Part shown: piece after piece, positions 1-51,446 of the stretch
Layout: each line of letters begins with the position of its first letter
Position numbering within the stretch: the first letter of the stretch is position 1
Translations under genes and position numbers: made by a program
IMG/VR virus record: IMGVR_UViG_3300003937_000240
Span: 1 to 51,446 of that record
Reading direction: 5' to 3' (one strand)
Length of the DNA: 51,446 bases
Origin: a virus
The notes under the pieces: generated by a model
The model's input: only the letters and a program-made list of their open reading frames with translations
What the model was told of the DNA's origin: nothing
Database searches by the model: none

Positions 1-471
1 GATAAAATTGCTAGAGGTGAATATGGATTTAAACTACATGAAGTTCAATTAGATGAAACTGAAATAAAAAAGAATGAAGTATTACCTAATAATTCTTCGG
101 CTGTATCAACTAGACATAGACTATCTGCTAAATTATATGATGTATTAACTGAATCACGTGGTCCACATGGTGAACCAGTACAATACCAAGAAAAATCTTT
201 ATTTTCAGATCTTCATTCACCTAATAATCAAGCTGCTATGAATCAAAAAAGAAGATTATATAATAATACAATTAATGTTACTGGAATGACACCTTCTCCA
301 TATTTAGGAGCAGGTAAATCTACATTATTAGAATTAGGCGCGAGTGAAATATCATATTCTATTTCAGATGGATCATATATTATATCTGATATGAATCATA
401 CTTTTACTGTTAATGCTAGTAATCAAGTAGATTATCTTCAAAGTGTTAAAATGTTAAGAGAGTATGCATAA
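1..471 (+). CDS. Baseplate hub-like protein, C-terminal part (5' end outside window)
   Basis: The frame is open from base 1, so this is the last 156 codons of a gene that starts upstream; the first internal ATG at 238 is not the likely start. The end of the protein holds a segment reading GSYIISDMNHTFTVN followed by LQSVKMLREYA. That resembles the C-terminal end of gp27/gpD-type hub proteins, where a small beta domain presents the ring to the spike. The stop overlaps the start of the gp5-like spike gene (TAATG), the usual hub-spike order in contractile tails. The assignment rests mainly on this context. Another tail-tube-adjacent structural protein is possible. Confidence 0.5.
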   Translation, partial: DKIARGEYGFKLHEVQLDETEIKKNEVLPNNSSAVSTRHRLSAKLYDVLTESRGPHGEPVQYQEKSLFSDLHSPNNQAAMNQKRRLYNNTINVTGMTPSPYLGAGKSTLLELGASEISYSISDGSYIISDMNHTFTVNASNQVDYLQSVKMLREYA

Positions 472-1565
472 TGTACCAATTTGGCGAAGTAAAAGATATT
501 AATGACCCAGAAAAACTCGGAAGAGTAAAGGTAAGTGTATATGGTATTCATGATAATATACCAACATATTCATTGCCATGGTCAAATGTTCTTATGCCTG
601 CAAGTACACCAGCAACATTAGGACATGGTCATTCGGTCAATTTAAAAGCAGAATTATTATGGAAAACAGGAGATCTTCTACCTTGGCCAATAACTACTCC
701 TGCTCCAGAATTCAAAACAATTAATGACGTTGCTGAAGAATATACTTTTAATGCAGGTTCAAATGTGCCAAGAACTGGTGATGTAAGAGAGAAAGGCAGT
801 TTAGTTTGTGGTATATTTTTAGATTCTGCTGCTCAAGAGTTTTTAGTCATAGGAACTTTACCAACAAAATCCCTTGGAGTACATGATAATAATGTAAGAA
901 CAAGAGCTGAAGATGATCCATTTGCTGGTGAGTTAGGTGGACAATATGAACCATTAAGTCCATATAATCCAAAATATCCATATAATCATGTATATGAAAC
1001 AGAGAGTGGACATGTTAAAGAATATGATGATACACCTGGACATGAACGTATAAAAGAAAGACATGCGGGTGGTACTCAATATGAGATAGGACCAGATGGT
1101 TCAAAGGTAGAAAGAATTGTAAGAGATAATTATCAGCTAGTAGCAGGTAATGATACGCTTGAAGTAAAAGGTAATGTTAAAATTATTGTAAGTGGTAATG
1201 CTAATATTGCAGTAGCTAAAGATTTAACTACACAAGTAGGTGGAAATATGTCATCAATAGTTACGGGTAATATGACAGCAGATATTAGTGGAGCAACTAA
1301 TGTAACTAGCGCAGGTGATATGACATTAAAAGTTCCTACTCTAGTAGAATCTACAACTGTATCTGGAGCATGGGCAGATTCAAATAAAAAAATTATTTTA
1401 AATGGTAATGTGGATGTTACTCATACATTAAGAACTAATACTGATTCGGCTGTAACGATACAATCAGATGCAATTAATTTGAATACTCATATTCATACAC
1501 AACCTGATACTGGAGCAGATGATACCTCACAAGGTAATACAAATGGTCCTCAAAATCCAGAATAA
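471..1565 (+). CDS. 5: Baseplate central spike protein, gp5/VgrG-like
   Basis: Central spike of the contractile tail, expected to form a trimeric needle under the baseplate hub. The first roughly 160 residues look like the OB-fold of T4 gp5/VgrG (an N-terminal stretch with DPEKLGRVKV and a later GSLVCGIFLDSA strand pair). The bridge near residues 170-200 contains the gp5/VgrG signature NHVYETESGHVKEYDDTPG and ERIKERHAGG. The C-terminal half is a string of short GN-x-x beta repeats typical of the triple beta-helix, ending in a His-rich tail (HIHTQPDTG). T4 gp5 carries an internal lysozyme domain; at 364 residues there is no room for one here and no lysozyme motif is seen. The start overlaps the upstream stop (TAATG). 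Confidence 0.82.
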   Translation: MYQFGEVKDINDPEKLGRVKVSVYGIHDNIPTYSLPWSNVLMPASTPATLGHGHSVNLKAELLWKTGDLLPWPITTPAPEFKTINDVAEEYTFNAGSNVPRTGDVREKGSLVCGIFLDSAAQEFLVIGTLPTKSLGVHDNNVRTRAEDDPFAGELGGQYEPLSPYNPKYPYNHVYETESGHVKEYDDTPGHERIKERHAGGTQYEIGPDGSKVERIVRDNYQLVAGNDTLEVKGNVKIIVSGNANIAVAKDLTTQVGGNMSSIVTGNMTADISGATNVTSAGDMTLKVPTLVESTTVSGAWADSNKKIILNGNVDVTHTLRTNTDSAVTIQSDAINLNTHIHTQPDTGADDTSQGNTNGPQNPE

Positions 1566-1568
1566 ATG

Positions 1569-1576
1569 TATAAATA
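1569..1576 (+). promoter_or_regulatory. T4-type late promoter octamer TATAAATA
   Basis: An exact TATAAATA lies in the 17-nt gap between the spike gene and the gp25 gene. T4 late promoters use this octamer as an extended -10 element, with the start about 6 nt downstream. That would place +1 at about 1582, one base before the ATG at 1583, giving an essentially leaderless gp25 transcript. Confidence 0.65.
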
Positions 1577-1582
1577 AGATAT

Positions 1583-1981
1583 ATGGCACAGATAGCACGA
1601 CAAGAAACGTATAAAGATTTAGATTTTTCTTTTAAGCAAAATCCTAATACGAATGACGTTGGAATAAAGAAGAACAATGCTGCAGTGATACAAAGCTGTC
1701 TTAATATACTTCGTACAAATCATGGCGAAAGACCATTTGATTATATGTTTGGCGCAAATTTAAGGGCATATCTCTTTGAGAATATGAATAACGTAACAGC
1801 TGCTAATATGTCAACAAGCATTGAAATGGCTTTAATAAATTATGAGCCACGAATACAAGTACTTAATGTAAATGTTCAAACAAAACCTGGGGAAAACTCA
1901 GTTTTCATAACAGTAACCGGTAGAGTAGTATCAACAAATGAAGTAATTGATATTGCTACCACAATAGAGAGATTACGATAA
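1583..1981 (+). CDS. 25: Baseplate wedge protein gp25-like
   Basis: A 132-residue protein of the GPW/gp25 family, the conserved wedge component that in T4 nucleates sheath assembly on the baseplate. It has the family layout: an N-terminal DLDFSF strand, a helix with AAVIQSCLNILRTNHGERPFD, then FGANLRAYLFE and a C-terminal strand pair (PRIQVLNVNVQ). The ExR-type core lies in the HGERPFD region. The length matches T4 gp25. It is followed directly by gp6 (TAATG overlap), as in T4-like phages. A late promoter octamer sits just upstream, with no clear ribosome binding site. Confidence 0.88.
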   Translation: MAQIARQETYKDLDFSFKQNPNTNDVGIKKNNAAVIQSCLNILRTNHGERPFDYMFGANLRAYLFENMNNVTAANMSTSIEMALINYEPRIQVLNVNVQTKPGENSVFITVTGRVVSTNEVIDIATTIERLR

Positions 1982-3864
1982 TGGCAATCGAAAGAAGAAT
2001 TAATGCAAGTCAATTAGATTTTGATCAGATAAAGACAAATCTAGTTGCATACATGAAAGACACAGATACAACGTTTAATGATTATAACTATGATGGCTCT
2101 GCGATGTCAACCATTATTGATGTGTTAGCATATGTAACTCATATCAACTCAATGAATGCAAACTTCGCTTTGAACGAAACATTCCTTGATACGTCACAGC
2201 TAAGAACTTCTGTCGTATCTCATGCTAAGCTATTAGGTTATACTCCTAAATCTATTTCACCTTCAATTGCTTATATTAATGTAAGAATGAATTACGATAC
2301 AAGTGCTACACCATTATGGAATCATGATGGTAGTAATACTGCATTGCCATTAACTATGGCAAGAGGCACTGCATTTAAGACTACTGTTAGTGGTGTTGAT
2401 TATCCAATGTTTGCTTCTAATACATCTACGATTAACTTTGATTCTGGTTGGAACTTTTCTAATATAGCCATCGAGCAAGGTACACTTACATCAGTATCAT
2501 ATACATATCAAAATAATGCATTCGAACAATATATATTACCTCAATCAAATGTAAATACATCTTCGATCAAAGTTACTGTTACCGATTCAGCTGCAACTGA
2601 TGCAACTCGAACATATACTTTAAATACTAACATAGTAAATTTAGATGGCACGAGCGAAGCATATTTCTTAGAAGAAACTCGTGACGGCTTTTATGAAGTT
2701 AAATTTGGTGATAATATTATTGGTAAAAGGCCAGGTAATGGTAATATTGTTAAAATAGAATATTCTTATATTGCATCAGGCTTAGATGTAAACGGTGCTA
2801 CAGTATTTGAATTAACTGGTAATTTGAATGGTAACACAGATGAGACAATCACACTCGTAACACAAGCTACCGGTGGTGCACCAAGAGAAACTAAAGAAGC
2901 TATTAAGTTTAATGCTCCTCTTGCCCATGTAGCACAAAATCGTGCAGTAACACCAGATGATTATAAGTCAATCATTCAAAATGAATTCGGCGATGTCGAT
3001 GCAGTATCGGTATGGGGTGGAGAATCTCATGATGTTCCTGATTATGGTAAAGTATACATTAGTATTAAACCAAAATCATCAGAGACATTAACTGAGGCAC
3101 AGAAAGAAACAATTAAAACGAGTATTCTTAAACCTAAAAACGTTGTAAGTATTACTCCAGTGCTTATTGACCCTGCATACATTTATATTGACTTAGAAAT
3201 ATTCTTTAAATTTAATCCTAACTTAGCTACAGTTACTGCATCAGGTTTAGCAACATCAATAAGGAACACACTAGTGACACATAACACAGACGTATTAAAA
3301 ACATTTGGTGGAGTATTTAGATTATCGAATGTAGCGAAGAAGATTGATGATACAAGTATTTCTATTATATCTAACGTTACACGAGTGAAGATGACTCAAA
3401 AGATTACACCTACACTTGGTACTGCTAAAGCTTATTCACTTAAGTTTAATCAACCATTAACTGATTTAGATGGCACAAGTTCTTCAACAGGTTCTTATGT
3501 AACTTCAAATACATTCACATTTAATGGTACAGCTCAAGCCAAGCTTAAAGACTATTACGACACCGATTCATCGACTCGTATTATTCAAGTGATTGATGCA
3601 GGTGGCTTAGTATTAGATACTAATGCTGGCTCAATAAATGAAACTACAGGTGTAGTTACTCTTACTTCATTTAATGTAACAGCATTGCCTACAGGACAAA
3701 CTACGATCGATGTGACGGTTAAACCAGCTAGTACCGATGTATCGCCCGCAAGAAATGTGTTATTAGATATTAATACTTCAACGGCTACTATCTCAGGTGA
3801 GGTAGATACAATGGCAACTGGTGGTACAACTGCTGGTATTGATTACGAGACAACGAGCGCATAA
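1981..3864 (+). CDS. 6: Baseplate wedge protein gp6-like (baseplate J family)
   Basis: A 627-residue wedge protein; gp6 forms the inner ring that joins wedges around the hub. The N-terminal region (LDFDQIKTNLVAYMKD, then ETFLDTSQLRTSVVSHAKLLGY) is characteristic of gp6/baseplate J proteins. A second hallmark appears near residue 310: AQNRAVTPDDYKSIIQNEFG followed by VDAVSVWGG. The C-terminal 150 residues are Thr/Ser-rich and probably a beta domain specific to this phage group. It lies between the gp25 gene and the next baseplate gene, with one-base stop/start overlaps on both sides, implying translational coupling. Confidence 0.87.
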   Translation: MAIERRINASQLDFDQIKTNLVAYMKDTDTTFNDYNYDGSAMSTIIDVLAYVTHINSMNANFALNETFLDTSQLRTSVVSHAKLLGYTPKSISPSIAYINVRMNYDTSATPLWNHDGSNTALPLTMARGTAFKTTVSGVDYPMFASNTSTINFDSGWNFSNIAIEQGTLTSVSYTYQNNAFEQYILPQSNVNTSSIKVTVTDSAATDATRTYTLNTNIVNLDGTSEAYFLEETRDGFYEVKFGDNIIGKRPGNGNIVKIEYSYIASGLDVNGATVFELTGNLNGNTDETITLVTQATGGAPRETKEAIKFNAPLAHVAQNRAVTPDDYKSIIQNEFGDVDAVSVWGGESHDVPDYGKVYISIKPKSSETLTEAQKETIKTSILKPKNVVSITPVLIDPAYIYIDLEIFFKFNPNLATVTASGLATSIRNTLVTHNTDVLKTFGGVFRLSNVAKKIDDTSISIISNVTRVKMTQKITPTLGTAKAYSLKFNQPLTDLDGTSSSTGSYVTSNTFTFNGTAQAKLKDYYDTDSSTRIIQVIDAGGLVLDTNAGSINETTGVVTLTSFNVTALPTGQTTIDVTVKPASTDVSPARNVLLDINTSTATISGEVDTMATGGTTAGIDYETTSA

Positions 3865-5039
3865 TGTCAAATACTATTGGAAAATATAATATATCTTCAT
3901 ACATCGATGACTTAGTACCAGATCATGTCGAAACTTCGTATCCTGATTTAGTTAATTTTCTTAAGACATATGCATTATATTTAGAACGTTCAAATGATTC
4001 TGCATTCTATCTTAATGCATTAGATATCCAAAGAGATATCGATTATGTAGAAGATCACTTATTAACAGAATTGCAGAACGAAATTGGTATTGCAGTACCA
4101 AGAGATTTCGCTACAGATCCAAGATTATTTTATAAAAGGCTTATAGAGTTCTATATAAGTAGAGGTACACCCGAATCGATCACTTCATTCTTTCGTGTTA
4201 TATACGATGACGAAGTAGAAACATATTTTCCGTTTGTAGATATACTTAATCCATCTGATGGAAATTGGACAGATCAAGCGGCCGCAATTCAAGCCGATAG
4301 ATCTCAGTTTACAGCAACGAATACATTCACAATTAGTGGTACACCAACAGTAACTCCTGCAAATAATGATGATGGCAACGCAGCATTCTTTGATGATGAT
4401 GTTGTATTTGTCAATAACACATATCAAGTTCCAGGTACAGATTATACTGAATCGGTTTATTCTGATACTACTACAAAATATAAATTAACATTTACGAGTG
4501 CATTATCAAATGGCGATGTTATAAGAACATATCCAAAGGGTTTGTTCACGAATAATGATGGATTCTTATCAGATAAAAAGTTTATTCAAGACTCTTATTA
4601 CTATCAGCAGTTCTCATATGTATTAAGAACTGGTGCAAACGTAGCAGATTGGAGTAATGCATTTACAAGATTGATCCATCCAGCAGGATTTAAGTTCTTT
4701 GGCGAGATTGCAATATTAATTAAAGTACTCGATCAAGGAAATACAGCAGCTCAGTACGGTTGGTTAGAAACCGCTGGCGAAATTAACTTTAACATCGGTG
4801 CATTCCAACATGGACCGGTACAATTTAATAGTCATCTATTAGAGAAATCGTATACTCATTTTACTAACGGAAGTTCAGAACTTAGTAAGATAGGTATGCA
4901 AAACCATTGGGAAAACATGAAGTTCCTATATTTAGGACCAAATTCAGATTTTGCTCACTGGACGTTGGAAGATAGTATAAATAACAATATAAGTACACAA
5001 TTCGGAATGGGTGGAGCTAGTTCACTCGTTATTTCATAA
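3864..5039 (+). CDS. Baseplate/tail structural protein (unnamed, gp7-position)
   Basis: A 391-residue protein in the position of T4 gene 7, between gp6 and gp8, but much shorter than T4 gp7 (about 1000 residues). The N-terminal 120 residues are helical and carry DLVPDHVETSYPDLVNFLKT and FYKRLIEFYISRGTPESI, a pattern found in wedge-type proteins of marine T4-like phages. A central beta-rich part follows. The end contains repeated aromatic segments (NHWENMKFLYLGPNSDFAHW). The start overlaps the gp6 stop (TAATG). A structural role is well supported by context; equivalence with gp7 is only inferred. Confidence 0.6.
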   Translation: MSNTIGKYNISSYIDDLVPDHVETSYPDLVNFLKTYALYLERSNDSAFYLNALDIQRDIDYVEDHLLTELQNEIGIAVPRDFATDPRLFYKRLIEFYISRGTPESITSFFRVIYDDEVETYFPFVDILNPSDGNWTDQAAAIQADRSQFTATNTFTISGTPTVTPANNDDGNAAFFDDDVVFVNNTYQVPGTDYTESVYSDTTTKYKLTFTSALSNGDVIRTYPKGLFTNNDGFLSDKKFIQDSYYYQQFSYVLRTGANVADWSNAFTRLIHPAGFKFFGEIAILIKVLDQGNTAAQYGWLETAGEINFNIGAFQHGPVQFNSHLLEKSYTHFTNGSSELSKIGMQNHWENMKFLYLGPNSDFAHWTLEDSINNNISTQFGMGGASSLVIS

Positions 5040-5054
5040 AACAAAGGAAAAGAC

Positions 5055-6581
5055 ATGGCAGCAATAATCACAAGCAAATTTAGACTAGATTCAACGAATA
5101 AGTTCGTTGAGAGTCTTAGTGATAATCAATTCTATATGGCTCTGGGACGGCCTAACGCATGGACAGATGATTCTGTTCCGACAACCCCATATGAAAATGA
5201 CTATACATCACATACTTTATGGGAAAACATGTTCGCCATGAAACGTATTGATGCTACAGACATTGTTCATTGTGCAACAAGGAGATTATGGGTTTCCGGC
5301 ACAACATATATAGAATATGACGATCAAGATACAAACATAGAAGGCAAAGCATATTTTGTTATTTCAGCAAATAACAATGTATATATGTGCTTAAAGGCCG
5401 GAGCAGGCGCAAGTACAACTAACCCAGACGATACAGGTGTTCAAACATCGGGTGTTATCAATCATAGTGGATCAGATGGTTATATATGGAAATACATGTA
5501 TACAGTCCCAACAGCTGATGTAACTAAATTCTTAACAACATCATTTATACCAGTAAGACGTTTAGCAGAAGCTCCAGCTGGTGGTGCAGATAGTGCATTA
5601 ACAAATCAATGGTCAGTGCAAGGCAATGCAGTTGATGGCGCAATCTATAATATGAAGATCACAACTGCGGGAACTGGATATACTTCAGCTCCTACAATAA
5701 CTATTGCAGGTGATGGCGCAAGTGCTGCAGCTACGGCTACAGTATCTGGTGGAGCTATCACAGGTATCACAATGACTAACGTTGGCACAGGATATACTCA
5801 CGCTACTGTTACAGTAACGGGTGGTTCAGGATCTAATGGCGCAGTAAGGCCGGTGATTGGTCCACTTGGTGGGTTTGGAGCAGATCCGACAAATGATCTA
5901 AGAGCACATTATGTTACAATCAATACAGTATTCACTGGCGATGAGTCAGGCGCAATTCCTGATTCAAATGACTTTAGACAAATAGCAGTTGTTAAAAACC
6001 CTATTGAGAAAGCAAATGAGAGTGCGGTAGTTACAGCTACAGGCTCAATGGTTGTAGGTAATTTTTATAAGATCTTAACGATGGGTAATACCACAGATGC
6101 TAATTGGGCAACCGTAGGTTCAACAAGCGGTAATCCAGTTGTTGGAGAAATATTTAAAGCTTTGGCTACAACATTATCAGGTTCAAGTACAGGTACAATC
6201 GCTCAAGTTGCAGAAGCAAGTGCATATAATGTATGTAAGAGTGTAACAATTCCTGCTTCATTATCAAGTACATATGTAGCTGACTTCGCATTTGAAGGCC
6301 ACACTGGTGGTACGGTTGGTGCTAAAGGCATATGTGTAGAATACAATAACACAAGCGGTGTATTACATTATATACAAAATGAATCTACTGGATTTGGTAC
6401 ATTTACTACTTCACATTTGACGAGAGCAACAGGTTCATCAGGTGCAGGTAATCAAATTTCAGCTGTAGGTACACCTTTAATTAACCATCATCAAGGCGAT
6501 GTAATGTTTGTAGAGAATAGAACAGCAACAAGCAGAGGGTCTGGACAAGTAGAAACAATAAGATTAGTAATCGCATTTTAA
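5055..6581 (+). CDS. 8: Baseplate wedge protein gp8-like
   Basis: A 508-residue protein that shares several blocks with T4 gp8, the wedge subunit that dimerises at the baseplate edge. They are the N-terminal ITSKFR motif, a FYMALGRPNAW block, GSDGYIWKYMYTVP in the middle, and a C-terminal GDVMFVENRTA followed by the terminal strand IRLVIAF. It is longer than T4 gp8 (334 residues). The extra length is a Gly/Thr/Ala-rich insert of roughly 170 residues in the second half, with repeated ITITTAGTGYT-like beta motifs, possibly an added exposed Ig- or fibre-like domain. A ribosome binding site (AAAGGA) lies about 8 nt before the ATG. Confidence 0.8.
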   Translation: MAAIITSKFRLDSTNKFVESLSDNQFYMALGRPNAWTDDSVPTTPYENDYTSHTLWENMFAMKRIDATDIVHCATRRLWVSGTTYIEYDDQDTNIEGKAYFVISANNNVYMCLKAGAGASTTNPDDTGVQTSGVINHSGSDGYIWKYMYTVPTADVTKFLTTSFIPVRRLAEAPAGGADSALTNQWSVQGNAVDGAIYNMKITTAGTGYTSAPTITIAGDGASAAATATVSGGAITGITMTNVGTGYTHATVTVTGGSGSNGAVRPVIGPLGGFGADPTNDLRAHYVTINTVFTGDESGAIPDSNDFRQIAVVKNPIEKANESAVVTATGSMVVGNFYKILTMGNTTDANWATVGSTSGNPVVGEIFKALATTLSGSSTGTIAQVAEASAYNVCKSVTIPASLSSTYVADFAFEGHTGGTVGAKGICVEYNNTSGVLHYIQNESTGFGTFTTSHLTRATGSSGAGNQISAVGTPLINHHQGDVMFVENRTATSRGSGQVETIRLVIAF

Positions 6582-6594
6582 ATAGGATAGAGAC

Positions 6595-9500
6595 ATGGCA
6601 ATAGCATTTAACGTAGAACCATATTGGGACGACTTTGAGTCGGTTGCATCGGGCAATACACTCAGCCCTAAAGAACAATATCAAAGGATATTATTTAGAC
6701 CCGGTAAGGCAGTACAAGCTCGAGAATTAACTCAGCTGCAATCATCATTACAACATCAGATCTCTGCTACAGGAGATCATTTATTTAAGGATGGTTCAGT
6801 TGTTGTTCCAGGTGCAGTACACCTACATAATAAAATTGATTATGTAAGATTATCAGCATGTAACACAAGTGCAGTTGCAGACATTGTTGGTACCGAATAT
6901 AGTGATGGTACTAATGTTGCTCGTGTTATTCATGCTACATTAGCTAGCGGCGATGACTCTATTACGTTATTTGTACAATATATTTCAGGTGCAGTATTTG
7001 CTAATAATGCTTCATTAACAGCAACAGGAAGTAAGACAGCCACTGTTGCAAATTCTAATGATGCAAATGGTAAAACTCCAGTAGGATTTGGTTCAATCGT
7101 TTCGATCGAAGATGGTATCTATTATATTAAGAGACACTTCGTTACGGTTAAAGCAAGCACAATTGTTTTAAATAAATATTCTCCTGATGTATCATTTGAT
7201 ATCGGTTTACTCGTAACTGAATCCCTTGTCAGTTCGGGTACCGATTCATCTTTAAACGATAATGCTACGGGCACTCCTAATGAGTCTGCTCCAGGTGCAC
7301 ATCGTTATTCTATTACAGCAGTCTTATCTTCTCAAGCAGTAAATGCATCAAGCGGTAACTTTGTTCTTATTGCTCGATTAGAGTCTGGTGTTATTACTAA
7401 GCATGCGCGCTCAGCTGAGTACAATTTATTAGAACAAGAATTAGCACGTAGAACATTTGACGAATCAGGTAATTACTATGTAAATCCATTTAAAACTCTT
7501 ATTAAAACACATCAAGTCTCAAGCCCTGATGCTACGAAATTAACAGCAGTTGTTGAGCCTTCGAAAGCTTATGTAAGAGGATTTGAGATTGAAACATTAT
7601 CAAATACAAATGTACATTTTGATAGAGCAAGAACATCTGAAGTAGTTGATGATAAACTTGTAGAGATGACTCATAATAACTTTATTGAAGTCACAGCGAT
7701 GACTGGAACTCCTGATATTACCACATTTGGTAGGATATCTATTGAGAATGGCAGTGGTACAGAGATTGGTACATGTCGAGCTCGTTCAATCGAACGTGTA
7801 AGTGGTAATGGTGCAACATCTGCATCAAGATATAGAATACATATATTCGATTTTACCGGTACAATGACAGCAGCTACTCAATTAGATGACAAAGAGGGCA
7901 CCGCGGCAGGAACGGCCTTCGCCGCAACAATCGCGGATAGTGGCGCTGCGACCGCATATAACATCGGCCCTGACAGTTTAGTATATGAGTTACCATATAA
8001 AAGAATTAAAACATTAGACGGAGAAGTTGATGAGTCTGCAGCAGATGATTTTGACTTTACATATAATGTCAATCGTATAGTTGGTAGTGCAACAGTATCA
8101 GGTTCTGGTACAGCTACATTTACTGCATTATCAAGTGGAGAACAATTTGGTTCTAAAGCAGCTAACACAAACTGGATTTTGATTAATGATACTAATGATG
8201 GAGATGGTGGTGAAGAGGTATTAGTAGGTGATATTACTATTAATAACAGTGCAAACCCACCAAGTGTTGTTATTGCTAACTTACCAACATCTGGAGATTT
8301 AGGTGGTGGTGGCAGTGATGGTGCTGTAGGAGATACAGTAAGACTTATCGCTCCAATGATACGTACATTAGGTCAAAAGACTAAGACATTATCTGGAAAT
8401 ACAGCTGTAGCATTTAATGCAGGCACAGATTTTACCGGTACTGGTCAAGCTCTTGGACATGCAGATGTACATGAATTAGTATCAGTTGTTGAGACTTCTG
8501 GTTCTGCTAATGTTACAACCCATTTCGAATTAGATAACGGACAAAGAGATGATTATTATGATGTTGGTCGTATTAAGAAGAAGACTACATCTAATTACAC
8601 AGCAGCAGTAGCACTTACTGTTACATATAAGTATTTCTCACATTCAACGGGAGACTTCTTCTCAGTTGATTCATATACTGGTCAAATAGATTACTCAGCT
8701 ATTCCTAAGCTTGGTGATATAGAATTAAGATCAGCTATTGACTTTAGACCAAGAGTTGGTAATGCTGGAGGTAACTTTACAGGAACCGGTGCTATAACAG
8801 CAGTTGCTCCAGTAAGATTCTCTCAGTTCTCAACTAATATACAATATTACTTACCAAGAATAGATAAGATATATCTTGATTCTAAGGGTGTATTTGGCGT
8901 TGCGCCGGGTGTACCGGCCGTTTTCCCGGTCGAGCCTGAAATTCCTACGGATTCTATGCATTTATATACGTTAAGCATTCCTGCATATACATTAACTCCT
9001 GACGAAGTTACAGTTAAATTTATTGACCAACGTAGATATACTATGCGTGATATAGGTCGTATCGATAAGAGAATAAGTCAAATAGAATACTATTCAGTAC
9101 TATCATTCTTAGAAGCTGAAGCACAGAATAAACAAATATTAGATGGAAGTAATAATCCAAGATTTAAATCAGGTTATTTAGTAGATGCATTCTCAAATAC
9201 AAGAATGTCAAACTCTGGTTCGTCAGAGTATAGAGCTTCAATTGATATACCTAATAGAATACTGAGACCTCCATTTGCGGCTGGTAATGCTCCATTAGAA
9301 TATGTTCCTGGTTCATCTGCTACTCAAAAGACAGGTGATTTACTTACATTACCATATACTACAAATACAACTGCTAGTAATGTGATATCGCAGACACAAT
9401 ATTCTGGTCAAATCAACGTTAATCCATATGATGTATTTAACTGGACTGGTTCAATGACACTTACACCATCATCTGATGAGTGGAGAGATATTGATCGTAG

Positions 9501-11658
9501 ACCTGAAGTTGTCATTAATAACGATGGTGAATTTGATTCAATGATGAATGCTTTAGAGCCTCAACTAGGTACAGTATGGGGTGATTGGTCAACTAACTGG
9601 AGTGGCAATAGATCATGGCAAGGTGCTGGTGGTGATACACAAAACTTAGTTGAGACTGGAACCGCTACAAGAACCGGTATTCAACAAACAATCGAAGTAC
9701 AAACATCAAGATTTAGTGTTGGCGATCGTATTGTAGAGGTTAACTTTATACCATTTATGAGAACAAGATTGGTTGCCTTCTCTGCTACGCGCATGAAGCC
9801 AGCGACTCAAGTCTATGCATTCTTTGATGGCACAGCTGTAGCATCTTATGTTAAGAGTGGAAGCTATTCATATACGCCTTTAGTTGGTGTTAATACTGTT
9901 ACTGCTCACCCAGGCACAGCATCTACTCTAACAACTGATGCGAACGGTGCAGTGAGTGGTACATTCTTAATACCTAATAACTCTGCTCTCAATTTTCCAA
10001 CAGGGCAAAAAGAATTTAAATTAACTCAATCATCTACTAACGATGATGAAGTAACTACTACATCAGCTACAGCAAATTATACTGCGGCCGGTTTATTAGA
10101 GACAAGAGAGAATGTTATTATTTCAACAAGAACTCCTGTAATCGCAAGAAATTCTGTGACAGATACAACTAGTGATAGTCGAATTGTAGGAACTAGACAA
10201 ATACAAAGGAATTGGGAAGATCCATTAGCACAATCAATATTACTTGACCAAGCTGCATTTATTACTTCAGTAGATCTTTATTTTACTGCGAAAGATGCTG
10301 CTATACCGGTACAACTAAGCATACGCGAAATGGTAAACGGATTCCCAACTCAAAACGTTCTTCCATTTGCTAACGTAGTACTTAATCCTGGTTCAGTGAA
10401 TACATCTGGTGCAACTACATTTACATTCCCATCACCAGTATATCTACAAGATAGCGTTGAATATGCTATTGTTATTATAGCTAACTCTAATAAGTACACA
10501 GTACGTTATGCTGAGATTGGTAAAGAAGATCAAAACGGTAATAGAATATCACAACAACCATACAATGGTGTATTATTCAAGTCGCAGAACGCTTCAACGT
10601 GGACAGCTGATCAGAATAAAGACTTAACGTTTGTATTGAAGAGAGCTGTATTTGATACTACAACTCGTGTAGCTACATTAAGAAACTCTGCATTGCCTTC
10701 AAGACAATTGGTTGTAGATCCATTAACTACTGTAGTAAACACTGCAGCACAAGATAACATTATTACTGTAGCTCATCGTGACCATAGTCATTCGGCCGGT
10801 GATTCAGTTACTCTTGCAGGGTTCGTTGCAACGAATGGTTATACAGCTGCTGAGTTAAACAAAGCACATACAATTACTGCGATCGCAAGAGATAGTTATA
10901 CAATTACGGTTGCTGCAGCTAATCACGCAGCAGCGATTACTGCCGGTAATGGTGGTGGTTCAGCGTGTCAAGCAACAGAAGGTTTAGAATGGAATACAGT
11001 TCGTCCAATGATTGCTCAAGTTGTATTACCTAATACCACATCATCTTATACAATTAAAGATACAGCTGTTGGTAATGGTACATCGATTGGAACTACTGCG
11101 GCCGCTATTGTGCCTAATGAAGACTATACTCCATTATCACCTAAGGTTATTAAGCCTGGAGCAACACACACTGTTGAAGTTCAGAGTACATTTACATCTA
11201 CTTCAAACTATTTATCTCCAGTGATTGATTTAGAAAGATCTTCGCTTATAACGATTGGTAATAGGATTGATAACAGCGCTACAGTTGCAGAGACACATGC
11301 AACTAATGGATCTAACTTAGCGAAATATGTAACGAAGACGGTTCAATTAAATGATAGTTCTGATTCTTTAAGGATCTTATTAGATATTAATCGACCTAAC
11401 GGATCATTTGTTGACGTATACTATAAGCTTGGTAATACAGCCGGAATATTTGATACCGGTGCATGGGTAGCAGCAACACCAACGGGCAATAATGGTGCAG
11501 TTGCATTCTCAGATGGAACTAAATATAACGAAACAGAATATACTGTTACGGCAGCAAATACATTTACTATATTTGCTATTAAGATCGTAATGAGATCTGG
11601 AAGTACTAGTACTGTACCAATGTGTCAAGATCTTAGAGCTATAGCATTGAGAGTGTAA
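6595..11658 (+). CDS. Giant DUF4815-type tail/fibre protein
   Basis: At 1687 residues this is the largest protein in the window. The N-terminus has the DUF4815 signature: FNVEPYWDDF, then QRILFRPGKAVQARELTQLQ and a nearby HLFKDGSVVVPG. DUF4815 proteins are found beside baseplate genes in T4-like phages of marine bacteria, where they are thought to be peripheral baseplate or fibre-anchoring proteins. The central region (residues about 700-1000) contains FRPRVGNAGG and a long extended part. The C-terminal third is beta-rich and may be an adhesin domain. A ribosome binding site (AGGATAGAG) precedes the ATG. The function in attachment is inferred. Confidence 0.75.
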   Translation: MAIAFNVEPYWDDFESVASGNTLSPKEQYQRILFRPGKAVQARELTQLQSSLQHQISATGDHLFKDGSVVVPGAVHLHNKIDYVRLSACNTSAVADIVGTEYSDGTNVARVIHATLASGDDSITLFVQYISGAVFANNASLTATGSKTATVANSNDANGKTPVGFGSIVSIEDGIYYIKRHFVTVKASTIVLNKYSPDVSFDIGLLVTESLVSSGTDSSLNDNATGTPNESAPGAHRYSITAVLSSQAVNASSGNFVLIARLESGVITKHARSAEYNLLEQELARRTFDESGNYYVNPFKTLIKTHQVSSPDATKLTAVVEPSKAYVRGFEIETLSNTNVHFDRARTSEVVDDKLVEMTHNNFIEVTAMTGTPDITTFGRISIENGSGTEIGTCRARSIERVSGNGATSASRYRIHIFDFTGTMTAATQLDDKEGTAAGTAFAATIADSGAATAYNIGPDSLVYELPYKRIKTLDGEVDESAADDFDFTYNVNRIVGSATVSGSGTATFTALSSGEQFGSKAANTNWILINDTNDGDGGEEVLVGDITINNSANPPSVVIANLPTSGDLGGGGSDGAVGDTVRLIAPMIRTLGQKTKTLSGNTAVAFNAGTDFTGTGQALGHADVHELVSVVETSGSANVTTHFELDNGQRDDYYDVGRIKKKTTSNYTAAVALTVTYKYFSHSTGDFFSVDSYTGQIDYSAIPKLGDIELRSAIDFRPRVGNAGGNFTGTGAITAVAPVRFSQFSTNIQYYLPRIDKIYLDSKGVFGVAPGVPAVFPVEPEIPTDSMHLYTLSIPAYTLTPDEVTVKFIDQRRYTMRDIGRIDKRISQIEYYSVLSFLEAEAQNKQILDGSNNPRFKSGYLVDAFSNTRMSNSGSSEYRASIDIPNRILRPPFAAGNAPLEYVPGSSATQKTGDLLTLPYTTNTTASNVISQTQYSGQINVNPYDVFNWTGSMTLTPSSDEWRDIDRRPEVVINNDGEFDSMMNALEPQLGTVWGDWSTNWSGNRSWQGAGGDTQNLVETGTATRTGIQQTIEVQTSRFSVGDRIVEVNFIPFMRTRLVAFSATRMKPATQVYAFFDGTAVASYVKSGSYSYTPLVGVNTVTAHPGTASTLTTDANGAVSGTFLIPNNSALNFPTGQKEFKLTQSSTNDDEVTTTSATANYTAAGLLETRENVIISTRTPVIARNSVTDTTSDSRIVGTRQIQRNWEDPLAQSILLDQAAFITSVDLYFTAKDAAIPVQLSIREMVNGFPTQNVLPFANVVLNPGSVNTSGATTFTFPSPVYLQDSVEYAIVIIANSNKYTVRYAEIGKEDQNGNRISQQPYNGVLFKSQNASTWTADQNKDLTFVLKRAVFDTTTRVATLRNSALPSRQLVVDPLTTVVNTAAQDNIITVAHRDHSHSAGDSVTLAGFVATNGYTAAELNKAHTITAIARDSYTITVAAANHAAAITAGNGGGSACQATEGLEWNTVRPMIAQVVLPNTTSSYTIKDTAVGNGTSIGTTAAAIVPNEDYTPLSPKVIKPGATHTVEVQSTFTSTSNYLSPVIDLERSSLITIGNRIDNSATVAETHATNGSNLAKYVTKTVQLNDSSDSLRILLDINRPNGSFVDVYYKLGNTAGIFDTGAWVAATPTGNNGAVAFSDGTKYNETEYTVTAANTFTIFAIKIVMRSGSTSTVPMCQDLRAIALRV

Positions 11659-11852
11659 TGAAGATACCTGTTTATGGACATCCTGGCATGGTAAGAGATA
11701 CAAACTCAGGTGCTATTATAAATATGAATAGTGATGGTGTAATGCATTCAGCTAATAGAGCAAGAATGAAAGTAGATGCAAACAGATTAGATAAAGTAGA
11801 ACAGGATGTATCGGAAATTAAAGATATGTTAAAACAATTAATAGAGAGATAA
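11658..11852 (+). CDS. Small conserved-looking structural-module protein, 64 aa
   Basis: No known family recognised. The protein starts MKIPVYGHPGMVRD and ends in a charged, heptad-like helix (RLDKVEQDVSEIKDMLKQLIER) that could form a short coiled coil. The start overlaps the stop of the giant DUF4815 gene (TAATG), and the next gene begins 2 nt downstream, so translation is probably coupled to the tail genes. A role as a small trimerisation or chaperone-like factor for the adjacent fibres is possible but only suggested by the coiled coil and position. Confidence 0.6.
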   Translation: MKIPVYGHPGMVRDTNSGAIINMNSDGVMHSANRARMKVDANRLDKVEQDVSEIKDMLKQLIER

Positions 11853-11853
11853 T

Positions 11854-13173
11854 ATGGCAACAGTAAACGTAACAACAGCAAATACATTTGAACAATGGAG
11901 AACTAAGACCAATGAGATAGGTACTGCGATTGGTGATATAAGCGAAGTCACAAATAGTGATATTGGTGCCTCAACTATTGTTGCTGCTATAAAAGCACAC
12001 CAAGGGATTGTCGCGGGTAGTATAACACTAACAGGTGGTGTTCAAATGACTGGTAACCTCGATTGGGCAGACAATGCTGCGATACGAATGGGTACTGGTG
12101 ATGATTTAACAATAAAACATGATGGCACAAATTCTAGTTTAACAAATATAACGGGCCAATTCAGACTTGGTGGTAATGATTTAAGATTACAAACACAGAA
12201 TCATAGTGAAGATTATATTCTTTGTGTTGACGGTGGTGCAGTTACTCTACATTATAATGATAATGCGAAGATTGCCACAACTAATACCGGTGTAGATGTC
12301 ACAGGCGTAATCACAGCAGATGGTTTAACAATGTTAGACTCTCATGTTATTACACTTGGTACTGGTAGTGACTTACTTATATCACACGATGGCACAAACA
12401 GTAAGATTGATAGTAACACAGGTGCATTAAAGATTCTAAGTGATGATATACAGATTAAGAATGCTGCAGATGATGAGACATTACTTGCGGCGACAAATGG
12501 TAGTGCTGTAATTCTTTATCATAATAATGCTTCTAAGTTTGCAACGAGTTCAACAGGTGCTACAGTCACAGGCGGATTAGTTACAGGAACACTAACAGCT
12601 TCTGGAGTTATATCAGCAGCGGCCGGTGTATATGCTCCTGCTAGTGATACATTAGAATTAGGTGTTGACTCTACTGCAACGATAACAATAAATGACTCTG
12701 ATAAGGTTGGTATTGGTAAAGCTCCTCACGGAACATATATAGTTGACGTAGATGGTGCGTTAAATGCTACTACATTATTATACGGCGGATCTGATATTTA
12801 TGCAGGTGCGGCATTCCTTGAAGGTGTAGCAGATGCAGTTGGAGCAATGGTTAGTTCAAATACTGAATCAGGCCTTTCAGTAACATACGACGATAGTGAT
12901 AATACACTCGACTTTGATGTTAATGACCCAACAATCACGCTAACAGGTGACGTAACCGGTTCTGGCACAATGACGAACTTAGGTTCAGTAACTATCACAA
13001 CTGCTGTTGCAGCGAGTGGTGTTAGTACAAATGATTTAGATGCTCTTGCAGTAACAGAAGCTAAGCTAGCTAATGACGCAGTATCAAGAGCGAAGCTAAA
13101 AGACGAAGTAACATTATTAATAATTAACGCTGCAGGAAGTACTGTGAAAACAATGTACGGTGCAGGTTCATAA
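11854..13173 (+). CDS. Tail fibre/adhesin protein
   Basis: A 439-residue protein built of repeated short beta motifs such as LTIKHDGTNSSL, LLISHDGTNSKI and AKIATTNTGVDVTGVITADG, characteristic of fibrous phage shaft domains. The N-terminal 60 residues (TFEQWRTKTNEIGTAIGDI) form a helix likely to attach to the baseplate. The last 19 residues (LLIINAAGSTVKTMYGAGS) are almost the same as those of the large fibre ending at 20686, suggesting a common C-terminal element. The gene sits 2 nt after the 64-residue gene. Confidence 0.7.
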   Translation: MATVNVTTANTFEQWRTKTNEIGTAIGDISEVTNSDIGASTIVAAIKAHQGIVAGSITLTGGVQMTGNLDWADNAAIRMGTGDDLTIKHDGTNSSLTNITGQFRLGGNDLRLQTQNHSEDYILCVDGGAVTLHYNDNAKIATTNTGVDVTGVITADGLTMLDSHVITLGTGSDLLISHDGTNSKIDSNTGALKILSDDIQIKNAADDETLLAATNGSAVILYHNNASKFATSSTGATVTGGLVTGTLTASGVISAAAGVYAPASDTLELGVDSTATITINDSDKVGIGKAPHGTYIVDVDGALNATTLLYGGSDIYAGAAFLEGVADAVGAMVSSNTESGLSVTYDDSDNTLDFDVNDPTITLTGDVTGSGTMTNLGSVTITTAVAASGVSTNDLDALAVTEAKLANDAVSRAKLKDEVTLLIINAAGSTVKTMYGAGS

Positions 13174-13176
13174 TAA

Positions 13177-13184
13177 CATAAATA
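13177..13184 (+). promoter_or_regulatory. Possible late promoter, one mismatch (CATAAATA)
   Basis: CATAAATA followed by GG lies in the 24-nt gap before the gene at 13198. It differs from the T4 late octamer at the first base. The predicted start would fall about 8 nt before the ATG. Weak evidence on its own. Confidence 0.3.
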
Positions 13185-13197
13185 GGTATAGAGAACA

Positions 13198-13533
13198 ATG
13201 GCAGTATATTCAGATTTAAGTATAGACCAAGGAACAGATTTTACAGCTGAAGTGCAGATAGATGATACAGATGGCACAACAGCAAATCTAACTGGCTATA
13301 CGGTAGCAGGACAGATAAGAAAGACATATTCGTCTAGTACAAAAGTTGATTTTACATGTACGGTGTCTGATGCAGCTGCTGGAAAAATTACGATAGCATT
13401 AAGTAACACACAGACCAATGCGATGAAAGCTGGTCGATATGTATACGATGTTGAGATAACAAAAACAAGTAACGCGTATAAAACACGAGTTATAGAGGGA
13501 CAAGTGACAGTAACACCAGGAGTAACACAATAA
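13198..13533 (+). CDS. Small virion-type protein with immunoglobulin-like beta fold
   Basis: A 111-residue protein. The sequence (DLSIDQGTDFTAEVQI, LTGYTVAGQIRKTYSS, ALSNTQTNAMKAGRYVYDVEIT) reads as a single beta sandwich like the N-terminal domains of BppU-type phage baseplate/adhesin proteins, where an LxGYxVxxQIRK strand is followed by GRYVYDVEI. It lies among fibre genes, so it is probably a structural adaptor. The stop overlaps the start of the next gene (TAATG). The fold assignment is by eye only. Confidence 0.6.
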   Translation: MAVYSDLSIDQGTDFTAEVQIDDTDGTTANLTGYTVAGQIRKTYSSSTKVDFTCTVSDAAAGKITIALSNTQTNAMKAGRYVYDVEITKTSNAYKTRVIEGQVTVTPGVTQ

Positions 13534-13781
13534 TGGCATTACAAGGTAAGATAACAACAACACCTAGTTTACAAGCCAAGAGCTCGCAGCAGAGGACTAT
13601 CGAAGCTCAAAAAGTATTACTTACAACTGGCCAGAGTTTAGCGCAGCTAACAGATGTTGATATATCTGCACGAACTGATGGATCATTGATGCAATATAAT
13701 GCAACAGCGGCTAAGTTTGAGGTTAAATCACTCATAGAAGATACCGGTAGCTTGTTAAAAATTAACGGTGGATCATTTTAA
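13533..13781 (+). CDS. Small fibre-associated protein, 82 aa
   Basis: Not assigned to a named family. The N-terminal half is polar and helical (SLQAKSSQQRTIEAQKVLL). The C-terminal half (LAQLTDVDISARTDGSLMQYNATAAKFEV) matches a motif that recurs in the downstream fibre proteins, where LAELNDTTITSAADGSLLLYDTGNSVWI plays the same part. This indicates a short fibre fragment or adaptor sharing the same shaft-type domain. TAATG overlap with the upstream gene and a good Shine-Dalgarno before the next gene place it in the fibre operon. Confidence 0.55.
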   Translation: MALQGKITTTPSLQAKSSQQRTIEAQKVLLTTGQSLAQLTDVDISARTDGSLMQYNATAAKFEVKSLIEDTGSLLKINGGSF

Positions 13782-13794
13782 AAGGGAATAGGAT

Positions 13795-14877
13795 ATGGCA
13801 GGCACAGTAATTATAACCAAATATAGTTTAGGAACAGGATCTCCTGCGACCGATGCACTAGCCGTCGGTGAACAAGCCTATTCATTTAATTCAGATAAAT
13901 TATTTATTGGTGAAACATCGGGTTCAGATGTAGTAGCTAGAGTTATTGGTGGTCAAGTCTATACAGACATGATGGACCACACAGCTGGTACGTTAACAGC
14001 GTCATCAGCAATCTTAGTAGATGCAAATTCAAAAATTGACCAATTACATGTTGATAATTTAACGTTAAATGGCAATGTTATTTCATCAACTAACACGAAT
14101 GGTAACATCACTCTTACGCCAAATGGCAGTGGTTATGTTGTATTAGATGGATTAAACTATCCAAGAGCTGACGGTTCAAATGGTCAATTCTTAAAAACGG
14201 ACGGTTCAGGTAATCTAACGTTTGGTACAGTAATTAGTTCACTAAGTATTGGTGCTGATTCAGGTTCAAATGATTCAGTAAACACTGGTGAAACTATTAA
14301 CTTTGCTGGTGGTACAGGTGTAGATACAGCTGTAACAGATAACACAATCACAATTAATATTGGTCAGAGTGTTGCAACAAATGCTAATGTTCAGTTCGCT
14401 AATATTACAGCAACGGGCAACTTTACTGTTAATGGTACAACAACTACGGTCAATAGCACAGTAACTACATTAGAAGATCCAATCTTAACATTAGGTACTT
14501 CGGCTTCATCAGGTGCTGATGATAACAAAGACCGAGGTGTTGAATTTAGATATAACGATGGATCAGCGCGAGTTGGTTTCATGGGTTGGGACGACTCAGC
14601 TGCTGGATTTACAATGTTGCAAAGCGCAACAAACACATCAGAAGTATTTTCTGGTACACCTGCCGCATTACATCTTGGCTCACTAACATTAGTGACTGAT
14701 CTTGCTGTGGCACAAGGTGGTACAGGAGTAAGTTCACATACTGGAAATGGTTATTGGGTATCAAATGCTGGTGGTACGGCACTAAGTTATATTACTGGTA
14801 CACAATATCAGCACTTAGGCTTCACTTCAGGTGGAGTACCTCAAGCTTCAGGCACTATTGATGGCGGAACGTTCTAA
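13795..14877 (+). CDS. Tail fibre protein with Mtd/hyaluronidase-like N-terminal domain
   Basis: A 360-residue protein. The N-terminus (VIITKYSLGTGSPATDALAVGEQAYS, then DKLFIGETSG) resembles the small beta-prism trimerisation domain at the start of many phage fibres and of the major tropism determinant. The middle holds shaft motifs (LNGNVISSTNTNGNITLTPNG) and a copy of the domain with TTTTVNSTVTTLEDPILTLG. It ends in AQGGTGVSSHTGNGYWVSN, a collar-like motif common near fibre tips. A strong ribosome binding site (AAAGGGAATAGGA) precedes the start. Host attachment is the likely role. Confidence 0.7.
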   Translation: MAGTVIITKYSLGTGSPATDALAVGEQAYSFNSDKLFIGETSGSDVVARVIGGQVYTDMMDHTAGTLTASSAILVDANSKIDQLHVDNLTLNGNVISSTNTNGNITLTPNGSGYVVLDGLNYPRADGSNGQFLKTDGSGNLTFGTVISSLSIGADSGSNDSVNTGETINFAGGTGVDTAVTDNTITINIGQSVATNANVQFANITATGNFTVNGTTTTVNSTVTTLEDPILTLGTSASSGADDNKDRGVEFRYNDGSARVGFMGWDDSAAGFTMLQSATNTSEVFSGTPAALHLGSLTLVTDLAVAQGGTGVSSHTGNGYWVSNAGGTALSYITGTQYQHLGFTSGGVPQASGTIDGGTF

Positions 14878-14903
14878 TTAATTTGAATTGAGTTTAATTA
14901 TAT

Positions 14904-14911
14904 TATAAATA
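14904..14911 (+). promoter_or_regulatory. T4-type late promoter octamer TATAAATA
   Basis: An exact TATAAATA in the 82-nt gap between two fibre genes. The predicted start at about 14917 lies at the edge of an 18-bp palindrome, so the transcript would begin with a hairpin. It would serve the fibre genes from 14960. Confidence 0.6.
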
Positions 14912-14918
14912 ACATTAT

Positions 14919-14936
14919 GGTGATTATATAATCACC
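14919..14936 (+). repeat. Perfect 18-bp palindrome between fibre genes
   Basis: GGTGATTATATAATCACC reads the same on both strands. It is followed by TTAAAC, not a run of T, so it is not a textbook intrinsic terminator. It lies directly downstream of a late promoter octamer. A 5'-leader hairpin, a weak terminator for the previous gene or a protein-binding operator are all possible. Confidence 0.5.
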
Positions 14937-14959
14937 TTAAACAATTAGATGGCATATAT

Positions 14960-15217
14960 ATGGCAGGAACAGTAGTAAAAATCAAGCAATCGACGGTTGC
15001 GGGAAAGAAACCCGTAGCTAACGATCTCCAACAAGGCGAATTAGCTCTTAACGTTTCAGACCAAATTTTATATTCCAAGGATGCTAGTGGAGAAATATTC
15101 TCTATTGGTTCAGAAAAAGTAATAGATATGGGTAACTGGAATAGTGATATACTTTTAGATGGTGAAACTGCGGGTATTTCAGTCCTTAAAACATATGACG
15201 GAGGAGCCTCACTGTGA
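14960..15217 (+). CDS. Short fibre-type protein, Mtd N-terminal-like domain only
   Basis: An 85-residue protein consisting almost only of the fibre N-terminal domain: VVKIKQSTVAGKKPVANDLQ, GELALNVSDQILYSKDASG. The same domain begins the fibre at 13795 and the one at 15214, so it could be an adaptor or a remnant of a longer fibre. The end overlaps the GTG start of the next fibre by 4 nt (GTGA). The Shine-Dalgarno for that next gene (GGAGGA) lies inside this gene, so the two are coupled. Confidence 0.6.
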   Translation: MAGTVVKIKQSTVAGKKPVANDLQQGELALNVSDQILYSKDASGEIFSIGSEKVIDMGNWNSDILLDGETAGISVLKTYDGGASL

Positions 15218-17883
15218 GTACAATCTTTAAATTAAGAAGAGATACGGCCGCTAACTGGTCGAGCAATAACCCGACACTCGCTGATGGTGAATTAGGATTA
15301 GATAAAACAAATACCTATCTAAAAGTTGGTGATGGTTCCACAGCATGGAATGCATTAGGCCAATTTACACAAAGTGGTGAAACTATTGCAGATACTGTTG
15401 GTGCAATGGTCGCATCAAATACTGAGACCTTTATTACGGTAACCTACGATGATTCAGATAATACACTTGACTTTGTAGTTCCAGTATTAGACGAGGATAA
15501 CCTCGCATCGAATTCAGCAACACAATTAGCTACACAGCAATCAATTAAAGCTTATGTGGATGCACAAGTAACAGCTCAAGATTTAGATTTAACTGCCGAT
15601 GATTCAGGTTCACTCTCTATTGATTTAGATAGCACCGTATTGGGTATCGGTGGTTCTACAGGTATTAATACATCTATATCTGGAAACAATATACACATCG
15701 CAATTGACAATACAGTTGCCACCCTAACAGGTTCACAAACATTAGCAAGTAAAACATTAACAAGTCCTGTCATTAATACAGGCGTAAGTGGTTCGGCTAT
15801 ATTAGATGAAGACAATATGGCAACTAATTCAGCTACTCAGTTAGCAACTCAACAAAGTATTAAGGCTTATGTTGATGCTCAAGTAGATACAGCCGATACT
15901 CTTGCCGAATTAAATGATACTACTATTACTTCAGCCGCAGATGGTTCATTACTATTATATGATACAGGCAATTCAGTTTGGATTGACAATGTCATGTCAG
16001 GTGACGCTACTCTAGCTGATACCGGTGCAATAACACTTGCTACAGTTAATTCTAACGTAGGTCAATTTGGTTCTTCAACAGCAATTCCAATTGTCACAGC
16101 AAATGCTAAAGGTTTAGTTACGGCTGTAAGCACTGCTTCTATCACGACATCGTTAACGGTTGGAGCTGATTCAGGAAGTAATGATGCAGTAGCTCTAGCG
16201 AGTGATGTATTAGATTTCTCAGGTGGTACAGGTATTGATACAACAGTATCTAATAACGATATCTCAATTGCTATTGATGGTACTGTCACGACATTAATTG
16301 GTTCACAGACATTAACGAATAAAACATTAACAAGTCCAGTATTAAATACGGCTGTTAGTGGTTCTGCTGTATTAGATGAAGATAATATGGCATCTAACTC
16401 AGCTACTCAAATAGCTACTCAACAATCTATTAAAGCATATGTCGACGCTGTTGATTTAGATGTTGCTGGTGATTCTGGCACAGGTGTAATTGAATTTGCT
16501 TCTGAAACACTCACAGTTGCAGGTACAGCAAATGAAGTTGAAACAGCCATGTCAGGTAATACTCTTACGATTGGATTACCTACTAACGTCACAATCGCAG
16601 GTAACTTAACCGTTGCAGGTACACAAACAACAGTTTCATCGACTACGATCAATGTTGCAGACCCACTATTAAAGTTAGCTAATACTAATAGCGCAGCCGA
16701 TGCTGTTGATATTGGTTTTTATGGTTTATATGACACGAGTGGTTCACAAGATCTATACTCTGGTCTATTTAGAGATGCATCAGATTCTGGTAAATGGAAA
16801 TTATTTAAAGATTCACAAGCTGAACCAACAACTACGGTTAATGTAGGTGCTACAGGCCATGCGACTGGTACATTGGTTGCTAACTTAGAAGGTAATGTAA
16901 CGGGTAATGTAACAGGTAATACATCTGGTACAGCCGCTACAGTTACAGGTGCAGCTCAAACAGCTATTACTTCAGTAGGTACACTCACAGCATTACAAGT
17001 TGATAACATTAATATTAACGGAAATACTATTTCAACCACTGGTGGTACTGATTTAAATATTGGTCCTGTGGCTGGACAACAAGTTGTATTAGATGGCACA
17101 ATTGTTGTTGACGCTGGTGTTGTTACAGGTGCTACAAGTATTACATCAACAGCATTTGTTGGTGCCTTAACCGGTGATGCTTCAGGTAGTGCGGGTACTG
17201 TAACAAGTATTGCAGCTCATATTAAAGATGAAGATAATATGGCATCTGATTCAGCTACACATGTTCCATCACAGCAATCTACTAAAGCATATGTCGATGC
17301 TCAAGTAGCAGGTAAAGATAATACTGATGAGATAACTGAAGGTTCATCGAATCTATATTTTACAAACGAAAGAGTTGATGATCGTGTAAATGCATTAATT
17401 ATTGGTGGTACAAACGTAACTGCAACATATAATGATGCTGCAAATACATTAACAATATCTGCTAACGAAGGTGCAAGTGGATATAACCTATCGTCCAACG
17501 ATACAGATGACCTTAGTGAAGGTTCAACGAATAAATATGCATCAGCAACAAATGTAGAAGCTGCTGGCGCTGTAATGGAATCAGGTAATACTGCTTCCGC
17601 AAAGATACCTTCTGGAACAACTGCACAAAGAGATGGATCTCCAAGTGCTGGTTTCTTCAGATGGAATACTACTTTATCTCAAGCAGAGATATATACAGGT
17701 AGTGAATGGGGATTAGTTGGTGGCGGTAACGTTACAAAATCACCATCATGGGAACACGAGTCGGTTGTTTCAACAGATTATGTCATGGAAGACGGAAACA
17801 ATATGATTTCAGCAGGCCCGATTATGATTAATTCAGGGAGTTCGGTTACAGTCGGAAGCGACAGTGTCTGGGCAATAATTTAA
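15214..17883 (+). CDS. Large tail fibre protein with repeated shaft modules
   Basis: An 889-residue fibre. GTG start, chosen because GGAGGA lies 6 nt upstream and the N-terminal sequence (TIFKLRRDTAANW, then LADGELGLDKTNTYLKVGDG) is the classic phage-fibre N-terminal domain. The shaft repeats a block centred on DEDNMASNSATQLATQQSIKAYVDAQV several times, alternating with TLTGSQTLASKTLTSPV motifs. A block of about 110 residues starting near 16573 is closely matched in the next fibre. A C-terminal region with SAKIPSGTTAQRDGSPSAGFFRWN matches the tail-fibre tip pattern. A receptor-binding or long-fibre role is inferred. Confidence 0.75.
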   Translation: MSTIFKLRRDTAANWSSNNPTLADGELGLDKTNTYLKVGDGSTAWNALGQFTQSGETIADTVGAMVASNTETFITVTYDDSDNTLDFVVPVLDEDNLASNSATQLATQQSIKAYVDAQVTAQDLDLTADDSGSLSIDLDSTVLGIGGSTGINTSISGNNIHIAIDNTVATLTGSQTLASKTLTSPVINTGVSGSAILDEDNMATNSATQLATQQSIKAYVDAQVDTADTLAELNDTTITSAADGSLLLYDTGNSVWIDNVMSGDATLADTGAITLATVNSNVGQFGSSTAIPIVTANAKGLVTAVSTASITTSLTVGADSGSNDAVALASDVLDFSGGTGIDTTVSNNDISIAIDGTVTTLIGSQTLTNKTLTSPVLNTAVSGSAVLDEDNMASNSATQIATQQSIKAYVDAVDLDVAGDSGTGVIEFASETLTVAGTANEVETAMSGNTLTIGLPTNVTIAGNLTVAGTQTTVSSTTINVADPLLKLANTNSAADAVDIGFYGLYDTSGSQDLYSGLFRDASDSGKWKLFKDSQAEPTTTVNVGATGHATGTLVANLEGNVTGNVTGNTSGTAATVTGAAQTAITSVGTLTALQVDNININGNTISTTGGTDLNIGPVAGQQVVLDGTIVVDAGVVTGATSITSTAFVGALTGDASGSAGTVTSIAAHIKDEDNMASDSATHVPSQQSTKAYVDAQVAGKDNTDEITEGSSNLYFTNERVDDRVNALIIGGTNVTATYNDAANTLTISANEGASGYNLSSNDTDDLSEGSTNKYASATNVEAAGAVMESGNTASAKIPSGTTAQRDGSPSAGFFRWNTTLSQAEIYTGSEWGLVGGGNVTKSPSWEHESVVSTDYVMEDGNNMISAGPIMINSGSSVTVGSDSVWAII
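16573..16902 (+). repeat. Fibre domain copy 1 (110 codons), matched at 19490-19819
   Basis: The two segments line up with a constant offset of 2917 nt and no indels. The encoded proteins share long identical stretches such as FRDASDSGKWKLFKD and VDIG(F/W)YGLYDTSGSQDLY. This is a duplicated or exchanged fibre domain within two adjacent genes. Confidence 0.85.
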
Positions 17884-17902
17884 AAATAGGAGAGACAAAA
17901 AA

Positions 17903-20686
17903 ATGTCAAAATTAAAACTACAGGGTGATTCAGGCGGAACTGGTATATTTACTATTGCTTCTCCTAATAGCTCTACAAATAGAACAATAACGTTACCTGA
18001 TGCAGCGGGTACGTTATTAGATACATCATTAGCTTCTTCAGCAACGGTCGGATTTGTTGTTGATGAAGATAACATGTCATCTGATAGTGCCACTAAAGTA
18101 CCTACACAGCAATCCGTCAAAGCTTATGTAGATGCCCAAGTTGGTGCTGAGAATACACTTGCAGAAGATAACGATGTAAACATTACATCTGCAGCCGATG
18201 GCTCAATGATATTGTATGATACTGGAACATCGATGTGGATCGACAATGTTATGAGTGGCGATGCTACTATGACAGATGGTGGTGTAATATCACTAGCTGC
18301 TAACACAGTTGATTCATCAGAACTAGTAAATGGTTCGATTGATACAGCTCACATTGCAGATGCTCAAGTAACATTAGCGAAGATCGCTGATTCAGCTGCT
18401 AACACAGTTTTAGTAAGAGATGCAAACAGTTCGGGTGTTGTTTCAGCTAAAGCAGTTGCAGATACTCAAGTATTAATTGGTGATGGCACAGGATTTACTG
18501 CTGCTGCACTAAGTGGTGATGTAACAATGACTAACGCAGGTGTTGTAAGTCTTGCAGCTAACACGGTTGATTCATCAGAACTAGTTAATGGTTCTATTGA
18601 TACAGCTCATATCGCTGATGACCAAATTACAACAGCTAAGATTCTTGATGCAAATGTCACAAGAGCAAAACTTGCTGCAGACGTAATTGATAGTACTAAG
18701 CTAGCGGATGACTCTGTTAATTCAGAGCATTTAGTTGATGGCTCAATTGATACTGCTCACATTGCTAACGACCAAATTACAGCTGCCTTAATGGCAGACA
18801 ATAGTATTGATTCAGATATGTATGTTGATGGTTCAATTGATACTGCGCATATTGCTGATTTAAATGTTACTACTGCTAAGATCGCGGCTGATGCAATTAC
18901 AGGAGCTAAGATAGCGGACGATGCCATTGATTCAGAGCATTATGCAGCGGGTTCGATTGACACCGCGCATATCGCGGCAGATCAGATTACATCAGCGTTA
19001 ATTGCAGATGACCAAATTGATAGTGAGCACATTGTTGCAGACTCTATTGATGCGGAACATCTAGCAGCAAACTCTGTTAATACTGATGCTTATATTGATG
19101 GTTCAATTGTAACTGCTCATATCGCAGCTGACTCAATCACTGCAGCTTTGATTGCAGATGATGTAATTAACTCAGAGCATATCGTTGCAGATTCAATTGA
19201 TGCTGAGCATTTAGCACCTAATAGTGTTAACACAGATGCTTATATCGATGGTTCAATCCAAACAGCTCATATCACTGCAGACAATATTACATCTGCTTTG
19301 ATTGCTGATGACCAAATCGATAGTGAGCATATAGTTGATGGCTCAGTAGATAATGTTCACTTAGCAAATTCAAGTGTTACAGTAAGTGATGGTTCAAACA
19401 CATCACCTGTTGCTCTTGGTGGTACATTAACTTTTGCTGGTACAACTAATGAGATTGAAGTTGCTGAGAGTGCAGGTACAATCACAGTTGGTTTACCAAA
19501 TAATGTAACGATTGCGGGTAACTTAACAGTAAGTGGTACTCAAACAACAGTTTCTTCAACAACAATCGAAGTTGCTGATCCATTAGTTGCATTAGCAACA
19601 ACTAATAATGCTGCGGATGCAGTTGATATTGGTTGGTATGGTTTGTATGATACATCAGGTTCACAAGACTTATATGGTGGAATGTTCAGAGATGCTTCTG
19701 ATTCAGGTAAGTGGAAACTATTTAAAGACAATCAAGCAGAGCCTACAACAACGGTTAACACGGCTGGTACTGGTTACGCAGTTGGTACTTTAGTTGCCAC
19801 AATTGAAGGTAATGTTACAGGAGCGGTTACAGGTAATGCTAGTACTGCTACAGCGTTAGCAACTGGTAGAACAATAGGAATGACAGGAGATGTTGTATGG
19901 ACATCACCTAGTTTCGATGGTTCAGGAAATGTGACAGCAGCAGGAACAATTCAAACTGCAGCTGTAGAACATGCGATGCTTGCTAATGATGCCGTTGATG
20001 GTGATAATTTAGCAGATAATGCTTGTGATTCAGAACACTATACAGATGGATCTATTGACACTGCTCACATTGCCAATGATGCAATCACAGCAGCTTTAAT
20101 GGCAGATAATTCTATTGATTCTGATATGTACGTTGATGGTTCAATCGATACCGCGCATATAGCCAATGATCAAATTACTGCGGCTCTTATGGCAGATAAT
20201 TCTATTGATTCAGATATGTATGTCGATGGTTCTATTGACACAGCACATATTGCTAATGACCAAATCACAGCAGCGCTGATGGCAGACAACAGCATTGATT
20301 CAGATATGTACGTTGATGGTTCTATTGACACTGCTCATATTGCTGATTTACAAGTGACAAGCGCGAAGATAGCAGCAGATGCAATTACTGGTGCTAAGAT
20401 CGCTGATGATGCAATTGATTCTGAACACTATGCAGCTGGTTCAATTGATACGGCACATATAGCAAATGATCAGATTACAGCGGCTTTGATGGCCGACAAT
20501 AGTATTGATTCTGATATGTATGTCGACGGTTCTATTGATACGGCTCACTATGCTGATGATTCAGTTACTGAAGCGAAGATGGCAGATGATGCTATTGGTT
20601 CAGCTCAGTTAAAGACATTATCAACATTATTGATTATTAACGCGGCTGGTTCAACTGTGAAAACAGTATATGGTGCAGGAGCATAA
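17903..20686 (+). CDS. Large tail fibre protein with 30-residue tandem repeats
   Basis: A 927-residue fibre. The N-terminus (KLKLQGDSGGTGIFTIASPNS) is a compact shaft-type domain. Most of the protein is made of pentapeptide-like repeats grouped in a unit of about 30 residues with the core DGSIDTAHIANDQITAALMADN. These run from about residue 130 to 490 and again from about 710 to 880. Between them is the domain shared with the upstream fibre. The protein ends with TLLIINAAGSTVKTVYGAGA, almost identical to the end of the fibre at 11854-13173. A strong Shine-Dalgarno (AGGAGAG) precedes the ATG. It is most likely a long extended fibre shaft. Confidence 0.75.
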   Translation: MSKLKLQGDSGGTGIFTIASPNSSTNRTITLPDAAGTLLDTSLASSATVGFVVDEDNMSSDSATKVPTQQSVKAYVDAQVGAENTLAEDNDVNITSAADGSMILYDTGTSMWIDNVMSGDATMTDGGVISLAANTVDSSELVNGSIDTAHIADAQVTLAKIADSAANTVLVRDANSSGVVSAKAVADTQVLIGDGTGFTAAALSGDVTMTNAGVVSLAANTVDSSELVNGSIDTAHIADDQITTAKILDANVTRAKLAADVIDSTKLADDSVNSEHLVDGSIDTAHIANDQITAALMADNSIDSDMYVDGSIDTAHIADLNVTTAKIAADAITGAKIADDAIDSEHYAAGSIDTAHIAADQITSALIADDQIDSEHIVADSIDAEHLAANSVNTDAYIDGSIVTAHIAADSITAALIADDVINSEHIVADSIDAEHLAPNSVNTDAYIDGSIQTAHITADNITSALIADDQIDSEHIVDGSVDNVHLANSSVTVSDGSNTSPVALGGTLTFAGTTNEIEVAESAGTITVGLPNNVTIAGNLTVSGTQTTVSSTTIEVADPLVALATTNNAADAVDIGWYGLYDTSGSQDLYGGMFRDASDSGKWKLFKDNQAEPTTTVNTAGTGYAVGTLVATIEGNVTGAVTGNASTATALATGRTIGMTGDVVWTSPSFDGSGNVTAAGTIQTAAVEHAMLANDAVDGDNLADNACDSEHYTDGSIDTAHIANDAITAALMADNSIDSDMYVDGSIDTAHIANDQITAALMADNSIDSDMYVDGSIDTAHIANDQITAALMADNSIDSDMYVDGSIDTAHIADLQVTSAKIAADAITGAKIADDAIDSEHYAAGSIDTAHIANDQITAALMADNSIDSDMYVDGSIDTAHYADDSVTEAKMADDAIGSAQLKTLSTLLIINAAGSTVKTVYGAGA
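18292..19365 (+). repeat. Degenerate coding repeats in fibre shaft (first array)
   Basis: Repeats encoding variants of DSSELVNGSIDTAHIADDQIT, DSEHIVADSIDAEHLAANSVNTDAY and related units. Copies differ in both sequence and unit length, so they form an older array than the one at 20027-20550. Confidence 0.75.
19490..19819 (+). repeat. Fibre domain copy 2, partner of 16573-16902
   Basis: Second copy of the duplicated 110-codon domain, in the same frame and without indels relative to copy 1. It starts at GLPNNVTIAGNLTV and ends at EGNVTG. Confidence 0.85.
20027..20550 (+). repeat. 90-bp tandem coding repeats in fibre shaft
   Basis: The ATG of the MADNSIDSDMYVDG unit occurs at 20099, 20189 and 20279, exactly 90 bp apart, with further related units on each side. 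The protein unit is nearly invariant, while the DNA copies differ at many third codon positions. Confidence 0.85.
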
Positions 20687-20697
20687 ATATTAACAAC

Positions 20698-20738
20698 GTC
20701 TATTTATACTTTTCTATTTAAGATGAGTATAAATAGAC
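20698..20738 (+). repeat. Perfect 13-bp inverted repeat carrying late-promoter octamers on both strands
   Basis: The left arm GTCTATTTATACT (20698-20710) and right arm AGTATAAATAGAC (20726-20738) are exact reverse complements with a 15-nt loop. Each arm contains TATAAATA, the left arm on the minus strand (20701-20708) and the right arm on the plus strand. It lies between the large fibre gene and the next structural gene. It may act as a transcript hairpin/terminator, a bidirectional late promoter, or both. Confidence 0.65.
20728..20735 (+). promoter_or_regulatory. T4-type late promoter octamer TATAAATA
   Basis: An exact octamer within the right arm of the inverted repeat, 28 nt before the ATG at 20764. 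It would produce a short leader containing the AAAGGA ribosome binding site at 20744-20749. Confidence 0.6.
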
Positions 20739-20750
20739 TTAACTAAAGGA

Positions 20751-20758
20751 TATAAATA
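20751..20758 (+). promoter_or_regulatory. T4-type late promoter octamer TATAAATA next to start codon
   Basis: An exact octamer 5 nt before the ATG at 20764. With the T4 spacing, +1 would be the A of the start codon. It is preceded by AAAGGA, which instead would act as ribosome binding site for transcripts from upstream. Confidence 0.5.
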
Positions 20759-20763
20759 ATACT

Positions 20764-21678
20764 ATGGCAGCAAGAACACCAGTAAAAATAGATTCAAACA
20801 ACTTGAAGGAGATGTCAGCTGACGATAAGACTGCGATTATTAACCGAGCAAAATGGTTATACTTAGCAGATCAATCGGTTACATTATCCCAAGTTGGTAG
20901 CAGTGGTACGCTCAGTGCCATGAGTGATACAAGAACCCAAGCGGGTGCTGCAACATCTCATGCGAGTAGCTTCCGTTCTGCTGGAGATACTCCTGATGTA
21001 AGTACTGTAACTGTTTCATATGATAAGATATCTGAAGCAACTGCAGGTTCATTAACATTTAATGATAATGGCTCTACAACAAGATTCCCGGTATATGTAG
21101 ATTCAAGCAATAATTTAAAAGCTATGACTCCACAAGAGATGTTTGATACTTATGCAGATACTCTTGTTGATGCAATTATAGCAGCACTACCTTATCAGAT
21201 TAGCACATCTACTTCAGCTCCATCTGGATATACTAATGTTTCAACAACAGCGGTATTTACAGATACACGTGCAAACGCTGGAGCATATACTGCGGGTGGT
21301 ATTACTGAAACACAAGACCAACCAACTACAATTACTAACTATTATCTTCACAGAGCAAATGGTACAGAGACTGATTACAGCGCAAACCCATGTTTCATTA
21401 ATGGTGATAACAATATTGAAGAATATACTGAAGCAGAGTTTGATGCTATTATAAAAGAGATGATACGTTATGTGGCAGTAGAATTAACTAATCATAAAAT
21501 ACGATACGCAATTGATGGATCAGGCACTAACTTAGGTTCTGGTATGGTCAATACTAAATTAAACAGTTCGACATACGCACAACGTGAAGTTGGTGGCGAT
21601 GACTATCGAACACAAGAGTTCCCGTCAGGTTCGGCGGCGACAATTTCAACATACTATTTAAAAGCGAGGAAAGCATAA
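20764..21678 (+). CDS. Virion structural-type protein, 304 aa
   Basis: Family not recognised. The N-terminus (ARTPVKIDSNNLKEMSADDK) is followed by SGTLSAMSDTRTQAGAATSHASSF. This segment recurs in the second half with TAVFTDTRANAGAYTAGGIT, indicating an internal duplication of a beta-rich domain (PVYVDSSNNLKAMTPQEMFD against PCFINGDNNIEEYTEAEFD). The ends of both halves carry a short helix (ETLVDAIIAALP and EFDAIIKEMIRYVA). It lies downstream of the fibre genes behind two late octamers and is coupled to the next gene by TAATG. A virion or fibre-assembly role is likely from context only. Confidence 0.6.
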   Translation: MAARTPVKIDSNNLKEMSADDKTAIINRAKWLYLADQSVTLSQVGSSGTLSAMSDTRTQAGAATSHASSFRSAGDTPDVSTVTVSYDKISEATAGSLTFNDNGSTTRFPVYVDSSNNLKAMTPQEMFDTYADTLVDAIIAALPYQISTSTSAPSGYTNVSTTAVFTDTRANAGAYTAGGITETQDQPTTITNYYLHRANGTETDYSANPCFINGDNNIEEYTEAEFDAIIKEMIRYVAVELTNHKIRYAIDGSGTNLGSGMVNTKLNSSTYAQREVGGDDYRTQEFPSGSAATISTYYLKARKA

Positions 21679-22370
21679 TGAGTTTAATCACTAAAGATAC
21701 ATTTGTATCAGCAACCTTCATTGACCAGGACAGGAAGAACCTTGAAGTTTTACTGAACATGGATCATACGGGTGAAATGGAACTAACACCTCATGTTATT
21801 GAGGCTTCAGAAGAGCAAAAAGATTTTAAAGATCTTATGAAAATTACTACTATGGATGCGATTCATGAAGAAACTTGGAATATCAAGAAAGCAGAGAGTG
21901 AAGCTTTCGTTGCAATGGCAAAACAAGTTATGGCAGATTCAGGTATGCTAGAGCAAGAAAGTAATTTGTCAAAGACAAAGATATTCCCTACTCTTGTTGA
22001 AGCTATCTTTACTAACATGGAAAATGAAGATCATTTATTTGCATTAAAGCTAGCACTATTTGAATTACAAGAAATACGTGAGTCAGATAATGTTGAAGCT
22101 AAGACTGCATTAAGAAAGGCCCAACATAAGATTGAAATCTTACAGCATGCATTTGCTATTACAGGTGTAAGATCTATGGACACTGATGTTGTAGCAGAAC
22201 TTGATCCTAAAGAAAATGAAAAAGCACTAGATAAAGTAGAGGCGACAATTAAGAAAGAATCTAAAATGTCACCGAAAAACAGAGCAGCAACTGCTAAGAG
22301 ACCTGAAGTACAGAAAGCAAAAGTGGCAGCTGCAAAGAAAATAGCAGCAGCTAAAGGAACAGAAGCTTAA
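21678..22370 (+). CDS. Unknown helical protein with basic Lys/Ala-rich tail
   Basis: A 230-residue protein of unknown family, the last gene of the plus-strand tail module. Residues 1-190 are mostly helical and acidic. The C-terminal 40 residues switch to a basic stretch rich in Lys and Ala (SPKNRAATAKRPEVQKAK, then AAAKKIAAAKG), similar in composition to histone-like or nucleic-acid-binding tails. The start overlaps the upstream stop (TAATG). The stop overlaps the stop of the convergent minus-strand operon. It might be a structural or DNA-binding late protein; nothing decides this. Confidence 0.6.
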   Translation: MSLITKDTFVSATFIDQDRKNLEVLLNMDHTGEMELTPHVIEASEEQKDFKDLMKITTMDAIHEETWNIKKAESEAFVAMAKQVMADSGMLEQESNLSKTKIFPTLVEAIFTNMENEDHLFALKLALFELQEIRESDNVEAKTALRKAQHKIEILQHAFAITGVRSMDTDVVAELDPKENEKALDKVEATIKKESKMSPKNRAATAKRPEVQKAKVAAAKKIAAAKGTEA

Positions 22371-22933
22371 CGTTTAAGAAACCAGGGTGACCACCAACCG
22401 GACCACCCTTCTTCCATAATGTGATGCATCTGTCCTAAGGTGCATATACGGAAGTTAGGATCAGCATATTTCATATTAAATTTTGGACATACGGGATTAA
22501 ACATTTCGTATTCTATTTCTTTATAATACCATTCATCACTGCCTTTATTGTATTGCTTCATATAAGCATCAGCATAAGGCCAAAACTTCTCCCATATATA
22601 TGATACATCACCAGTCCAAGAAACTATTGAAGAGTTTAATGGTGTATGTGCTGGTTCTCTCCACCATTTATCATCTAATAGTGTAAAATTCTTTTTAAAT
22701 AGATTAGGCAATCTTCCATATATAATCATATCTAAATCAAAATAGAGGTTCTCTCCATCCCTAAACTTATCATACATCTGAAATTTATTATACCAATTAC
22801 CATATAGATCTCTTTCAACAACTTCAAATTCATCATACTCTATACCTGACCAGCTGTCGATCATATGCTTTAAGTTATCAACATGCCATTGATTAAACTT
22901 ATCACCGAATCTACAACATATTATTCTCTTCAT
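22367..22933 (-). CDS. Small DxD glycosyltransferase-like protein
   Basis: 188 residues from the ATG at 22933, chosen because it forms a 4-nt ATGA overlap with the upstream stop. It begins MKRIICCRFGDKFNQWHVDN and carries a DLD motif at residues 66-68 in the setting ENLYFDLDMIIYG, the metal/nucleotide-sugar site of GT-A glycosyltransferases (GT8-like). Near residue 100 is an NSSIVSW segment where GT8 proteins have their acceptor-side Asn/Gly. The end is Trp-rich (EEGWSGWWSPWFL). It is the last gene of the minus-strand operon, after two related enzymes. Donor and acceptor are unknown; the three small enzymes may work in sequence on one acceptor. Confidence 0.7.
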   Translation of the reverse strand: MKRIICCRFGDKFNQWHVDNLKHMIDSWSGIEYDEFEVVERDLYGNWYNKFQMYDKFRDGENLYFDLDMIIYGRLPNLFKKNFTLLDDKWWREPAHTPLNSSIVSWTGDVSYIWEKFWPYADAYMKQYNKGSDEWYYKEIEYEMFNPVCPKFNMKYADPNFRICTLGQMHHIMEEGWSGWWSPWFLKR

Positions 22934-23691
22934 TTCCAATGATCCTTAATCCAACCGCAGCGATTGTCATGTATAGTATTCTCTAAACCAGTAAAGTGCA
23001 TTACTTTAATATTAGGATTTACCTTATCCATAAACATAAAATCACCAAACTCTTCAAAATATAATTTATTATTTACTGTATTTTCGGCCATATCCATATC
23101 GCATTTGCCTATCCACTCTTCAGGTGTAGGAATTATCTTTATCTTATTTTCCCATGCTCTCCAATTAACATAGTTCTGTTCACCGTAATATGGAAAGTGA
23201 ACAACTCTTTCATTGTAGTAATGCATTTGCCAATACTCAGGATTCTCAATAAAGTCATCCCATACATATGATAAACTACCAGATTTAAACTTGTAAAATC
23301 CACCATTTGTTTGTAATGCATTTGTTGCCATCTGTATGGTTTGTCTATTCCACCATATACCATACGTAACTAATTCATTCTCTTGTACATAATGTCCTAT
23401 AAGGTCGTCAACATTGCCTGTAATAACCTGATCAATATCCATAATTATTATATCATCACCTGGAGATTGATATCCAAAATACGGAGAGAAGAATTTTAGT
23501 TTATGCCAATGTTTCTTTACATCGCCATGAGGATTATATGGTAATACTATATCAGCTTCGACATTAGGATCGTCACTAAGACATACTGATTGAAATGGTA
23601 TACTACAGTTTCTTCTTATGCTATCATATAATTTACTTACATAGTCTGCATTATATTTGTCGCTATAGTATACGGTACATATTTTAACCAT
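22930..23691 (-). CDS. Glycosyltransferase-like protein (GT8-like, DID motif)
   Basis: 253 residues from the ATG at 23691. This start is preferred over the in-frame ATG at 23733 because GGAGAAG lies 6 nt upstream and the longer form would overlap the previous gene by 50 nt. The N-terminus (KICTVYYSDKYNADYV) and the DID motif at residues 85-87 (DDIIIMDIDQVITGN) match GT-A sugar transferases. A later NGGFYKFKSGSLSYVWD block is like the donor/acceptor loop of GT8 relatives. It resembles its neighbour at 22367 in layout (DxD, SLSYVWDDF against DVSYIWEKF), so the two are likely paralogues. Substrate unknown. Confidence 0.72.
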   Translation of the reverse strand: MVKICTVYYSDKYNADYVSKLYDSIRRNCSIPFQSVCLSDDPNVEADIVLPYNPHGDVKKHWHKLKFFSPYFGYQSPGDDIIIMDIDQVITGNVDDLIGHYVQENELVTYGIWWNRQTIQMATNALQTNGGFYKFKSGSLSYVWDDFIENPEYWQMHYYNERVVHFPYYGEQNYVNWRAWENKIKIIPTPEEWIGKCDMDMAENTVNNKLYFEEFGDFMFMDKVNPNIKVMHFTGLENTIHDNRCGWIKDHWK

Positions 23692-24550
23692 CGTATCTTC
23701 TCCACACACAATCAAAATCTTTACAGATTGCATGGACTATCTTTGCAAAAGGTGGTATGAACTGTTGCATATCAAAGAAGTAATGCCATCTTGGGTCAAG
23801 CCATTGTACAGGAACTTTATTAACTTTTAATTTATATGCGAAAATAGTTTCATTATCATATCTAAACATATCGACAATATTTTTAGGGTATAGACCGATT
23901 TCTCTATAATCATCACTTCTTAATGATGTCATCATTTCTAATATGTGTTTAAATCCACCGAAATAATCTAACTGCTTTATATGTTTTGCACTTGCACCAA
24001 TAATACCGGTATTGATTACATCATTATCAGGATAATAACCACCATCTAATAACATCGCTTGACAATTATAATATTTTGCTGATGGACTACGTATACTTTG
24101 GCTAGCTTCTACGTTATGAACAATCTTATCGTTATTATCTAAGACACATATTCCTTTATTTAAATCCCATTCTTCGAAGAAATTTTCTGAATGATTCATA
24201 GGTATAGCATCAAAGTCTAAGTATAGAATTTCATCATAGCTCTTTGCTAACTCATATAATACATGTAATTTATAGAAATTTATTATCTCATATCCAGTAA
24301 CCTCTGGGTAATCGCGTTGAAAATCTTTTTCAAACTGTTTATATCTATTATCGTATTCGTACATCTTAAATGGTACACCTATACGCTCAGCATAAACTCG
24401 TTTACATTCTTTTAATCTATCATAATGTTCTTTAAAAGCATCAACGGTTATCTCTGCTTTTTCTACTGTATCAAATTTACTTTTTGAGGTGGTGCCATAA
24501 TGTTCAGGTGCTGGTATATCAACATATATACTATAGATTATTCTTTTCAT
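23684..24550 (-). CDS. Glycosyltransferase-like protein (DFD motif)
   Basis: 288 residues. It opens MKRIIYSIYVDIP, like the other small transferases, has YEIINFYKLHVLYELAKSYD before the key motif, and a DFD at residues 112-114 (ILYLDFDAIPM), the probable Mn/nucleotide-sugar site. An NTGIIGASAKHIKQL segment near residue 180 corresponds to the Asn-containing acceptor loop of GT-A enzymes. The start overlaps the upstream methyltransferase stop (ATGA). It ends 8 nt inside the start of the next transferase. It is probably the first of three sequential sugar transfers, but no product can be named. Confidence 0.7.
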   Translation of the reverse strand: MKRIIYSIYVDIPAPEHYGTTSKSKFDTVEKAEITVDAFKEHYDRLKECKRVYAERIGVPFKMYEYDNRYKQFEKDFQRDYPEVTGYEIINFYKLHVLYELAKSYDEILYLDFDAIPMNHSENFFEEWDLNKGICVLDNNDKIVHNVEASQSIRSPSAKYYNCQAMLLDGGYYPDNDVINTGIIGASAKHIKQLDYFGGFKHILEMMTSLRSDDYREIGLYPKNIVDMFRYDNETIFAYKLKVNKVPVQWLDPRWHYFFDMQQFIPPFAKIVHAICKDFDCVWRRYDG

Positions 24551-25407
24551 AGCTTTCCAATTAATAGATACCTGATACCTCTCTCGTCTTCTAATTCACT
24601 CTCTGTCAATACTTCTGCTCCGGCTGGTAGTTGTACTTTAAATTTTTCTATGCTATCTACGCAGTTAATATGGCCTGGGATATCATACATGTTATTAGAT
24701 GTAAAGGCAAAATGAGCAGAAGGTTTAACTCTTTCCCACCAACCTATATCATATACCGGCCACTTGTTCTCATCTTTACCTTTCCACTCTCTTCTATAAT
24801 CACCATTCCATTCTTTAAACCAATCATGGTCTTTTCTTGGACCCTTTGGACCCCACCATTTCATAGGTAACATATGTTCACATGAGGTATTGATAAAGAT
24901 ATCTGCAGTATCAAACATATCTCTATAATCTTCGAAAATGTCGCCGGTTATCCAAGTGATATTATCATATTGGTCGAAGAATCTATTTTGACCAATTGAA
25001 ATCGCATGGTCATCTACATCAATTGCAGTAATACTTTTAACTTTGTCGTGTAATAGCGGTATAAGAATACTTCCATACCAGCATCCGAATATAACAACTT
25101 CAGTTTCTTTATTTAAAAGATTTAGATTATCTAAGCCATTCACTAAATTTGTTTTAGCTAAGACTTGATTATCACTAAATGAATCTAAAATATCCTCTTC
25201 GTGATCTGGCTCATGCTTAATTGCAGTGAATACACTATCGAGCAAGCTTCTATCTTGATCGTCATCTAATAATAAATTAAGAAATAAAAGATTGTCCTCT
25301 TGTTCTATAGCAGTTATAACGTCAAGTACGTGATTAACTCCTTTAGCTTTAGGATTTTTTAAGTTTAATATATTTGTTACATGAGATAATTTATCTCTAC
25401 TAAGCAT
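24547..25407 (-). CDS. SAM-dependent methyltransferase-like protein
   Basis: 286 residues from ATG 25407, which overlaps the upstream stop as TAATG; an ATG 9 nt further upstream is the alternative. The N-terminal 100 residues are helical. Class I methyltransferase motifs follow: VVIFGCWYGSILIPLL (motif I, near residues 104-119), an acidic strand end AIDVDDHAISIGQ (motif II) and later TADIFINTSCEHM (motif IV region). This layout with a helical N-terminus and a TSCEHM motif is seen in small-molecule or carbohydrate methyltransferases. It sits between a carbamoyltransferase and three glycosyltransferases, so O- or N-methylation of a sugar is a reasonable guess. Confidence 0.68.
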   Translation of the reverse strand: MLSRDKLSHVTNILNLKNPKAKGVNHVLDVITAIEQEDNLLFLNLLLDDDQDRSLLDSVFTAIKHEPDHEEDILDSFSDNQVLAKTNLVNGLDNLNLLNKETEVVIFGCWYGSILIPLLHDKVKSITAIDVDDHAISIGQNRFFDQYDNITWITGDIFEDYRDMFDTADIFINTSCEHMLPMKWWGPKGPRKDHDWFKEWNGDYRREWKGKDENKWPVYDIGWWERVKPSAHFAFTSNNMYDIPGHINCVDSIEKFKVQLPAGAEVLTESELEDERGIRYLLIGKL

Positions 25408-27035
25408 TATCCCCAACCATCACTTGTTACTTTTTTAATTAACATCCAATCTCCAATGACTAATATATCTATAGCTGTCTCACGAAAGGTACGTATCGCA
25501 TGCCACGGTTCTTCTACGATAGGCTCTTGAGAATTAAAACTAGTATTGAGTAACATAGGTATACCGGTTATTTTATAAAACTCATTAATGATATCGTAGT
25601 ACTTCTCATTTTGTTCTCTATTCACTGTCTGTATTCTTGCTGTTCCATCAACGTGTGTTACACCTGGAATTTTATCAGATATTACCGGCATAATTCTTGA
25701 CATATATGGTGATGGCTGATTCGTAGCAAAGTATTCTTTATAATGTTCTTCCATTACAGCAGGAGCAAATGGTCTAAAGTCTTCTCGCATTTTAATTGAA
25801 CTATTAATAATTTCTTTTATATCGGGATTACGTGGATCTGCTAAGATACTTCTATTACCTAATGCTCTATTGCCACTCTCAGATTTGCCTTGAAACCAAC
25901 CTACTGTTTTACCATCAGCAATTTGTTGAGCAACTTCAGTCATATTAAGAGGTTCCCAAAATAATGCTTCATATCCCCATTGAAACCCTTTACCTGATGA
26001 CCATCTTTCATACATATTCTGATCATTTATTCTTTCATCTTCAGTGGGTTCCCAATCATAGGCTTTACCAGAGTAAGTATCTACTACATGTTTGTTACCA
26101 TTTAAAACATAGTCAGCATGTTGATATGCACCAAGAGCTTGACCCTCATCACCAACTGCTGGAGGTACATGTACATTTTTCCATCTTTTAGTAAATGCCT
26201 CATTCATATATCCATTATAAGATACACCACCAGCAACACATAGATTATGAGAAGATTGAAGCGGATGAACAAATTCTCTTATTTTGTCCATTGTAAATTT
26301 CTGAAGAGTAAATGCTAGATCTTCTTTTCTATATCTATTTAAATCAATATATTCTTCGAATTTCTCCTGTTTCTTTTCTGTTATAGGACCAGCAAGTATT
26401 GTTTCAAATATTTCATAGAAGTAATCATTGTTTCTGCCATAAGCAGATAGTCCCATAAGCTTACCTGCACCTAACGTACCAAACCCTGTTAAATTTGACA
26501 TGTGATTCCATAACCAACCAATAGGCAATATATTTGACAGATCAGTCATTGTTCCATGTTTATCAAAGAAACAACAACGATAACGATTGCCAATACCATC
26601 GATGGCTAAACAATCAGCCTCTTCAAAACCTGAATTAATAAAGGCATATGCAGCATGCGATTGATGATGGTCTATAAAGTATATGTCATCTTTATAATAA
26701 TGATCCCACAATTTCTTAGGTTGCCAATCAAATATCTCATCATGTCCTTTTAATACCGTTTCAAGTAATTCATCTTTTGACATTCTTACACCACCGTAAG
26801 TATATGTGAATGCTAGAACACCATCATCAGGTTTCTTAAAATATTCTTTAGTGAATTCATCATTTAATCTATAATCACCAGGATTTAATATATCTGATTG
26901 ATGAGCATAAGCTTCTGCACGATAAGGTAGGTTATGCTTAAATCGTGTTTGCCTTTCTCTTTGATTATGCCATACTCCATCATATGTGTTGTGATCGTGT
27001 AGGTTTAATGCTACTGCCATTATTTTTTTATTCAT
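25407..27035 (-). CDS. Carbamoyltransferase (NodU/CmcH/TobZ family)
   Basis: 542 residues, full length for the family, which uses carbamoyl phosphate and ATP to place a carbamoyl group on a hydroxyl. Hallmarks in order: the metal-binding DHHQSHAAYAF at about residue 122, AIDGIGNRY, GKLMGLSAYGR, CVAGGVSYNG, VPPAVGDEGQALGAY, and the C-terminal YrdC-like module GWFQGKSESGNRALGNRSI, REDFRPFAPAVMEE, HVDGTARIQTV and MLLNTSFNSQEPIV. All main catalytic blocks appear intact. Known substrates include Nod factor sugars, aminoglycosides and cephalosporins; phage members exist in marine viruses. With the glycosyltransferases beside it, a sugar hydroxyl is the most likely acceptor. A modified DNA base is an alternative. 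Confidence 0.9.
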   Translation of the reverse strand: MNKKIMAVALNLHDHNTYDGVWHNQRERQTRFKHNLPYRAEAYAHQSDILNPGDYRLNDEFTKEYFKKPDDGVLAFTYTYGGVRMSKDELLETVLKGHDEIFDWQPKKLWDHYYKDDIYFIDHHQSHAAYAFINSGFEEADCLAIDGIGNRYRCCFFDKHGTMTDLSNILPIGWLWNHMSNLTGFGTLGAGKLMGLSAYGRNNDYFYEIFETILAGPITEKKQEKFEEYIDLNRYRKEDLAFTLQKFTMDKIREFVHPLQSSHNLCVAGGVSYNGYMNEAFTKRWKNVHVPPAVGDEGQALGAYQHADYVLNGNKHVVDTYSGKAYDWEPTEDERINDQNMYERWSSGKGFQWGYEALFWEPLNMTEVAQQIADGKTVGWFQGKSESGNRALGNRSILADPRNPDIKEIINSSIKMREDFRPFAPAVMEEHYKEYFATNQPSPYMSRIMPVISDKIPGVTHVDGTARIQTVNREQNEKYYDIINEFYKITGIPMLLNTSFNSQEPIVEEPWHAIRTFRETAIDILVIGDWMLIKKVTSDGWG

Positions 27036-27864
27036 TTAGTATACTCGCATATTTTTTAATATTAAAATGTCCCTTTGGTTGGACATATTCTGTACAGGTC
27101 TTACAATAATTTTCATATTTAAATAATCTGAAGTTCATCATCTTATCTATATTCTCTTGAGTTATCTCAAATTCTTTAGAGGTGATAGCATTGTTTGCAA
27201 ACTTCTTACTACAATGCACTAAGTTTTGATTCTCAAAGTTAATAACAGGTACCATAGGAAATGCTGCACACATCTTCCTATCTATCTCAGCTGCTTGGGC
27301 GTTTAATTGTATATTAGCAAAATCAGGTGATCTGCCATTAAACTCTTTCCATAAGGTATTTTTATGATCTAATTTTTTCATTGCCTCAGGATATAGATGT
27401 TTATACTTCTCAAAGTTAGGTGTCTTAATAACTAGATTATAATTATGAAAATCATTTTCATCATGGAACTCATATGACTTAGGTCCTAATAAAGATATCT
27501 CATGCTCATAAAAATCTAATATGAAATGCTCAACATATATTATAGTAGGATCTGTCAATACTTGTGGGTATCTTCTCCTTACGGTGGAGTTAGATAGTAC
27601 TTCGCATACATGATTAGGATTACTTTGAATTGCTTTGATTACATCAGGTAAATTCTTAATTAAACCAGGTTCACCACCAAGTATGTTACATCTAGTCTTG
27701 TAGTTTCTTAAATAATATAATGTTCTCTCTAAGAACTCCATATCAACGGTTAGATTCCTTTGTTCTAAAGTATAGCTCGTACAATAATGACAATCCTTAT
27801 TGCATGACATCGATAAAAAGAAATCTATTGCTAGATAATTATTTTGTACATCAGTTAATTTCAT
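27028..27864 (-). CDS. Radical SAM protein with C-terminal cysteine cluster
   Basis: 278 residues. Radical SAM core: the [4Fe-4S] motif CNKDCHYC at residues 21-28 and the SAM-binding GGEPG at 63-67. The C-terminal part has further cysteines (KMCAAFPMVPV, VHCSKKF, YCKTC) that could hold an auxiliary cluster as in SPASM/Twitch proteins. The motif lies close to the N-terminus, as in standard family members, unlike the larger radical SAM proteins of this operon. It is flanked by a carbamoyltransferase and a 111-residue unknown protein (ATGA overlap). A peptide or small-molecule modifying role is possible; no substrate can be assigned. Confidence 0.8.
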   Translation of the reverse strand: MKLTDVQNNYLAIDFFLSMSCNKDCHYCTSYTLEQRNLTVDMEFLERTLYYLRNYKTRCNILGGEPGLIKNLPDVIKAIQSNPNHVCEVLSNSTVRRRYPQVLTDPTIIYVEHFILDFYEHEISLLGPKSYEFHDENDFHNYNLVIKTPNFEKYKHLYPEAMKKLDHKNTLWKEFNGRSPDFANIQLNAQAAEIDRKMCAAFPMVPVINFENQNLVHCSKKFANNAITSKEFEITQENIDKMMNFRLFKYENYCKTCTEYVQPKGHFNIKKYASILNE

Positions 27865-28196
27865 TTCGAAAATCCACCATCTTTAGCATCTTTTAATATC
27901 CATTCCATATATGCAATCTCATGAAAAAATTTATTAAAAGCTATTAACAATTTTCTTTTTGGCTCTTCCTTAAATGGAGTATCTGACCATTTAGAATATT
28001 CTGGCATGAGATATATTTTTTCTACTATGTAGGAATATATAGCTTCGACATCTTCAACTAAACTTTCATCAATGACTACACTACCTAATAGTTTTTCCAT
28101 ACTATGATATAAAGGCATTAAGCCACCATCCTTTATTTCATGGAGATTAGCTTTGTCATCGATTAAAAAAATTCGATTGTTGATTATTTCTATCAT
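27861..28196 (-). CDS. Unknown small protein, 111 aa
   Basis: No family recognised. It is acidic and mostly helical after an N-terminal beta hairpin (IEIINNRIFLIDDKANLHEI). The C-terminus ends KDAKDGGFSK. It is embedded by 4-nt ATGA overlaps between a DegT-type aminotransferase and a radical SAM gene, so it is almost certainly translated. Its size and position would suit a partner protein, carrier or substrate of the adjacent radical SAM enzyme, but no RiPP-recognition or carrier-protein motif (such as a DSL phosphopantetheine site) is visible. Confidence 0.6.
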   Translation of the reverse strand: MIEIINNRIFLIDDKANLHEIKDGGLMPLYHSMEKLLGSVVIDESLVEDVEAIYSYIVEKIYLMPEYSKWSDTPFKEEPKRKLLIAFNKFFHEIAYMEWILKDAKDGGFSK

Positions 28197-29263
28197 GCCA
28201 TAAATAAAACTTTTTGAATTTTTTCTACAACATTATTTATTTCTTCATCCGTTATCCATGGATTTATAGGTAATGTTAGTATTGTATCACATATTTGTTT
28301 CGCATTTGAATAATCACCTACTACATGATTAATGTTTTTATACATTGGATGTTCACATATAGGTGTAGGATAATGTACTCCTGATCCTTGTATCATATTT
28401 TTTGCAGCATCTCTTAATTCTTTATTCTCAAATCTAATAACATATTTGTGGTAACTATGGTATTCTGCAGAATTTTGTACTTGTATAATAACAAATGGTA
28501 ATGGTGCAAGTGCTACATCATATTTCTCAGCAATAATACGTCTTCTCCAATTCCAATCATCCATCTTCCCTAATCTAAAATTAATAAACTCAGCATTCAT
28601 ACCAAGCATTTTAGAATTATAACCTAATACTTCATGCTCACCATGCTTTCTTAATTTTCTAAATAACACCGCTTGTTCTTTATCGTCTGTGAGTACTGCA
28701 CCACCTCCAGCAATACCAGCAACTTGTTTGTTTGCATTAAAACTTAATGTGCTAATATCTCCTATTGATCCGCCTGGATGACCATTAAATTTAGAACCTA
28801 AAGCTTGACATGCATCTTCAATGAATACAATACCGTGATCTCTACAAAAATCTTTTAGATCATCTGTTGGAGACATACTTCCAAATAAATGTGGATAAAC
28901 AATTGCTTTAGTTTTATCACTCACCATATCAAGAACACTATCAAGTGATATATGATATGTCTCTAAATCTACATCACAAAATACTGGTGTGGCACCAGCT
29001 AATGATACACACGATGCTGATGATATCCAAGAGAAGCTAGTCACTAACACTTCATCATCAGGTTTAAGATTTAAACTTAATAAGGCAAAAGTTAAAGCAT
29101 CTGTGCCACTACTACAAGCAACTGCAAACTTTCTACCTGTTATTTTCTTTAAGCTCTTCTCAAGAAATTCTATATTTCTCTCTTGTTCTTTTTGCATTGC
29201 GCTATCGAAGAGTTCTAAATACTCCTCTTTATTTTCTAAATAATCTCTATCCCAGCCTGTCAT
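28193..29263 (-). CDS. DegT/DnrJ/EryC1-family PLP aminotransferase
   Basis: 356 residues, close to full length for sugar aminotransferases that convert nucleotide-linked keto sugars to amino sugars. The motifs are clear: VACSSGTDALTFALLSL (cofactor phosphate binding), DEVLVTSFSWISSA, GIVFIEDACQALGS with the PLP-ring Asp near residue 150, and the Schiff-base lysine at about residue 179 in SFNANKQVAG, followed by GGGAV. This lysine context (SFxxNKxxxxGxGG) is like that of GDP-perosamine/PseC-type enzymes. Start chosen with GGGAG 7 nt upstream; it overlaps the upstream gene by 17 nt. It would supply an amino sugar for the downstream glycosyltransferases. Confidence 0.88.
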   Translation of the reverse strand: MTGWDRDYLENKEEYLELFDSAMQKEQERNIEFLEKSLKKITGRKFAVACSSGTDALTFALLSLNLKPDDEVLVTSFSWISSASCVSLAGATPVFCDVDLETYHISLDSVLDMVSDKTKAIVYPHLFGSMSPTDDLKDFCRDHGIVFIEDACQALGSKFNGHPGGSIGDISTLSFNANKQVAGIAGGGAVLTDDKEQAVLFRKLRKHGEHEVLGYNSKMLGMNAEFINFRLGKMDDWNWRRRIIAEKYDVALAPLPFVIIQVQNSAEYHSYHKYVIRFENKELRDAAKNMIQGSGVHYPTPICEHPMYKNINHVVGDYSNAKQICDTILTLPINPWITDEEINNVVEKIQKVLFMA

Positions 29264-29867
29264 GTATTTCTCCCATTTCTTGTGGACTATAACAAATATT
29301 TACCTTATGTATCATATCATTATCTTTAAGATATTGATATAAAATTGCGGTAGCTTTTTGATTCTTATCTGTTGGATTAAGACCATCTAATTGATAATCA
29401 GCACACATTGATAAACAAAGTGTTATTGTAAATCCTCTATCGAACCATTCTTTTATTGAAACATTTGCGTTTCTTAATAAACATCCTGCAGTATTTGTTC
29501 CAGTTATTATAATATGTGAATTGTGTGGCGTAATATTAAATCCTATATGTGGATTACCAGCTACATCTTCTTCCTCGCCTTGTGCAACTTTCAATAAGAT
29601 TGCATCTAGATTGTGGCTATCAAAGAAGCTGACCCATCTATGACTAAAGTTTGTTTGAGAAATATCCTTAATAGCCATCATTTTTTTATCTTCTTTTGGT
29701 GTGTCTATATTTATTGAATCATTCCATAAGAACACCACGTCAGAAGCTTTGCCATAAACATGATCTATTAAGAATTGTAATTGTGCGTAACGATTGTTAT
29801 TTGAACATTCGTCCATTAGTTCAGGATAACCACGAAAGTGGTTTAGTACGATCACTTTTTTCATCAT
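29247..29867 (-). CDS. Isochorismatase-like cysteine hydrolase homologue (altered triad)
   Basis: 206 residues, paralogous to the protein at 39092-39760. Shared blocks: the loop ITGTNTAGCLL (GTNTCGC in the paralogue), the following helix ending in FTITLCLSMCADYQ, and an HRWVSFFD segment. The loop corresponds to the nucleophile region (G-x-x-T-x-x-CV) of isochorismatase-type hydrolases, with Cys at residue 129. The usual partner Asp near the N-terminus aligns with His (LNHFRG) and the usual Lys with Arg (HRW), so two of three expected catalytic residues are replaced in this copy. It is preceded by a nitroreductase-like gene, as is the paralogue. Fold assignment is moderately secure, activity uncertain. 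Confidence 0.55.
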   Translation of the reverse strand: MMKKVIVLNHFRGYPELMDECSNNNRYAQLQFLIDHVYGKASDVVFLWNDSINIDTPKEDKKMMAIKDISQTNFSHRWVSFFDSHNLDAILLKVAQGEEEDVAGNPHIGFNITPHNSHIIITGTNTAGCLLRNANVSIKEWFDRGFTITLCLSMCADYQLDGLNPTDKNQKATAILYQYLKDNDMIHKVNICYSPQEMGEIHDRLG

Positions 29868-29874
29868 ATAATTC

Positions 29875-29882
29875 TATTTATT
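29875..29882 (-). promoter_or_regulatory. Possible late promoter on minus strand, one mismatch
   Basis: On the minus strand AATAAATAG lies in the 13-nt gap between two operon genes (plus strand TATTTATT). It differs from TATAAATA at the first base and ends 7 nt before the ATG at 29867. It may be an internal late promoter, but chance is not excluded. Confidence 0.25.
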
Positions 29883-30558
29883 AGTCTATAAAAGCAAAGA
29901 TATCATCAAATGGAGGGCACGTATCTTTAGCAAGACTTTCTGGTTTCATATTTTGCCATTTATATAATTCTGCCTTTCCTATAGTTTGTATTAGATATGG
30001 TGTATATTTAATAAATGGATAATGCTTTGAATGCCACTTTTCTACTTGTTTAGGAAAACAAATAGCATATGAAGTATCCCACCCTGCATCGCACACTGCT
30101 CCTGTAATTGTTTTAGCAATCATTCCTACTTCTATACCCCAACTTTCTCTACCATCTGGGATAAAATCTTCTCTACCCATTTCCCACTGAGTTCCTGTTG
30201 CTTCACATTGTTCTGCTGCAAAGGCATTAGGTGGAGCGACTCGTGGTGTAAATATCAATGTCCACGGTGCTGTTGCAATATGATATAGATTAGGATTTGC
30301 ATGGTATTTGTCACCAACATCTCCATCAAAATCTACTTTATTTTGCTCACACATCTGATATAGATGATTGCTTCTTTCTACATTTGGTCCTAACACATAA
30401 CATTTATATGGAAAGGCATTTTGTTTTGATGTCGCAAGCGGATAACCTATTTTTAGTATGTCATCTATAGCCGCTCTAGTAGGAACTAATTCTCCATGAC
30501 CAGTGTGGTAATGTACGACATGAGCTCTTTTATTTAGAGACTCTGTTATATTACTCAT
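29881..30558 (-). CDS. Nitroreductase-like protein (copy 1)
   Basis: 225 residues, paralogous to the gene at 39767-40429: SKQNAFPYKCYVLGP against SKNSFMPYHVNVLGP, TAPWTLIFTPRVAPPN against SAPYTIVMSQRICEPN, and IEVGMIAKTITGAVCDAGWDT against IETGMFYSNLTAFALEEGLDT. The pattern (N-terminal SK-N-x-P-Y strand, then a late helix with G-M and a short Gly-x-DTS turn) resembles the FMN-binding nitroreductase fold. The canonical N-terminal Arg-rich FMN motif is weak. It is immediately followed by the cysteine-hydrolase-like gene, as in the other copy. It may be an FMN-dependent reductase or oxidase, or a cofactor-free relative. Confidence 0.55.
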   Translation of the reverse strand: MSNITESLNKRAHVVHYHTGHGELVPTRAAIDDILKIGYPLATSKQNAFPYKCYVLGPNVERSNHLYQMCEQNKVDFDGDVGDKYHANPNLYHIATAPWTLIFTPRVAPPNAFAAEQCEATGTQWEMGREDFIPDGRESWGIEVGMIAKTITGAVCDAGWDTSYAICFPKQVEKWHSKHYPFIKYTPYLIQTIGKAELYKWQNMKPESLAKDTCPPFDDIFAFID

Positions 30559-31376
30559 TTAATTTCTCCTTGTTTTATATGTTCATAAAATAAAGTTGCT
30601 AACACTTCATTGCCAACTTTAGTGGGGTGTCCATCGTCTAATGATATAATGTTTGGATTATCTGGATCTAGATCAAAATATTTCCTATCCATAGAATATC
30701 CACCAAGTTGTTTTATAGTTGGCCAACCTATATAGTATTTATGATTAATTAACGGATCATAGTACATTATTATCTTTAATAATGTTTCTATATTATTATC
30801 TTTCTCTTGGTTGGAATAACTACCAGCAGGAAGAATAGCCATAACATCTTTATAATTTTCAATATCATGATAGGTTTTAATTATACCATTTGATGCTTTT
30901 ATATAATCTCCATATAAATTTACCATTTGTGTTTGTAGATATGGCAAATTATGGTATTCACACATATATTGAAAACTTAAATAGGTTCTTAAACTTCTTC
31001 GTACCCAACTAAATACATCACCGAGAGCTTTACGTTCTAATAGCCATCCTCTTCTTGAAGCAGCTCTATTTCCCCGTGATACATCAGTATGTTGCCATAC
31101 ATCTTTTTCTTGAAAATCTTTTCTAAATCCCTGAGACCATGCAGCAATAACTAAACCTATTTGACTTTTATCTTTTATATTTTCAATTGTATCTTGTAGC
31201 GATGAGTAAATATATTCATTACCTTGACCAGATGACCCTAAACAAATAAGTTTCATATCTAATTTCTTAGCTAATATCTCAGGCCATTTTGGCCAAGACG
31301 TATCCATATCAGGGTGATTTGTAGATCTAAATTTTAAATTAGTAAAACTATCGCCACTAACTATTAAATATTTCAT
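30555..31376 (-). CDS. SGNH-fold hydrolase/acyltransferase (copy 1)
   Basis: 273 residues. SGNH motifs: block I SGDSFTNLKF at residues 7-16 with the nucleophile Ser, block II/III Gly and Asn in CLGSSGQGNEYIYSS, and block V ISLDDGHPTKVGNEV near the C-terminus providing the catalytic Asp and His. A paralogue of the gene directly upstream (31373). The pair share SWVRRSLR and the YxxTQM segment. SGNH proteins in glycan loci remove or transfer acetyl/acyl groups. No signal peptide or membrane segment is seen, so it acts in the cytoplasm or on the virion. ATGA overlaps on both sides. Confidence 0.8.
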   Translation of the reverse strand: MKYLIVSGDSFTNLKFRSTNHPDMDTSWPKWPEILAKKLDMKLICLGSSGQGNEYIYSSLQDTIENIKDKSQIGLVIAAWSQGFRKDFQEKDVWQHTDVSRGNRAASRRGWLLERKALGDVFSWVRRSLRTYLSFQYMCEYHNLPYLQTQMVNLYGDYIKASNGIIKTYHDIENYKDVMAILPAGSYSNQEKDNNIETLLKIIMYYDPLINHKYYIGWPTIKQLGGYSMDRKYFDLDPDNPNIISLDDGHPTKVGNEVLATLFYEHIKQGEIK

Positions 31377-32182
31377 TTATTTTTTATAAATTCATGAATA
31401 GCTTCTGCTAATCTTATATGACCAGCAGCATTCGGATGACCATCATATTGTGATATAACATAAGGACTTCCTACTACACCACACACCTCAATACTAAGAG
31501 GAAATCCTCCAATATTTCTTGAAATTGGCCAACCTAAAAAGTTACGTGCATCTATAATTCCATCATATTCAATTATAATATCAAGTATTTTTTTCAGATC
31601 TTCTTTAGGATCACCTGGATATGCTAGTGTATCATCTTCAAATGTTTTGCCGCCAAACATTATTTCTTGATCAGTGGGAGGCAATCCTCTTAACCAATCT
31701 ACATATAACGGTATCATTTGTGTTTGTACATATGGGATATTATATCTTCCACAAAGATAATCTAAACTTCTATAAATCCTTAGACTTCTTCTTACCCAGC
31801 TAAATACATCACCATGCGGATCTACTCGCTCAGCTAGCCAACCTTTTGGAATTGCTTCTGGTGTTTGTTGATTGCGGCCGCCTATTACATTCCATTTTCC
31901 TTTTATACCTTCTTGAAAATCTTTTCTAAAACATTGTGACCAACCAGCAACTACCATACCTATTTGACTTTTATCTTCTAGAGTTTCAATATAATCTAAT
32001 AATACCGAGTATATGTATTCGTTGCCTTGTCCAGATCTTCCTAAGTTAATAAGTCGCATATCTAATTTTTCTGCTAATAATTCTGGCCACATCGGAAAAG
32101 ACACATCCATATCAGGATGAGCAGCTGATCTAAATCTTCTATCGGTGAAACTATCACCACTAACTATTAATAATTTTTTCAT
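31373..32182 (-). CDS. SGNH-fold hydrolase/acyltransferase (copy 2)
   Basis: 269 residues. Block I SGDSFTDRRF at residues 8-17, Gly/Asn block LGRSGQGNEYIYSV, and the terminal YDGHPNAAGHIRLAEAI with the catalytic Asp/His pair. It is clearly a tandem duplicate of the following gene: SWVRRSLRIYRSLDYLC against SWVRRSLRTYLSFQYMC, and the same MVVAGWSQCFRKDFQE segment. The two differ in the middle (residues 95-130 and 150-190), which may change acyl or glycan specificity. The stop overlaps the next start (ATGA). It may deacetylate or acylate the product made by the neighbouring glycan genes. Confidence 0.8.
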   Translation of the reverse strand: MKKLLIVSGDSFTDRRFRSAAHPDMDVSFPMWPELLAEKLDMRLINLGRSGQGNEYIYSVLLDYIETLEDKSQIGMVVAGWSQCFRKDFQEGIKGKWNVIGGRNQQTPEAIPKGWLAERVDPHGDVFSWVRRSLRIYRSLDYLCGRYNIPYVQTQMIPLYVDWLRGLPPTDQEIMFGGKTFEDDTLAYPGDPKEDLKKILDIIIEYDGIIDARNFLGWPISRNIGGFPLSIEVCGVVGSPYVISQYDGHPNAAGHIRLAEAIHEFIKNK

Positions 32183-33480
32183 ACGAATCCTTTAGGGTCT
32201 TTACCACTCCCGCCTTCATGAGTATTTGGATTTTTTCTACAGAATGTTTGACACATTTTTACAGCTTTATCAGGATGATTCCATAATCCTGCCCAGTGAT
32301 CTTGCCAAGGGTCACTCATAAAAACATTTTTAATATCTTCTACACTATGAAGATTATCAATATGAAACTCTTCTCTAAAAAATCCTCGCTCTTCTAGCTC
32401 TGGCACCCACTGATCCATTTCACAACATGGAACAAAATATCCCATACTATTAAACATAATATCTTTTGTTATATCTAAATTTAAACAATCTGGATCTATA
32501 AAATGTGCTTCTTCTTTAGGCCTTTTTCCAATAATATCTGTCTTTAATGTCGGAGGTAAAATTGATGGACCATCATAGTTGCAGTAATTATTCCAAAAAT
32601 CTTCTGCACTTTCAAATTTATATTCACTAGATAAAGGTCTAATCTCATCAATAAAAGTTTCTACATCTATATCCATCGCTTTCACGGCATCCATAGCATC
32701 TGTTGTTCGTCTAGATTGTATTGCATGTTTACCATCAGGTTTATATTTTATTAAGTCACCTGACCATCGTGTAGAATGATAATAATCAAAATACATACCA
32801 TATTGTGCAGCTAATAAATTGCCTTCTTTAATATCTTCTTGATTATATTTAAATACAATCCATTGCCATTCAATATTAGCTCCATATTCTCTGCCATACT
32901 TCATCATCTCCCATACTTGTTCTCCATTTTGATTGATTCTATATTTATGAGAATCTTTTGGTAAACCATCTAATGCAAATGTCCACCACCATTCTTCTCC
33001 ACGACAAAGTTGAAAAACTTCAGTCCACCATTTCTTTGATTTACCACTACCATTTGTACGAATATTTGCTTTCATACCTTTGCCTTTCATATATCTTAAT
33101 GTTTTTACAAAGTCGGGATGGTAAATAGGATCTGATAAATTTCCACAAAACTCAATAAACTTAAATACTTCAAATATAATTTTATATTTTTCAAATGGAA
33201 TATTATATCTACGATCCCAAGCTTGTGTCTTATACTTATCAGAATGTATCATTTTACGATCATGTAATCCTTGCTCTCGCATAAAACATCCACCGCATTT
33301 AAGTCTACATATAATTCCTGGTTCAAAATTAATTTTTGATGTAGGAGTATTATTATTGCTTATCCACTCCCATGTAACCTTACCATTCTCATCAAATTGT
33401 TTAGGTTGAGGTTTGTCAGGATCGATATAAAAATGCCTAGCTTTTTGAGCATGAGGATCTTCCTTATGATTGGTACTCAT
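32179..33480 (-). CDS. Radical SAM protein with SPASM-type C-terminal domain
   Basis: 433 residues in the canonical order: radical SAM motif CRLKCGGC at 58-65, then FCGNLSDPIYHPDF (near residue 111) which replaces the usual GGEP loop, a partial TIM barrel, and a C-terminal cysteine-rich domain with GYFVPCCEMDQW near residue 345 and KMCQTFCRKN near 412. The Cys spacing suggests auxiliary [4Fe-4S] clusters as in peptide-modifying SPASM enzymes. It is homologous to both halves of the split pair at 34316-35337. ATGA overlap with the PP-loop gene upstream. A substrate peptide is not evident in the window. Confidence 0.82.
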   Translation of the reverse strand: MSTNHKEDPHAQKARHFYIDPDKPQPKQFDENGKVTWEWISNNNTPTSKINFEPGIICRLKCGGCFMREQGLHDRKMIHSDKYKTQAWDRRYNIPFEKYKIIFEVFKFIEFCGNLSDPIYHPDFVKTLRYMKGKGMKANIRTNGSGKSKKWWTEVFQLCRGEEWWWTFALDGLPKDSHKYRINQNGEQVWEMMKYGREYGANIEWQWIVFKYNQEDIKEGNLLAAQYGMYFDYYHSTRWSGDLIKYKPDGKHAIQSRRTTDAMDAVKAMDIDVETFIDEIRPLSSEYKFESAEDFWNNYCNYDGPSILPPTLKTDIIGKRPKEEAHFIDPDCLNLDITKDIMFNSMGYFVPCCEMDQWVPELEERGFFREEFHIDNLHSVEDIKNVFMSDPWQDHWAGLWNHPDKAVKMCQTFCRKNPNTHEGGSGKDPKGFV

Positions 33481-34316
33481 GCAGTTTTCTTGGGATTATA
33501 TCCAGGAGGTGGAGCACCCACATCAGGCAAATGTTTCATTGGATATAAGTCTTCACCAAATGCCCATCTTCTTTCATGACACCAAAAACATCTTGCGCAT
33601 ACTCTTGTAAATCCTTGGGTCCACCAAGATGTACCAGTACATGAACGCGTATGCGGATAAATTTCATTAAGTAAAAATGGGTGAGCATGATATATAGCGG
33701 CGACAAACTTTTTATCAACATTAATAAATGGTTGACATACTTGTCTACGCATTGTTGGCCATTCTTCTCCTTCATGACTACGGCGAGGTTCACATAAATG
33801 ATCGAATTTATGTTTTTTCATTTCTTCCATTGATGGATTACTTGACATACCATCGAATCTTAGAATATGATCGTATTCTAACATAAGATCTCTAGTGATT
33901 CTATCTATTAATAACATCTTAACCATTCCAACAACGGTCATATCTTTATATCTGTCATAATATTTTATACAATATTCAGCATCAGCAAAATATTTAGGGT
34001 CTTTGTCATCAAATTCAAATACTCTTATGTCTTTTAAATTTGCATTAGGAAAATGTTTCTGCATTTTTTCAACAAACATAATAGCTGAGTCAGCATCTAA
34101 TGGTGCATTTAAATCTCTACATGTATATGGAATCCATTCAATCTCAGGAAAATATTTACAACACAAATAAAGTGCTGAGGCAGAATCACATCCGCCTGAT
34201 AGCGATACTAAAACTTGTTCAGGTAAACCATTCTCACCAAGTTTAACATCGTATAAATTTTTTGCTTGTTCAGGACTAAAAAAGTCAATTGTTATACCAT
34301 TATATGTTATTTCCAT
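33477..34316 (-). CDS. PP-loop ATP pyrophosphatase, QueC/ExsB-like
   Basis: 279 residues from ATG 34316 (TAATG overlap with the upstream gene; an ATG 24 nt earlier is less likely). The PP-loop SLSGGCDSASALYLCC lies near residue 40, the ATP-binding signature of the adenine nucleotide alpha-hydrolase superfamily. The C-terminus contains SCTGTSWW, then CARCFWCHERRWAFG, matching the zinc-binding Cys quartet and C-x-x-R-x-x-A-F end of QueC (7-cyano-7-deazaguanine synthase). The intervening region is longer than in QueC, and no QueD, QueE or FolE-like genes are visible here. It may therefore activate a different carboxylate or sulfur/nitrogen acceptor. Confidence 0.68.
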   Translation of the reverse strand: MEITYNGITIDFFSPEQAKNLYDVKLGENGLPEQVLVSLSGGCDSASALYLCCKYFPEIEWIPYTCRDLNAPLDADSAIMFVEKMQKHFPNANLKDIRVFEFDDKDPKYFADAEYCIKYYDRYKDMTVVGMVKMLLIDRITRDLMLEYDHILRFDGMSSNPSMEEMKKHKFDHLCEPRRSHEGEEWPTMRRQVCQPFINVDKKFVAAIYHAHPFLLNEIYPHTRSCTGTSWWTQGFTRVCARCFWCHERRWAFGEDLYPMKHLPDVGAPPPGYNPKKTA

Positions 34317-34939
34317 TATGTATTCCTTGTATTCCTCCATGTCTCTAATTCTTTAGTGACATTAAAGTATTCTTCGTTTTTAATTTTCTTTACTGTATTT
34401 TTCTTACTAGGTGCTGGAAAATTGTTATAGATGTCTTTCATACTATCACGAATATTCCTTGAATCTGGGTCGAAGCCTCTATTTGTTTTAACTAATAATA
34501 GAGTAAAGCCTTCGTCTTCTGCCATTTGTTTTGCTATCTCTATCTCATGTTCGTTATAACCAAACACAATATATTGCCAAACAATAGCAACACCCATTGA
34601 TTTACCTAATCGCATTGTTTCCCATACGTTGTCAAAATTAGAACCAATACGATATAGTTCACTCTTCTTATCGATACCATCAACACCAAAGTACCATGCA
34701 TTCTCATTCATACCATAAGTGAATGCTTCTTCCCACCATTCTTGAGTATGAGTTTTTTTAATAGACTCACCACATGTAGCAATACGTACACCTCTGCCAG
34801 TACCATCTAACATTTTTAAGAATGTTAAAAAGTGTGGGTTATAGATTGGGTCTGATATTTGTCCACAGAATCATATTTCATTTGTTGCATACCAATCGGC
34901 GATGCGATCATCAGGTTGTAGTTGTGTAAATCTTGCCAT
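34316..34939 (-). pseudogene. Radical SAM core-like gene interrupted by an in-frame TGA
   Basis: Reading from ATG 34939, which overlaps the upstream stop as TAATG, the frame encodes MARFTQLQPDDRIADWYATN, then EI, a TGA at 34873-34871, then FCGQISDPIYNPHF. It stays open to 34316. The segment on both sides of the TGA matches the paralogue at 32179 (FIEFCGNLSDPIYHPDF), so it is one gene with a single stop codon inside. The downstream part could restart at ATG 34813 (165 residues). The N-terminal CxxxCxxC motif is absent. Either a decayed radical SAM gene, a sequencing error, or TGA read as a sense codon. Confidence 0.6.
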
Positions 34940-35337
34940 TATATTGTTTCCGTCAAATATAAATTATTATCTTTCCTTAAATTACCACACTTATATTTAC
35001 AATGCTTCATTGCATGTTTTTGGTCATGCAGTAATGTCCAAAAGAAATGATTCCATTCTTCTGATTTAAATATTGCTTCAACTGATTCAGCTTTATTTAA
35101 TCGAAGATGGTTGTCTTTTAACCCAAAGTATTCAACACCAAAGTCATTCTTTGGATCATCTAGCCAACAGCATGGTAACATAAATCCATCAGATGTATAG
35201 GCAGCAGGTTTATGATAAGCCTTCGGTTCAAAGGTTAAACAACGTGGTTTAATCTCTAATTTAAATTCACCGATATCAAGTTCTTGTGCTTCTTGATCCT
35301 CTTTCTGCTTATTCATTGCTGCCTCTGACGAACTCAC
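34939..35337 (-). CDS. Stand-alone SPASM-like cysteine domain protein
   Basis: 132 residues from a GTG start that overlaps the upstream stop (GTGA); ATG at 35316 is the alternative. It lacks a radical SAM motif but carries a SPASM-like cluster: PRCLTFEP, then GFMLPCCWLDDP and HCKYKCGNLRKD. The arrangement aligns with the C-terminal domain of the radical SAM-SPASM protein at 32179 (CLNLDITKD, GYFVPCCEMDQW, MCQTFCRKN). It may be the rest of a radical SAM gene that lost its core, or a separate auxiliary cluster protein. The next gene is the interrupted radical SAM-like core. Confidence 0.6.
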   Translation of the reverse strand: MSSSEAAMNKQKEDQEAQELDIGEFKLEIKPRCLTFEPKAYHKPAAYTSDGFMLPCCWLDDPKNDFGVEYFGLKDNHLRLNKAESVEAIFKSEEWNHFFWTLLHDQKHAMKHCKYKCGNLRKDNNLYLTETI

Positions 35338-36110
35338 TGCTTCACTCCATTTATATATAAATCTGTTCCATCGCCTGTACCATCAAATGAAGGGAATTTA
35401 AATAGTTCATCGAGTGGTCCTCTATCACTAGCATCAAAACCTAATTCAGAGTTTTTAGTTTCATGATGCCATGTTCTATCAACTCCCTCATTGGGATATC
35501 CTATACCAATAATTAGTTTAGGGTTCATAATATCTTTTGAACCTGGCGTTGATTGACCATTAGATAATATATTAGCTATATTATCACATTCGAGGGCTGA
35601 GCATATGCCAGTTTTATATCCTAACATAGCTGCAGACAATGTTAAATTACCAACAGCGATTCCAATTGAAAAATCAATTTGCTCTTCATATACTGTTAAA
35701 GCATTATATTCTCCGCCTTCTTTAGCCATATAATGAGTACCACCTTTTGCTGTACCTCTATCTTCAGTAAAAACAAACATAGCATTTGCTAAGACTTGAG
35801 AATTCTTTACAGAATATTTTTCATCGTTTTGCCAAGGTTGACCATCTCTCATTTCAAACATATCATCGGGTGGTTCAGTAGCATCAGTTGGTGCTACAAG
35901 GAATTTCTTTGTCTGATCATAAATTTGTCTAATTTTAGTCTTATCAGTAAATACATGTAAAGCATAATGGGTTTCCATTGCTTTCTTTGGACTTTGCTGC
36001 GCAGCATAAATTAGTGTGTCTAAATCTGCTTGTGGAATTGTCTTAGACAAATCCCAGTTTCTTTGTGCGACTCGTGCAATATCGACAGCCGCTGTTATTG
36101 TTGCATTCAT
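35334..36110 (-). CDS. Nitroreductase family protein
   Basis: 258 residues. N-terminus typical of FMN-dependent nitroreductases: ARVAQRNWDLSKTIPQADLDTLIYAAQQSPKK, followed by a YALHVFTD strand, then the late helices VYEEQIDFSIGIAVGNLTLSAAMLGYKTGICSAL, which form the FMN-side dimer region, and LIIGIGYPNEGVDRTWHH near the end. The family uses NAD(P)H to reduce nitro, quinone or enone groups, or dehydrogenates azolines in RiPP pathways. Located between a radical SAM gene (ATGA overlap) and a SPASM-like gene. A more canonical family member than the two divergent copies in this operon. Confidence 0.78.
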   Translation of the reverse strand: MNATITAAVDIARVAQRNWDLSKTIPQADLDTLIYAAQQSPKKAMETHYALHVFTDKTKIRQIYDQTKKFLVAPTDATEPPDDMFEMRDGQPWQNDEKYSVKNSQVLANAMFVFTEDRGTAKGGTHYMAKEGGEYNALTVYEEQIDFSIGIAVGNLTLSAAMLGYKTGICSALECDNIANILSNGQSTPGSKDIMNPKLIIGIGYPNEGVDRTWHHETKNSELGFDASDRGPLDELFKFPSFDGTGDGTDLYINGVKQ

Positions 36111-37567
36111 AACTCTATCTCCTGTATATCGGGTATGTAATATTCTTCTAGTTCTGGAAATACTTTAAATAAATCCATTTCCCATTTTGTTCCTTTATAA
36201 TGTTTATCATTCATAAGTAGATATTTAAATGTGTCTTGTATATCTATGTAATCATCATCTCCTTCAACTCTATTGCCATAATATGTATCATGAGGAGATT
36301 CTCTTAATACCTGTTGTATATCTGGGAAGCCTTCATACAACGGTATAAGTTTTTCTTTAAGTGGTTTTGGTAATACATTAGCACATAATTTACCAGGACC
36401 TCTAATATTTGACCAATTTATTTGATGAAATAAAGCTTTATTCTCACCAAACCATTTTATTAATTCATGGAAACGAAGTACAGATAGGAATGATATAGCA
36501 CCATTAATGTTTACCCATACATTCTCGTATTGCTTAACATGTTTTATATTTTCAACAATTTCGTCCCAATTAGATCTACGTCTTATATAATTATTTGCTT
36601 CACCTATTGAATCTAATGATACTGTAAATTCAAATAATCCAAAGTGAGGAATAAATTTAGAAATTTTTAATTTTTCAAATTCTAATATAGACATATTTGT
36701 TTGGTACTTAACCATTATATTTTCAGCTTCACCTGATTCAACTATCTTTTCTAATAATCCATAAAACTTTTTCATTACTAATGGTTCACCACCAATTAAT
36801 TTTAAATTATATATGTACGGAGCAATTTCTGCAATCTGATCTGTAATATCATCAATTGTATTTATAGATAAAGCTGGAATCCTTTCCATCGAAGCTTCAG
36901 AAAAAATATTTTGGTCTTTTAAATCTTCGTGATGCATTGTTTGAAGTCGTATACTAGAATCATATGGAATACACATATAACAATCTAAGTTACATTGATT
37001 ACCATAAGCTTTTACTTGTACTTCAAATATTCTTTCTTTAAAAAATGCATCTGAATGAGTCGCCCAACCTGTTTCATCATGACTCCAACTTTCTATTTTT
37101 TTAAAACGTTCAACGGTATTACGCATGCGAGGCCAAAGTCTTTTATCATTTGTTTGGAGTTTTAAAGAAGCTTGACGTCTTGATCTTCCATAGTGTTCTT
37201 CTTGATATCTACAATTTCTACATATTTTATTTACAAGCTTTAAAGGATCATCAGGTGTAAGCATCTCTTCACGCATATGATTCAATGTTTCATCTTTATT
37301 AAAATAATCTTTGCAGCTTACATCTTTAATATTTGGACCATACGGTTCACCAGTATCTGGATCTGACTCTTGAGCCCAAGAACAAGGAAGGAATTGACCA
37401 TTAGTGGATGTGTATATCATTTGGAATGGTGCACCACAAAACCAAATCTCTTGATTTTTAATTTGATCTTCTAAAAGAGGAAATTTTGTAAACCATTCAC
37501 CTGTGTCTACCTTTCCACCGCCAAGGTATTGGTCACCAGGACCACCTTGCGTTAATTTTTTATCCAT
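36107..37567 (-). CDS. Radical SAM protein with N-terminal auxiliary cysteine domain (copy B)
   Basis: 486 residues. An N-terminal domain opens MDKKLTQGGPGD and holds Cys motifs IWFCGAPFQ, FLPCSWAQ and KICRNCRYQ (residues about 44-120). The radical SAM motif CNLDCYMC follows at 192-199 and the SAM loop IGGEPLVMKKFYGLL near residue 260. A barrel completes to SFLSVLRFHELIKWF, and the C-terminus has IDIQDTFKYLL and KVFPELEEYY. The cysteine-rich Twitch/SPASM-like part thus precedes the core, the reverse of standard SPASM proteins. Paralogous to the next upstream gene (TAATG overlap) and to the middle of the 971-residue fusion. Substrate unknown. Confidence 0.8.
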   Translation of the reverse strand: MDKKLTQGGPGDQYLGGGKVDTGEWFTKFPLLEDQIKNQEIWFCGAPFQMIYTSTNGQFLPCSWAQESDPDTGEPYGPNIKDVSCKDYFNKDETLNHMREEMLTPDDPLKLVNKICRNCRYQEEHYGRSRRQASLKLQTNDKRLWPRMRNTVERFKKIESWSHDETGWATHSDAFFKERIFEVQVKAYGNQCNLDCYMCIPYDSSIRLQTMHHEDLKDQNIFSEASMERIPALSINTIDDITDQIAEIAPYIYNLKLIGGEPLVMKKFYGLLEKIVESGEAENIMVKYQTNMSILEFEKLKISKFIPHFGLFEFTVSLDSIGEANNYIRRRSNWDEIVENIKHVKQYENVWVNINGAISFLSVLRFHELIKWFGENKALFHQINWSNIRGPGKLCANVLPKPLKEKLIPLYEGFPDIQQVLRESPHDTYYGNRVEGDDDYIDIQDTFKYLLMNDKHYKGTKWEMDLFKVFPELEEYYIPDIQEIEL

Positions 37568-39108
37568 TATCTATTTTCTGGTTTTATATAATACTCTTCT
37601 AATTCTGGAAATACATCAAATAAGTGTAGTTCCCATCTTGTTCCCGTGTAATACTCATCAGCCTTTAATAAATAATCAAATGTGTCTTGTATGTCTATAT
37701 CATCAGCAGGCATACGAAGAGCTTCTTGAATATCTGGCCAACCTTCATATTTAGGGAGTAAGTCATCTTTTAATTTTTGTGGTAAATTATTAGTTCTTAA
37801 ATGTGTTGGATGTTCTAACATAGCCCAATTTACCATATTAACTTTATCTTTACCTTCATCTAAACACCAATCAATCATTTCATAAAATCTTAATACACTA
37901 AGGAAAGAAACTAATCCATTAAAGTCAACATCAACATTATCATACTTATTACAAATATCTACATTGTCTACAATCTTATCCCAGCTACATCTTCTTCTCA
38001 TGTATTCAATAACTGGTCCGATGCCATCAATAGATCCAACCATAGAAACAAGTCTAAAGTGAGGAATATAATTAAAGATGTTATGTTTACCAGCCTTTGT
38101 CTCTGTCAAATTAGTTTGATATTTAACTATGATATGTTTAGCTTGATCGATTTCTATTAATTTATCTAATAGTTCATAGTGCTTCTTCATAATAAGAGGT
38201 TCACCACCAATAATTTTTATGCTTCGTATATATGGAGCCATCTCTATAGTTTGGTCCACCATAGATTTTGTATTAGATATAGGAAAAGTTTCATTATGTA
38301 TTGGTATCATAAATGTACCATCTGCTTCTTGTGTTATATCAGGTTCATTCAATATTTCAGTTTTATCTCTTGTTACCCAATCAAAAAAGTCTTGAGTTTC
38401 TTGGGTTAATTCACCAAATACTGAATCATTCCATACACCTTCATGAGCAACCTTTTGGCGAATTGTTGAATTTGCATGAGTACACATATAACAATCTAAG
38501 TTACATTCGGAACCATAAACTTTTAATTGAACCTCAATTATTCTTTCATCAAAGGCAAATAGACCACTTGCTTTAAATAATTGAGCAGCACGATCAACCT
38601 TTGGCCAAAATGAAGAATCATTAGTATGTATTTTCATACATGCTGTACGTCTTGATTTACCATAACGTCTCTCATCACTTACACATCGTTCACAATACTT
38701 ATTTACATTAGGAAATTCTTTTTCGTTTGGATCTAACATTTCTTTACGAATACCATTTAGAGCTTCGCTGTTTAACATCCAATCTTCAATTGATGTGTTG
38801 AGTACATTAGATTTACCATCAGGTTTACCGAAACAACATGGTTGATAATTACCATCTATCTCCATGTATAACTGAGTAAATGGAATATCACAAAAGAATA
38901 TTTCTTGGTCTTTGGCTTGTTGAGCAATTGATCCATGTTTAAGTAAGTCTGGAATAACTCTTATATCTCTTTTCTTACGGCCATCCTCAGAATGTGTTTT
39001 AAGAGGCTCTACAAACCAAGCATCGGTATTTACGTGACCTGCTGTAGACGTATCGCCAGGTCCGCCCTTTGTCATATATGTTGGAAGTTCTTTATTGTGG
39101 TCTTTCAT
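37567..39108 (-). CDS. Radical SAM protein with N-terminal auxiliary cysteine domain (copy A)
   Basis: 513 residues from ATG 39108, preceded by AAAGGA about 12 nt upstream; longer starts at 39141 or 39120 would overlap the previous gene by up to 50 nt. N-terminal KGGPGD as in copy B, then FFCDIPFTQLY, YQPCCFGKPDG and KYCERCVSDERRYGKSRR (auxiliary Cys set), radical SAM motif CNLDCYMC at about 202-209, and IGGEPLIMKKHYELLDKLIE. A 30-residue insertion after the radical SAM motif (near VTRDKTEILNEPD) is absent in copy B. The end matches copy B (DIQDTFDYLL, DVFPELEEYY). The pair may act on two sites of one substrate. Confidence 0.8.
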   Translation of the reverse strand: MKDHNKELPTYMTKGGPGDTSTAGHVNTDAWFVEPLKTHSEDGRKKRDIRVIPDLLKHGSIAQQAKDQEIFFCDIPFTQLYMEIDGNYQPCCFGKPDGKSNVLNTSIEDWMLNSEALNGIRKEMLDPNEKEFPNVNKYCERCVSDERRYGKSRRTACMKIHTNDSSFWPKVDRAAQLFKASGLFAFDERIIEVQLKVYGSECNLDCYMCTHANSTIRQKVAHEGVWNDSVFGELTQETQDFFDWVTRDKTEILNEPDITQEADGTFMIPIHNETFPISNTKSMVDQTIEMAPYIRSIKIIGGEPLIMKKHYELLDKLIEIDQAKHIIVKYQTNLTETKAGKHNIFNYIPHFRLVSMVGSIDGIGPVIEYMRRRCSWDKIVDNVDICNKYDNVDVDFNGLVSFLSVLRFYEMIDWCLDEGKDKVNMVNWAMLEHPTHLRTNNLPQKLKDDLLPKYEGWPDIQEALRMPADDIDIQDTFDYLLKADEYYTGTRWELHLFDVFPELEEYYIKPENR

Positions 39109-39760
39109 ATTGTTTATCATCCTTTGGTAAAAAAGAAACATCTCCTTGTTGATGTTTCAAATCTGCTTTTTGATATTCAGTCATCAAAAATTCTATTTCT
39201 TTGTAAGCCCATGTCGGTTCATATAAAATATCAATCTCATCAACTACTGAATGCCATTTAATAATTTCATATAATCTAGCAAAAGCTACTATATTTTTTT
39301 CAATTGTACTATCGCCTTTCACTTGATAATCAGCGCACATAGAAAGCATTATCTTTACATTATATCCAGCTTTAGCCCAATGTACTGCAGAATATCCTCT
39401 TGATAATGCTACACATCCACATGTATTACAACCTGCTATAAAAATATCTGTTATATTAACATCTTTTTCCTTTGCTATTTCTATAATATCTTTATAATCT
39501 AACTCTTTATCAGCTGGAGAAATGGTTACCCATTTATGTAGACCATCTGCTTTTGTCATCAACTCCAGTTCCCATGTTTTTTTATGATGTGCATCATAGT
39601 GATGAGAGGATATAATCAAAGATGGCTCATCATGATGACCAGATGCTCCAGAAAATAAGAATTGGTTTAAATAAGAAAATCTAAGATTATTCATATAGTT
39701 ATCACCCAAAGCTGGATGACCCTCAAAGTCAATCAATAATATTAATCTTCTATCTTCCAT
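39092..39760 (-). CDS. Isochorismatase-like cysteine hydrolase (copy 2, triad present)
   Basis: 222 residues. The expected hydrolase triad can be placed: Asp at residue 11 (ILLIDFEGHPA), Lys at 76 (GLHKWVTIS) and Cys at 116 in the nucleophile loop IAGCNTCGCVALS. The helix and strand that follow, GYNVKIMLSMCADYQ, resemble the end of the core in isochorismatase/nicotinamidase relatives. Loop and strand are shared with the degenerate copy at 29247. It immediately follows the nitroreductase-like copy 2, so both copies occur in the same two-gene order. Amide or imine hydrolysis of a small substrate is the family activity; the exact substrate is unknown. Confidence 0.62.
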   Translation of the reverse strand: MEDRRLILLIDFEGHPALGDNYMNNLRFSYLNQFLFSGASGHHDEPSLIISSHHYDAHHKKTWELELMTKADGLHKWVTISPADKELDYKDIIEIAKEKDVNITDIFIAGCNTCGCVALSRGYSAVHWAKAGYNVKIMLSMCADYQVKGDSTIEKNIVAFARLYEIIKWHSVVDEIDILYEPTWAYKEIEFLMTEYQKADLKHQQGDVSFLPKDDKQYERPQ

Positions 39761-39766
39761 AATATA

Positions 39767-40429
39767 TTAAACCCAATTTATTACTGTTTCTGGCTCCGGT
39801 TTTTTATCATCAGCACTATCTATATCATTTAACCATTCTCTTCGCGACTCTTTACATTTTCCAATTGTCACAAGTAATAATGGACATTCTTTTACAAAAT
39901 CTAAGTCTTCCCAATCTTTCATATCAATTGAAAAACAAAGAATGCATGAGGTATCTAAGCCTTCTTCTAAAGCGAATGCAGTTAGGTTAGAATAAAACAT
40001 ACCAGTTTCTATTAACGCACACATTTGACCATTGATTGCATCATTATCCATTTGCTCATAATAACCACCACCTTCTACATGTCTTTTATATAATGGATTT
40101 GGCTCGCAAATTCTTTGTGACATAACTATAGTATATGGTGCAGATGCCAATTGTTCAAATAATTTATTGTTACTCGTGGCAGGATGGACATAATCTTTAT
40201 TCTTTTCATTCATCAATACATCATTAACTTTAGTTTTTTCCCATATTGAAGTTTTTTCTGCAGTTTTATCTGGACCTAATACATTTACATGATAGGGCAT
40301 AAAACTATTTTTTGAACGAGTAACTTTCCAAGTATTCCATAATATTTTTTCTATTAATGCTTTATCAGGAACTTCATCACTCCATTCAATTACGTGTTTA
40401 CTCTTACTGAGTAATTCTAATTGGTTCAT
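39767..40429 (-). CDS. Nitroreductase-like protein (copy 2)
   Basis: 220 residues, paralogous to the gene at 29881. N-terminal half: RSKNSFMPYHVNVLGPDKT, then QLASAPYTIVMSQRICEPN; C-terminal half: LIETGMFYSNLTAFALEEGLDTSCILCF. The helix-turn motif and the SK-N-x-x-P-Y strand suggest the nitroreductase fold without a clear FMN signature. AAGGAG lies 7 nt before the ATG, and the start overlaps the stop of the 971-residue fusion (ATGA). With the downstream hydrolase it forms a two-gene module that appears twice in this operon. Reductase activity is likely only if FMN is bound, which cannot be judged here. Confidence 0.55.
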   Translation of the reverse strand: MNQLELLSKSKHVIEWSDEVPDKALIEKILWNTWKVTRSKNSFMPYHVNVLGPDKTAEKTSIWEKTKVNDVLMNEKNKDYVHPATSNNKLFEQLASAPYTIVMSQRICEPNPLYKRHVEGGGYYEQMDNDAINGQMCALIETGMFYSNLTAFALEEGLDTSCILCFSIDMKDWEDLDFVKECPLLLVTIGKCKESRREWLNDIDSADDKKPEPETVINWV

Positions 40430-43341
40430 TTTTTTCTCCTTTTAAAAAACGTTTTATTGCTTATTGCTTTTAATAATCCTTCCCATCCACCTTCTTTTGG
40501 ATTCAATATTATTTGAACCCAATATTTGTCTTTTGTACTTTCCCAATTGACTGTATGCCAATGGTTTGGACCATTATGTAAAATAGGTATAACGTTACCA
40601 TTTTCATCTTCTCTATATTCATGCTCATAAACAATTTCCTCATGCCTATCTTTATTTAAATATTGTAACTTATAATTACTATTTTCCGATATTTCAAATG
40701 GAAATATTAAAACATATCCACTATCAATATGTGGTATAAAATCTACATCGCCATTTTGTACACTTAAGTAAGCACGTATTTCGGCTTTATGCTCACCTGA
40801 TTCTATTTTGGCTGCGTCAAGTACTCCAACCCAATCCATTTCACCCGTATGAAATAAGTCTTCATTAACTATATCATATACTGGATGCTCTTTTGGTATT
40901 CTATGATGTGTAATACCTTCATACCATACTTCGCCTATTGGCTTTTCTTTTAAAATCTTTTTATAAAAATCTTGAACACTATCTACTACTCCAGTTATTT
41001 GTGGCATTTCTATACAATAATCTTTATGCCAACCTTTTCCCGTAGTTTCAAGAAAATGTGGTTTAAGTTCAGGGAATACTTCTAGCAAATTCATTTGCCA
41101 CTTCGTTCCCTCATATGAACTATCCATATCTATACAGTATTTATATAATTCTACAGGATTAAAGTCAGGATCTGCTGGTAAACGAAGAAGATCTGCAATT
41201 TCTTCATAAGGTGGAGTATTTTCATATATAGGAATTAATCTATCTTTTATATCTTGTGGCAAATTGTTTGCTTTCATTTGACTTGGCATATCTACTGGCC
41301 ACCAATTCTTCAGATATGTTGGGAATACTGATGGAATTTCGTGTAAATGTAATACACTAAAAAATGTAACTACAGAATTTATATCAATAATAACATTTGG
41401 AAATTTAGAAAATATTTTTATGTTATCATATATCTTCCAATAATCAGATCTTCTTCTAATATAATCATTATATCCTTCAATTCCATCTAAAGATACAACT
41501 ACTAAAACCTGCCAAAAATGTGGTATATACTTAAGCACATTATGTTTACCTACTTTTAATTCTGTTGCATTCGTTTGATATTTTAATTGTATATTTTTGG
41601 CTTCATCTATTTCTATTAACCTATCTAATAGTTCATAATGCTTTTTCATAATAAGAGGTTCGCCACCAATGATTTTTAAATTATAAATGTGTGGAGCAAG
41701 TTCTATGATTTGATTATTAATTTCATCTACTGGTTTTTTCCTCATAGCATTTACAGATTTTTCGCGAGCATTTTCTTTATCACCCCATACGACATCATTC
41801 CATACATCGTTTTCAAATGCCATTTTAGTTCGTATTGAAGAACTCATATGATGACACATATGACAATCTAAGTTACATTCTATACCAAAAGATTTTACTT
41901 GTATTTCAAGAATTCTACCTTTAAATTCATATCCTTCACCTCTTTTAGTTCTTGCAGCACCTTCGAGAACATGTCTCCAAATTTGTTTTTCATTTTTATA
42001 AATGCTATTAGCTATTAATCTTCGTGAGGTTAATTTTTGACCCTTCTCATCATTTATGCATTTCTTACAATGATGATTAACAAATTCGTAATCAGATTGT
42101 TGATCTACCATTTCTCTACGAATATTTTCCATTGTACTTCCAGTCATCCATTCTTTAAGCGAAGTATCATGTAATGTATTTCCTTGTTTATATGGTAAAT
42201 ATTCAATTTCTTGAATTGGTCTTTGCTGATCGTCAAAGCCTTCATTAATGATAAAGGCCTCGCCATGTGCGAGCTGCTGTCGCTCACCAAAATTACATTG
42301 AGCATAGTTACCTTCTTCATCGGTAAATGCCATAATCCATGGAATACTACAAAACCAAATTTCATTATTTTCTATTTGTTCTATTAGTTTTTCAGTCACA
42401 ACACTGATTTCTATATTTTCAGCTTCCATCAATGCACCAAATTGATGTGGAATATCTCTCACAACTAATTCTGTTTCTAATGAAATCTTTCCATTTAATG
42501 TATCAATAGCTGTAAGAATTGGCATTATATCTTGTGCTTTTATTCCTCTCTTCCAATACCAATAACCACCATCTTTAGTAGGATTCTTTCTATGATAAAT
42601 TATCTTTTTGCCAAGCCATCTTGCTTCTTGAAATAATCTTGGAGCTGGGTCAAATGTATCTTTTGTATAAACATATGTTTTAAATTTGCCTAATAGATTA
42701 GGGACAGGAGATCTTAGATTGTTATGCTCAAAGTTTATATACTTCTGATGATAGGTTAATATACCATGGTCAGGATAATCATCTATTATTTTTTCTATAC
42801 CTTCGTAATACTCTGAATTTGTACCTAAAAATAAATGATCGAATTGAATATCTTCTTCAACTTCTTTGTATATAGGGAAATGTATTATCTTTTCAAAGTG
42901 TTCACCAACACCATTAGGATAAACATCTGTGTCACATAAATCGATAACCTCTGTTGGCTTAAAGAATTTTAGAGCTTTAGGATAATCTTTAGGGTGATTC
43001 TCTGAATAAACAGAAATAACTTTATTACCAAATAGTTTTTTAAGTGATTCTTTTTGTACTGATCTATAATCATTCCATCCCCAATGGGCTAAGGTCATCA
43101 TACTTCTACCCATAATCAATGTTATACAATCATCAGGGATATAATCATTATTAAATACTATATTTTTGCAATGGATATATTTGTCATTAAGAGATTCTGT
43201 ATAATCACCTGATGTAAAATCACGGTGCGTTATAACATATACCTGTGCGGGTATACCTTTTTCGTTTAGATGAGAGCAATATTCATAACTATAATAGAAT
43301 AGGCCATCACAAGGTTTACTCGTACATACTATGTTTAACAT
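40426..43341 (-). CDS. Fusion: glycosyltransferase-like, radical SAM and C-terminal oxygenase-like domains
   Basis: 971 residues in three parts. Residues 1-300 look like a GT-B (GT4-like) sugar transferase: MLNIVCTSKPCDGLFYYSYE, a FDPAPRLFQEARWLGKKII block near residue 230, and GGYWYWKRG. Residues 325-765 are a radical SAM protein with the auxiliary Cys set first (WFCSIPW, QCNFGER, HHCKKC), then CNLDCHMC at about 489-496 and IIGGEPLIMKKHYELLD, closely like copies A and B. The last 200 residues have FIPHIDSGYVLIFPF and a later NHWHTVNW, an HxD...H arrangement of double-stranded beta-helix Fe(II)/2-oxoglutarate or related oxygenases. It is the first gene of the operon, 21 nt after the predicted late start. 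Confidence 0.7.
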   Translation of the reverse strand: MLNIVCTSKPCDGLFYYSYEYCSHLNEKGIPAQVYVITHRDFTSGDYTESLNDKYIHCKNIVFNNDYIPDDCITLIMGRSMMTLAHWGWNDYRSVQKESLKKLFGNKVISVYSENHPKDYPKALKFFKPTEVIDLCDTDVYPNGVGEHFEKIIHFPIYKEVEEDIQFDHLFLGTNSEYYEGIEKIIDDYPDHGILTYHQKYINFEHNNLRSPVPNLLGKFKTYVYTKDTFDPAPRLFQEARWLGKKIIYHRKNPTKDGGYWYWKRGIKAQDIMPILTAIDTLNGKISLETELVVRDIPHQFGALMEAENIEISVVTEKLIEQIENNEIWFCSIPWIMAFTDEEGNYAQCNFGERQQLAHGEAFIINEGFDDQQRPIQEIEYLPYKQGNTLHDTSLKEWMTGSTMENIRREMVDQQSDYEFVNHHCKKCINDEKGQKLTSRRLIANSIYKNEKQIWRHVLEGAARTKRGEGYEFKGRILEIQVKSFGIECNLDCHMCHHMSSSIRTKMAFENDVWNDVVWGDKENAREKSVNAMRKKPVDEINNQIIELAPHIYNLKIIGGEPLIMKKHYELLDRLIEIDEAKNIQLKYQTNATELKVGKHNVLKYIPHFWQVLVVVSLDGIEGYNDYIRRRSDYWKIYDNIKIFSKFPNVIIDINSVVTFFSVLHLHEIPSVFPTYLKNWWPVDMPSQMKANNLPQDIKDRLIPIYENTPPYEEIADLLRLPADPDFNPVELYKYCIDMDSSYEGTKWQMNLLEVFPELKPHFLETTGKGWHKDYCIEMPQITGVVDSVQDFYKKILKEKPIGEVWYEGITHHRIPKEHPVYDIVNEDLFHTGEMDWVGVLDAAKIESGEHKAEIRAYLSVQNGDVDFIPHIDSGYVLIFPFEISENSNYKLQYLNKDRHEEIVYEHEYREDENGNVIPILHNGPNHWHTVNWESTKDKYWVQIILNPKEGGWEGLLKAISNKTFFKRRKK

Positions 43342-43367
43342 AACTTCTCAATTATCAATTATAGTTC

Positions 43368-43375
43368 TATTTATA
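43368..43375 (-). promoter_or_regulatory. T4-type late promoter for the minus-strand operon
   Basis: On the minus strand an exact TATAAATA, with predicted +1 near 43362, 21 nt before the ATG at 43341. The leader contains GAGAAG 2-7 nt before the start. It is the only strong promoter found for the 21-kb minus-strand operon. Confidence 0.7.
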
Positions 43376-43378
43376 TGT

Positions 43379-43386
43379 TATAAATA
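43379..43386 (+). promoter_or_regulatory. T4-type late promoter (outer) for the plus-strand block
   Basis: An exact TATAAATA, predicted +1 near 43392, about 23 nt before the desaturase ATG at 43415. Confidence 0.65.
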
Positions 43387-43396
43387 GGTATATAAT

Positions 43397-43404
43397 TATA
43401 AATA
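43397..43404 (+). promoter_or_regulatory. T4-type late promoter (inner) for the plus-strand block
   Basis: A second exact TATAAATA on the plus strand, predicted +1 near 43410, 5 nt before the desaturase ATG, leaving almost no leader. Confidence 0.6.
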
Positions 43405-43414
43405 AGTTGATAAT

Positions 43415-44056
43415 ATGAACTGGGAATTATTTGCGTGGGCAACAGGATTAGGATTCTTATGGTGCCAGGTAGTTACACACTATGCTGTTTCTGTAGGATT
43501 ACATAGATACTTTGCTCATCAACAATTTAAAACAAGTGTATTTCACGAGGTTGGCTTCATAATACTCATTATGATTGCTTGTGTTCGTACGCCTATTGGT
43601 TGGGTAGCAAGTCATAGAATGCATCATGCAGATCTTGAAGGACCATTAGATCCTCACGATGCTAAACAAATAGGTTATTGGAAAGTGGCACTTACAACAT
43701 GGAAGTTACCACATATACCAGTAAGATTTGCAAAAGATTTATACGATAATCCAAGGCTTGTATGGGCTCATAAGAATTGGGAAACATTCTTATGGTTATA
43801 TTGGGCCGTGTGTATGGCTATATCACCGTACTTCTGGTGGGCTGCAGCCTTTATGCCTTATGTATTTGCAAAGGTAGGATTTGGTATGTTAAATATATTT
43901 GGTCATTGGAATGGTCCTACTGATGGACCATGGATGAATTGGATTTTAGGCGGTGATGGTTATCACAAAGTACATCATGAGGAGCCACGTAGGTTAATAT
44001 TAGGTAAATACGATTTAGGTGGACATTTGGCGGATAGATTTTGGAAAAAGAATTAA
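43415..44056 (+). CDS. Compact fatty acid (acyl-CoA/acyl-lipid) desaturase
   Basis: 213 residues with all three histidine boxes of membrane delta-9 type desaturases: HRYFAH at 30-35, SHRMHH at 66-71 followed by DPHD, and HKVHH at 184-188. A GHW motif at 163-165 corresponds to the extra metal ligand region. Hydrophobic segments fit around residues 5-25, 44-62, 122-137 and 140-160, so it is an integral membrane di-iron enzyme adding a double bond to acyl chains. It is shorter than typical bacterial members (about 280-320), apparently from trimmed ends, but looks complete. Two late octamers precede it, placing it in virion-stage expression rather than with early metabolic genes. Confidence 0.88.
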   Translation: MNWELFAWATGLGFLWCQVVTHYAVSVGLHRYFAHQQFKTSVFHEVGFIILIMIACVRTPIGWVASHRMHHADLEGPLDPHDAKQIGYWKVALTTWKLPHIPVRFAKDLYDNPRLVWAHKNWETFLWLYWAVCMAISPYFWWAAAFMPYVFAKVGFGMLNIFGHWNGPTDGPWMNWILGGDGYHKVHHEEPRRLILGKYDLGGHLADRFWKKN

Positions 44057-44868
44057 AAAATAATAGATGGGTTGATGTTCCTATGACTGAAGATGTTTGG
44101 CATCTTTTGAAGGAACAACGTATATCCGATACTTATTACAAACGTGGGTCAGGGCAAGCAACTCAAGATTTAGATTGGGTTGAGGCTACACATCGTAATT
44201 GGGTTCATGACATTATTGATTTAAGCGAATTTCCTTATTGCTATGTTACAAATGGCAGTACTGATGCTATCCATCAATGGTTACTTAAAGAAGATCGTCA
44301 ATGGCAATACATTAAAGGTGAATACGAATATCCTAACATAATCGATGCTGGCACAGAGATTGATGATGATTTAGATAAACATAAAGTATTATACCTATCA
44401 AATCCATCTGCTCGTTGTGGTAATATTCATAATGACTTAAAAGATGTTGAGTGTCCAGTCATATTAGATTGTACATATATAAGTAGTACAAGCATACAAA
44501 GAATACATATACCAAAAAATACTGAACAAGTTATGTTTAGTTTCTCAAAAGGATTTGGTATGATAGGAAATAGATGTGGTTTAGTTTATACAAAAAAACC
44601 TCATAAGACATTACACATGCTAAAAGATTTTGAAAATTGGAATTATGCATCGGTAAAAACAATGGAACTTATTATGAGTAATTATACAGTTGATGAAATG
44701 TTTAATAGACATAGACAAACACAGATACACTTATGTAAAAAATATAGTTTAGTACCATCTGATTGTTTTTTTCTTGCAACATCAGGTGATCCATATTATA
44801 AAAAAAGAAGGCGAGCTAAAGGTAATCCAACAGCAAGACTTTGCTTAACTCCACTTATAGAATGGTAG
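44041..44868 (+). CDS. PLP-dependent aminotransferase-like protein (fold type I)
   Basis: 275 residues from TTG 44041 (16-nt overlap with the desaturase); ATG 44083 is the alternative, 14 residues shorter. TTG is preferred because the residues between (NNRWVDVPMTEDVW) read as real protein, but this is not certain. Motifs: VTNGSTDAIHQWL for phosphate binding, ILDCTYISST (PLP-ring Asp near 143), SFSKGFGMIGNRCGLVY with the likely Schiff-base Lys at about 170 and a conserved Arg at about 178. It is short for class I/II enzymes, with a reduced C-terminal domain, though Lys, Asp and Arg are present. It could supply an amine or amino acid to the following oxygenases. Confidence 0.68.
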   Translation: MEKELKNNRWVDVPMTEDVWHLLKEQRISDTYYKRGSGQATQDLDWVEATHRNWVHDIIDLSEFPYCYVTNGSTDAIHQWLLKEDRQWQYIKGEYEYPNIIDAGTEIDDDLDKHKVLYLSNPSARCGNIHNDLKDVECPVILDCTYISSTSIQRIHIPKNTEQVMFSFSKGFGMIGNRCGLVYTKKPHKTLHMLKDFENWNYASVKTMELIMSNYTVDEMFNRHRQTQIHLCKKYSLVPSDCFFLATSGDPYYKKRRRAKGNPTARLCLTPLIEW

Positions 44869-45791
44869 TACCAACTTACTTAGGTCTTACATTAGACGAA
44901 TTAAATCCAGACAACATTGCTGAATTAATTGCAAATGTGGGTGTAGTTGTTATACGTGATAGCGGAGCAACTCCTGAAGAATACGCTGAATGGTCTTTAG
45001 GTATAGGTTATCACTTAAGTCCAGAAATATGGTGTACTGATAAAGAACATTCAGATCTGTTTTGGACAGTAACAAATGAAATGGTTGATGATAGAAACCA
45101 AGGATTATTTGGTGACTATGAATTAGATTGGCATACTAATATGACTCCAGTTGCTGACGCAGAGGAAGTCATAGGTTTATATGCGAAGACAATAAGCTAT
45201 GAAACTGAAACATGGTTTGCTAGTTCAATACCATATTTTAATCAATTACCTGAAAAGAAACAAAATCTTTTAAGAGAATTAACAGTTGTACTTGACCCTA
45301 AAAGAACATTAGGTGTATATAAGCCAGCATGGCAGCCTAAGTTTGGACAAATATATGGAGAAGAAGTTCTACGAGAAATTCAAAAGAATAGAGAAACTCG
45401 TGAGGTTTTTAATGCATTAAATATGGAGCCTGAGAATAAACACAAATTTGGTGCATCTCGTGGTATAATGAATAATCATAGACTTGTACCTAAACATCCA
45501 TTAGGTGTCGAAGGTTTATTCTTTAGTCCATATGAGGTACACGGATTTTTAAAAGATGGTGAACCGTATGAACACTCAGAAGAATTATTTAATGAGTTAT
45601 GGAATGATTATGTATGTAATGATAGATACGTATATATGCATACGTGGCAAGAAGGAGATATAGCATTATTTGATAATGTAATAGGTATACATAGAAGACC
45701 AGATATACTTAAAGATAAGCCACGTAAACTATTACGAACTGCTACATGGTACAAATCACATATGAGGAAACACCACGACTATGTTGTATAA
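44862..45791 (+). CDS. TauD-like oxygenase homologue with HxN motif
   Basis: 309 residues from ATG 44862, which overlaps the previous stop; the longer TTG form at 44841 is less likely. It follows the TauD/TfdA fold: LELDWHTNMTP-type block at about 87-97, ASRGIMNNHRLVPKHP in the middle, and the distal GDIALFDNVIGIHRRPD with His 277 and a following Arg. In Fe(II)/2-oxoglutarate enzymes the first block is W-H-x-D/E. Here the acidic residue is Asn 93 (codon AAT), so one of the three metal ligands is changed. The same change occurs in the two tandem relatives downstream. Substrate unknown; could be a non-hydroxylating or altered-metal enzyme. Confidence 0.75.
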   Translation: MVVPTYLGLTLDELNPDNIAELIANVGVVVIRDSGATPEEYAEWSLGIGYHLSPEIWCTDKEHSDLFWTVTNEMVDDRNQGLFGDYELDWHTNMTPVADAEEVIGLYAKTISYETETWFASSIPYFNQLPEKKQNLLRELTVVLDPKRTLGVYKPAWQPKFGQIYGEEVLREIQKNRETREVFNALNMEPENKHKFGASRGIMNNHRLVPKHPLGVEGLFFSPYEVHGFLKDGEPYEHSEELFNELWNDYVCNDRYVYMHTWQEGDIALFDNVIGIHRRPDILKDKPRKLLRTATWYKSHMRKHHDYVV

Positions 45792-45794
45792 ATA
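45787..45794 (+). promoter_or_regulatory. T4-type late promoter octamer overlapping a stop codon
   Basis: An exact TATAAATAG. The upstream gene's stop TAA (45789-45791) is inside the octamer, and the ATG at 45800 is 5 nt beyond it, where +1 is predicted. It would give a leaderless transcript for the following oxygenase block. Confidence 0.6.
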
Positions 45795-45799
45795 GAAAT

Positions 45800-46429
45800 A
45801 TGAGAACAAAATATAAATTACCAACACATGGTGAATTAAAGCATATCAATATAGATCTTGATAAGCTTCAAGCTGCTACTGATAAGTTAGCTAATGACTA
45901 TGTTGATGTAAAGACCGCTAACAAAATGTTATGTGATAATCATATGGCATTGAGTAAATCTGTATACGATAATTTTGAACAAGTAAACTTAACCGAATTT
46001 GGCGGTGAAAAAGAATTAGAATATACAGATAGCATAAAAGAAAGATTAAGAAGAGGTGAGGAAAAACTATATAATAAGCCAAATGAAAAATATATAGGAA
46101 GCTATTTCGAAGAGATATGTAATCAGTTTGAATGTGATAAGATGAGAGTTCGTATCACTAAACTTGATCCACATACGAATGTTCCTATGCATATTGATTA
46201 TGATCCTACATATGCCACAAGAGTTATTATACCAGTTTATACAAATGAGAAAGTAAAGAATTTATTTAAAGTGAAAGGTGAAGAGATTGAAACACATTTA
46301 GAAGCAGGTAAAGCCTACTTCTTAAATACTGGGTTTGCTCATGGCGTATTCAATAAGAGCGACGAACCACGCATAGCCTTTATGTTTAGTTTGGACGGAC
46401 AAAATGACATTACAGATATTAGATTATAG
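45800..46429 (+). CDS. Fe(II)/2-oxoglutarate oxygenase-like protein (aspartyl/asparaginyl hydroxylase type)
   Basis: 209 residues from ATG 45800; an in-frame ATG at 45746 lies inside the previous gene and would add 18 unlikely residues. The core is MRVRITKLDPHTNVPMHIDY, with the HxD pair at residues 131 and 133, then RVIIPVYTN and GKAYFLNTGFAHGVFN with the distal His at 181, followed by EPRIAFMFSL containing the 2-oxoglutarate-binding Arg. This pattern is like aspartyl/asparaginyl beta-hydroxylases. It is flanked by TauD-like genes; the end overlaps the next gene by 26 nt. Protein or peptide side-chain hydroxylation is plausible. Confidence 0.72.
   Translation: MRTKYKLPTHGELKHINIDLDKLQAATDKLANDYVDVKTANKMLCDNHMALSKSVYDNFEQVNLTEFGGEKELEYTDSIKERLRRGEEKLYNKPNEKYIGSYFEEICNQFECDKMRVRITKLDPHTNVPMHIDYDPTYATRVIIPVYTNEKVKNLFKVKGEEIETHLEAGKAYFLNTGFAHGVFNKSDEPRIAFMFSLDGQNDITDIRL
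46404..46429 (+). repeat. 26-nt gene-overlap junction, copy 1
   Basis: Encodes the end of the upstream gene (ITDIRL, stop) and, in another frame, the start of the next gene (MTLQILDYS). Similar 26-nt junctions occur at 47200-47225 and 48002-48027. Confidence 0.7.
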
Positions 46430-47225
46430 CGACGATCAATTTACAGAATTAGCAAATAAAATAATCGAAGATGGATCAGTAGTACTCCATGAACAAAATC
46501 TAACACGAGCACAGCATGTTGAAGTATGCGAACGTTTTGGTGAGTGCGAGAAACAAGGATATTGGATGAATCCACCTGATACTCCAGAAATTAGTATTGT
46601 ATCTGGTCAAGTAGATGAAGATGGCAATTCTATTGGTATGTTTAGAGATCAAGAATTAGAATGGCATGTGAACGGTGCTGGTAGACATAAGCTAACAGAA
46701 TTTGTTGTATCATTATATTGTGTTGAGGAATGCGTAGATACAGTGCTCTCAATATGTAATTGGTCACATATGTTTGCTGATCTATCCAAAGAAGAACAAG
46801 ATTATTATCGAAGTATTGATGTACACCTTGATGGAAATGGTGTTACATTGTGGCCTAATAGTGATTATATGGGTAGAGAGCGGGAGTTTAATGTAAGTAA
46901 TGAATATTATAAAGAAGCTATTGAAGATGATGATAGACGACCGCTTATTGGTATTCATCCAATAGATGGCAAAGAATATTGTTATTTTCTTATTCAATAT
47001 TTAAAAGAAGCATATATTGGAAATAAGAAATTAGACATTAAAGAATTCTATGATGACTTATGGCCGAAAGTATTCAGATCAAAATATATGAAACATCACG
47101 TATTTAGAAGAGGCGACCTACTCTTTATGGACCAATTAAAGACGATTCATAGACGATCGCCTATACATTATATGGATAGAATGTTGTGGAGGACTGCGTT
47201 TGACTACTCAAATATTAGATTTTAG
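46404..47225 (+). CDS. TauD-like oxygenase homologue with HxN motif (tandem copy 1)
   Basis: 273 residues. The TauD pattern is intact except at the metal triad: EWHVNGAGRHK places His 88 and Asn 90 where H-x-D is expected. The distal block GDLLFMDQLKTIHRRSP has His 249, and Arg follows in RMLWRTAFDYS. Similarity to the next gene is high (TLYCVEECIDTVLSICNQ against SLYCVEECVDTVLSICNW; SKYMKHHVFRKGDLLFMDQL). The start codon lies in a 26-nt overlap with the previous gene. This same overlap is repeated at the next two junctions, pointing to tandem duplication. Substrate unknown. Confidence 0.75.
   Translation: MTLQILDYSDDQFTELANKIIEDGSVVLHEQNLTRAQHVEVCERFGECEKQGYWMNPPDTPEISIVSGQVDEDGNSIGMFRDQELEWHVNGAGRHKLTEFVVSLYCVEECVDTVLSICNWSHMFADLSKEEQDYYRSIDVHLDGNGVTLWPNSDYMGREREFNVSNEYYKEAIEDDDRRPLIGIHPIDGKEYCYFLIQYLKEAYIGNKKLDIKEFYDDLWPKVFRSKYMKHHVFRRGDLLFMDQLKTIHRRSPIHYMDRMLWRTAFDYSNIRF
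47200..47225 (+). repeat. 26-nt gene-overlap junction, copy 2
   Basis: Encodes FDYSNIRF-stop at the end of copy 1 and TTG-initiated MTTQILDFS at the start of copy 2. Nearly identical to 48002-48027. Confidence 0.85.
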
Positions 47226-48027
47226 TGATGAACAATTAAAAGAATTAGCTGAAGAAATTATAGCTACGGGTTCTGCTGTGTTGTACGATCAAGTATTGAC
47301 ACAAGAAGAATATGTCAAAATGGGTTATCGTATGGGTGAATGCGAAGGATATAATTACTTTATGAATCCTAAAGATCACCCAGAAATTAGTCTTGTAAGT
47401 GGACAAAAAGATGAAGATGGAAAACAGATAGGAGTATTTGGCGAAGGTGAATTACAATGGCACGCTAATGGTACAGCTCGTCATAAATTTGATCAAATAG
47501 TTGTAACACTATATTGTGTAGAAGAATGTATAGATACTGTATTATCAATATGTAATCAATGCGATGCATTTGCAGAATTATCTGAAAGAGATAAAGAAAG
47601 ATATAGAACTATAGATATTCAGCTTGATAATGTAACAGATGCTATATATAAGATATCTGACTATGATTTACCTGATCAGCCAGCGCCTGAAAATACTATT
47701 AACACAGGAGCTGAGTTTTATCAAGAGGATGTAGATAGAAGGCCATTAGTAGGTAAACATCCAATTGATGGTAGAGAATATTTATATTTCATGGTACCAT
47801 TTATTGTTGGCGCATTTGAAAGAGGTGAAAGAATTAATCATGAAGCTTTATATGATGAGTTATGGAGGAAGTTATTTAAATCGAAATATATGAAACATCA
47901 TGTATTTAGAAAAGGTGACTTATTGTTTATGGACCAATTACATACTACACACAGGCGGTCCCCTGTTAAAGACACAAAGCGTATGTTATGGAGGTTAGCA
48001 TTTGACTACTCAAATATTAAATTTTAG
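47200..48027 (+). CDS. TauD-like oxygenase homologue with HxN motif (tandem copy 2)
   Basis: 275 residues with TTG start at 47200 inside the 26-nt overlap. TTG is chosen because the start region MTTQILDFSDEQ aligns with the ATG-initiated copy 1. QWHANGTARHKFDQI gives His 88 and Asn 90 in place of H-x-D. The distal block GDLLFMDQLHTTHRRSP and the WRLAFDYS Arg region are intact. It differs from copy 1 mainly in a central loop (residues about 145-175), where an insertion QPAPENTINTGAEF appears. It is next to the shorter third copy and belongs to the same tandem family. Confidence 0.75.
   Translation: MTTQILDFSDEQLKELAEEIIATGSAVLYDQVLTQEEYVKMGYRMGECEGYNYFMNPKDHPEISLVSGQKDEDGKQIGVFGEGELQWHANGTARHKFDQIVVTLYCVEECIDTVLSICNQCDAFAELSERDKERYRTIDIQLDNVTDAIYKISDYDLPDQPAPENTINTGAEFYQEDVDRRPLVGKHPIDGREYLYFMVPFIVGAFERGERINHEALYDELWRKLFKSKYMKHHVFRKGDLLFMDQLHTTHRRSPVKDTKRMLWRLAFDYSNIKF
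48002..48027 (+). repeat. 26-nt gene-overlap junction, copy 3
   Basis: Encodes FDYSNIKF-stop and, in the other frame, TTG-initiated MTTQILNFS. Almost identical in sequence to 47200-47225. Confidence 0.85.
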
Positions 48028-48682
48028 TGATGAAAAATTATTAGAAGTTGCAAAAGAAATTCAGACTGGAAAACCTATTTTCTTTTTTGAACAAGATTTA
48101 ACTCAATCTGAATATGTTAAACTAATGAAAAGGTTTGGTGAACCTGAAACACCAAGATTATGGATGAATCCACTTGAAGAAGATAAAGAATACTATAGAG
48201 GCATTTCGTGTTATTTTAAATATGAAAATAATACGATGATGGAATTACATGAAGACGATCCAGAATTAGAAGTTATGGATAGTCATGTTGGTTCTATTCG
48301 TAAATTAGTTGATAAGCATCCACACACTGGTGAAGAATATATTTATTTCTCATATCACTTTATACGAAAGGTATGGCATAAATCAAAAGGACAAAGGAAA
48401 GTACCTGTTGATAGAGATGAATTTGTTGATAAGTTATATGCAAAGATAATGAGATCAAAGTATCTTACACACCATATATTTAAAAAAGGTGACTTAATAC
48501 TTATGGACCAATTTGCTTCATTGCATAGACGTACTGCAATTGAAGATGTTAATCGAGAACTATGGAGAATAGCAAGCGACTATAGTGTTATTATGCCTAG
48601 TGATTGGTATGAATTAAAAGGTAATGAAGTTGATAGCACAGGTGGTAAAATTGGTTGGAAAAAGAAGGATGTCGGATATTAA
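48002..48682 (+). CDS. TauD-like paralogue with internal deletion of the HxN block (tandem copy 3)
   Basis: 226 residues with TTG start at 48002 and the same first residues (MTTQILNFSDEK). After WMNP near residue 56 the sequence jumps straight to LEEDKEYYRGI, equivalent to SKEEQDYYRSI in copy 1. It has therefore lost about 70 residues, including the whole metal-binding H-x-N segment and the following strands. The distal SKYLTHHIFKKGDLILMDQF and LHRRT are kept. It has an added C-terminal tail (GNEVDSTGGKIGWKKKDVGY). With two metal ligands gone, it is probably catalytically inactive, perhaps a regulatory or scaffold subunit. Confidence 0.7.
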   Translation: MTTQILNFSDEKLLEVAKEIQTGKPIFFFEQDLTQSEYVKLMKRFGEPETPRLWMNPLEEDKEYYRGISCYFKYENNTMMELHEDDPELEVMDSHVGSIRKLVDKHPHTGEEYIYFSYHFIRKVWHKSKGQRKVPVDRDEFVDKLYAKIMRSKYLTHHIFKKGDLILMDQFASLHRRTAIEDVNRELWRIASDYSVIMPSDWYELKGNEVDSTGGKIGWKKKDVGY

Positions 48683-49262
48683 TTGTGTTTATAAAGTTCC
48701 ATATAAAGGAAATGTTCAAGAATTATCTAATTATGTTTTAGATAATATTAACTGCTATGAATGGGCTGTAGCTGAGAAAGCTATATCTTATACTTCAGAT
48801 GGAAATAAGAAAGCTACATATTCTTCTGTTTTTGATTTGCCACAAAAGTATAAAGATATATTAACTGATAGTCTTGGTTATAATTTGATATCAGAATGTT
48901 TTCTTTGGCATTATCCTGATACGGTTGAGTTATCTATACATAGAGATAAGTCACCATATATGGAAAAGAATATGAACCAATGTGTAGGATATTGGACAGC
49001 GATTATACCTATCGTTGATGTGAGATCAAGAATAGATGTGTGGGAACCTATACATCCTGATGCGAATAGATGGGATTATGAACAAACAGAATATGCAGCA
49101 AATTTGGCTAATATGAGACACGATCATTTTAAAAAAATAAAAGATTTAGAATATGAAATAGGCGATGTTGTTATGCTTGCTAATCAAACTCATTTTCATT
49201 CCGTTGAAAGTGAAACAACAGGAAAAATGAGTCTTCACTTTTTTGTAGATAAACCATTATGA
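48669..49262 (+). CDS. Fe(II)/2-oxoglutarate oxygenase-like protein with HxD...H
   Basis: 197 residues from ATG 48669 (14-nt overlap with the previous gene, AAGAAGG just upstream); a longer ATG at 48624 is unlikely. The double-stranded beta-helix pattern is TVELSIHRDKSPYM with His 91 and Asp 93, WTAIIPIVD, and EIGDVVMLANQTHFHSVESE with the distal His at about 177 (His 175 is the alternative), then KMSLHFFVD. The metal triad is complete. It is short, with an N-terminal part of unknown role. Its position after three TauD-like genes suggests it works on the same substrate. Confidence 0.62.
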   Translation: MSDINCVYKVPYKGNVQELSNYVLDNINCYEWAVAEKAISYTSDGNKKATYSSVFDLPQKYKDILTDSLGYNLISECFLWHYPDTVELSIHRDKSPYMEKNMNQCVGYWTAIIPIVDVRSRIDVWEPIHPDANRWDYEQTEYAANLANMRHDHFKKIKDLEYEIGDVVMLANQTHFHSVESETTGKMSLHFFVDKPL

Positions 49263-49873
49263 TTACAGGAATATCTTTTAGTCATGCAAAGAACTCTATG
49301 AATACTCGAGGCTTAAAATTAATGGGTCTTGATTACGTATATGACATGACAGATTTTAACATGCCTATATGTGATAAGAATAGTGCTGATGGTAAAGTGT
49401 TAGTTCGTGTACATAATTTCTTAAAGGTAATTAAAGATGCAGACATATTAGTGTTTGCAATACCTGAAGCTACTGCTCATTATTCTGCTGGATTTAAAAA
49501 TGCAATGGATTGGATAATATGTTCAACACATTTTAATTCTGATCTTGGCCAAGATGGACCATTCTCTAATAAACCCATCTATATAATAACATTTACTCCT
49601 GTAGTAAAAAATGCTGGTCATAGACATTTTCAAATGTCTACACATTTAATAGAGAAAATGGGTGGTATAGTTTATGATACTTTTTGTAAGAACAACGGTT
49701 GGAAAGAATGCATTCCAGGTAATTATGAGTGGGTTAAAGAAGAAGCAATTGAAATATTTGATATGCGTAATACATTCTTAGCTGAACCACGAGAGAGAAA
49801 ACCTGATATGACAGATAGACCACAAAAATGGGTAGAACAATATAAGGAGTGGGATGCTAAGTGGAATAGTTGA
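49259..49873 (+). CDS. NADPH-dependent FMN reductase-like flavoprotein
   Basis: 204 residues with a flavodoxin-like fold: ITGISFSHAKNSMNTRGL (phosphate loop), KDADILVFAIPEATAHYSAGFKNAMDWI, which matches the P-E-x-x-x-x-x-x-x-KNA-DW signature of NADPH-dependent FMN reductases, and KPIYIITFTPVVKNAGHRHF. The ATG overlaps the previous stop (ATGA). These enzymes supply reduced FMN or transfer electrons from NADPH. Here it could feed electrons to the neighbouring oxygenase or desaturase reactions. The electron link is inferred from adjacency, not from the protein. Confidence 0.75.
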   Translation: MITGISFSHAKNSMNTRGLKLMGLDYVYDMTDFNMPICDKNSADGKVLVRVHNFLKVIKDADILVFAIPEATAHYSAGFKNAMDWIICSTHFNSDLGQDGPFSNKPIYIITFTPVVKNAGHRHFQMSTHLIEKMGGIVYDTFCKNNGWKECIPGNYEWVKEEAIEIFDMRNTFLAEPRERKPDMTDRPQKWVEQYKEWDAKWNS

Positions 49874-50435
49874 GTATATTAATGTCGATTATGATAAAGA
49901 TTATCTCATACGAAAACATAATGAAGTAAGAGGTGTACATGGTAAAGAGTACATTGAATGTGGAACCGAATCTCATATTCTTCGAAATAACCCAGATTAT
50001 TATAGACAATGGGACCATATACTTACAATTATGAGTGGAGTTAATATTGGTATGTGTGAGCATGGTACTGGTTTTAATTCGAATGCTACTCTTACATCTG
50101 GTGTTCCGCCTCATATAGATTTTGATGAGAGAGAAGGTAATCAATTTAATTTATTATTACCAATGTATGGTGTAGCAAAGATTGGCATATATGAAACTAT
50201 ACAAGAACAATTAGAATATAGACATGGCATGATGCATTGGAATATGTTACAAGATAAATATCCACCAAATAAAATAGGTGAAATTATTGTAGATAAGCCA
50301 GTCTTATTAGATACAATATACTTACATGACGTCAAAGTATTAGAAGCACCTCGAGCAATATTCTGTGTTGCATGGAGAGGTATAAATAAAACATATCATG
50401 AATTTAAAAAATATGCCGAGAAAGCACTTACCTAA
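49854..50435 (+). CDS. Fe(II)/2-oxoglutarate oxygenase-like protein (HxD...H, phytanoyl/prolyl-type fold)
   Basis: 193 residues. The beta-helix core is LTSGVPPHIDFDEREGNQFNLLL, with His 87 and Asp 89. The second half has KPVLLDTIYLHDVKVLEAP, with the distal His at about 158, then AIFCVAWRGINK with a basic residue near the end. The metal triad is complete. It starts 20 nt before the end of the previous gene and overlaps the next by 38 nt. A dioxygenase role is likely; the substrate is unknown. Confidence 0.6.
   Translation: MLSGIVEYINVDYDKDYLIRKHNEVRGVHGKEYIECGTESHILRNNPDYYRQWDHILTIMSGVNIGMCEHGTGFNSNATLTSGVPPHIDFDEREGNQFNLLLPMYGVAKIGIYETIQEQLEYRHGMMHWNMLQDKYPPNKIGEIIVDKPVLLDTIYLHDVKVLEAPRAIFCVAWRGINKTYHEFKKYAEKALT
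50381..50388 (+). promoter_or_regulatory. T4-type late promoter octamer TATAAATA inside a coding region
   Basis: An exact octamer near the end of the oxygenase gene, 9 nt before the ATG at 50398. It may be a real late promoter for the methyltransferase or a chance coding match (Gly-Ile-Asn-Lys). Confidence 0.35.
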
Positions 50436-51093
50436 TCCAGAAAAGTACGACTTTCGCGAAACAAATTATGTAAATGGTATTCCATTTCCAAGATTACCTA
50501 AAGAAATATTCGATGATGTCCCATTAAAAGAAGATTATCGTATGTATAGTATGGATTACTTAGATACTCCTGAAGCTTTACCTATATTTGAAAAGCAAGC
50601 TGATATTATTATGGAGCATGGCTACGAAGGTATAGTTGATGTAGGTTGTAGACATGGTCCAATCAATGAGATATTATACTATCGAGGATACACAGATTAT
50701 CAGTACTTTGGCTTTGATACATCCCCTGAACCTATTAAGTATGGTCAAGAAACGTGGCAAGAATTTCCTAATATAGAATATGCTGTCGGATCATTTCACG
50801 ATAGATTATCTGTAGGCTTTGACGTTGATTGTATTATATGGTCAGGTGTTTTATTATATGAACCAGATAATCATTTAAAATTATTTACTGATATGCACAA
50901 ATTCTATAATTGTTATGGTGCAATCATACAAGAACCAAAGAAAAATCAACATCCTGAATGTTGGAGAGAGGATTTAGAATTAAATACAATTGAAGATCAG
51001 CTATATAGGTATATGTGCTTTAATACAAAATTCTATAATATAGATGTGCCAATATTTAGTGGTCGTAGAACAATAGTAGATGTAAGATTATGA
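50398..51093 (+). CDS. SAM-dependent methyltransferase-like protein
   Basis: 231 residues; ATG 50413 (MPRKHLPNPEKY) is an alternative start that would shorten the 38-nt overlap with the upstream gene. The class I motif is YEGIVDVGCRHGPINEIL near residues 76-93, then YFGFDTSPEPIKYGQ (motif II acidic residue) and DVDCIIWSGVLLYEP (motif IV). The end (GAIIQEPKKN and SGRRTIVDVRL) fits a Rossmann-like core with a short C-terminal extension. It is the last intact gene of the oxygenase block, so it may finish the same product. Target unknown. Confidence 0.7.
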   Translation: MNLKNMPRKHLPNPEKYDFRETNYVNGIPFPRLPKEIFDDVPLKEDYRMYSMDYLDTPEALPIFEKQADIIMEHGYEGIVDVGCRHGPINEILYYRGYTDYQYFGFDTSPEPIKYGQETWQEFPNIEYAVGSFHDRLSVGFDVDCIIWSGVLLYEPDNHLKLFTDMHKFYNCYGAIIQEPKKNQHPECWREDLELNTIEDQLYRYMCFNTKFYNIDVPIFSGRRTIVDVRL

Positions 51094-51446
51094 TACCAAA
51101 AAGTGAAACACTACCATGTGGATATAGAGTAATACCATACATATATAAACGTAAATTTAATTTCGAAGTATCTCAACGTGATATGTCATTATGTGATAAT
51201 GCATTATATTTAATGGATAAAGAAAGAGACGGAGATAGATTAGATGAGAATTATAGCCACCATAATTTACACTTAGGTGAAATGTTTATATATAATTTTG
51301 TGTTTGACGGTGTAAAACCTGTGCTTGCTTCAGGTGCTCAATATGATGGTGATGCAATAAGAGTCTTCTCAAGATATTTTGGATTTAATAAATATAGAAC
51401 GGATGGCACAAAGCTATTAGAGAAAGTTGATGACTTCGAAGAATTA
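51090..51446 (+). CDS. Unknown protein, N-terminal part (3' end outside window)
   Basis: Starts at ATG 51090 with an ATGA overlap with the previous stop and stays open for 119 codons to the window edge. No family recognised. Recognisable stretches: PCGYRVIPYIYKRKF, DRLDENYSHHNLHLGEMFIY and VLASGAQYDGDAIRVFSRYF. It is clearly translated as part of the plus-strand block by its coupling. No function proposed. Confidence 0.7.
   Translation, partial: MIPKSETLPCGYRVIPYIYKRKFNFEVSQRDMSLCDNALYLMDKERDGDRLDENYSHHNLHLGEMFIYNFVFDGVKPVLASGAQYDGDAIRVFSRYFGFNKYRTDGTKLLEKVDDFEEL

Follow-up and report, generated by a model that had tools for sequence, protein, structure and literature searches.

A two-armed enzyme island beside the tail genes of a T4-like marine phage may encode a late amino-sugar pathway that decorates the virion

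The sequence analyzed here, called the window throughout, is the whole of IMG/VR record IMGVR_UViG_3300003937_000240 (51,446 nucleotides), from a T4-like marine phage. Positions 22367-51446 hold an island of modification enzymes that adjoins baseplate and tail-fibre genes. Its minus-strand arm comprises genes m21 to m01 (22367..43341), and its plus-strand arm runs from 43415 to the end of the record, which stops inside p12 at 51446, before any neck gene. The plus-strand tail region includes the VrlC-like T7 (6595..11658), 38% identical to VrlC of phage HTVC008M over the C-terminal 700 residues; T9, T12, T14 and T15, which match tail-fibre or virion-structural phrogs; and the tail-region genes T16 (20764..21678) and T17 (21678..22370), the latter end to end with m21. 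An earlier note on this DNA had described a two-armed modification-enzyme island beside the tail module, and our analysis confirms it, with the corrections to the gene inventory given below. The minus arm had also been described as one chain of overlapping genes; 18 of its 21 junctions do overlap (10 by four bases, one as TAATG and seven in other ways), but three are gapped.

The tail-proximal end of the minus arm encodes three putative glycosyltransferases. The first, m21 (22367..22939), belongs to a conserved family, has the DxD motif FDLD and matches phrog_1962 (glycosyltransferase) at E 1.4e-4; m20 (22930..23733) has MDID and matches the same phrog at E 3.4e-12; and m19 (23684..24550) has LDFD and a weak PF01501 match that makes it GT8-like, while its profile search against the PDB returned no match. 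They are followed by a putative methyltransferase, m18 (24547..25416; weak PF13649), and an O-carbamoyltransferase, m17 (25407..27035; PF16861, E 1.7e-65). The best PDB matches of m17 are TobZ, GdmN and novobiocin carbamoyltransferase, and the HHQSHA motif is present; those enzymes make antibiotics. The radical SAM protein m16 (27028..27864) scores 29.0 bits against Radical_SAM when searched alone and passes the cut-off when searched with its neighbours; its alignment shows four further conserved cysteines, and its relatives number 296 in viral contigs and 3 in genome contigs. Beyond the small protein m15 (27861..28196) lies the DegT-type aminotransferase m14 (28193..29263; PF01041, E 2.4e-84), whose closest PDB entries, scyllo-inosose and QdtB aminotransferases, are of the sugar or cyclitol type. 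The SGNH/GDSL-like m10 (31373..32182) has weak matches to PF13472 and PF00657, and m11 (30555..31376) is its paralogue, at 50% identity. The carbamoyltransferase and DegT calls of the earlier note are thus strong, whereas its two SGNH hydrolases stand on matches under the curated cut-offs and, for m11, on likeness to m10.

We surveyed 80 viral-contig loci picked solely by m16, counting in each case the loci with enough flank. DegT was present in all 74 and m15 in all 78; an SGNH gene (m10 or m11) occurred in 68/69, the carbamoyltransferase in 66/68, the methyltransferase in 54/62, and the glycosyltransferases m19, m20 and m21 in 54/57, 52/55 and 48/51, respectively. These genes form a colinear core whose order is retained across wide divergence. 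The earlier note had reasoned that independent scattering of the families among related phages would make a single system unlikely; tested in relatives, the families instead co-occur in a fixed order. A compact version of both arms, in the same divergent layout, lies between VrlC and the neck genes of Mosig EXVC030M (MT647606), an isolated phage of SAR11 (Pelagibacter). Mosig is 42-71% identical to the window for m10, m14-m21 and the N-terminal domain of m01 (m01N), but it has fewer radical SAM and nitroreductase genes, an epimerase gene adjoining T17, a stand-alone m01N and an m15 fused to DegT.

Outside the core, the remaining radical SAM, nitroreductase, PP-loop and hydrolase genes come in optional cassettes that vary between loci. 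The radical SAM gene m09 (32179..33480; phrog_21308, E 9.5e-16) occurs in 45 of 64 m16 loci with flank. Next to it, m08 (33477..34340) encodes a putative PP-loop ATPase with weak matches, below curated cut-offs, and QueC-like C-terminal cysteines in alignment. Two N-terminal-twitch radical SAM proteins, m05 (36107..37567) and m04 (37567..39141), exceed the curated 170-bit cut-off of NF033640 (N_Twi_rSAM, NCBIfam) with 275.5 and 288.4 bits, as does m01 with 239.8. Five of the six radical SAM loci noted earlier (m01, m04, m05, m09 and m16) carry CxxxCxxC, but the sixth, m07, is broken in this record. It consists of a cysteine-rich (twitch/SPASM-like) m07a (34939..35337), whose own reading frame is conserved in relatives, followed by m07b (34316..34813), the remnant of a split radical SAM core. 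Relative to the sibling in L006, which is intact (259 residues) and above the Pfam cut-off, the record has a 156-base deletion at 34871|34872 that takes away the CxxxCxxC found in intact m07b relatives. Among the three nitroreductase-like proteins reported, m06 (35334..36110) is above its Pfam cut-off (PF00881, 29.5 bits against 23.5), m02 (39767..40429) is below it, with a profile match to nitroreductases at E 4.8e-4, and m12 (29881..30558) has no Pfam match and is placed by alignment with m02.

The two proteins earlier called cysteine hydrolases, m03 (39092..39760) and m13 (29247..29867; aligned with m03), likewise have no Pfam match. The predicted model of m03 (pLDDT 87) has four PDB matches at E <= 0.001, all nicotinamidase chains (SaPncA) with TM scores of 0.43-0.45 by query, and on this model we assign m03 an isochorismatase-like hydrolase fold. 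Hydrolases of this type use an Asp-Lys-Cys catalytic triad. Across our 28-sequence alignment Cys116 is invariant, the m13 group and L014 carry another residue in place of the Asp, and inspection by eye showed no conserved Lys. The m02-m03 pairing is common to many phages, and a nitroreductase-hydrolase pair also occurs elsewhere, for example adjoining ribonucleotide reductase genes.

The largest minus-arm gene, m01 (40426..43341), encodes a three-part protein: m01N, which is part of the core; a twitch radical SAM region (NF033640 match, residues 329-761); and a C-terminal part with an HID motif. The predicted model of m01N (pLDDT 69.6) finds a glucosyltransferase as its best match (Z 8.8, rmsd 9.1, 217 aligned), with other folds at 8.4; it may be GT-B-like, the matches being weak. 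NF033640 proteins form a family whose substrate is unassigned, to which m01 adds the GT-B-like N-domain and the C-terminal part. Fusions repeatedly join parts of the island: m01N to radical SAM or twitch domains, PP-loop to radical SAM (an m08 relative with an m09-type protein in L127) and DegT to m15. SPASM/twitch radical SAM enzymes often act on peptides, and several weak peptide-maturase matches appear in the NCBIfam list of m05, which would suit the release of a small natural product, peptide or otherwise. However, the minus arm yielded no recognizable precursor peptide or exporter, its small gene m15 forms a fusion with DegT in Mosig and L141, and the core holds three glycosyltransferases and a sugar aminotransferase. 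We regard such a product as highly unlikely.

The plus arm opens with a fatty-acid-desaturase family gene (p1, 43415..44056; PF00487) and an aminotransferase gene (p2, 44041..44868; weak PF00155). It continues with the TauD-like p3 (44841..45791; WHTN replacing WHxD), the Asp/Asn hydroxylase-like p4 (45746..46429; PF05118), and three more TauD-like genes, p5 (46404..47225), p6 (47200..48027) and p7 (48002..48682; about 207 bases absent relative to L007), all four TauD-like proteins matching PF02668. The remainder comprises p8 (48624..49262), an NADPH-dependent FMN reductase gene p9 (49259..49873; PF03358), p10 (49854..50435), a putative methyltransferase gene p11 (50398..51093; PF13847, 26.4 bits against a cut-off of 27) and the truncated p12 (51090..51446). 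The desaturase and FMN reductase are over their cut-offs. Eight oxygenase-like domains had been counted; four TauD and one Asp_Arg_Hydrox exceed their cut-offs, whereas the other three show an H-x-D motif only: the suspected 2-oxoglutarate oxygenases p8 (HRD; no oxygenase match in Pfam) and p10 (HID; no Pfam match), and the m01 C terminus, which has no oxygenase match in Pfam. With p2 as marker, all 30 loci hold at least two other plus-arm genes, whereas 17 of the 27 with enough flank hold at least two minus-arm genes. The plus arm is therefore a separable module of its own. This finding, together with the occurrence of the nitroreductase-hydrolase pair elsewhere, does not support the earlier proposal of a single coupled pathway spanning both arms.

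The island is closely tied to T16 and T17. Among 50,697 phage records, T16, T17 and m16 each match one, and it is the same one, Mosig. T17 is found in 42 of 50 m16 loci. The core is colinear in T16 loci as well, and all 50 T16 loci with at least 6 kb downstream carry a glycosyltransferase of the m19-m21 type. After dereplication, a glycosyltransferase or methyltransferase gene follows T16 in 37/37 loci and an island-type radical SAM gene in 34/37; the first such glycosyltransferase or methyltransferase is on the same strand as T16 in 11 loci and on the opposite strand in 26; the association has therefore survived rearrangement. As a control, we seeded a set of loci on HTVC008M, an island-less phage, and anchored it on VrlC, represented here by T7, which marks one boundary of the host recognition cluster. 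The island was present in 17 of the 18 control loci with T16 or T17 and in none of the 24 without (13/13 versus 0/17 after dereplication). The T16/T17-island label changes seven times on the VrlC tree (5-7 times under bootstrap), and well-supported branches force at least two changes. A sugar-nucleotide epimerase (PF01370, E 6e-26) shows the same distribution (15/18 versus 0/24), and no epimerase adjoins T17 in the window. T16 does not always accompany the island: five of the 18 loci (L361, L362, L363, L368 and L380) yielded T17 alone beside it, with the epimerase filling the frame between T15 and T17 in L361 and L380. L359 carries T16 but falls short of two island genes; it does have another radical SAM gene and the epimerase.

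Because these genes share one locus, joint transfer could keep T16 and the island together without a working link. On that reading T16, T17 and the enzymes merely travel in a hypervariable, block-exchanged locus, the enzymes having several unrelated roles; the description of this region as a hypervariable island (PMC7029224) and the separation of the plus arm and of the nitroreductase-hydrolase pair are compatible with it. Against it stand the order of the core, kept over wide divergence, the fusions that join core enzymes and the persistence of the T16-glycosyltransferase association in both orientations, and we judge it improbable.

A 73-base gap (43342..43414) separates the arms and contains late-type octamers at 43368 (minus), 43379 (plus) and 43397 (plus). 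The T4-type late octamer TATAAATA precedes the first gene of each arm, although its count over the whole window, 15, shows no excess (60 Markov runs gave a mean of 12.1 and a maximum of 25). Of 15 upstream regions, 9 have an octamer facing m01 at 34-37 bases ahead of the m01 start (8/14 when the window fragment L002 is merged into its twin L007), and 8 have one facing away at 45-47 bases. L141 has the facing octamer at 16 bases, and five regions (L112, L115, L125, Mosig and L142) have none. The retained positions of these octamers, with the 11 of 37 loci in which glycosyltransferase or methyltransferase shares the tail-gene strand, point to late expression, as the earlier note had predicted. 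This timing and the tail location would be unsuited to early work on DNA, which bears on a further reading: hypermodification of DNA bases, with m17 carbamoylating a hydroxymethylated base and the glycosyltransferases adding sugars. A phage 5-hydroxymethylcytosine carbamoyltransferase is known, on contigs that also hold thymidylate-synthase-family genes (PMC8670742). However, neither PF00303 nor Tet_JBP was found in the four searched records with a complete m14-m21 core, namely Mosig, G001, G002 and G006, with the proviso that IMG/VR records can be incomplete. Three T16 records whose core is partial do contain PF00303, and Melnitz, a phage without the island, contains Tet_JBP. We give base hypermodification very little credence.

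The island occupies the place described for the host recognition cluster (HRC) of pelagimyophages, which follows VrlC in the tail-fibre region, ends before the neck gene gp14 and is described as hypervariable and non-syntenic, with roles in lipopolysaccharide (LPS) (Zaragoza-Solas et al. 2020, PMC7029224). The window agrees in placement, after T7 and within the tail-fibre region, and in its glycosyltransferases and radical SAM cassettes. Unlike the non-syntenic cluster of that account, however, the core here is colinear and only the optional cassettes vary; the HRC passages of PMC7029224 do not describe an ordered core or its coupling to tail genes. Our analysis quantifies the order of the core, the tie of the core to T16/T17 and the epimerase, the optional cassettes and the separable plus arm. 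The part of the Mosig announcement text available (PMC7892664) does not discuss the island genes, and the relevant part of Nishimura et al. (2017, PMC5332604), on a T4-like environmental genome with 12 radical SAM genes, treats these as Fe-S proteins of unassigned role, with no gene order or product proposed.

That HRC account views the GT8 genes as modifiers of the host surface, and this is the main rival to the reading we prefer: late modification of the LPS core or another host surface glycan would spare progeny from re-adsorbing to debris or exclude rival phages, T16 being a receptor-matched fibre. The GT8 likeness of m19 fits, and a fibre and its receptor-modifying enzymes would likewise be co-inherited. 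However, HTVC008M infects the same strain as Mosig, HTCC1062, without the island. The same-strand placement in 11 of 37 loci also speaks somewhat against host-surface modification, although that reading would allow the placement too. Moreover, no flippase, ligase or membrane protein was found in the minus arm. Gtr-type O-antigen modification uses a membrane flippase and a membrane glycosyltransferase. The minus arm does not resemble such a system, since a simple, heuristic hydropathy scan found no Kyte-Doolittle window above 1.6, and hence no membrane segment, in its 22 reading frames. Host-surface modification thus appears unlikely, if still a serious contender. The same negative scan, with no transporter, flippase or ligase found, disfavours the lipid or secreted product also entertained in the earlier note; among the products it named, the best fit is a modified virion component or a surface glycan.

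Based on these observations, we tentatively favour, at a little short of even confidence, a pathway that acts late, makes a decorated amino sugar and, during virion assembly, places it on a fibre component of the T15/T16 group. What the sequence shows is the colinear set of m01N, m10, m14 (with m15), m16, m17, m18 and m19-m21, in or beside tail-fibre genes, with T16 and/or T17 and often the epimerase. In the proposed pathway a keto sugar would come from the epimerase or from a sugar nucleotide of the host, and m14 would aminate it; m16, with the other radical SAM and the nitroreductase and PP-loop enzymes, may then alter the carbon frame or amino group of the sugar, and m17, m18 and m10 would install or trim carbamoyl, methyl and acyl groups. 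The pathway would have its own transferases, m19-m21 with m01N, with which to assemble a short glycan on an acceptor in the cytosol, the likeliest acceptor being one of the T15/T16 fibre components. We suspect T16 of being this acceptor and T17 an adaptor or chaperone. Several observations weigh against this reading: island loci with T17 alone, T16 without two island genes in L359, the lack of an epimerase beside T17 in the window, and the gene content of HTVC008M, which has no T16 and yet carries, outside its tail region, a row of carbamoyltransferase, methyltransferase, NadE-like and sugar-nucleotide-dehydrogenase genes with one radical SAM gene. The resulting variable, decorated fibre could serve adsorption or act against antagonists, and the plus arm, with its desaturase, aminotransferase, TauD-like and other oxygenases and FMN reductase, may perform another modification, perhaps of the same target. 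Tail-fibre tips elsewhere are swapped for diversity, and the enzyme cassettes may act likewise. We offer this broader proposal more hesitantly: in large SAR11-type T4-like phages, a dedicated, virus-owned, radical SAM-based pathway would glycosylate the phage's own fibre with a new carbamoylated, methylated amino sugar or cyclitol, its cassettes being exchanged to diversify the fibre surface. In cellular genomes the pathway families were not found outside contigs that look phage-derived.

If this proposal is true, phages that rank among the most numerous in the sea produce a virion sugar of their own, using so far uncharacterized enzymes that include radical SAM fusions with a glycosyltransferase-like domain and a conserved, split radical SAM enzyme. 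The role of the HRC would become answerable with two isolates that infect HTCC1062, Mosig with the island and HTVC008M without it. A large share of the unexplained "auxiliary" genes of ocean phages would gain a function, and enzyme cassettes would be linked to host recognition.

The window is a virus contig of 51,446 bases, and its positions 1-22370 carry T4-type baseplate and tail-fibre genes on the plus strand, with baseplate matches to gp5, gp25, gp6 and a gp53-like protein. T7 encodes a VrlC-like protein that aligns with VrlC of HTVC008M, and T9-T15 encode fibre-like proteins; these are followed by T16 and T17, neither of which has a phrog match. The gp6 protein is closest to that of Methylophilales phage Melnitz (39%), followed by those of the SAR11 phages HTVC008M (37%) and Mosig (35%). 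The island begins directly after the tail genes with the minus arm, m21 to m01 (22367-43341, minus strand), after which the plus arm, p1 to p12, runs on the plus strand from 43415 to the record end. An earlier inventory of its genes proved correct in the main, with some members weak or broken. The gene for m07b, the core half of a split radical SAM protein, lacks 156 bases at 34871|34872 in the window, about 117 in the related locus L131 and 57 in L007, and is intact in L006; the p7 gene lacks about 207 bases in the window (48175-48177). Genomes that are ~99.9% identical differ by several deletions in these same two genes, and the deletions are either real variants or assembly faults.

We scanned viral contigs for related loci with m02, m03 and m08, and in the loci recovered the minus-arm order is kept down to about 40-60% protein identity. 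A separate scan with the radical SAM protein m16 alone gave 296 relatives, of which the best 80 were kept; the counts here cover loci with enough flank, score presence anywhere in the locus, and include near copies and several loci of one contig. Among these best 80, the DegT aminotransferase (m14) is present in 74/74 loci, the small protein m15 in 78/78, the SGNH protein (m10) in 68/69, the carbamoyltransferase (m17) in 66/68, the methyltransferase (m18) in 54/62, and the glycosyltransferases m19, m20 and m21 in 54/57, 52/55 and 48/51, respectively. The N-terminal domain of m01 follows (48/60), as do the m09-type radical SAM protein (45/64) and the twitch frame m07a (38/55), and the tail genes T17 and T16 accompany m16 in 42/50 and 35/43 loci. 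Plus-arm genes are rare (p1 in 8/44, p2 in 1/44), and m02-m06, m08, m12 and m13 are optional, each occurring in 4 to 29 of 55 loci. In the available text of the open-access literature, PMC7029224 included, we found no description of this ordered core or of its tie to T16/T17.

The minus arm can be read as a putative sugar pathway, and by comparison of its protein sequences this reading is well supported. The nearest matches of the m14 protein, which contains an SFNANK stretch, are scyllo-inosose and QdtB aminotransferases, and those of m17 are TobZ, GdmN and novobiocin carbamoyltransferase. All three glycosyltransferases contain DxD motifs. The carbamoyltransferase has a precedent in modification of DNA, where the enzyme acting on 5hmC is accompanied by a thymidylate-synthase-family partner (PMC8670742); since this partner is missing from Mosig and from three other core-bearing records, DNA modification by the pathway is unlikely. 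The m16 protein combines a radical SAM domain with four further conserved cysteines and bears a weak likeness to viperin and BtrN. Domain arrangements vary among relatives: m07 is split into a cysteine-rich frame, m07a, and then the core m07b, and the two frames are kept in relatives, with their order reversed (core before twitch frame) in L142 and L009; the PP-loop enzyme is fused to the m09-type radical SAM protein in L127, and DegT is fused to m15 in Mosig and L141. The m01 N-domain stands alone in Mosig, L117, L127, L141 and L142, is joined to a twitch domain in L112 and to a twitch radical SAM in L105 and L135, and precedes a radical SAM domain and a C-terminal part in the window and L109. 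It has no convincing match by sequence in the PDB and weak matches by fold; because glycosyltransferases score only slightly above unrelated catalase chains in the fold list, we lean toward a GT-B fold for it and do not count this as a finding. The stand-alone version in Mosig (Mosig_00083, L137 16229-17095) carries the annotation of a molybdenum cofactor enzyme, but neither its sequence nor its predicted fold points that way. PDB profile searches with m08, m10, m19 and T16 gave no useful match. For m03, prediction indicates a nicotinamidase fold. The m02-m03 pair (nitroreductase and isochorismatase-like) also occurs between two radical SAM genes after the capsid gene gp23 on a 170-kb contig (L091 7898-12085). 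On a 165-kb contig whose core lies at another place (L097 5824-8873), the pair has no radical SAM neighbours; it and an additional nitroreductase are found between ribonucleotide reductase genes and following them.

The tie of the island to the tail region is likewise well supported when loci are collected from the tail side. A T16 scan gave 528 relatives; of the best 80, 50 extend at least 6 kb downstream, and a glycosyltransferase of the m19-m21 type lies somewhere in the locus in all 50, with m16 in 28. Removing near copies by shared 12-mers left 37 T16 loci, and downstream of T16 all 37 hold a glycosyltransferase or methyltransferase and 34 an island-type radical SAM gene; the first glycosyltransferase or methyltransferase is on the T16 strand in 11 and on the opposite strand in 26. 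As a control, we scanned with VrlC of HTVC008M, which lacks the island. The best 80 of at least 571 matches included 42 loci with at least 5 kb downstream, near copies and several loci of one contig among them; two or more island genes are present in 17 of the 18 loci with T16 or T17 versus none of the 24 without either (Fisher P = 7e-11, kinship ignored). After near copies were removed, the contrast is 13/13 versus 0/17; the removal also took out the exception, L359, which has T16 and at most one island gene. The label changes 7 times on the VrlC tree (bootstrap 5-7), and well-supported branches force at least two changes; therefore, the island and T16/T17 were gained or lost jointly on more than one occasion. 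T16 is not a universal partner of the island, as five control loci have T17 and no T16. The association of T16 alone with a glycosyltransferase in these control loci is looser (9/13 versus 5/29, Fisher P = 0.003, kinship ignored). Among the four T16 loci lacking a glycosyltransferase, L357 and L367 contain m14-m16 and are cut by the locus end, L336 has radical SAM genes, and L359 has neither. An NAD-dependent sugar-nucleotide-type epimerase (PF01370) separates T16 from T17 in Mosig and other loci; it occurs in 15/18 T16/T17 control loci versus 0/24 others and in 23/69 loci from the best 80 of the T16 scan, and is absent from the window.

The same arrangement is found in a cultured phage. Mosig EXVC030M, whose host is Candidatus Pelagibacter ubique HTCC1062, has both arms, divergent as in the window and flanked by tail-fibre genes: T10-T14 lie to one side of the island, T17 and T16 to the other. 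The Mosig versions of T16 and T17 are Mosig_00097 (QOI69061.1) and Mosig_00095, respectively. Minus-arm proteins of Mosig match those of the window at 54% (m01 N-domain), 42% (SGNH), 56% (DegT), 71% (m16), 68% (carbamoyltransferase), 46% (methyltransferase) and 62, 53 and 62% (glycosyltransferases), and its plus-arm proteins at 49% (desaturase), 33% (aminotransferase), 44% (FMN reductase), 46% (TauD) and 52% (Asp hydroxylase). No genes of this kind are annotated in the tail region of HTVC008M, which shares this host, or in that of Melnitz; radical SAM matches number zero in Melnitz and one, outside the tail region, in HTVC008M. Positions 126811-132312 of HTVC008M (L138 12628-18129) hold a row consisting of a radical SAM-matching frame, a methyltransferase, a carbamoyltransferase, a NadE-like protein and a sugar-nucleotide dehydrogenase, which is perhaps a simpler relative of the island pathway without T16. 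Among 50,697 phage records, m16, T16 and T17 each match Mosig only. Single-protein searches of phage records gave no match for m03 and one weak match for m04, so the optional cassettes could not be dated from isolates. A cellular source was considered for m16, the one family scanned in cellular genomes, where its profile found three relatives in genome contigs. Two of them, L140 and L142, come from MAGs labelled Gammaproteobacteria and Rhodobiaceae; since T16/T17 adjoin their core genes, they look like phage sequence within the MAGs. The third, L141, is a 7.6-kb contig of a Pelagibacter MAG; it shows core genes and no tail gene and is perhaps phage-derived too. We did not retain a cellular source.

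The earlier note had proposed one coupled pathway spanning both arms, which does not hold as stated. All 30 loci of a p2 scan contain two or more other plus-arm genes, and just 17 of the 27 with enough flank contain two or more minus-arm genes; the plus arm is thus separable. Its TauD-like proteins p3, p5, p6 and p7 (44841-48682) have WHxN in place of the WHxD of the family, in which this motif provides an iron ligand. WHxN is found in 11/11 distinct first WH motifs, down to 26% identity (including L007, L013, L016, L137, L195 and L218), and would mean another metal site, another chemistry or lost activity. Besides those of the island, numerous 2OG-Fe(II) oxygenase genes are dispersed through the Mosig genome (L137, L219, L220).

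Octamers in the gap between the arms face both directions, from which late expression had been predicted. The octamer facing m01 lies 34-37 bases before the start in 9/15 upstream regions, though m01 identity drops to 49%, and because its position is kept despite this divergence, late expression of the long island version is likely. Compact versions, for which late expression is more conjectural, often lack this octamer; late timing of the pathway is fairly supported. Octamers are not in excess in the window (15 found versus a mean of 12.1), and we used positional conservation alone.

Host-surface modification, proposed for the glycosyltransferases of this region in PMC7029224, is our second choice for the role of the pathway. 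Simple hydropathy predicts a membrane segment in no minus-arm protein. Two points lead us to put the tail fibre first as the candidate acceptor: the island stays linked to T16/T17 even where gene order and strand have changed, and no export or membrane-assembly function is encoded. The sugar made by the minus arm may thus be destined for the fibre of the phage itself.
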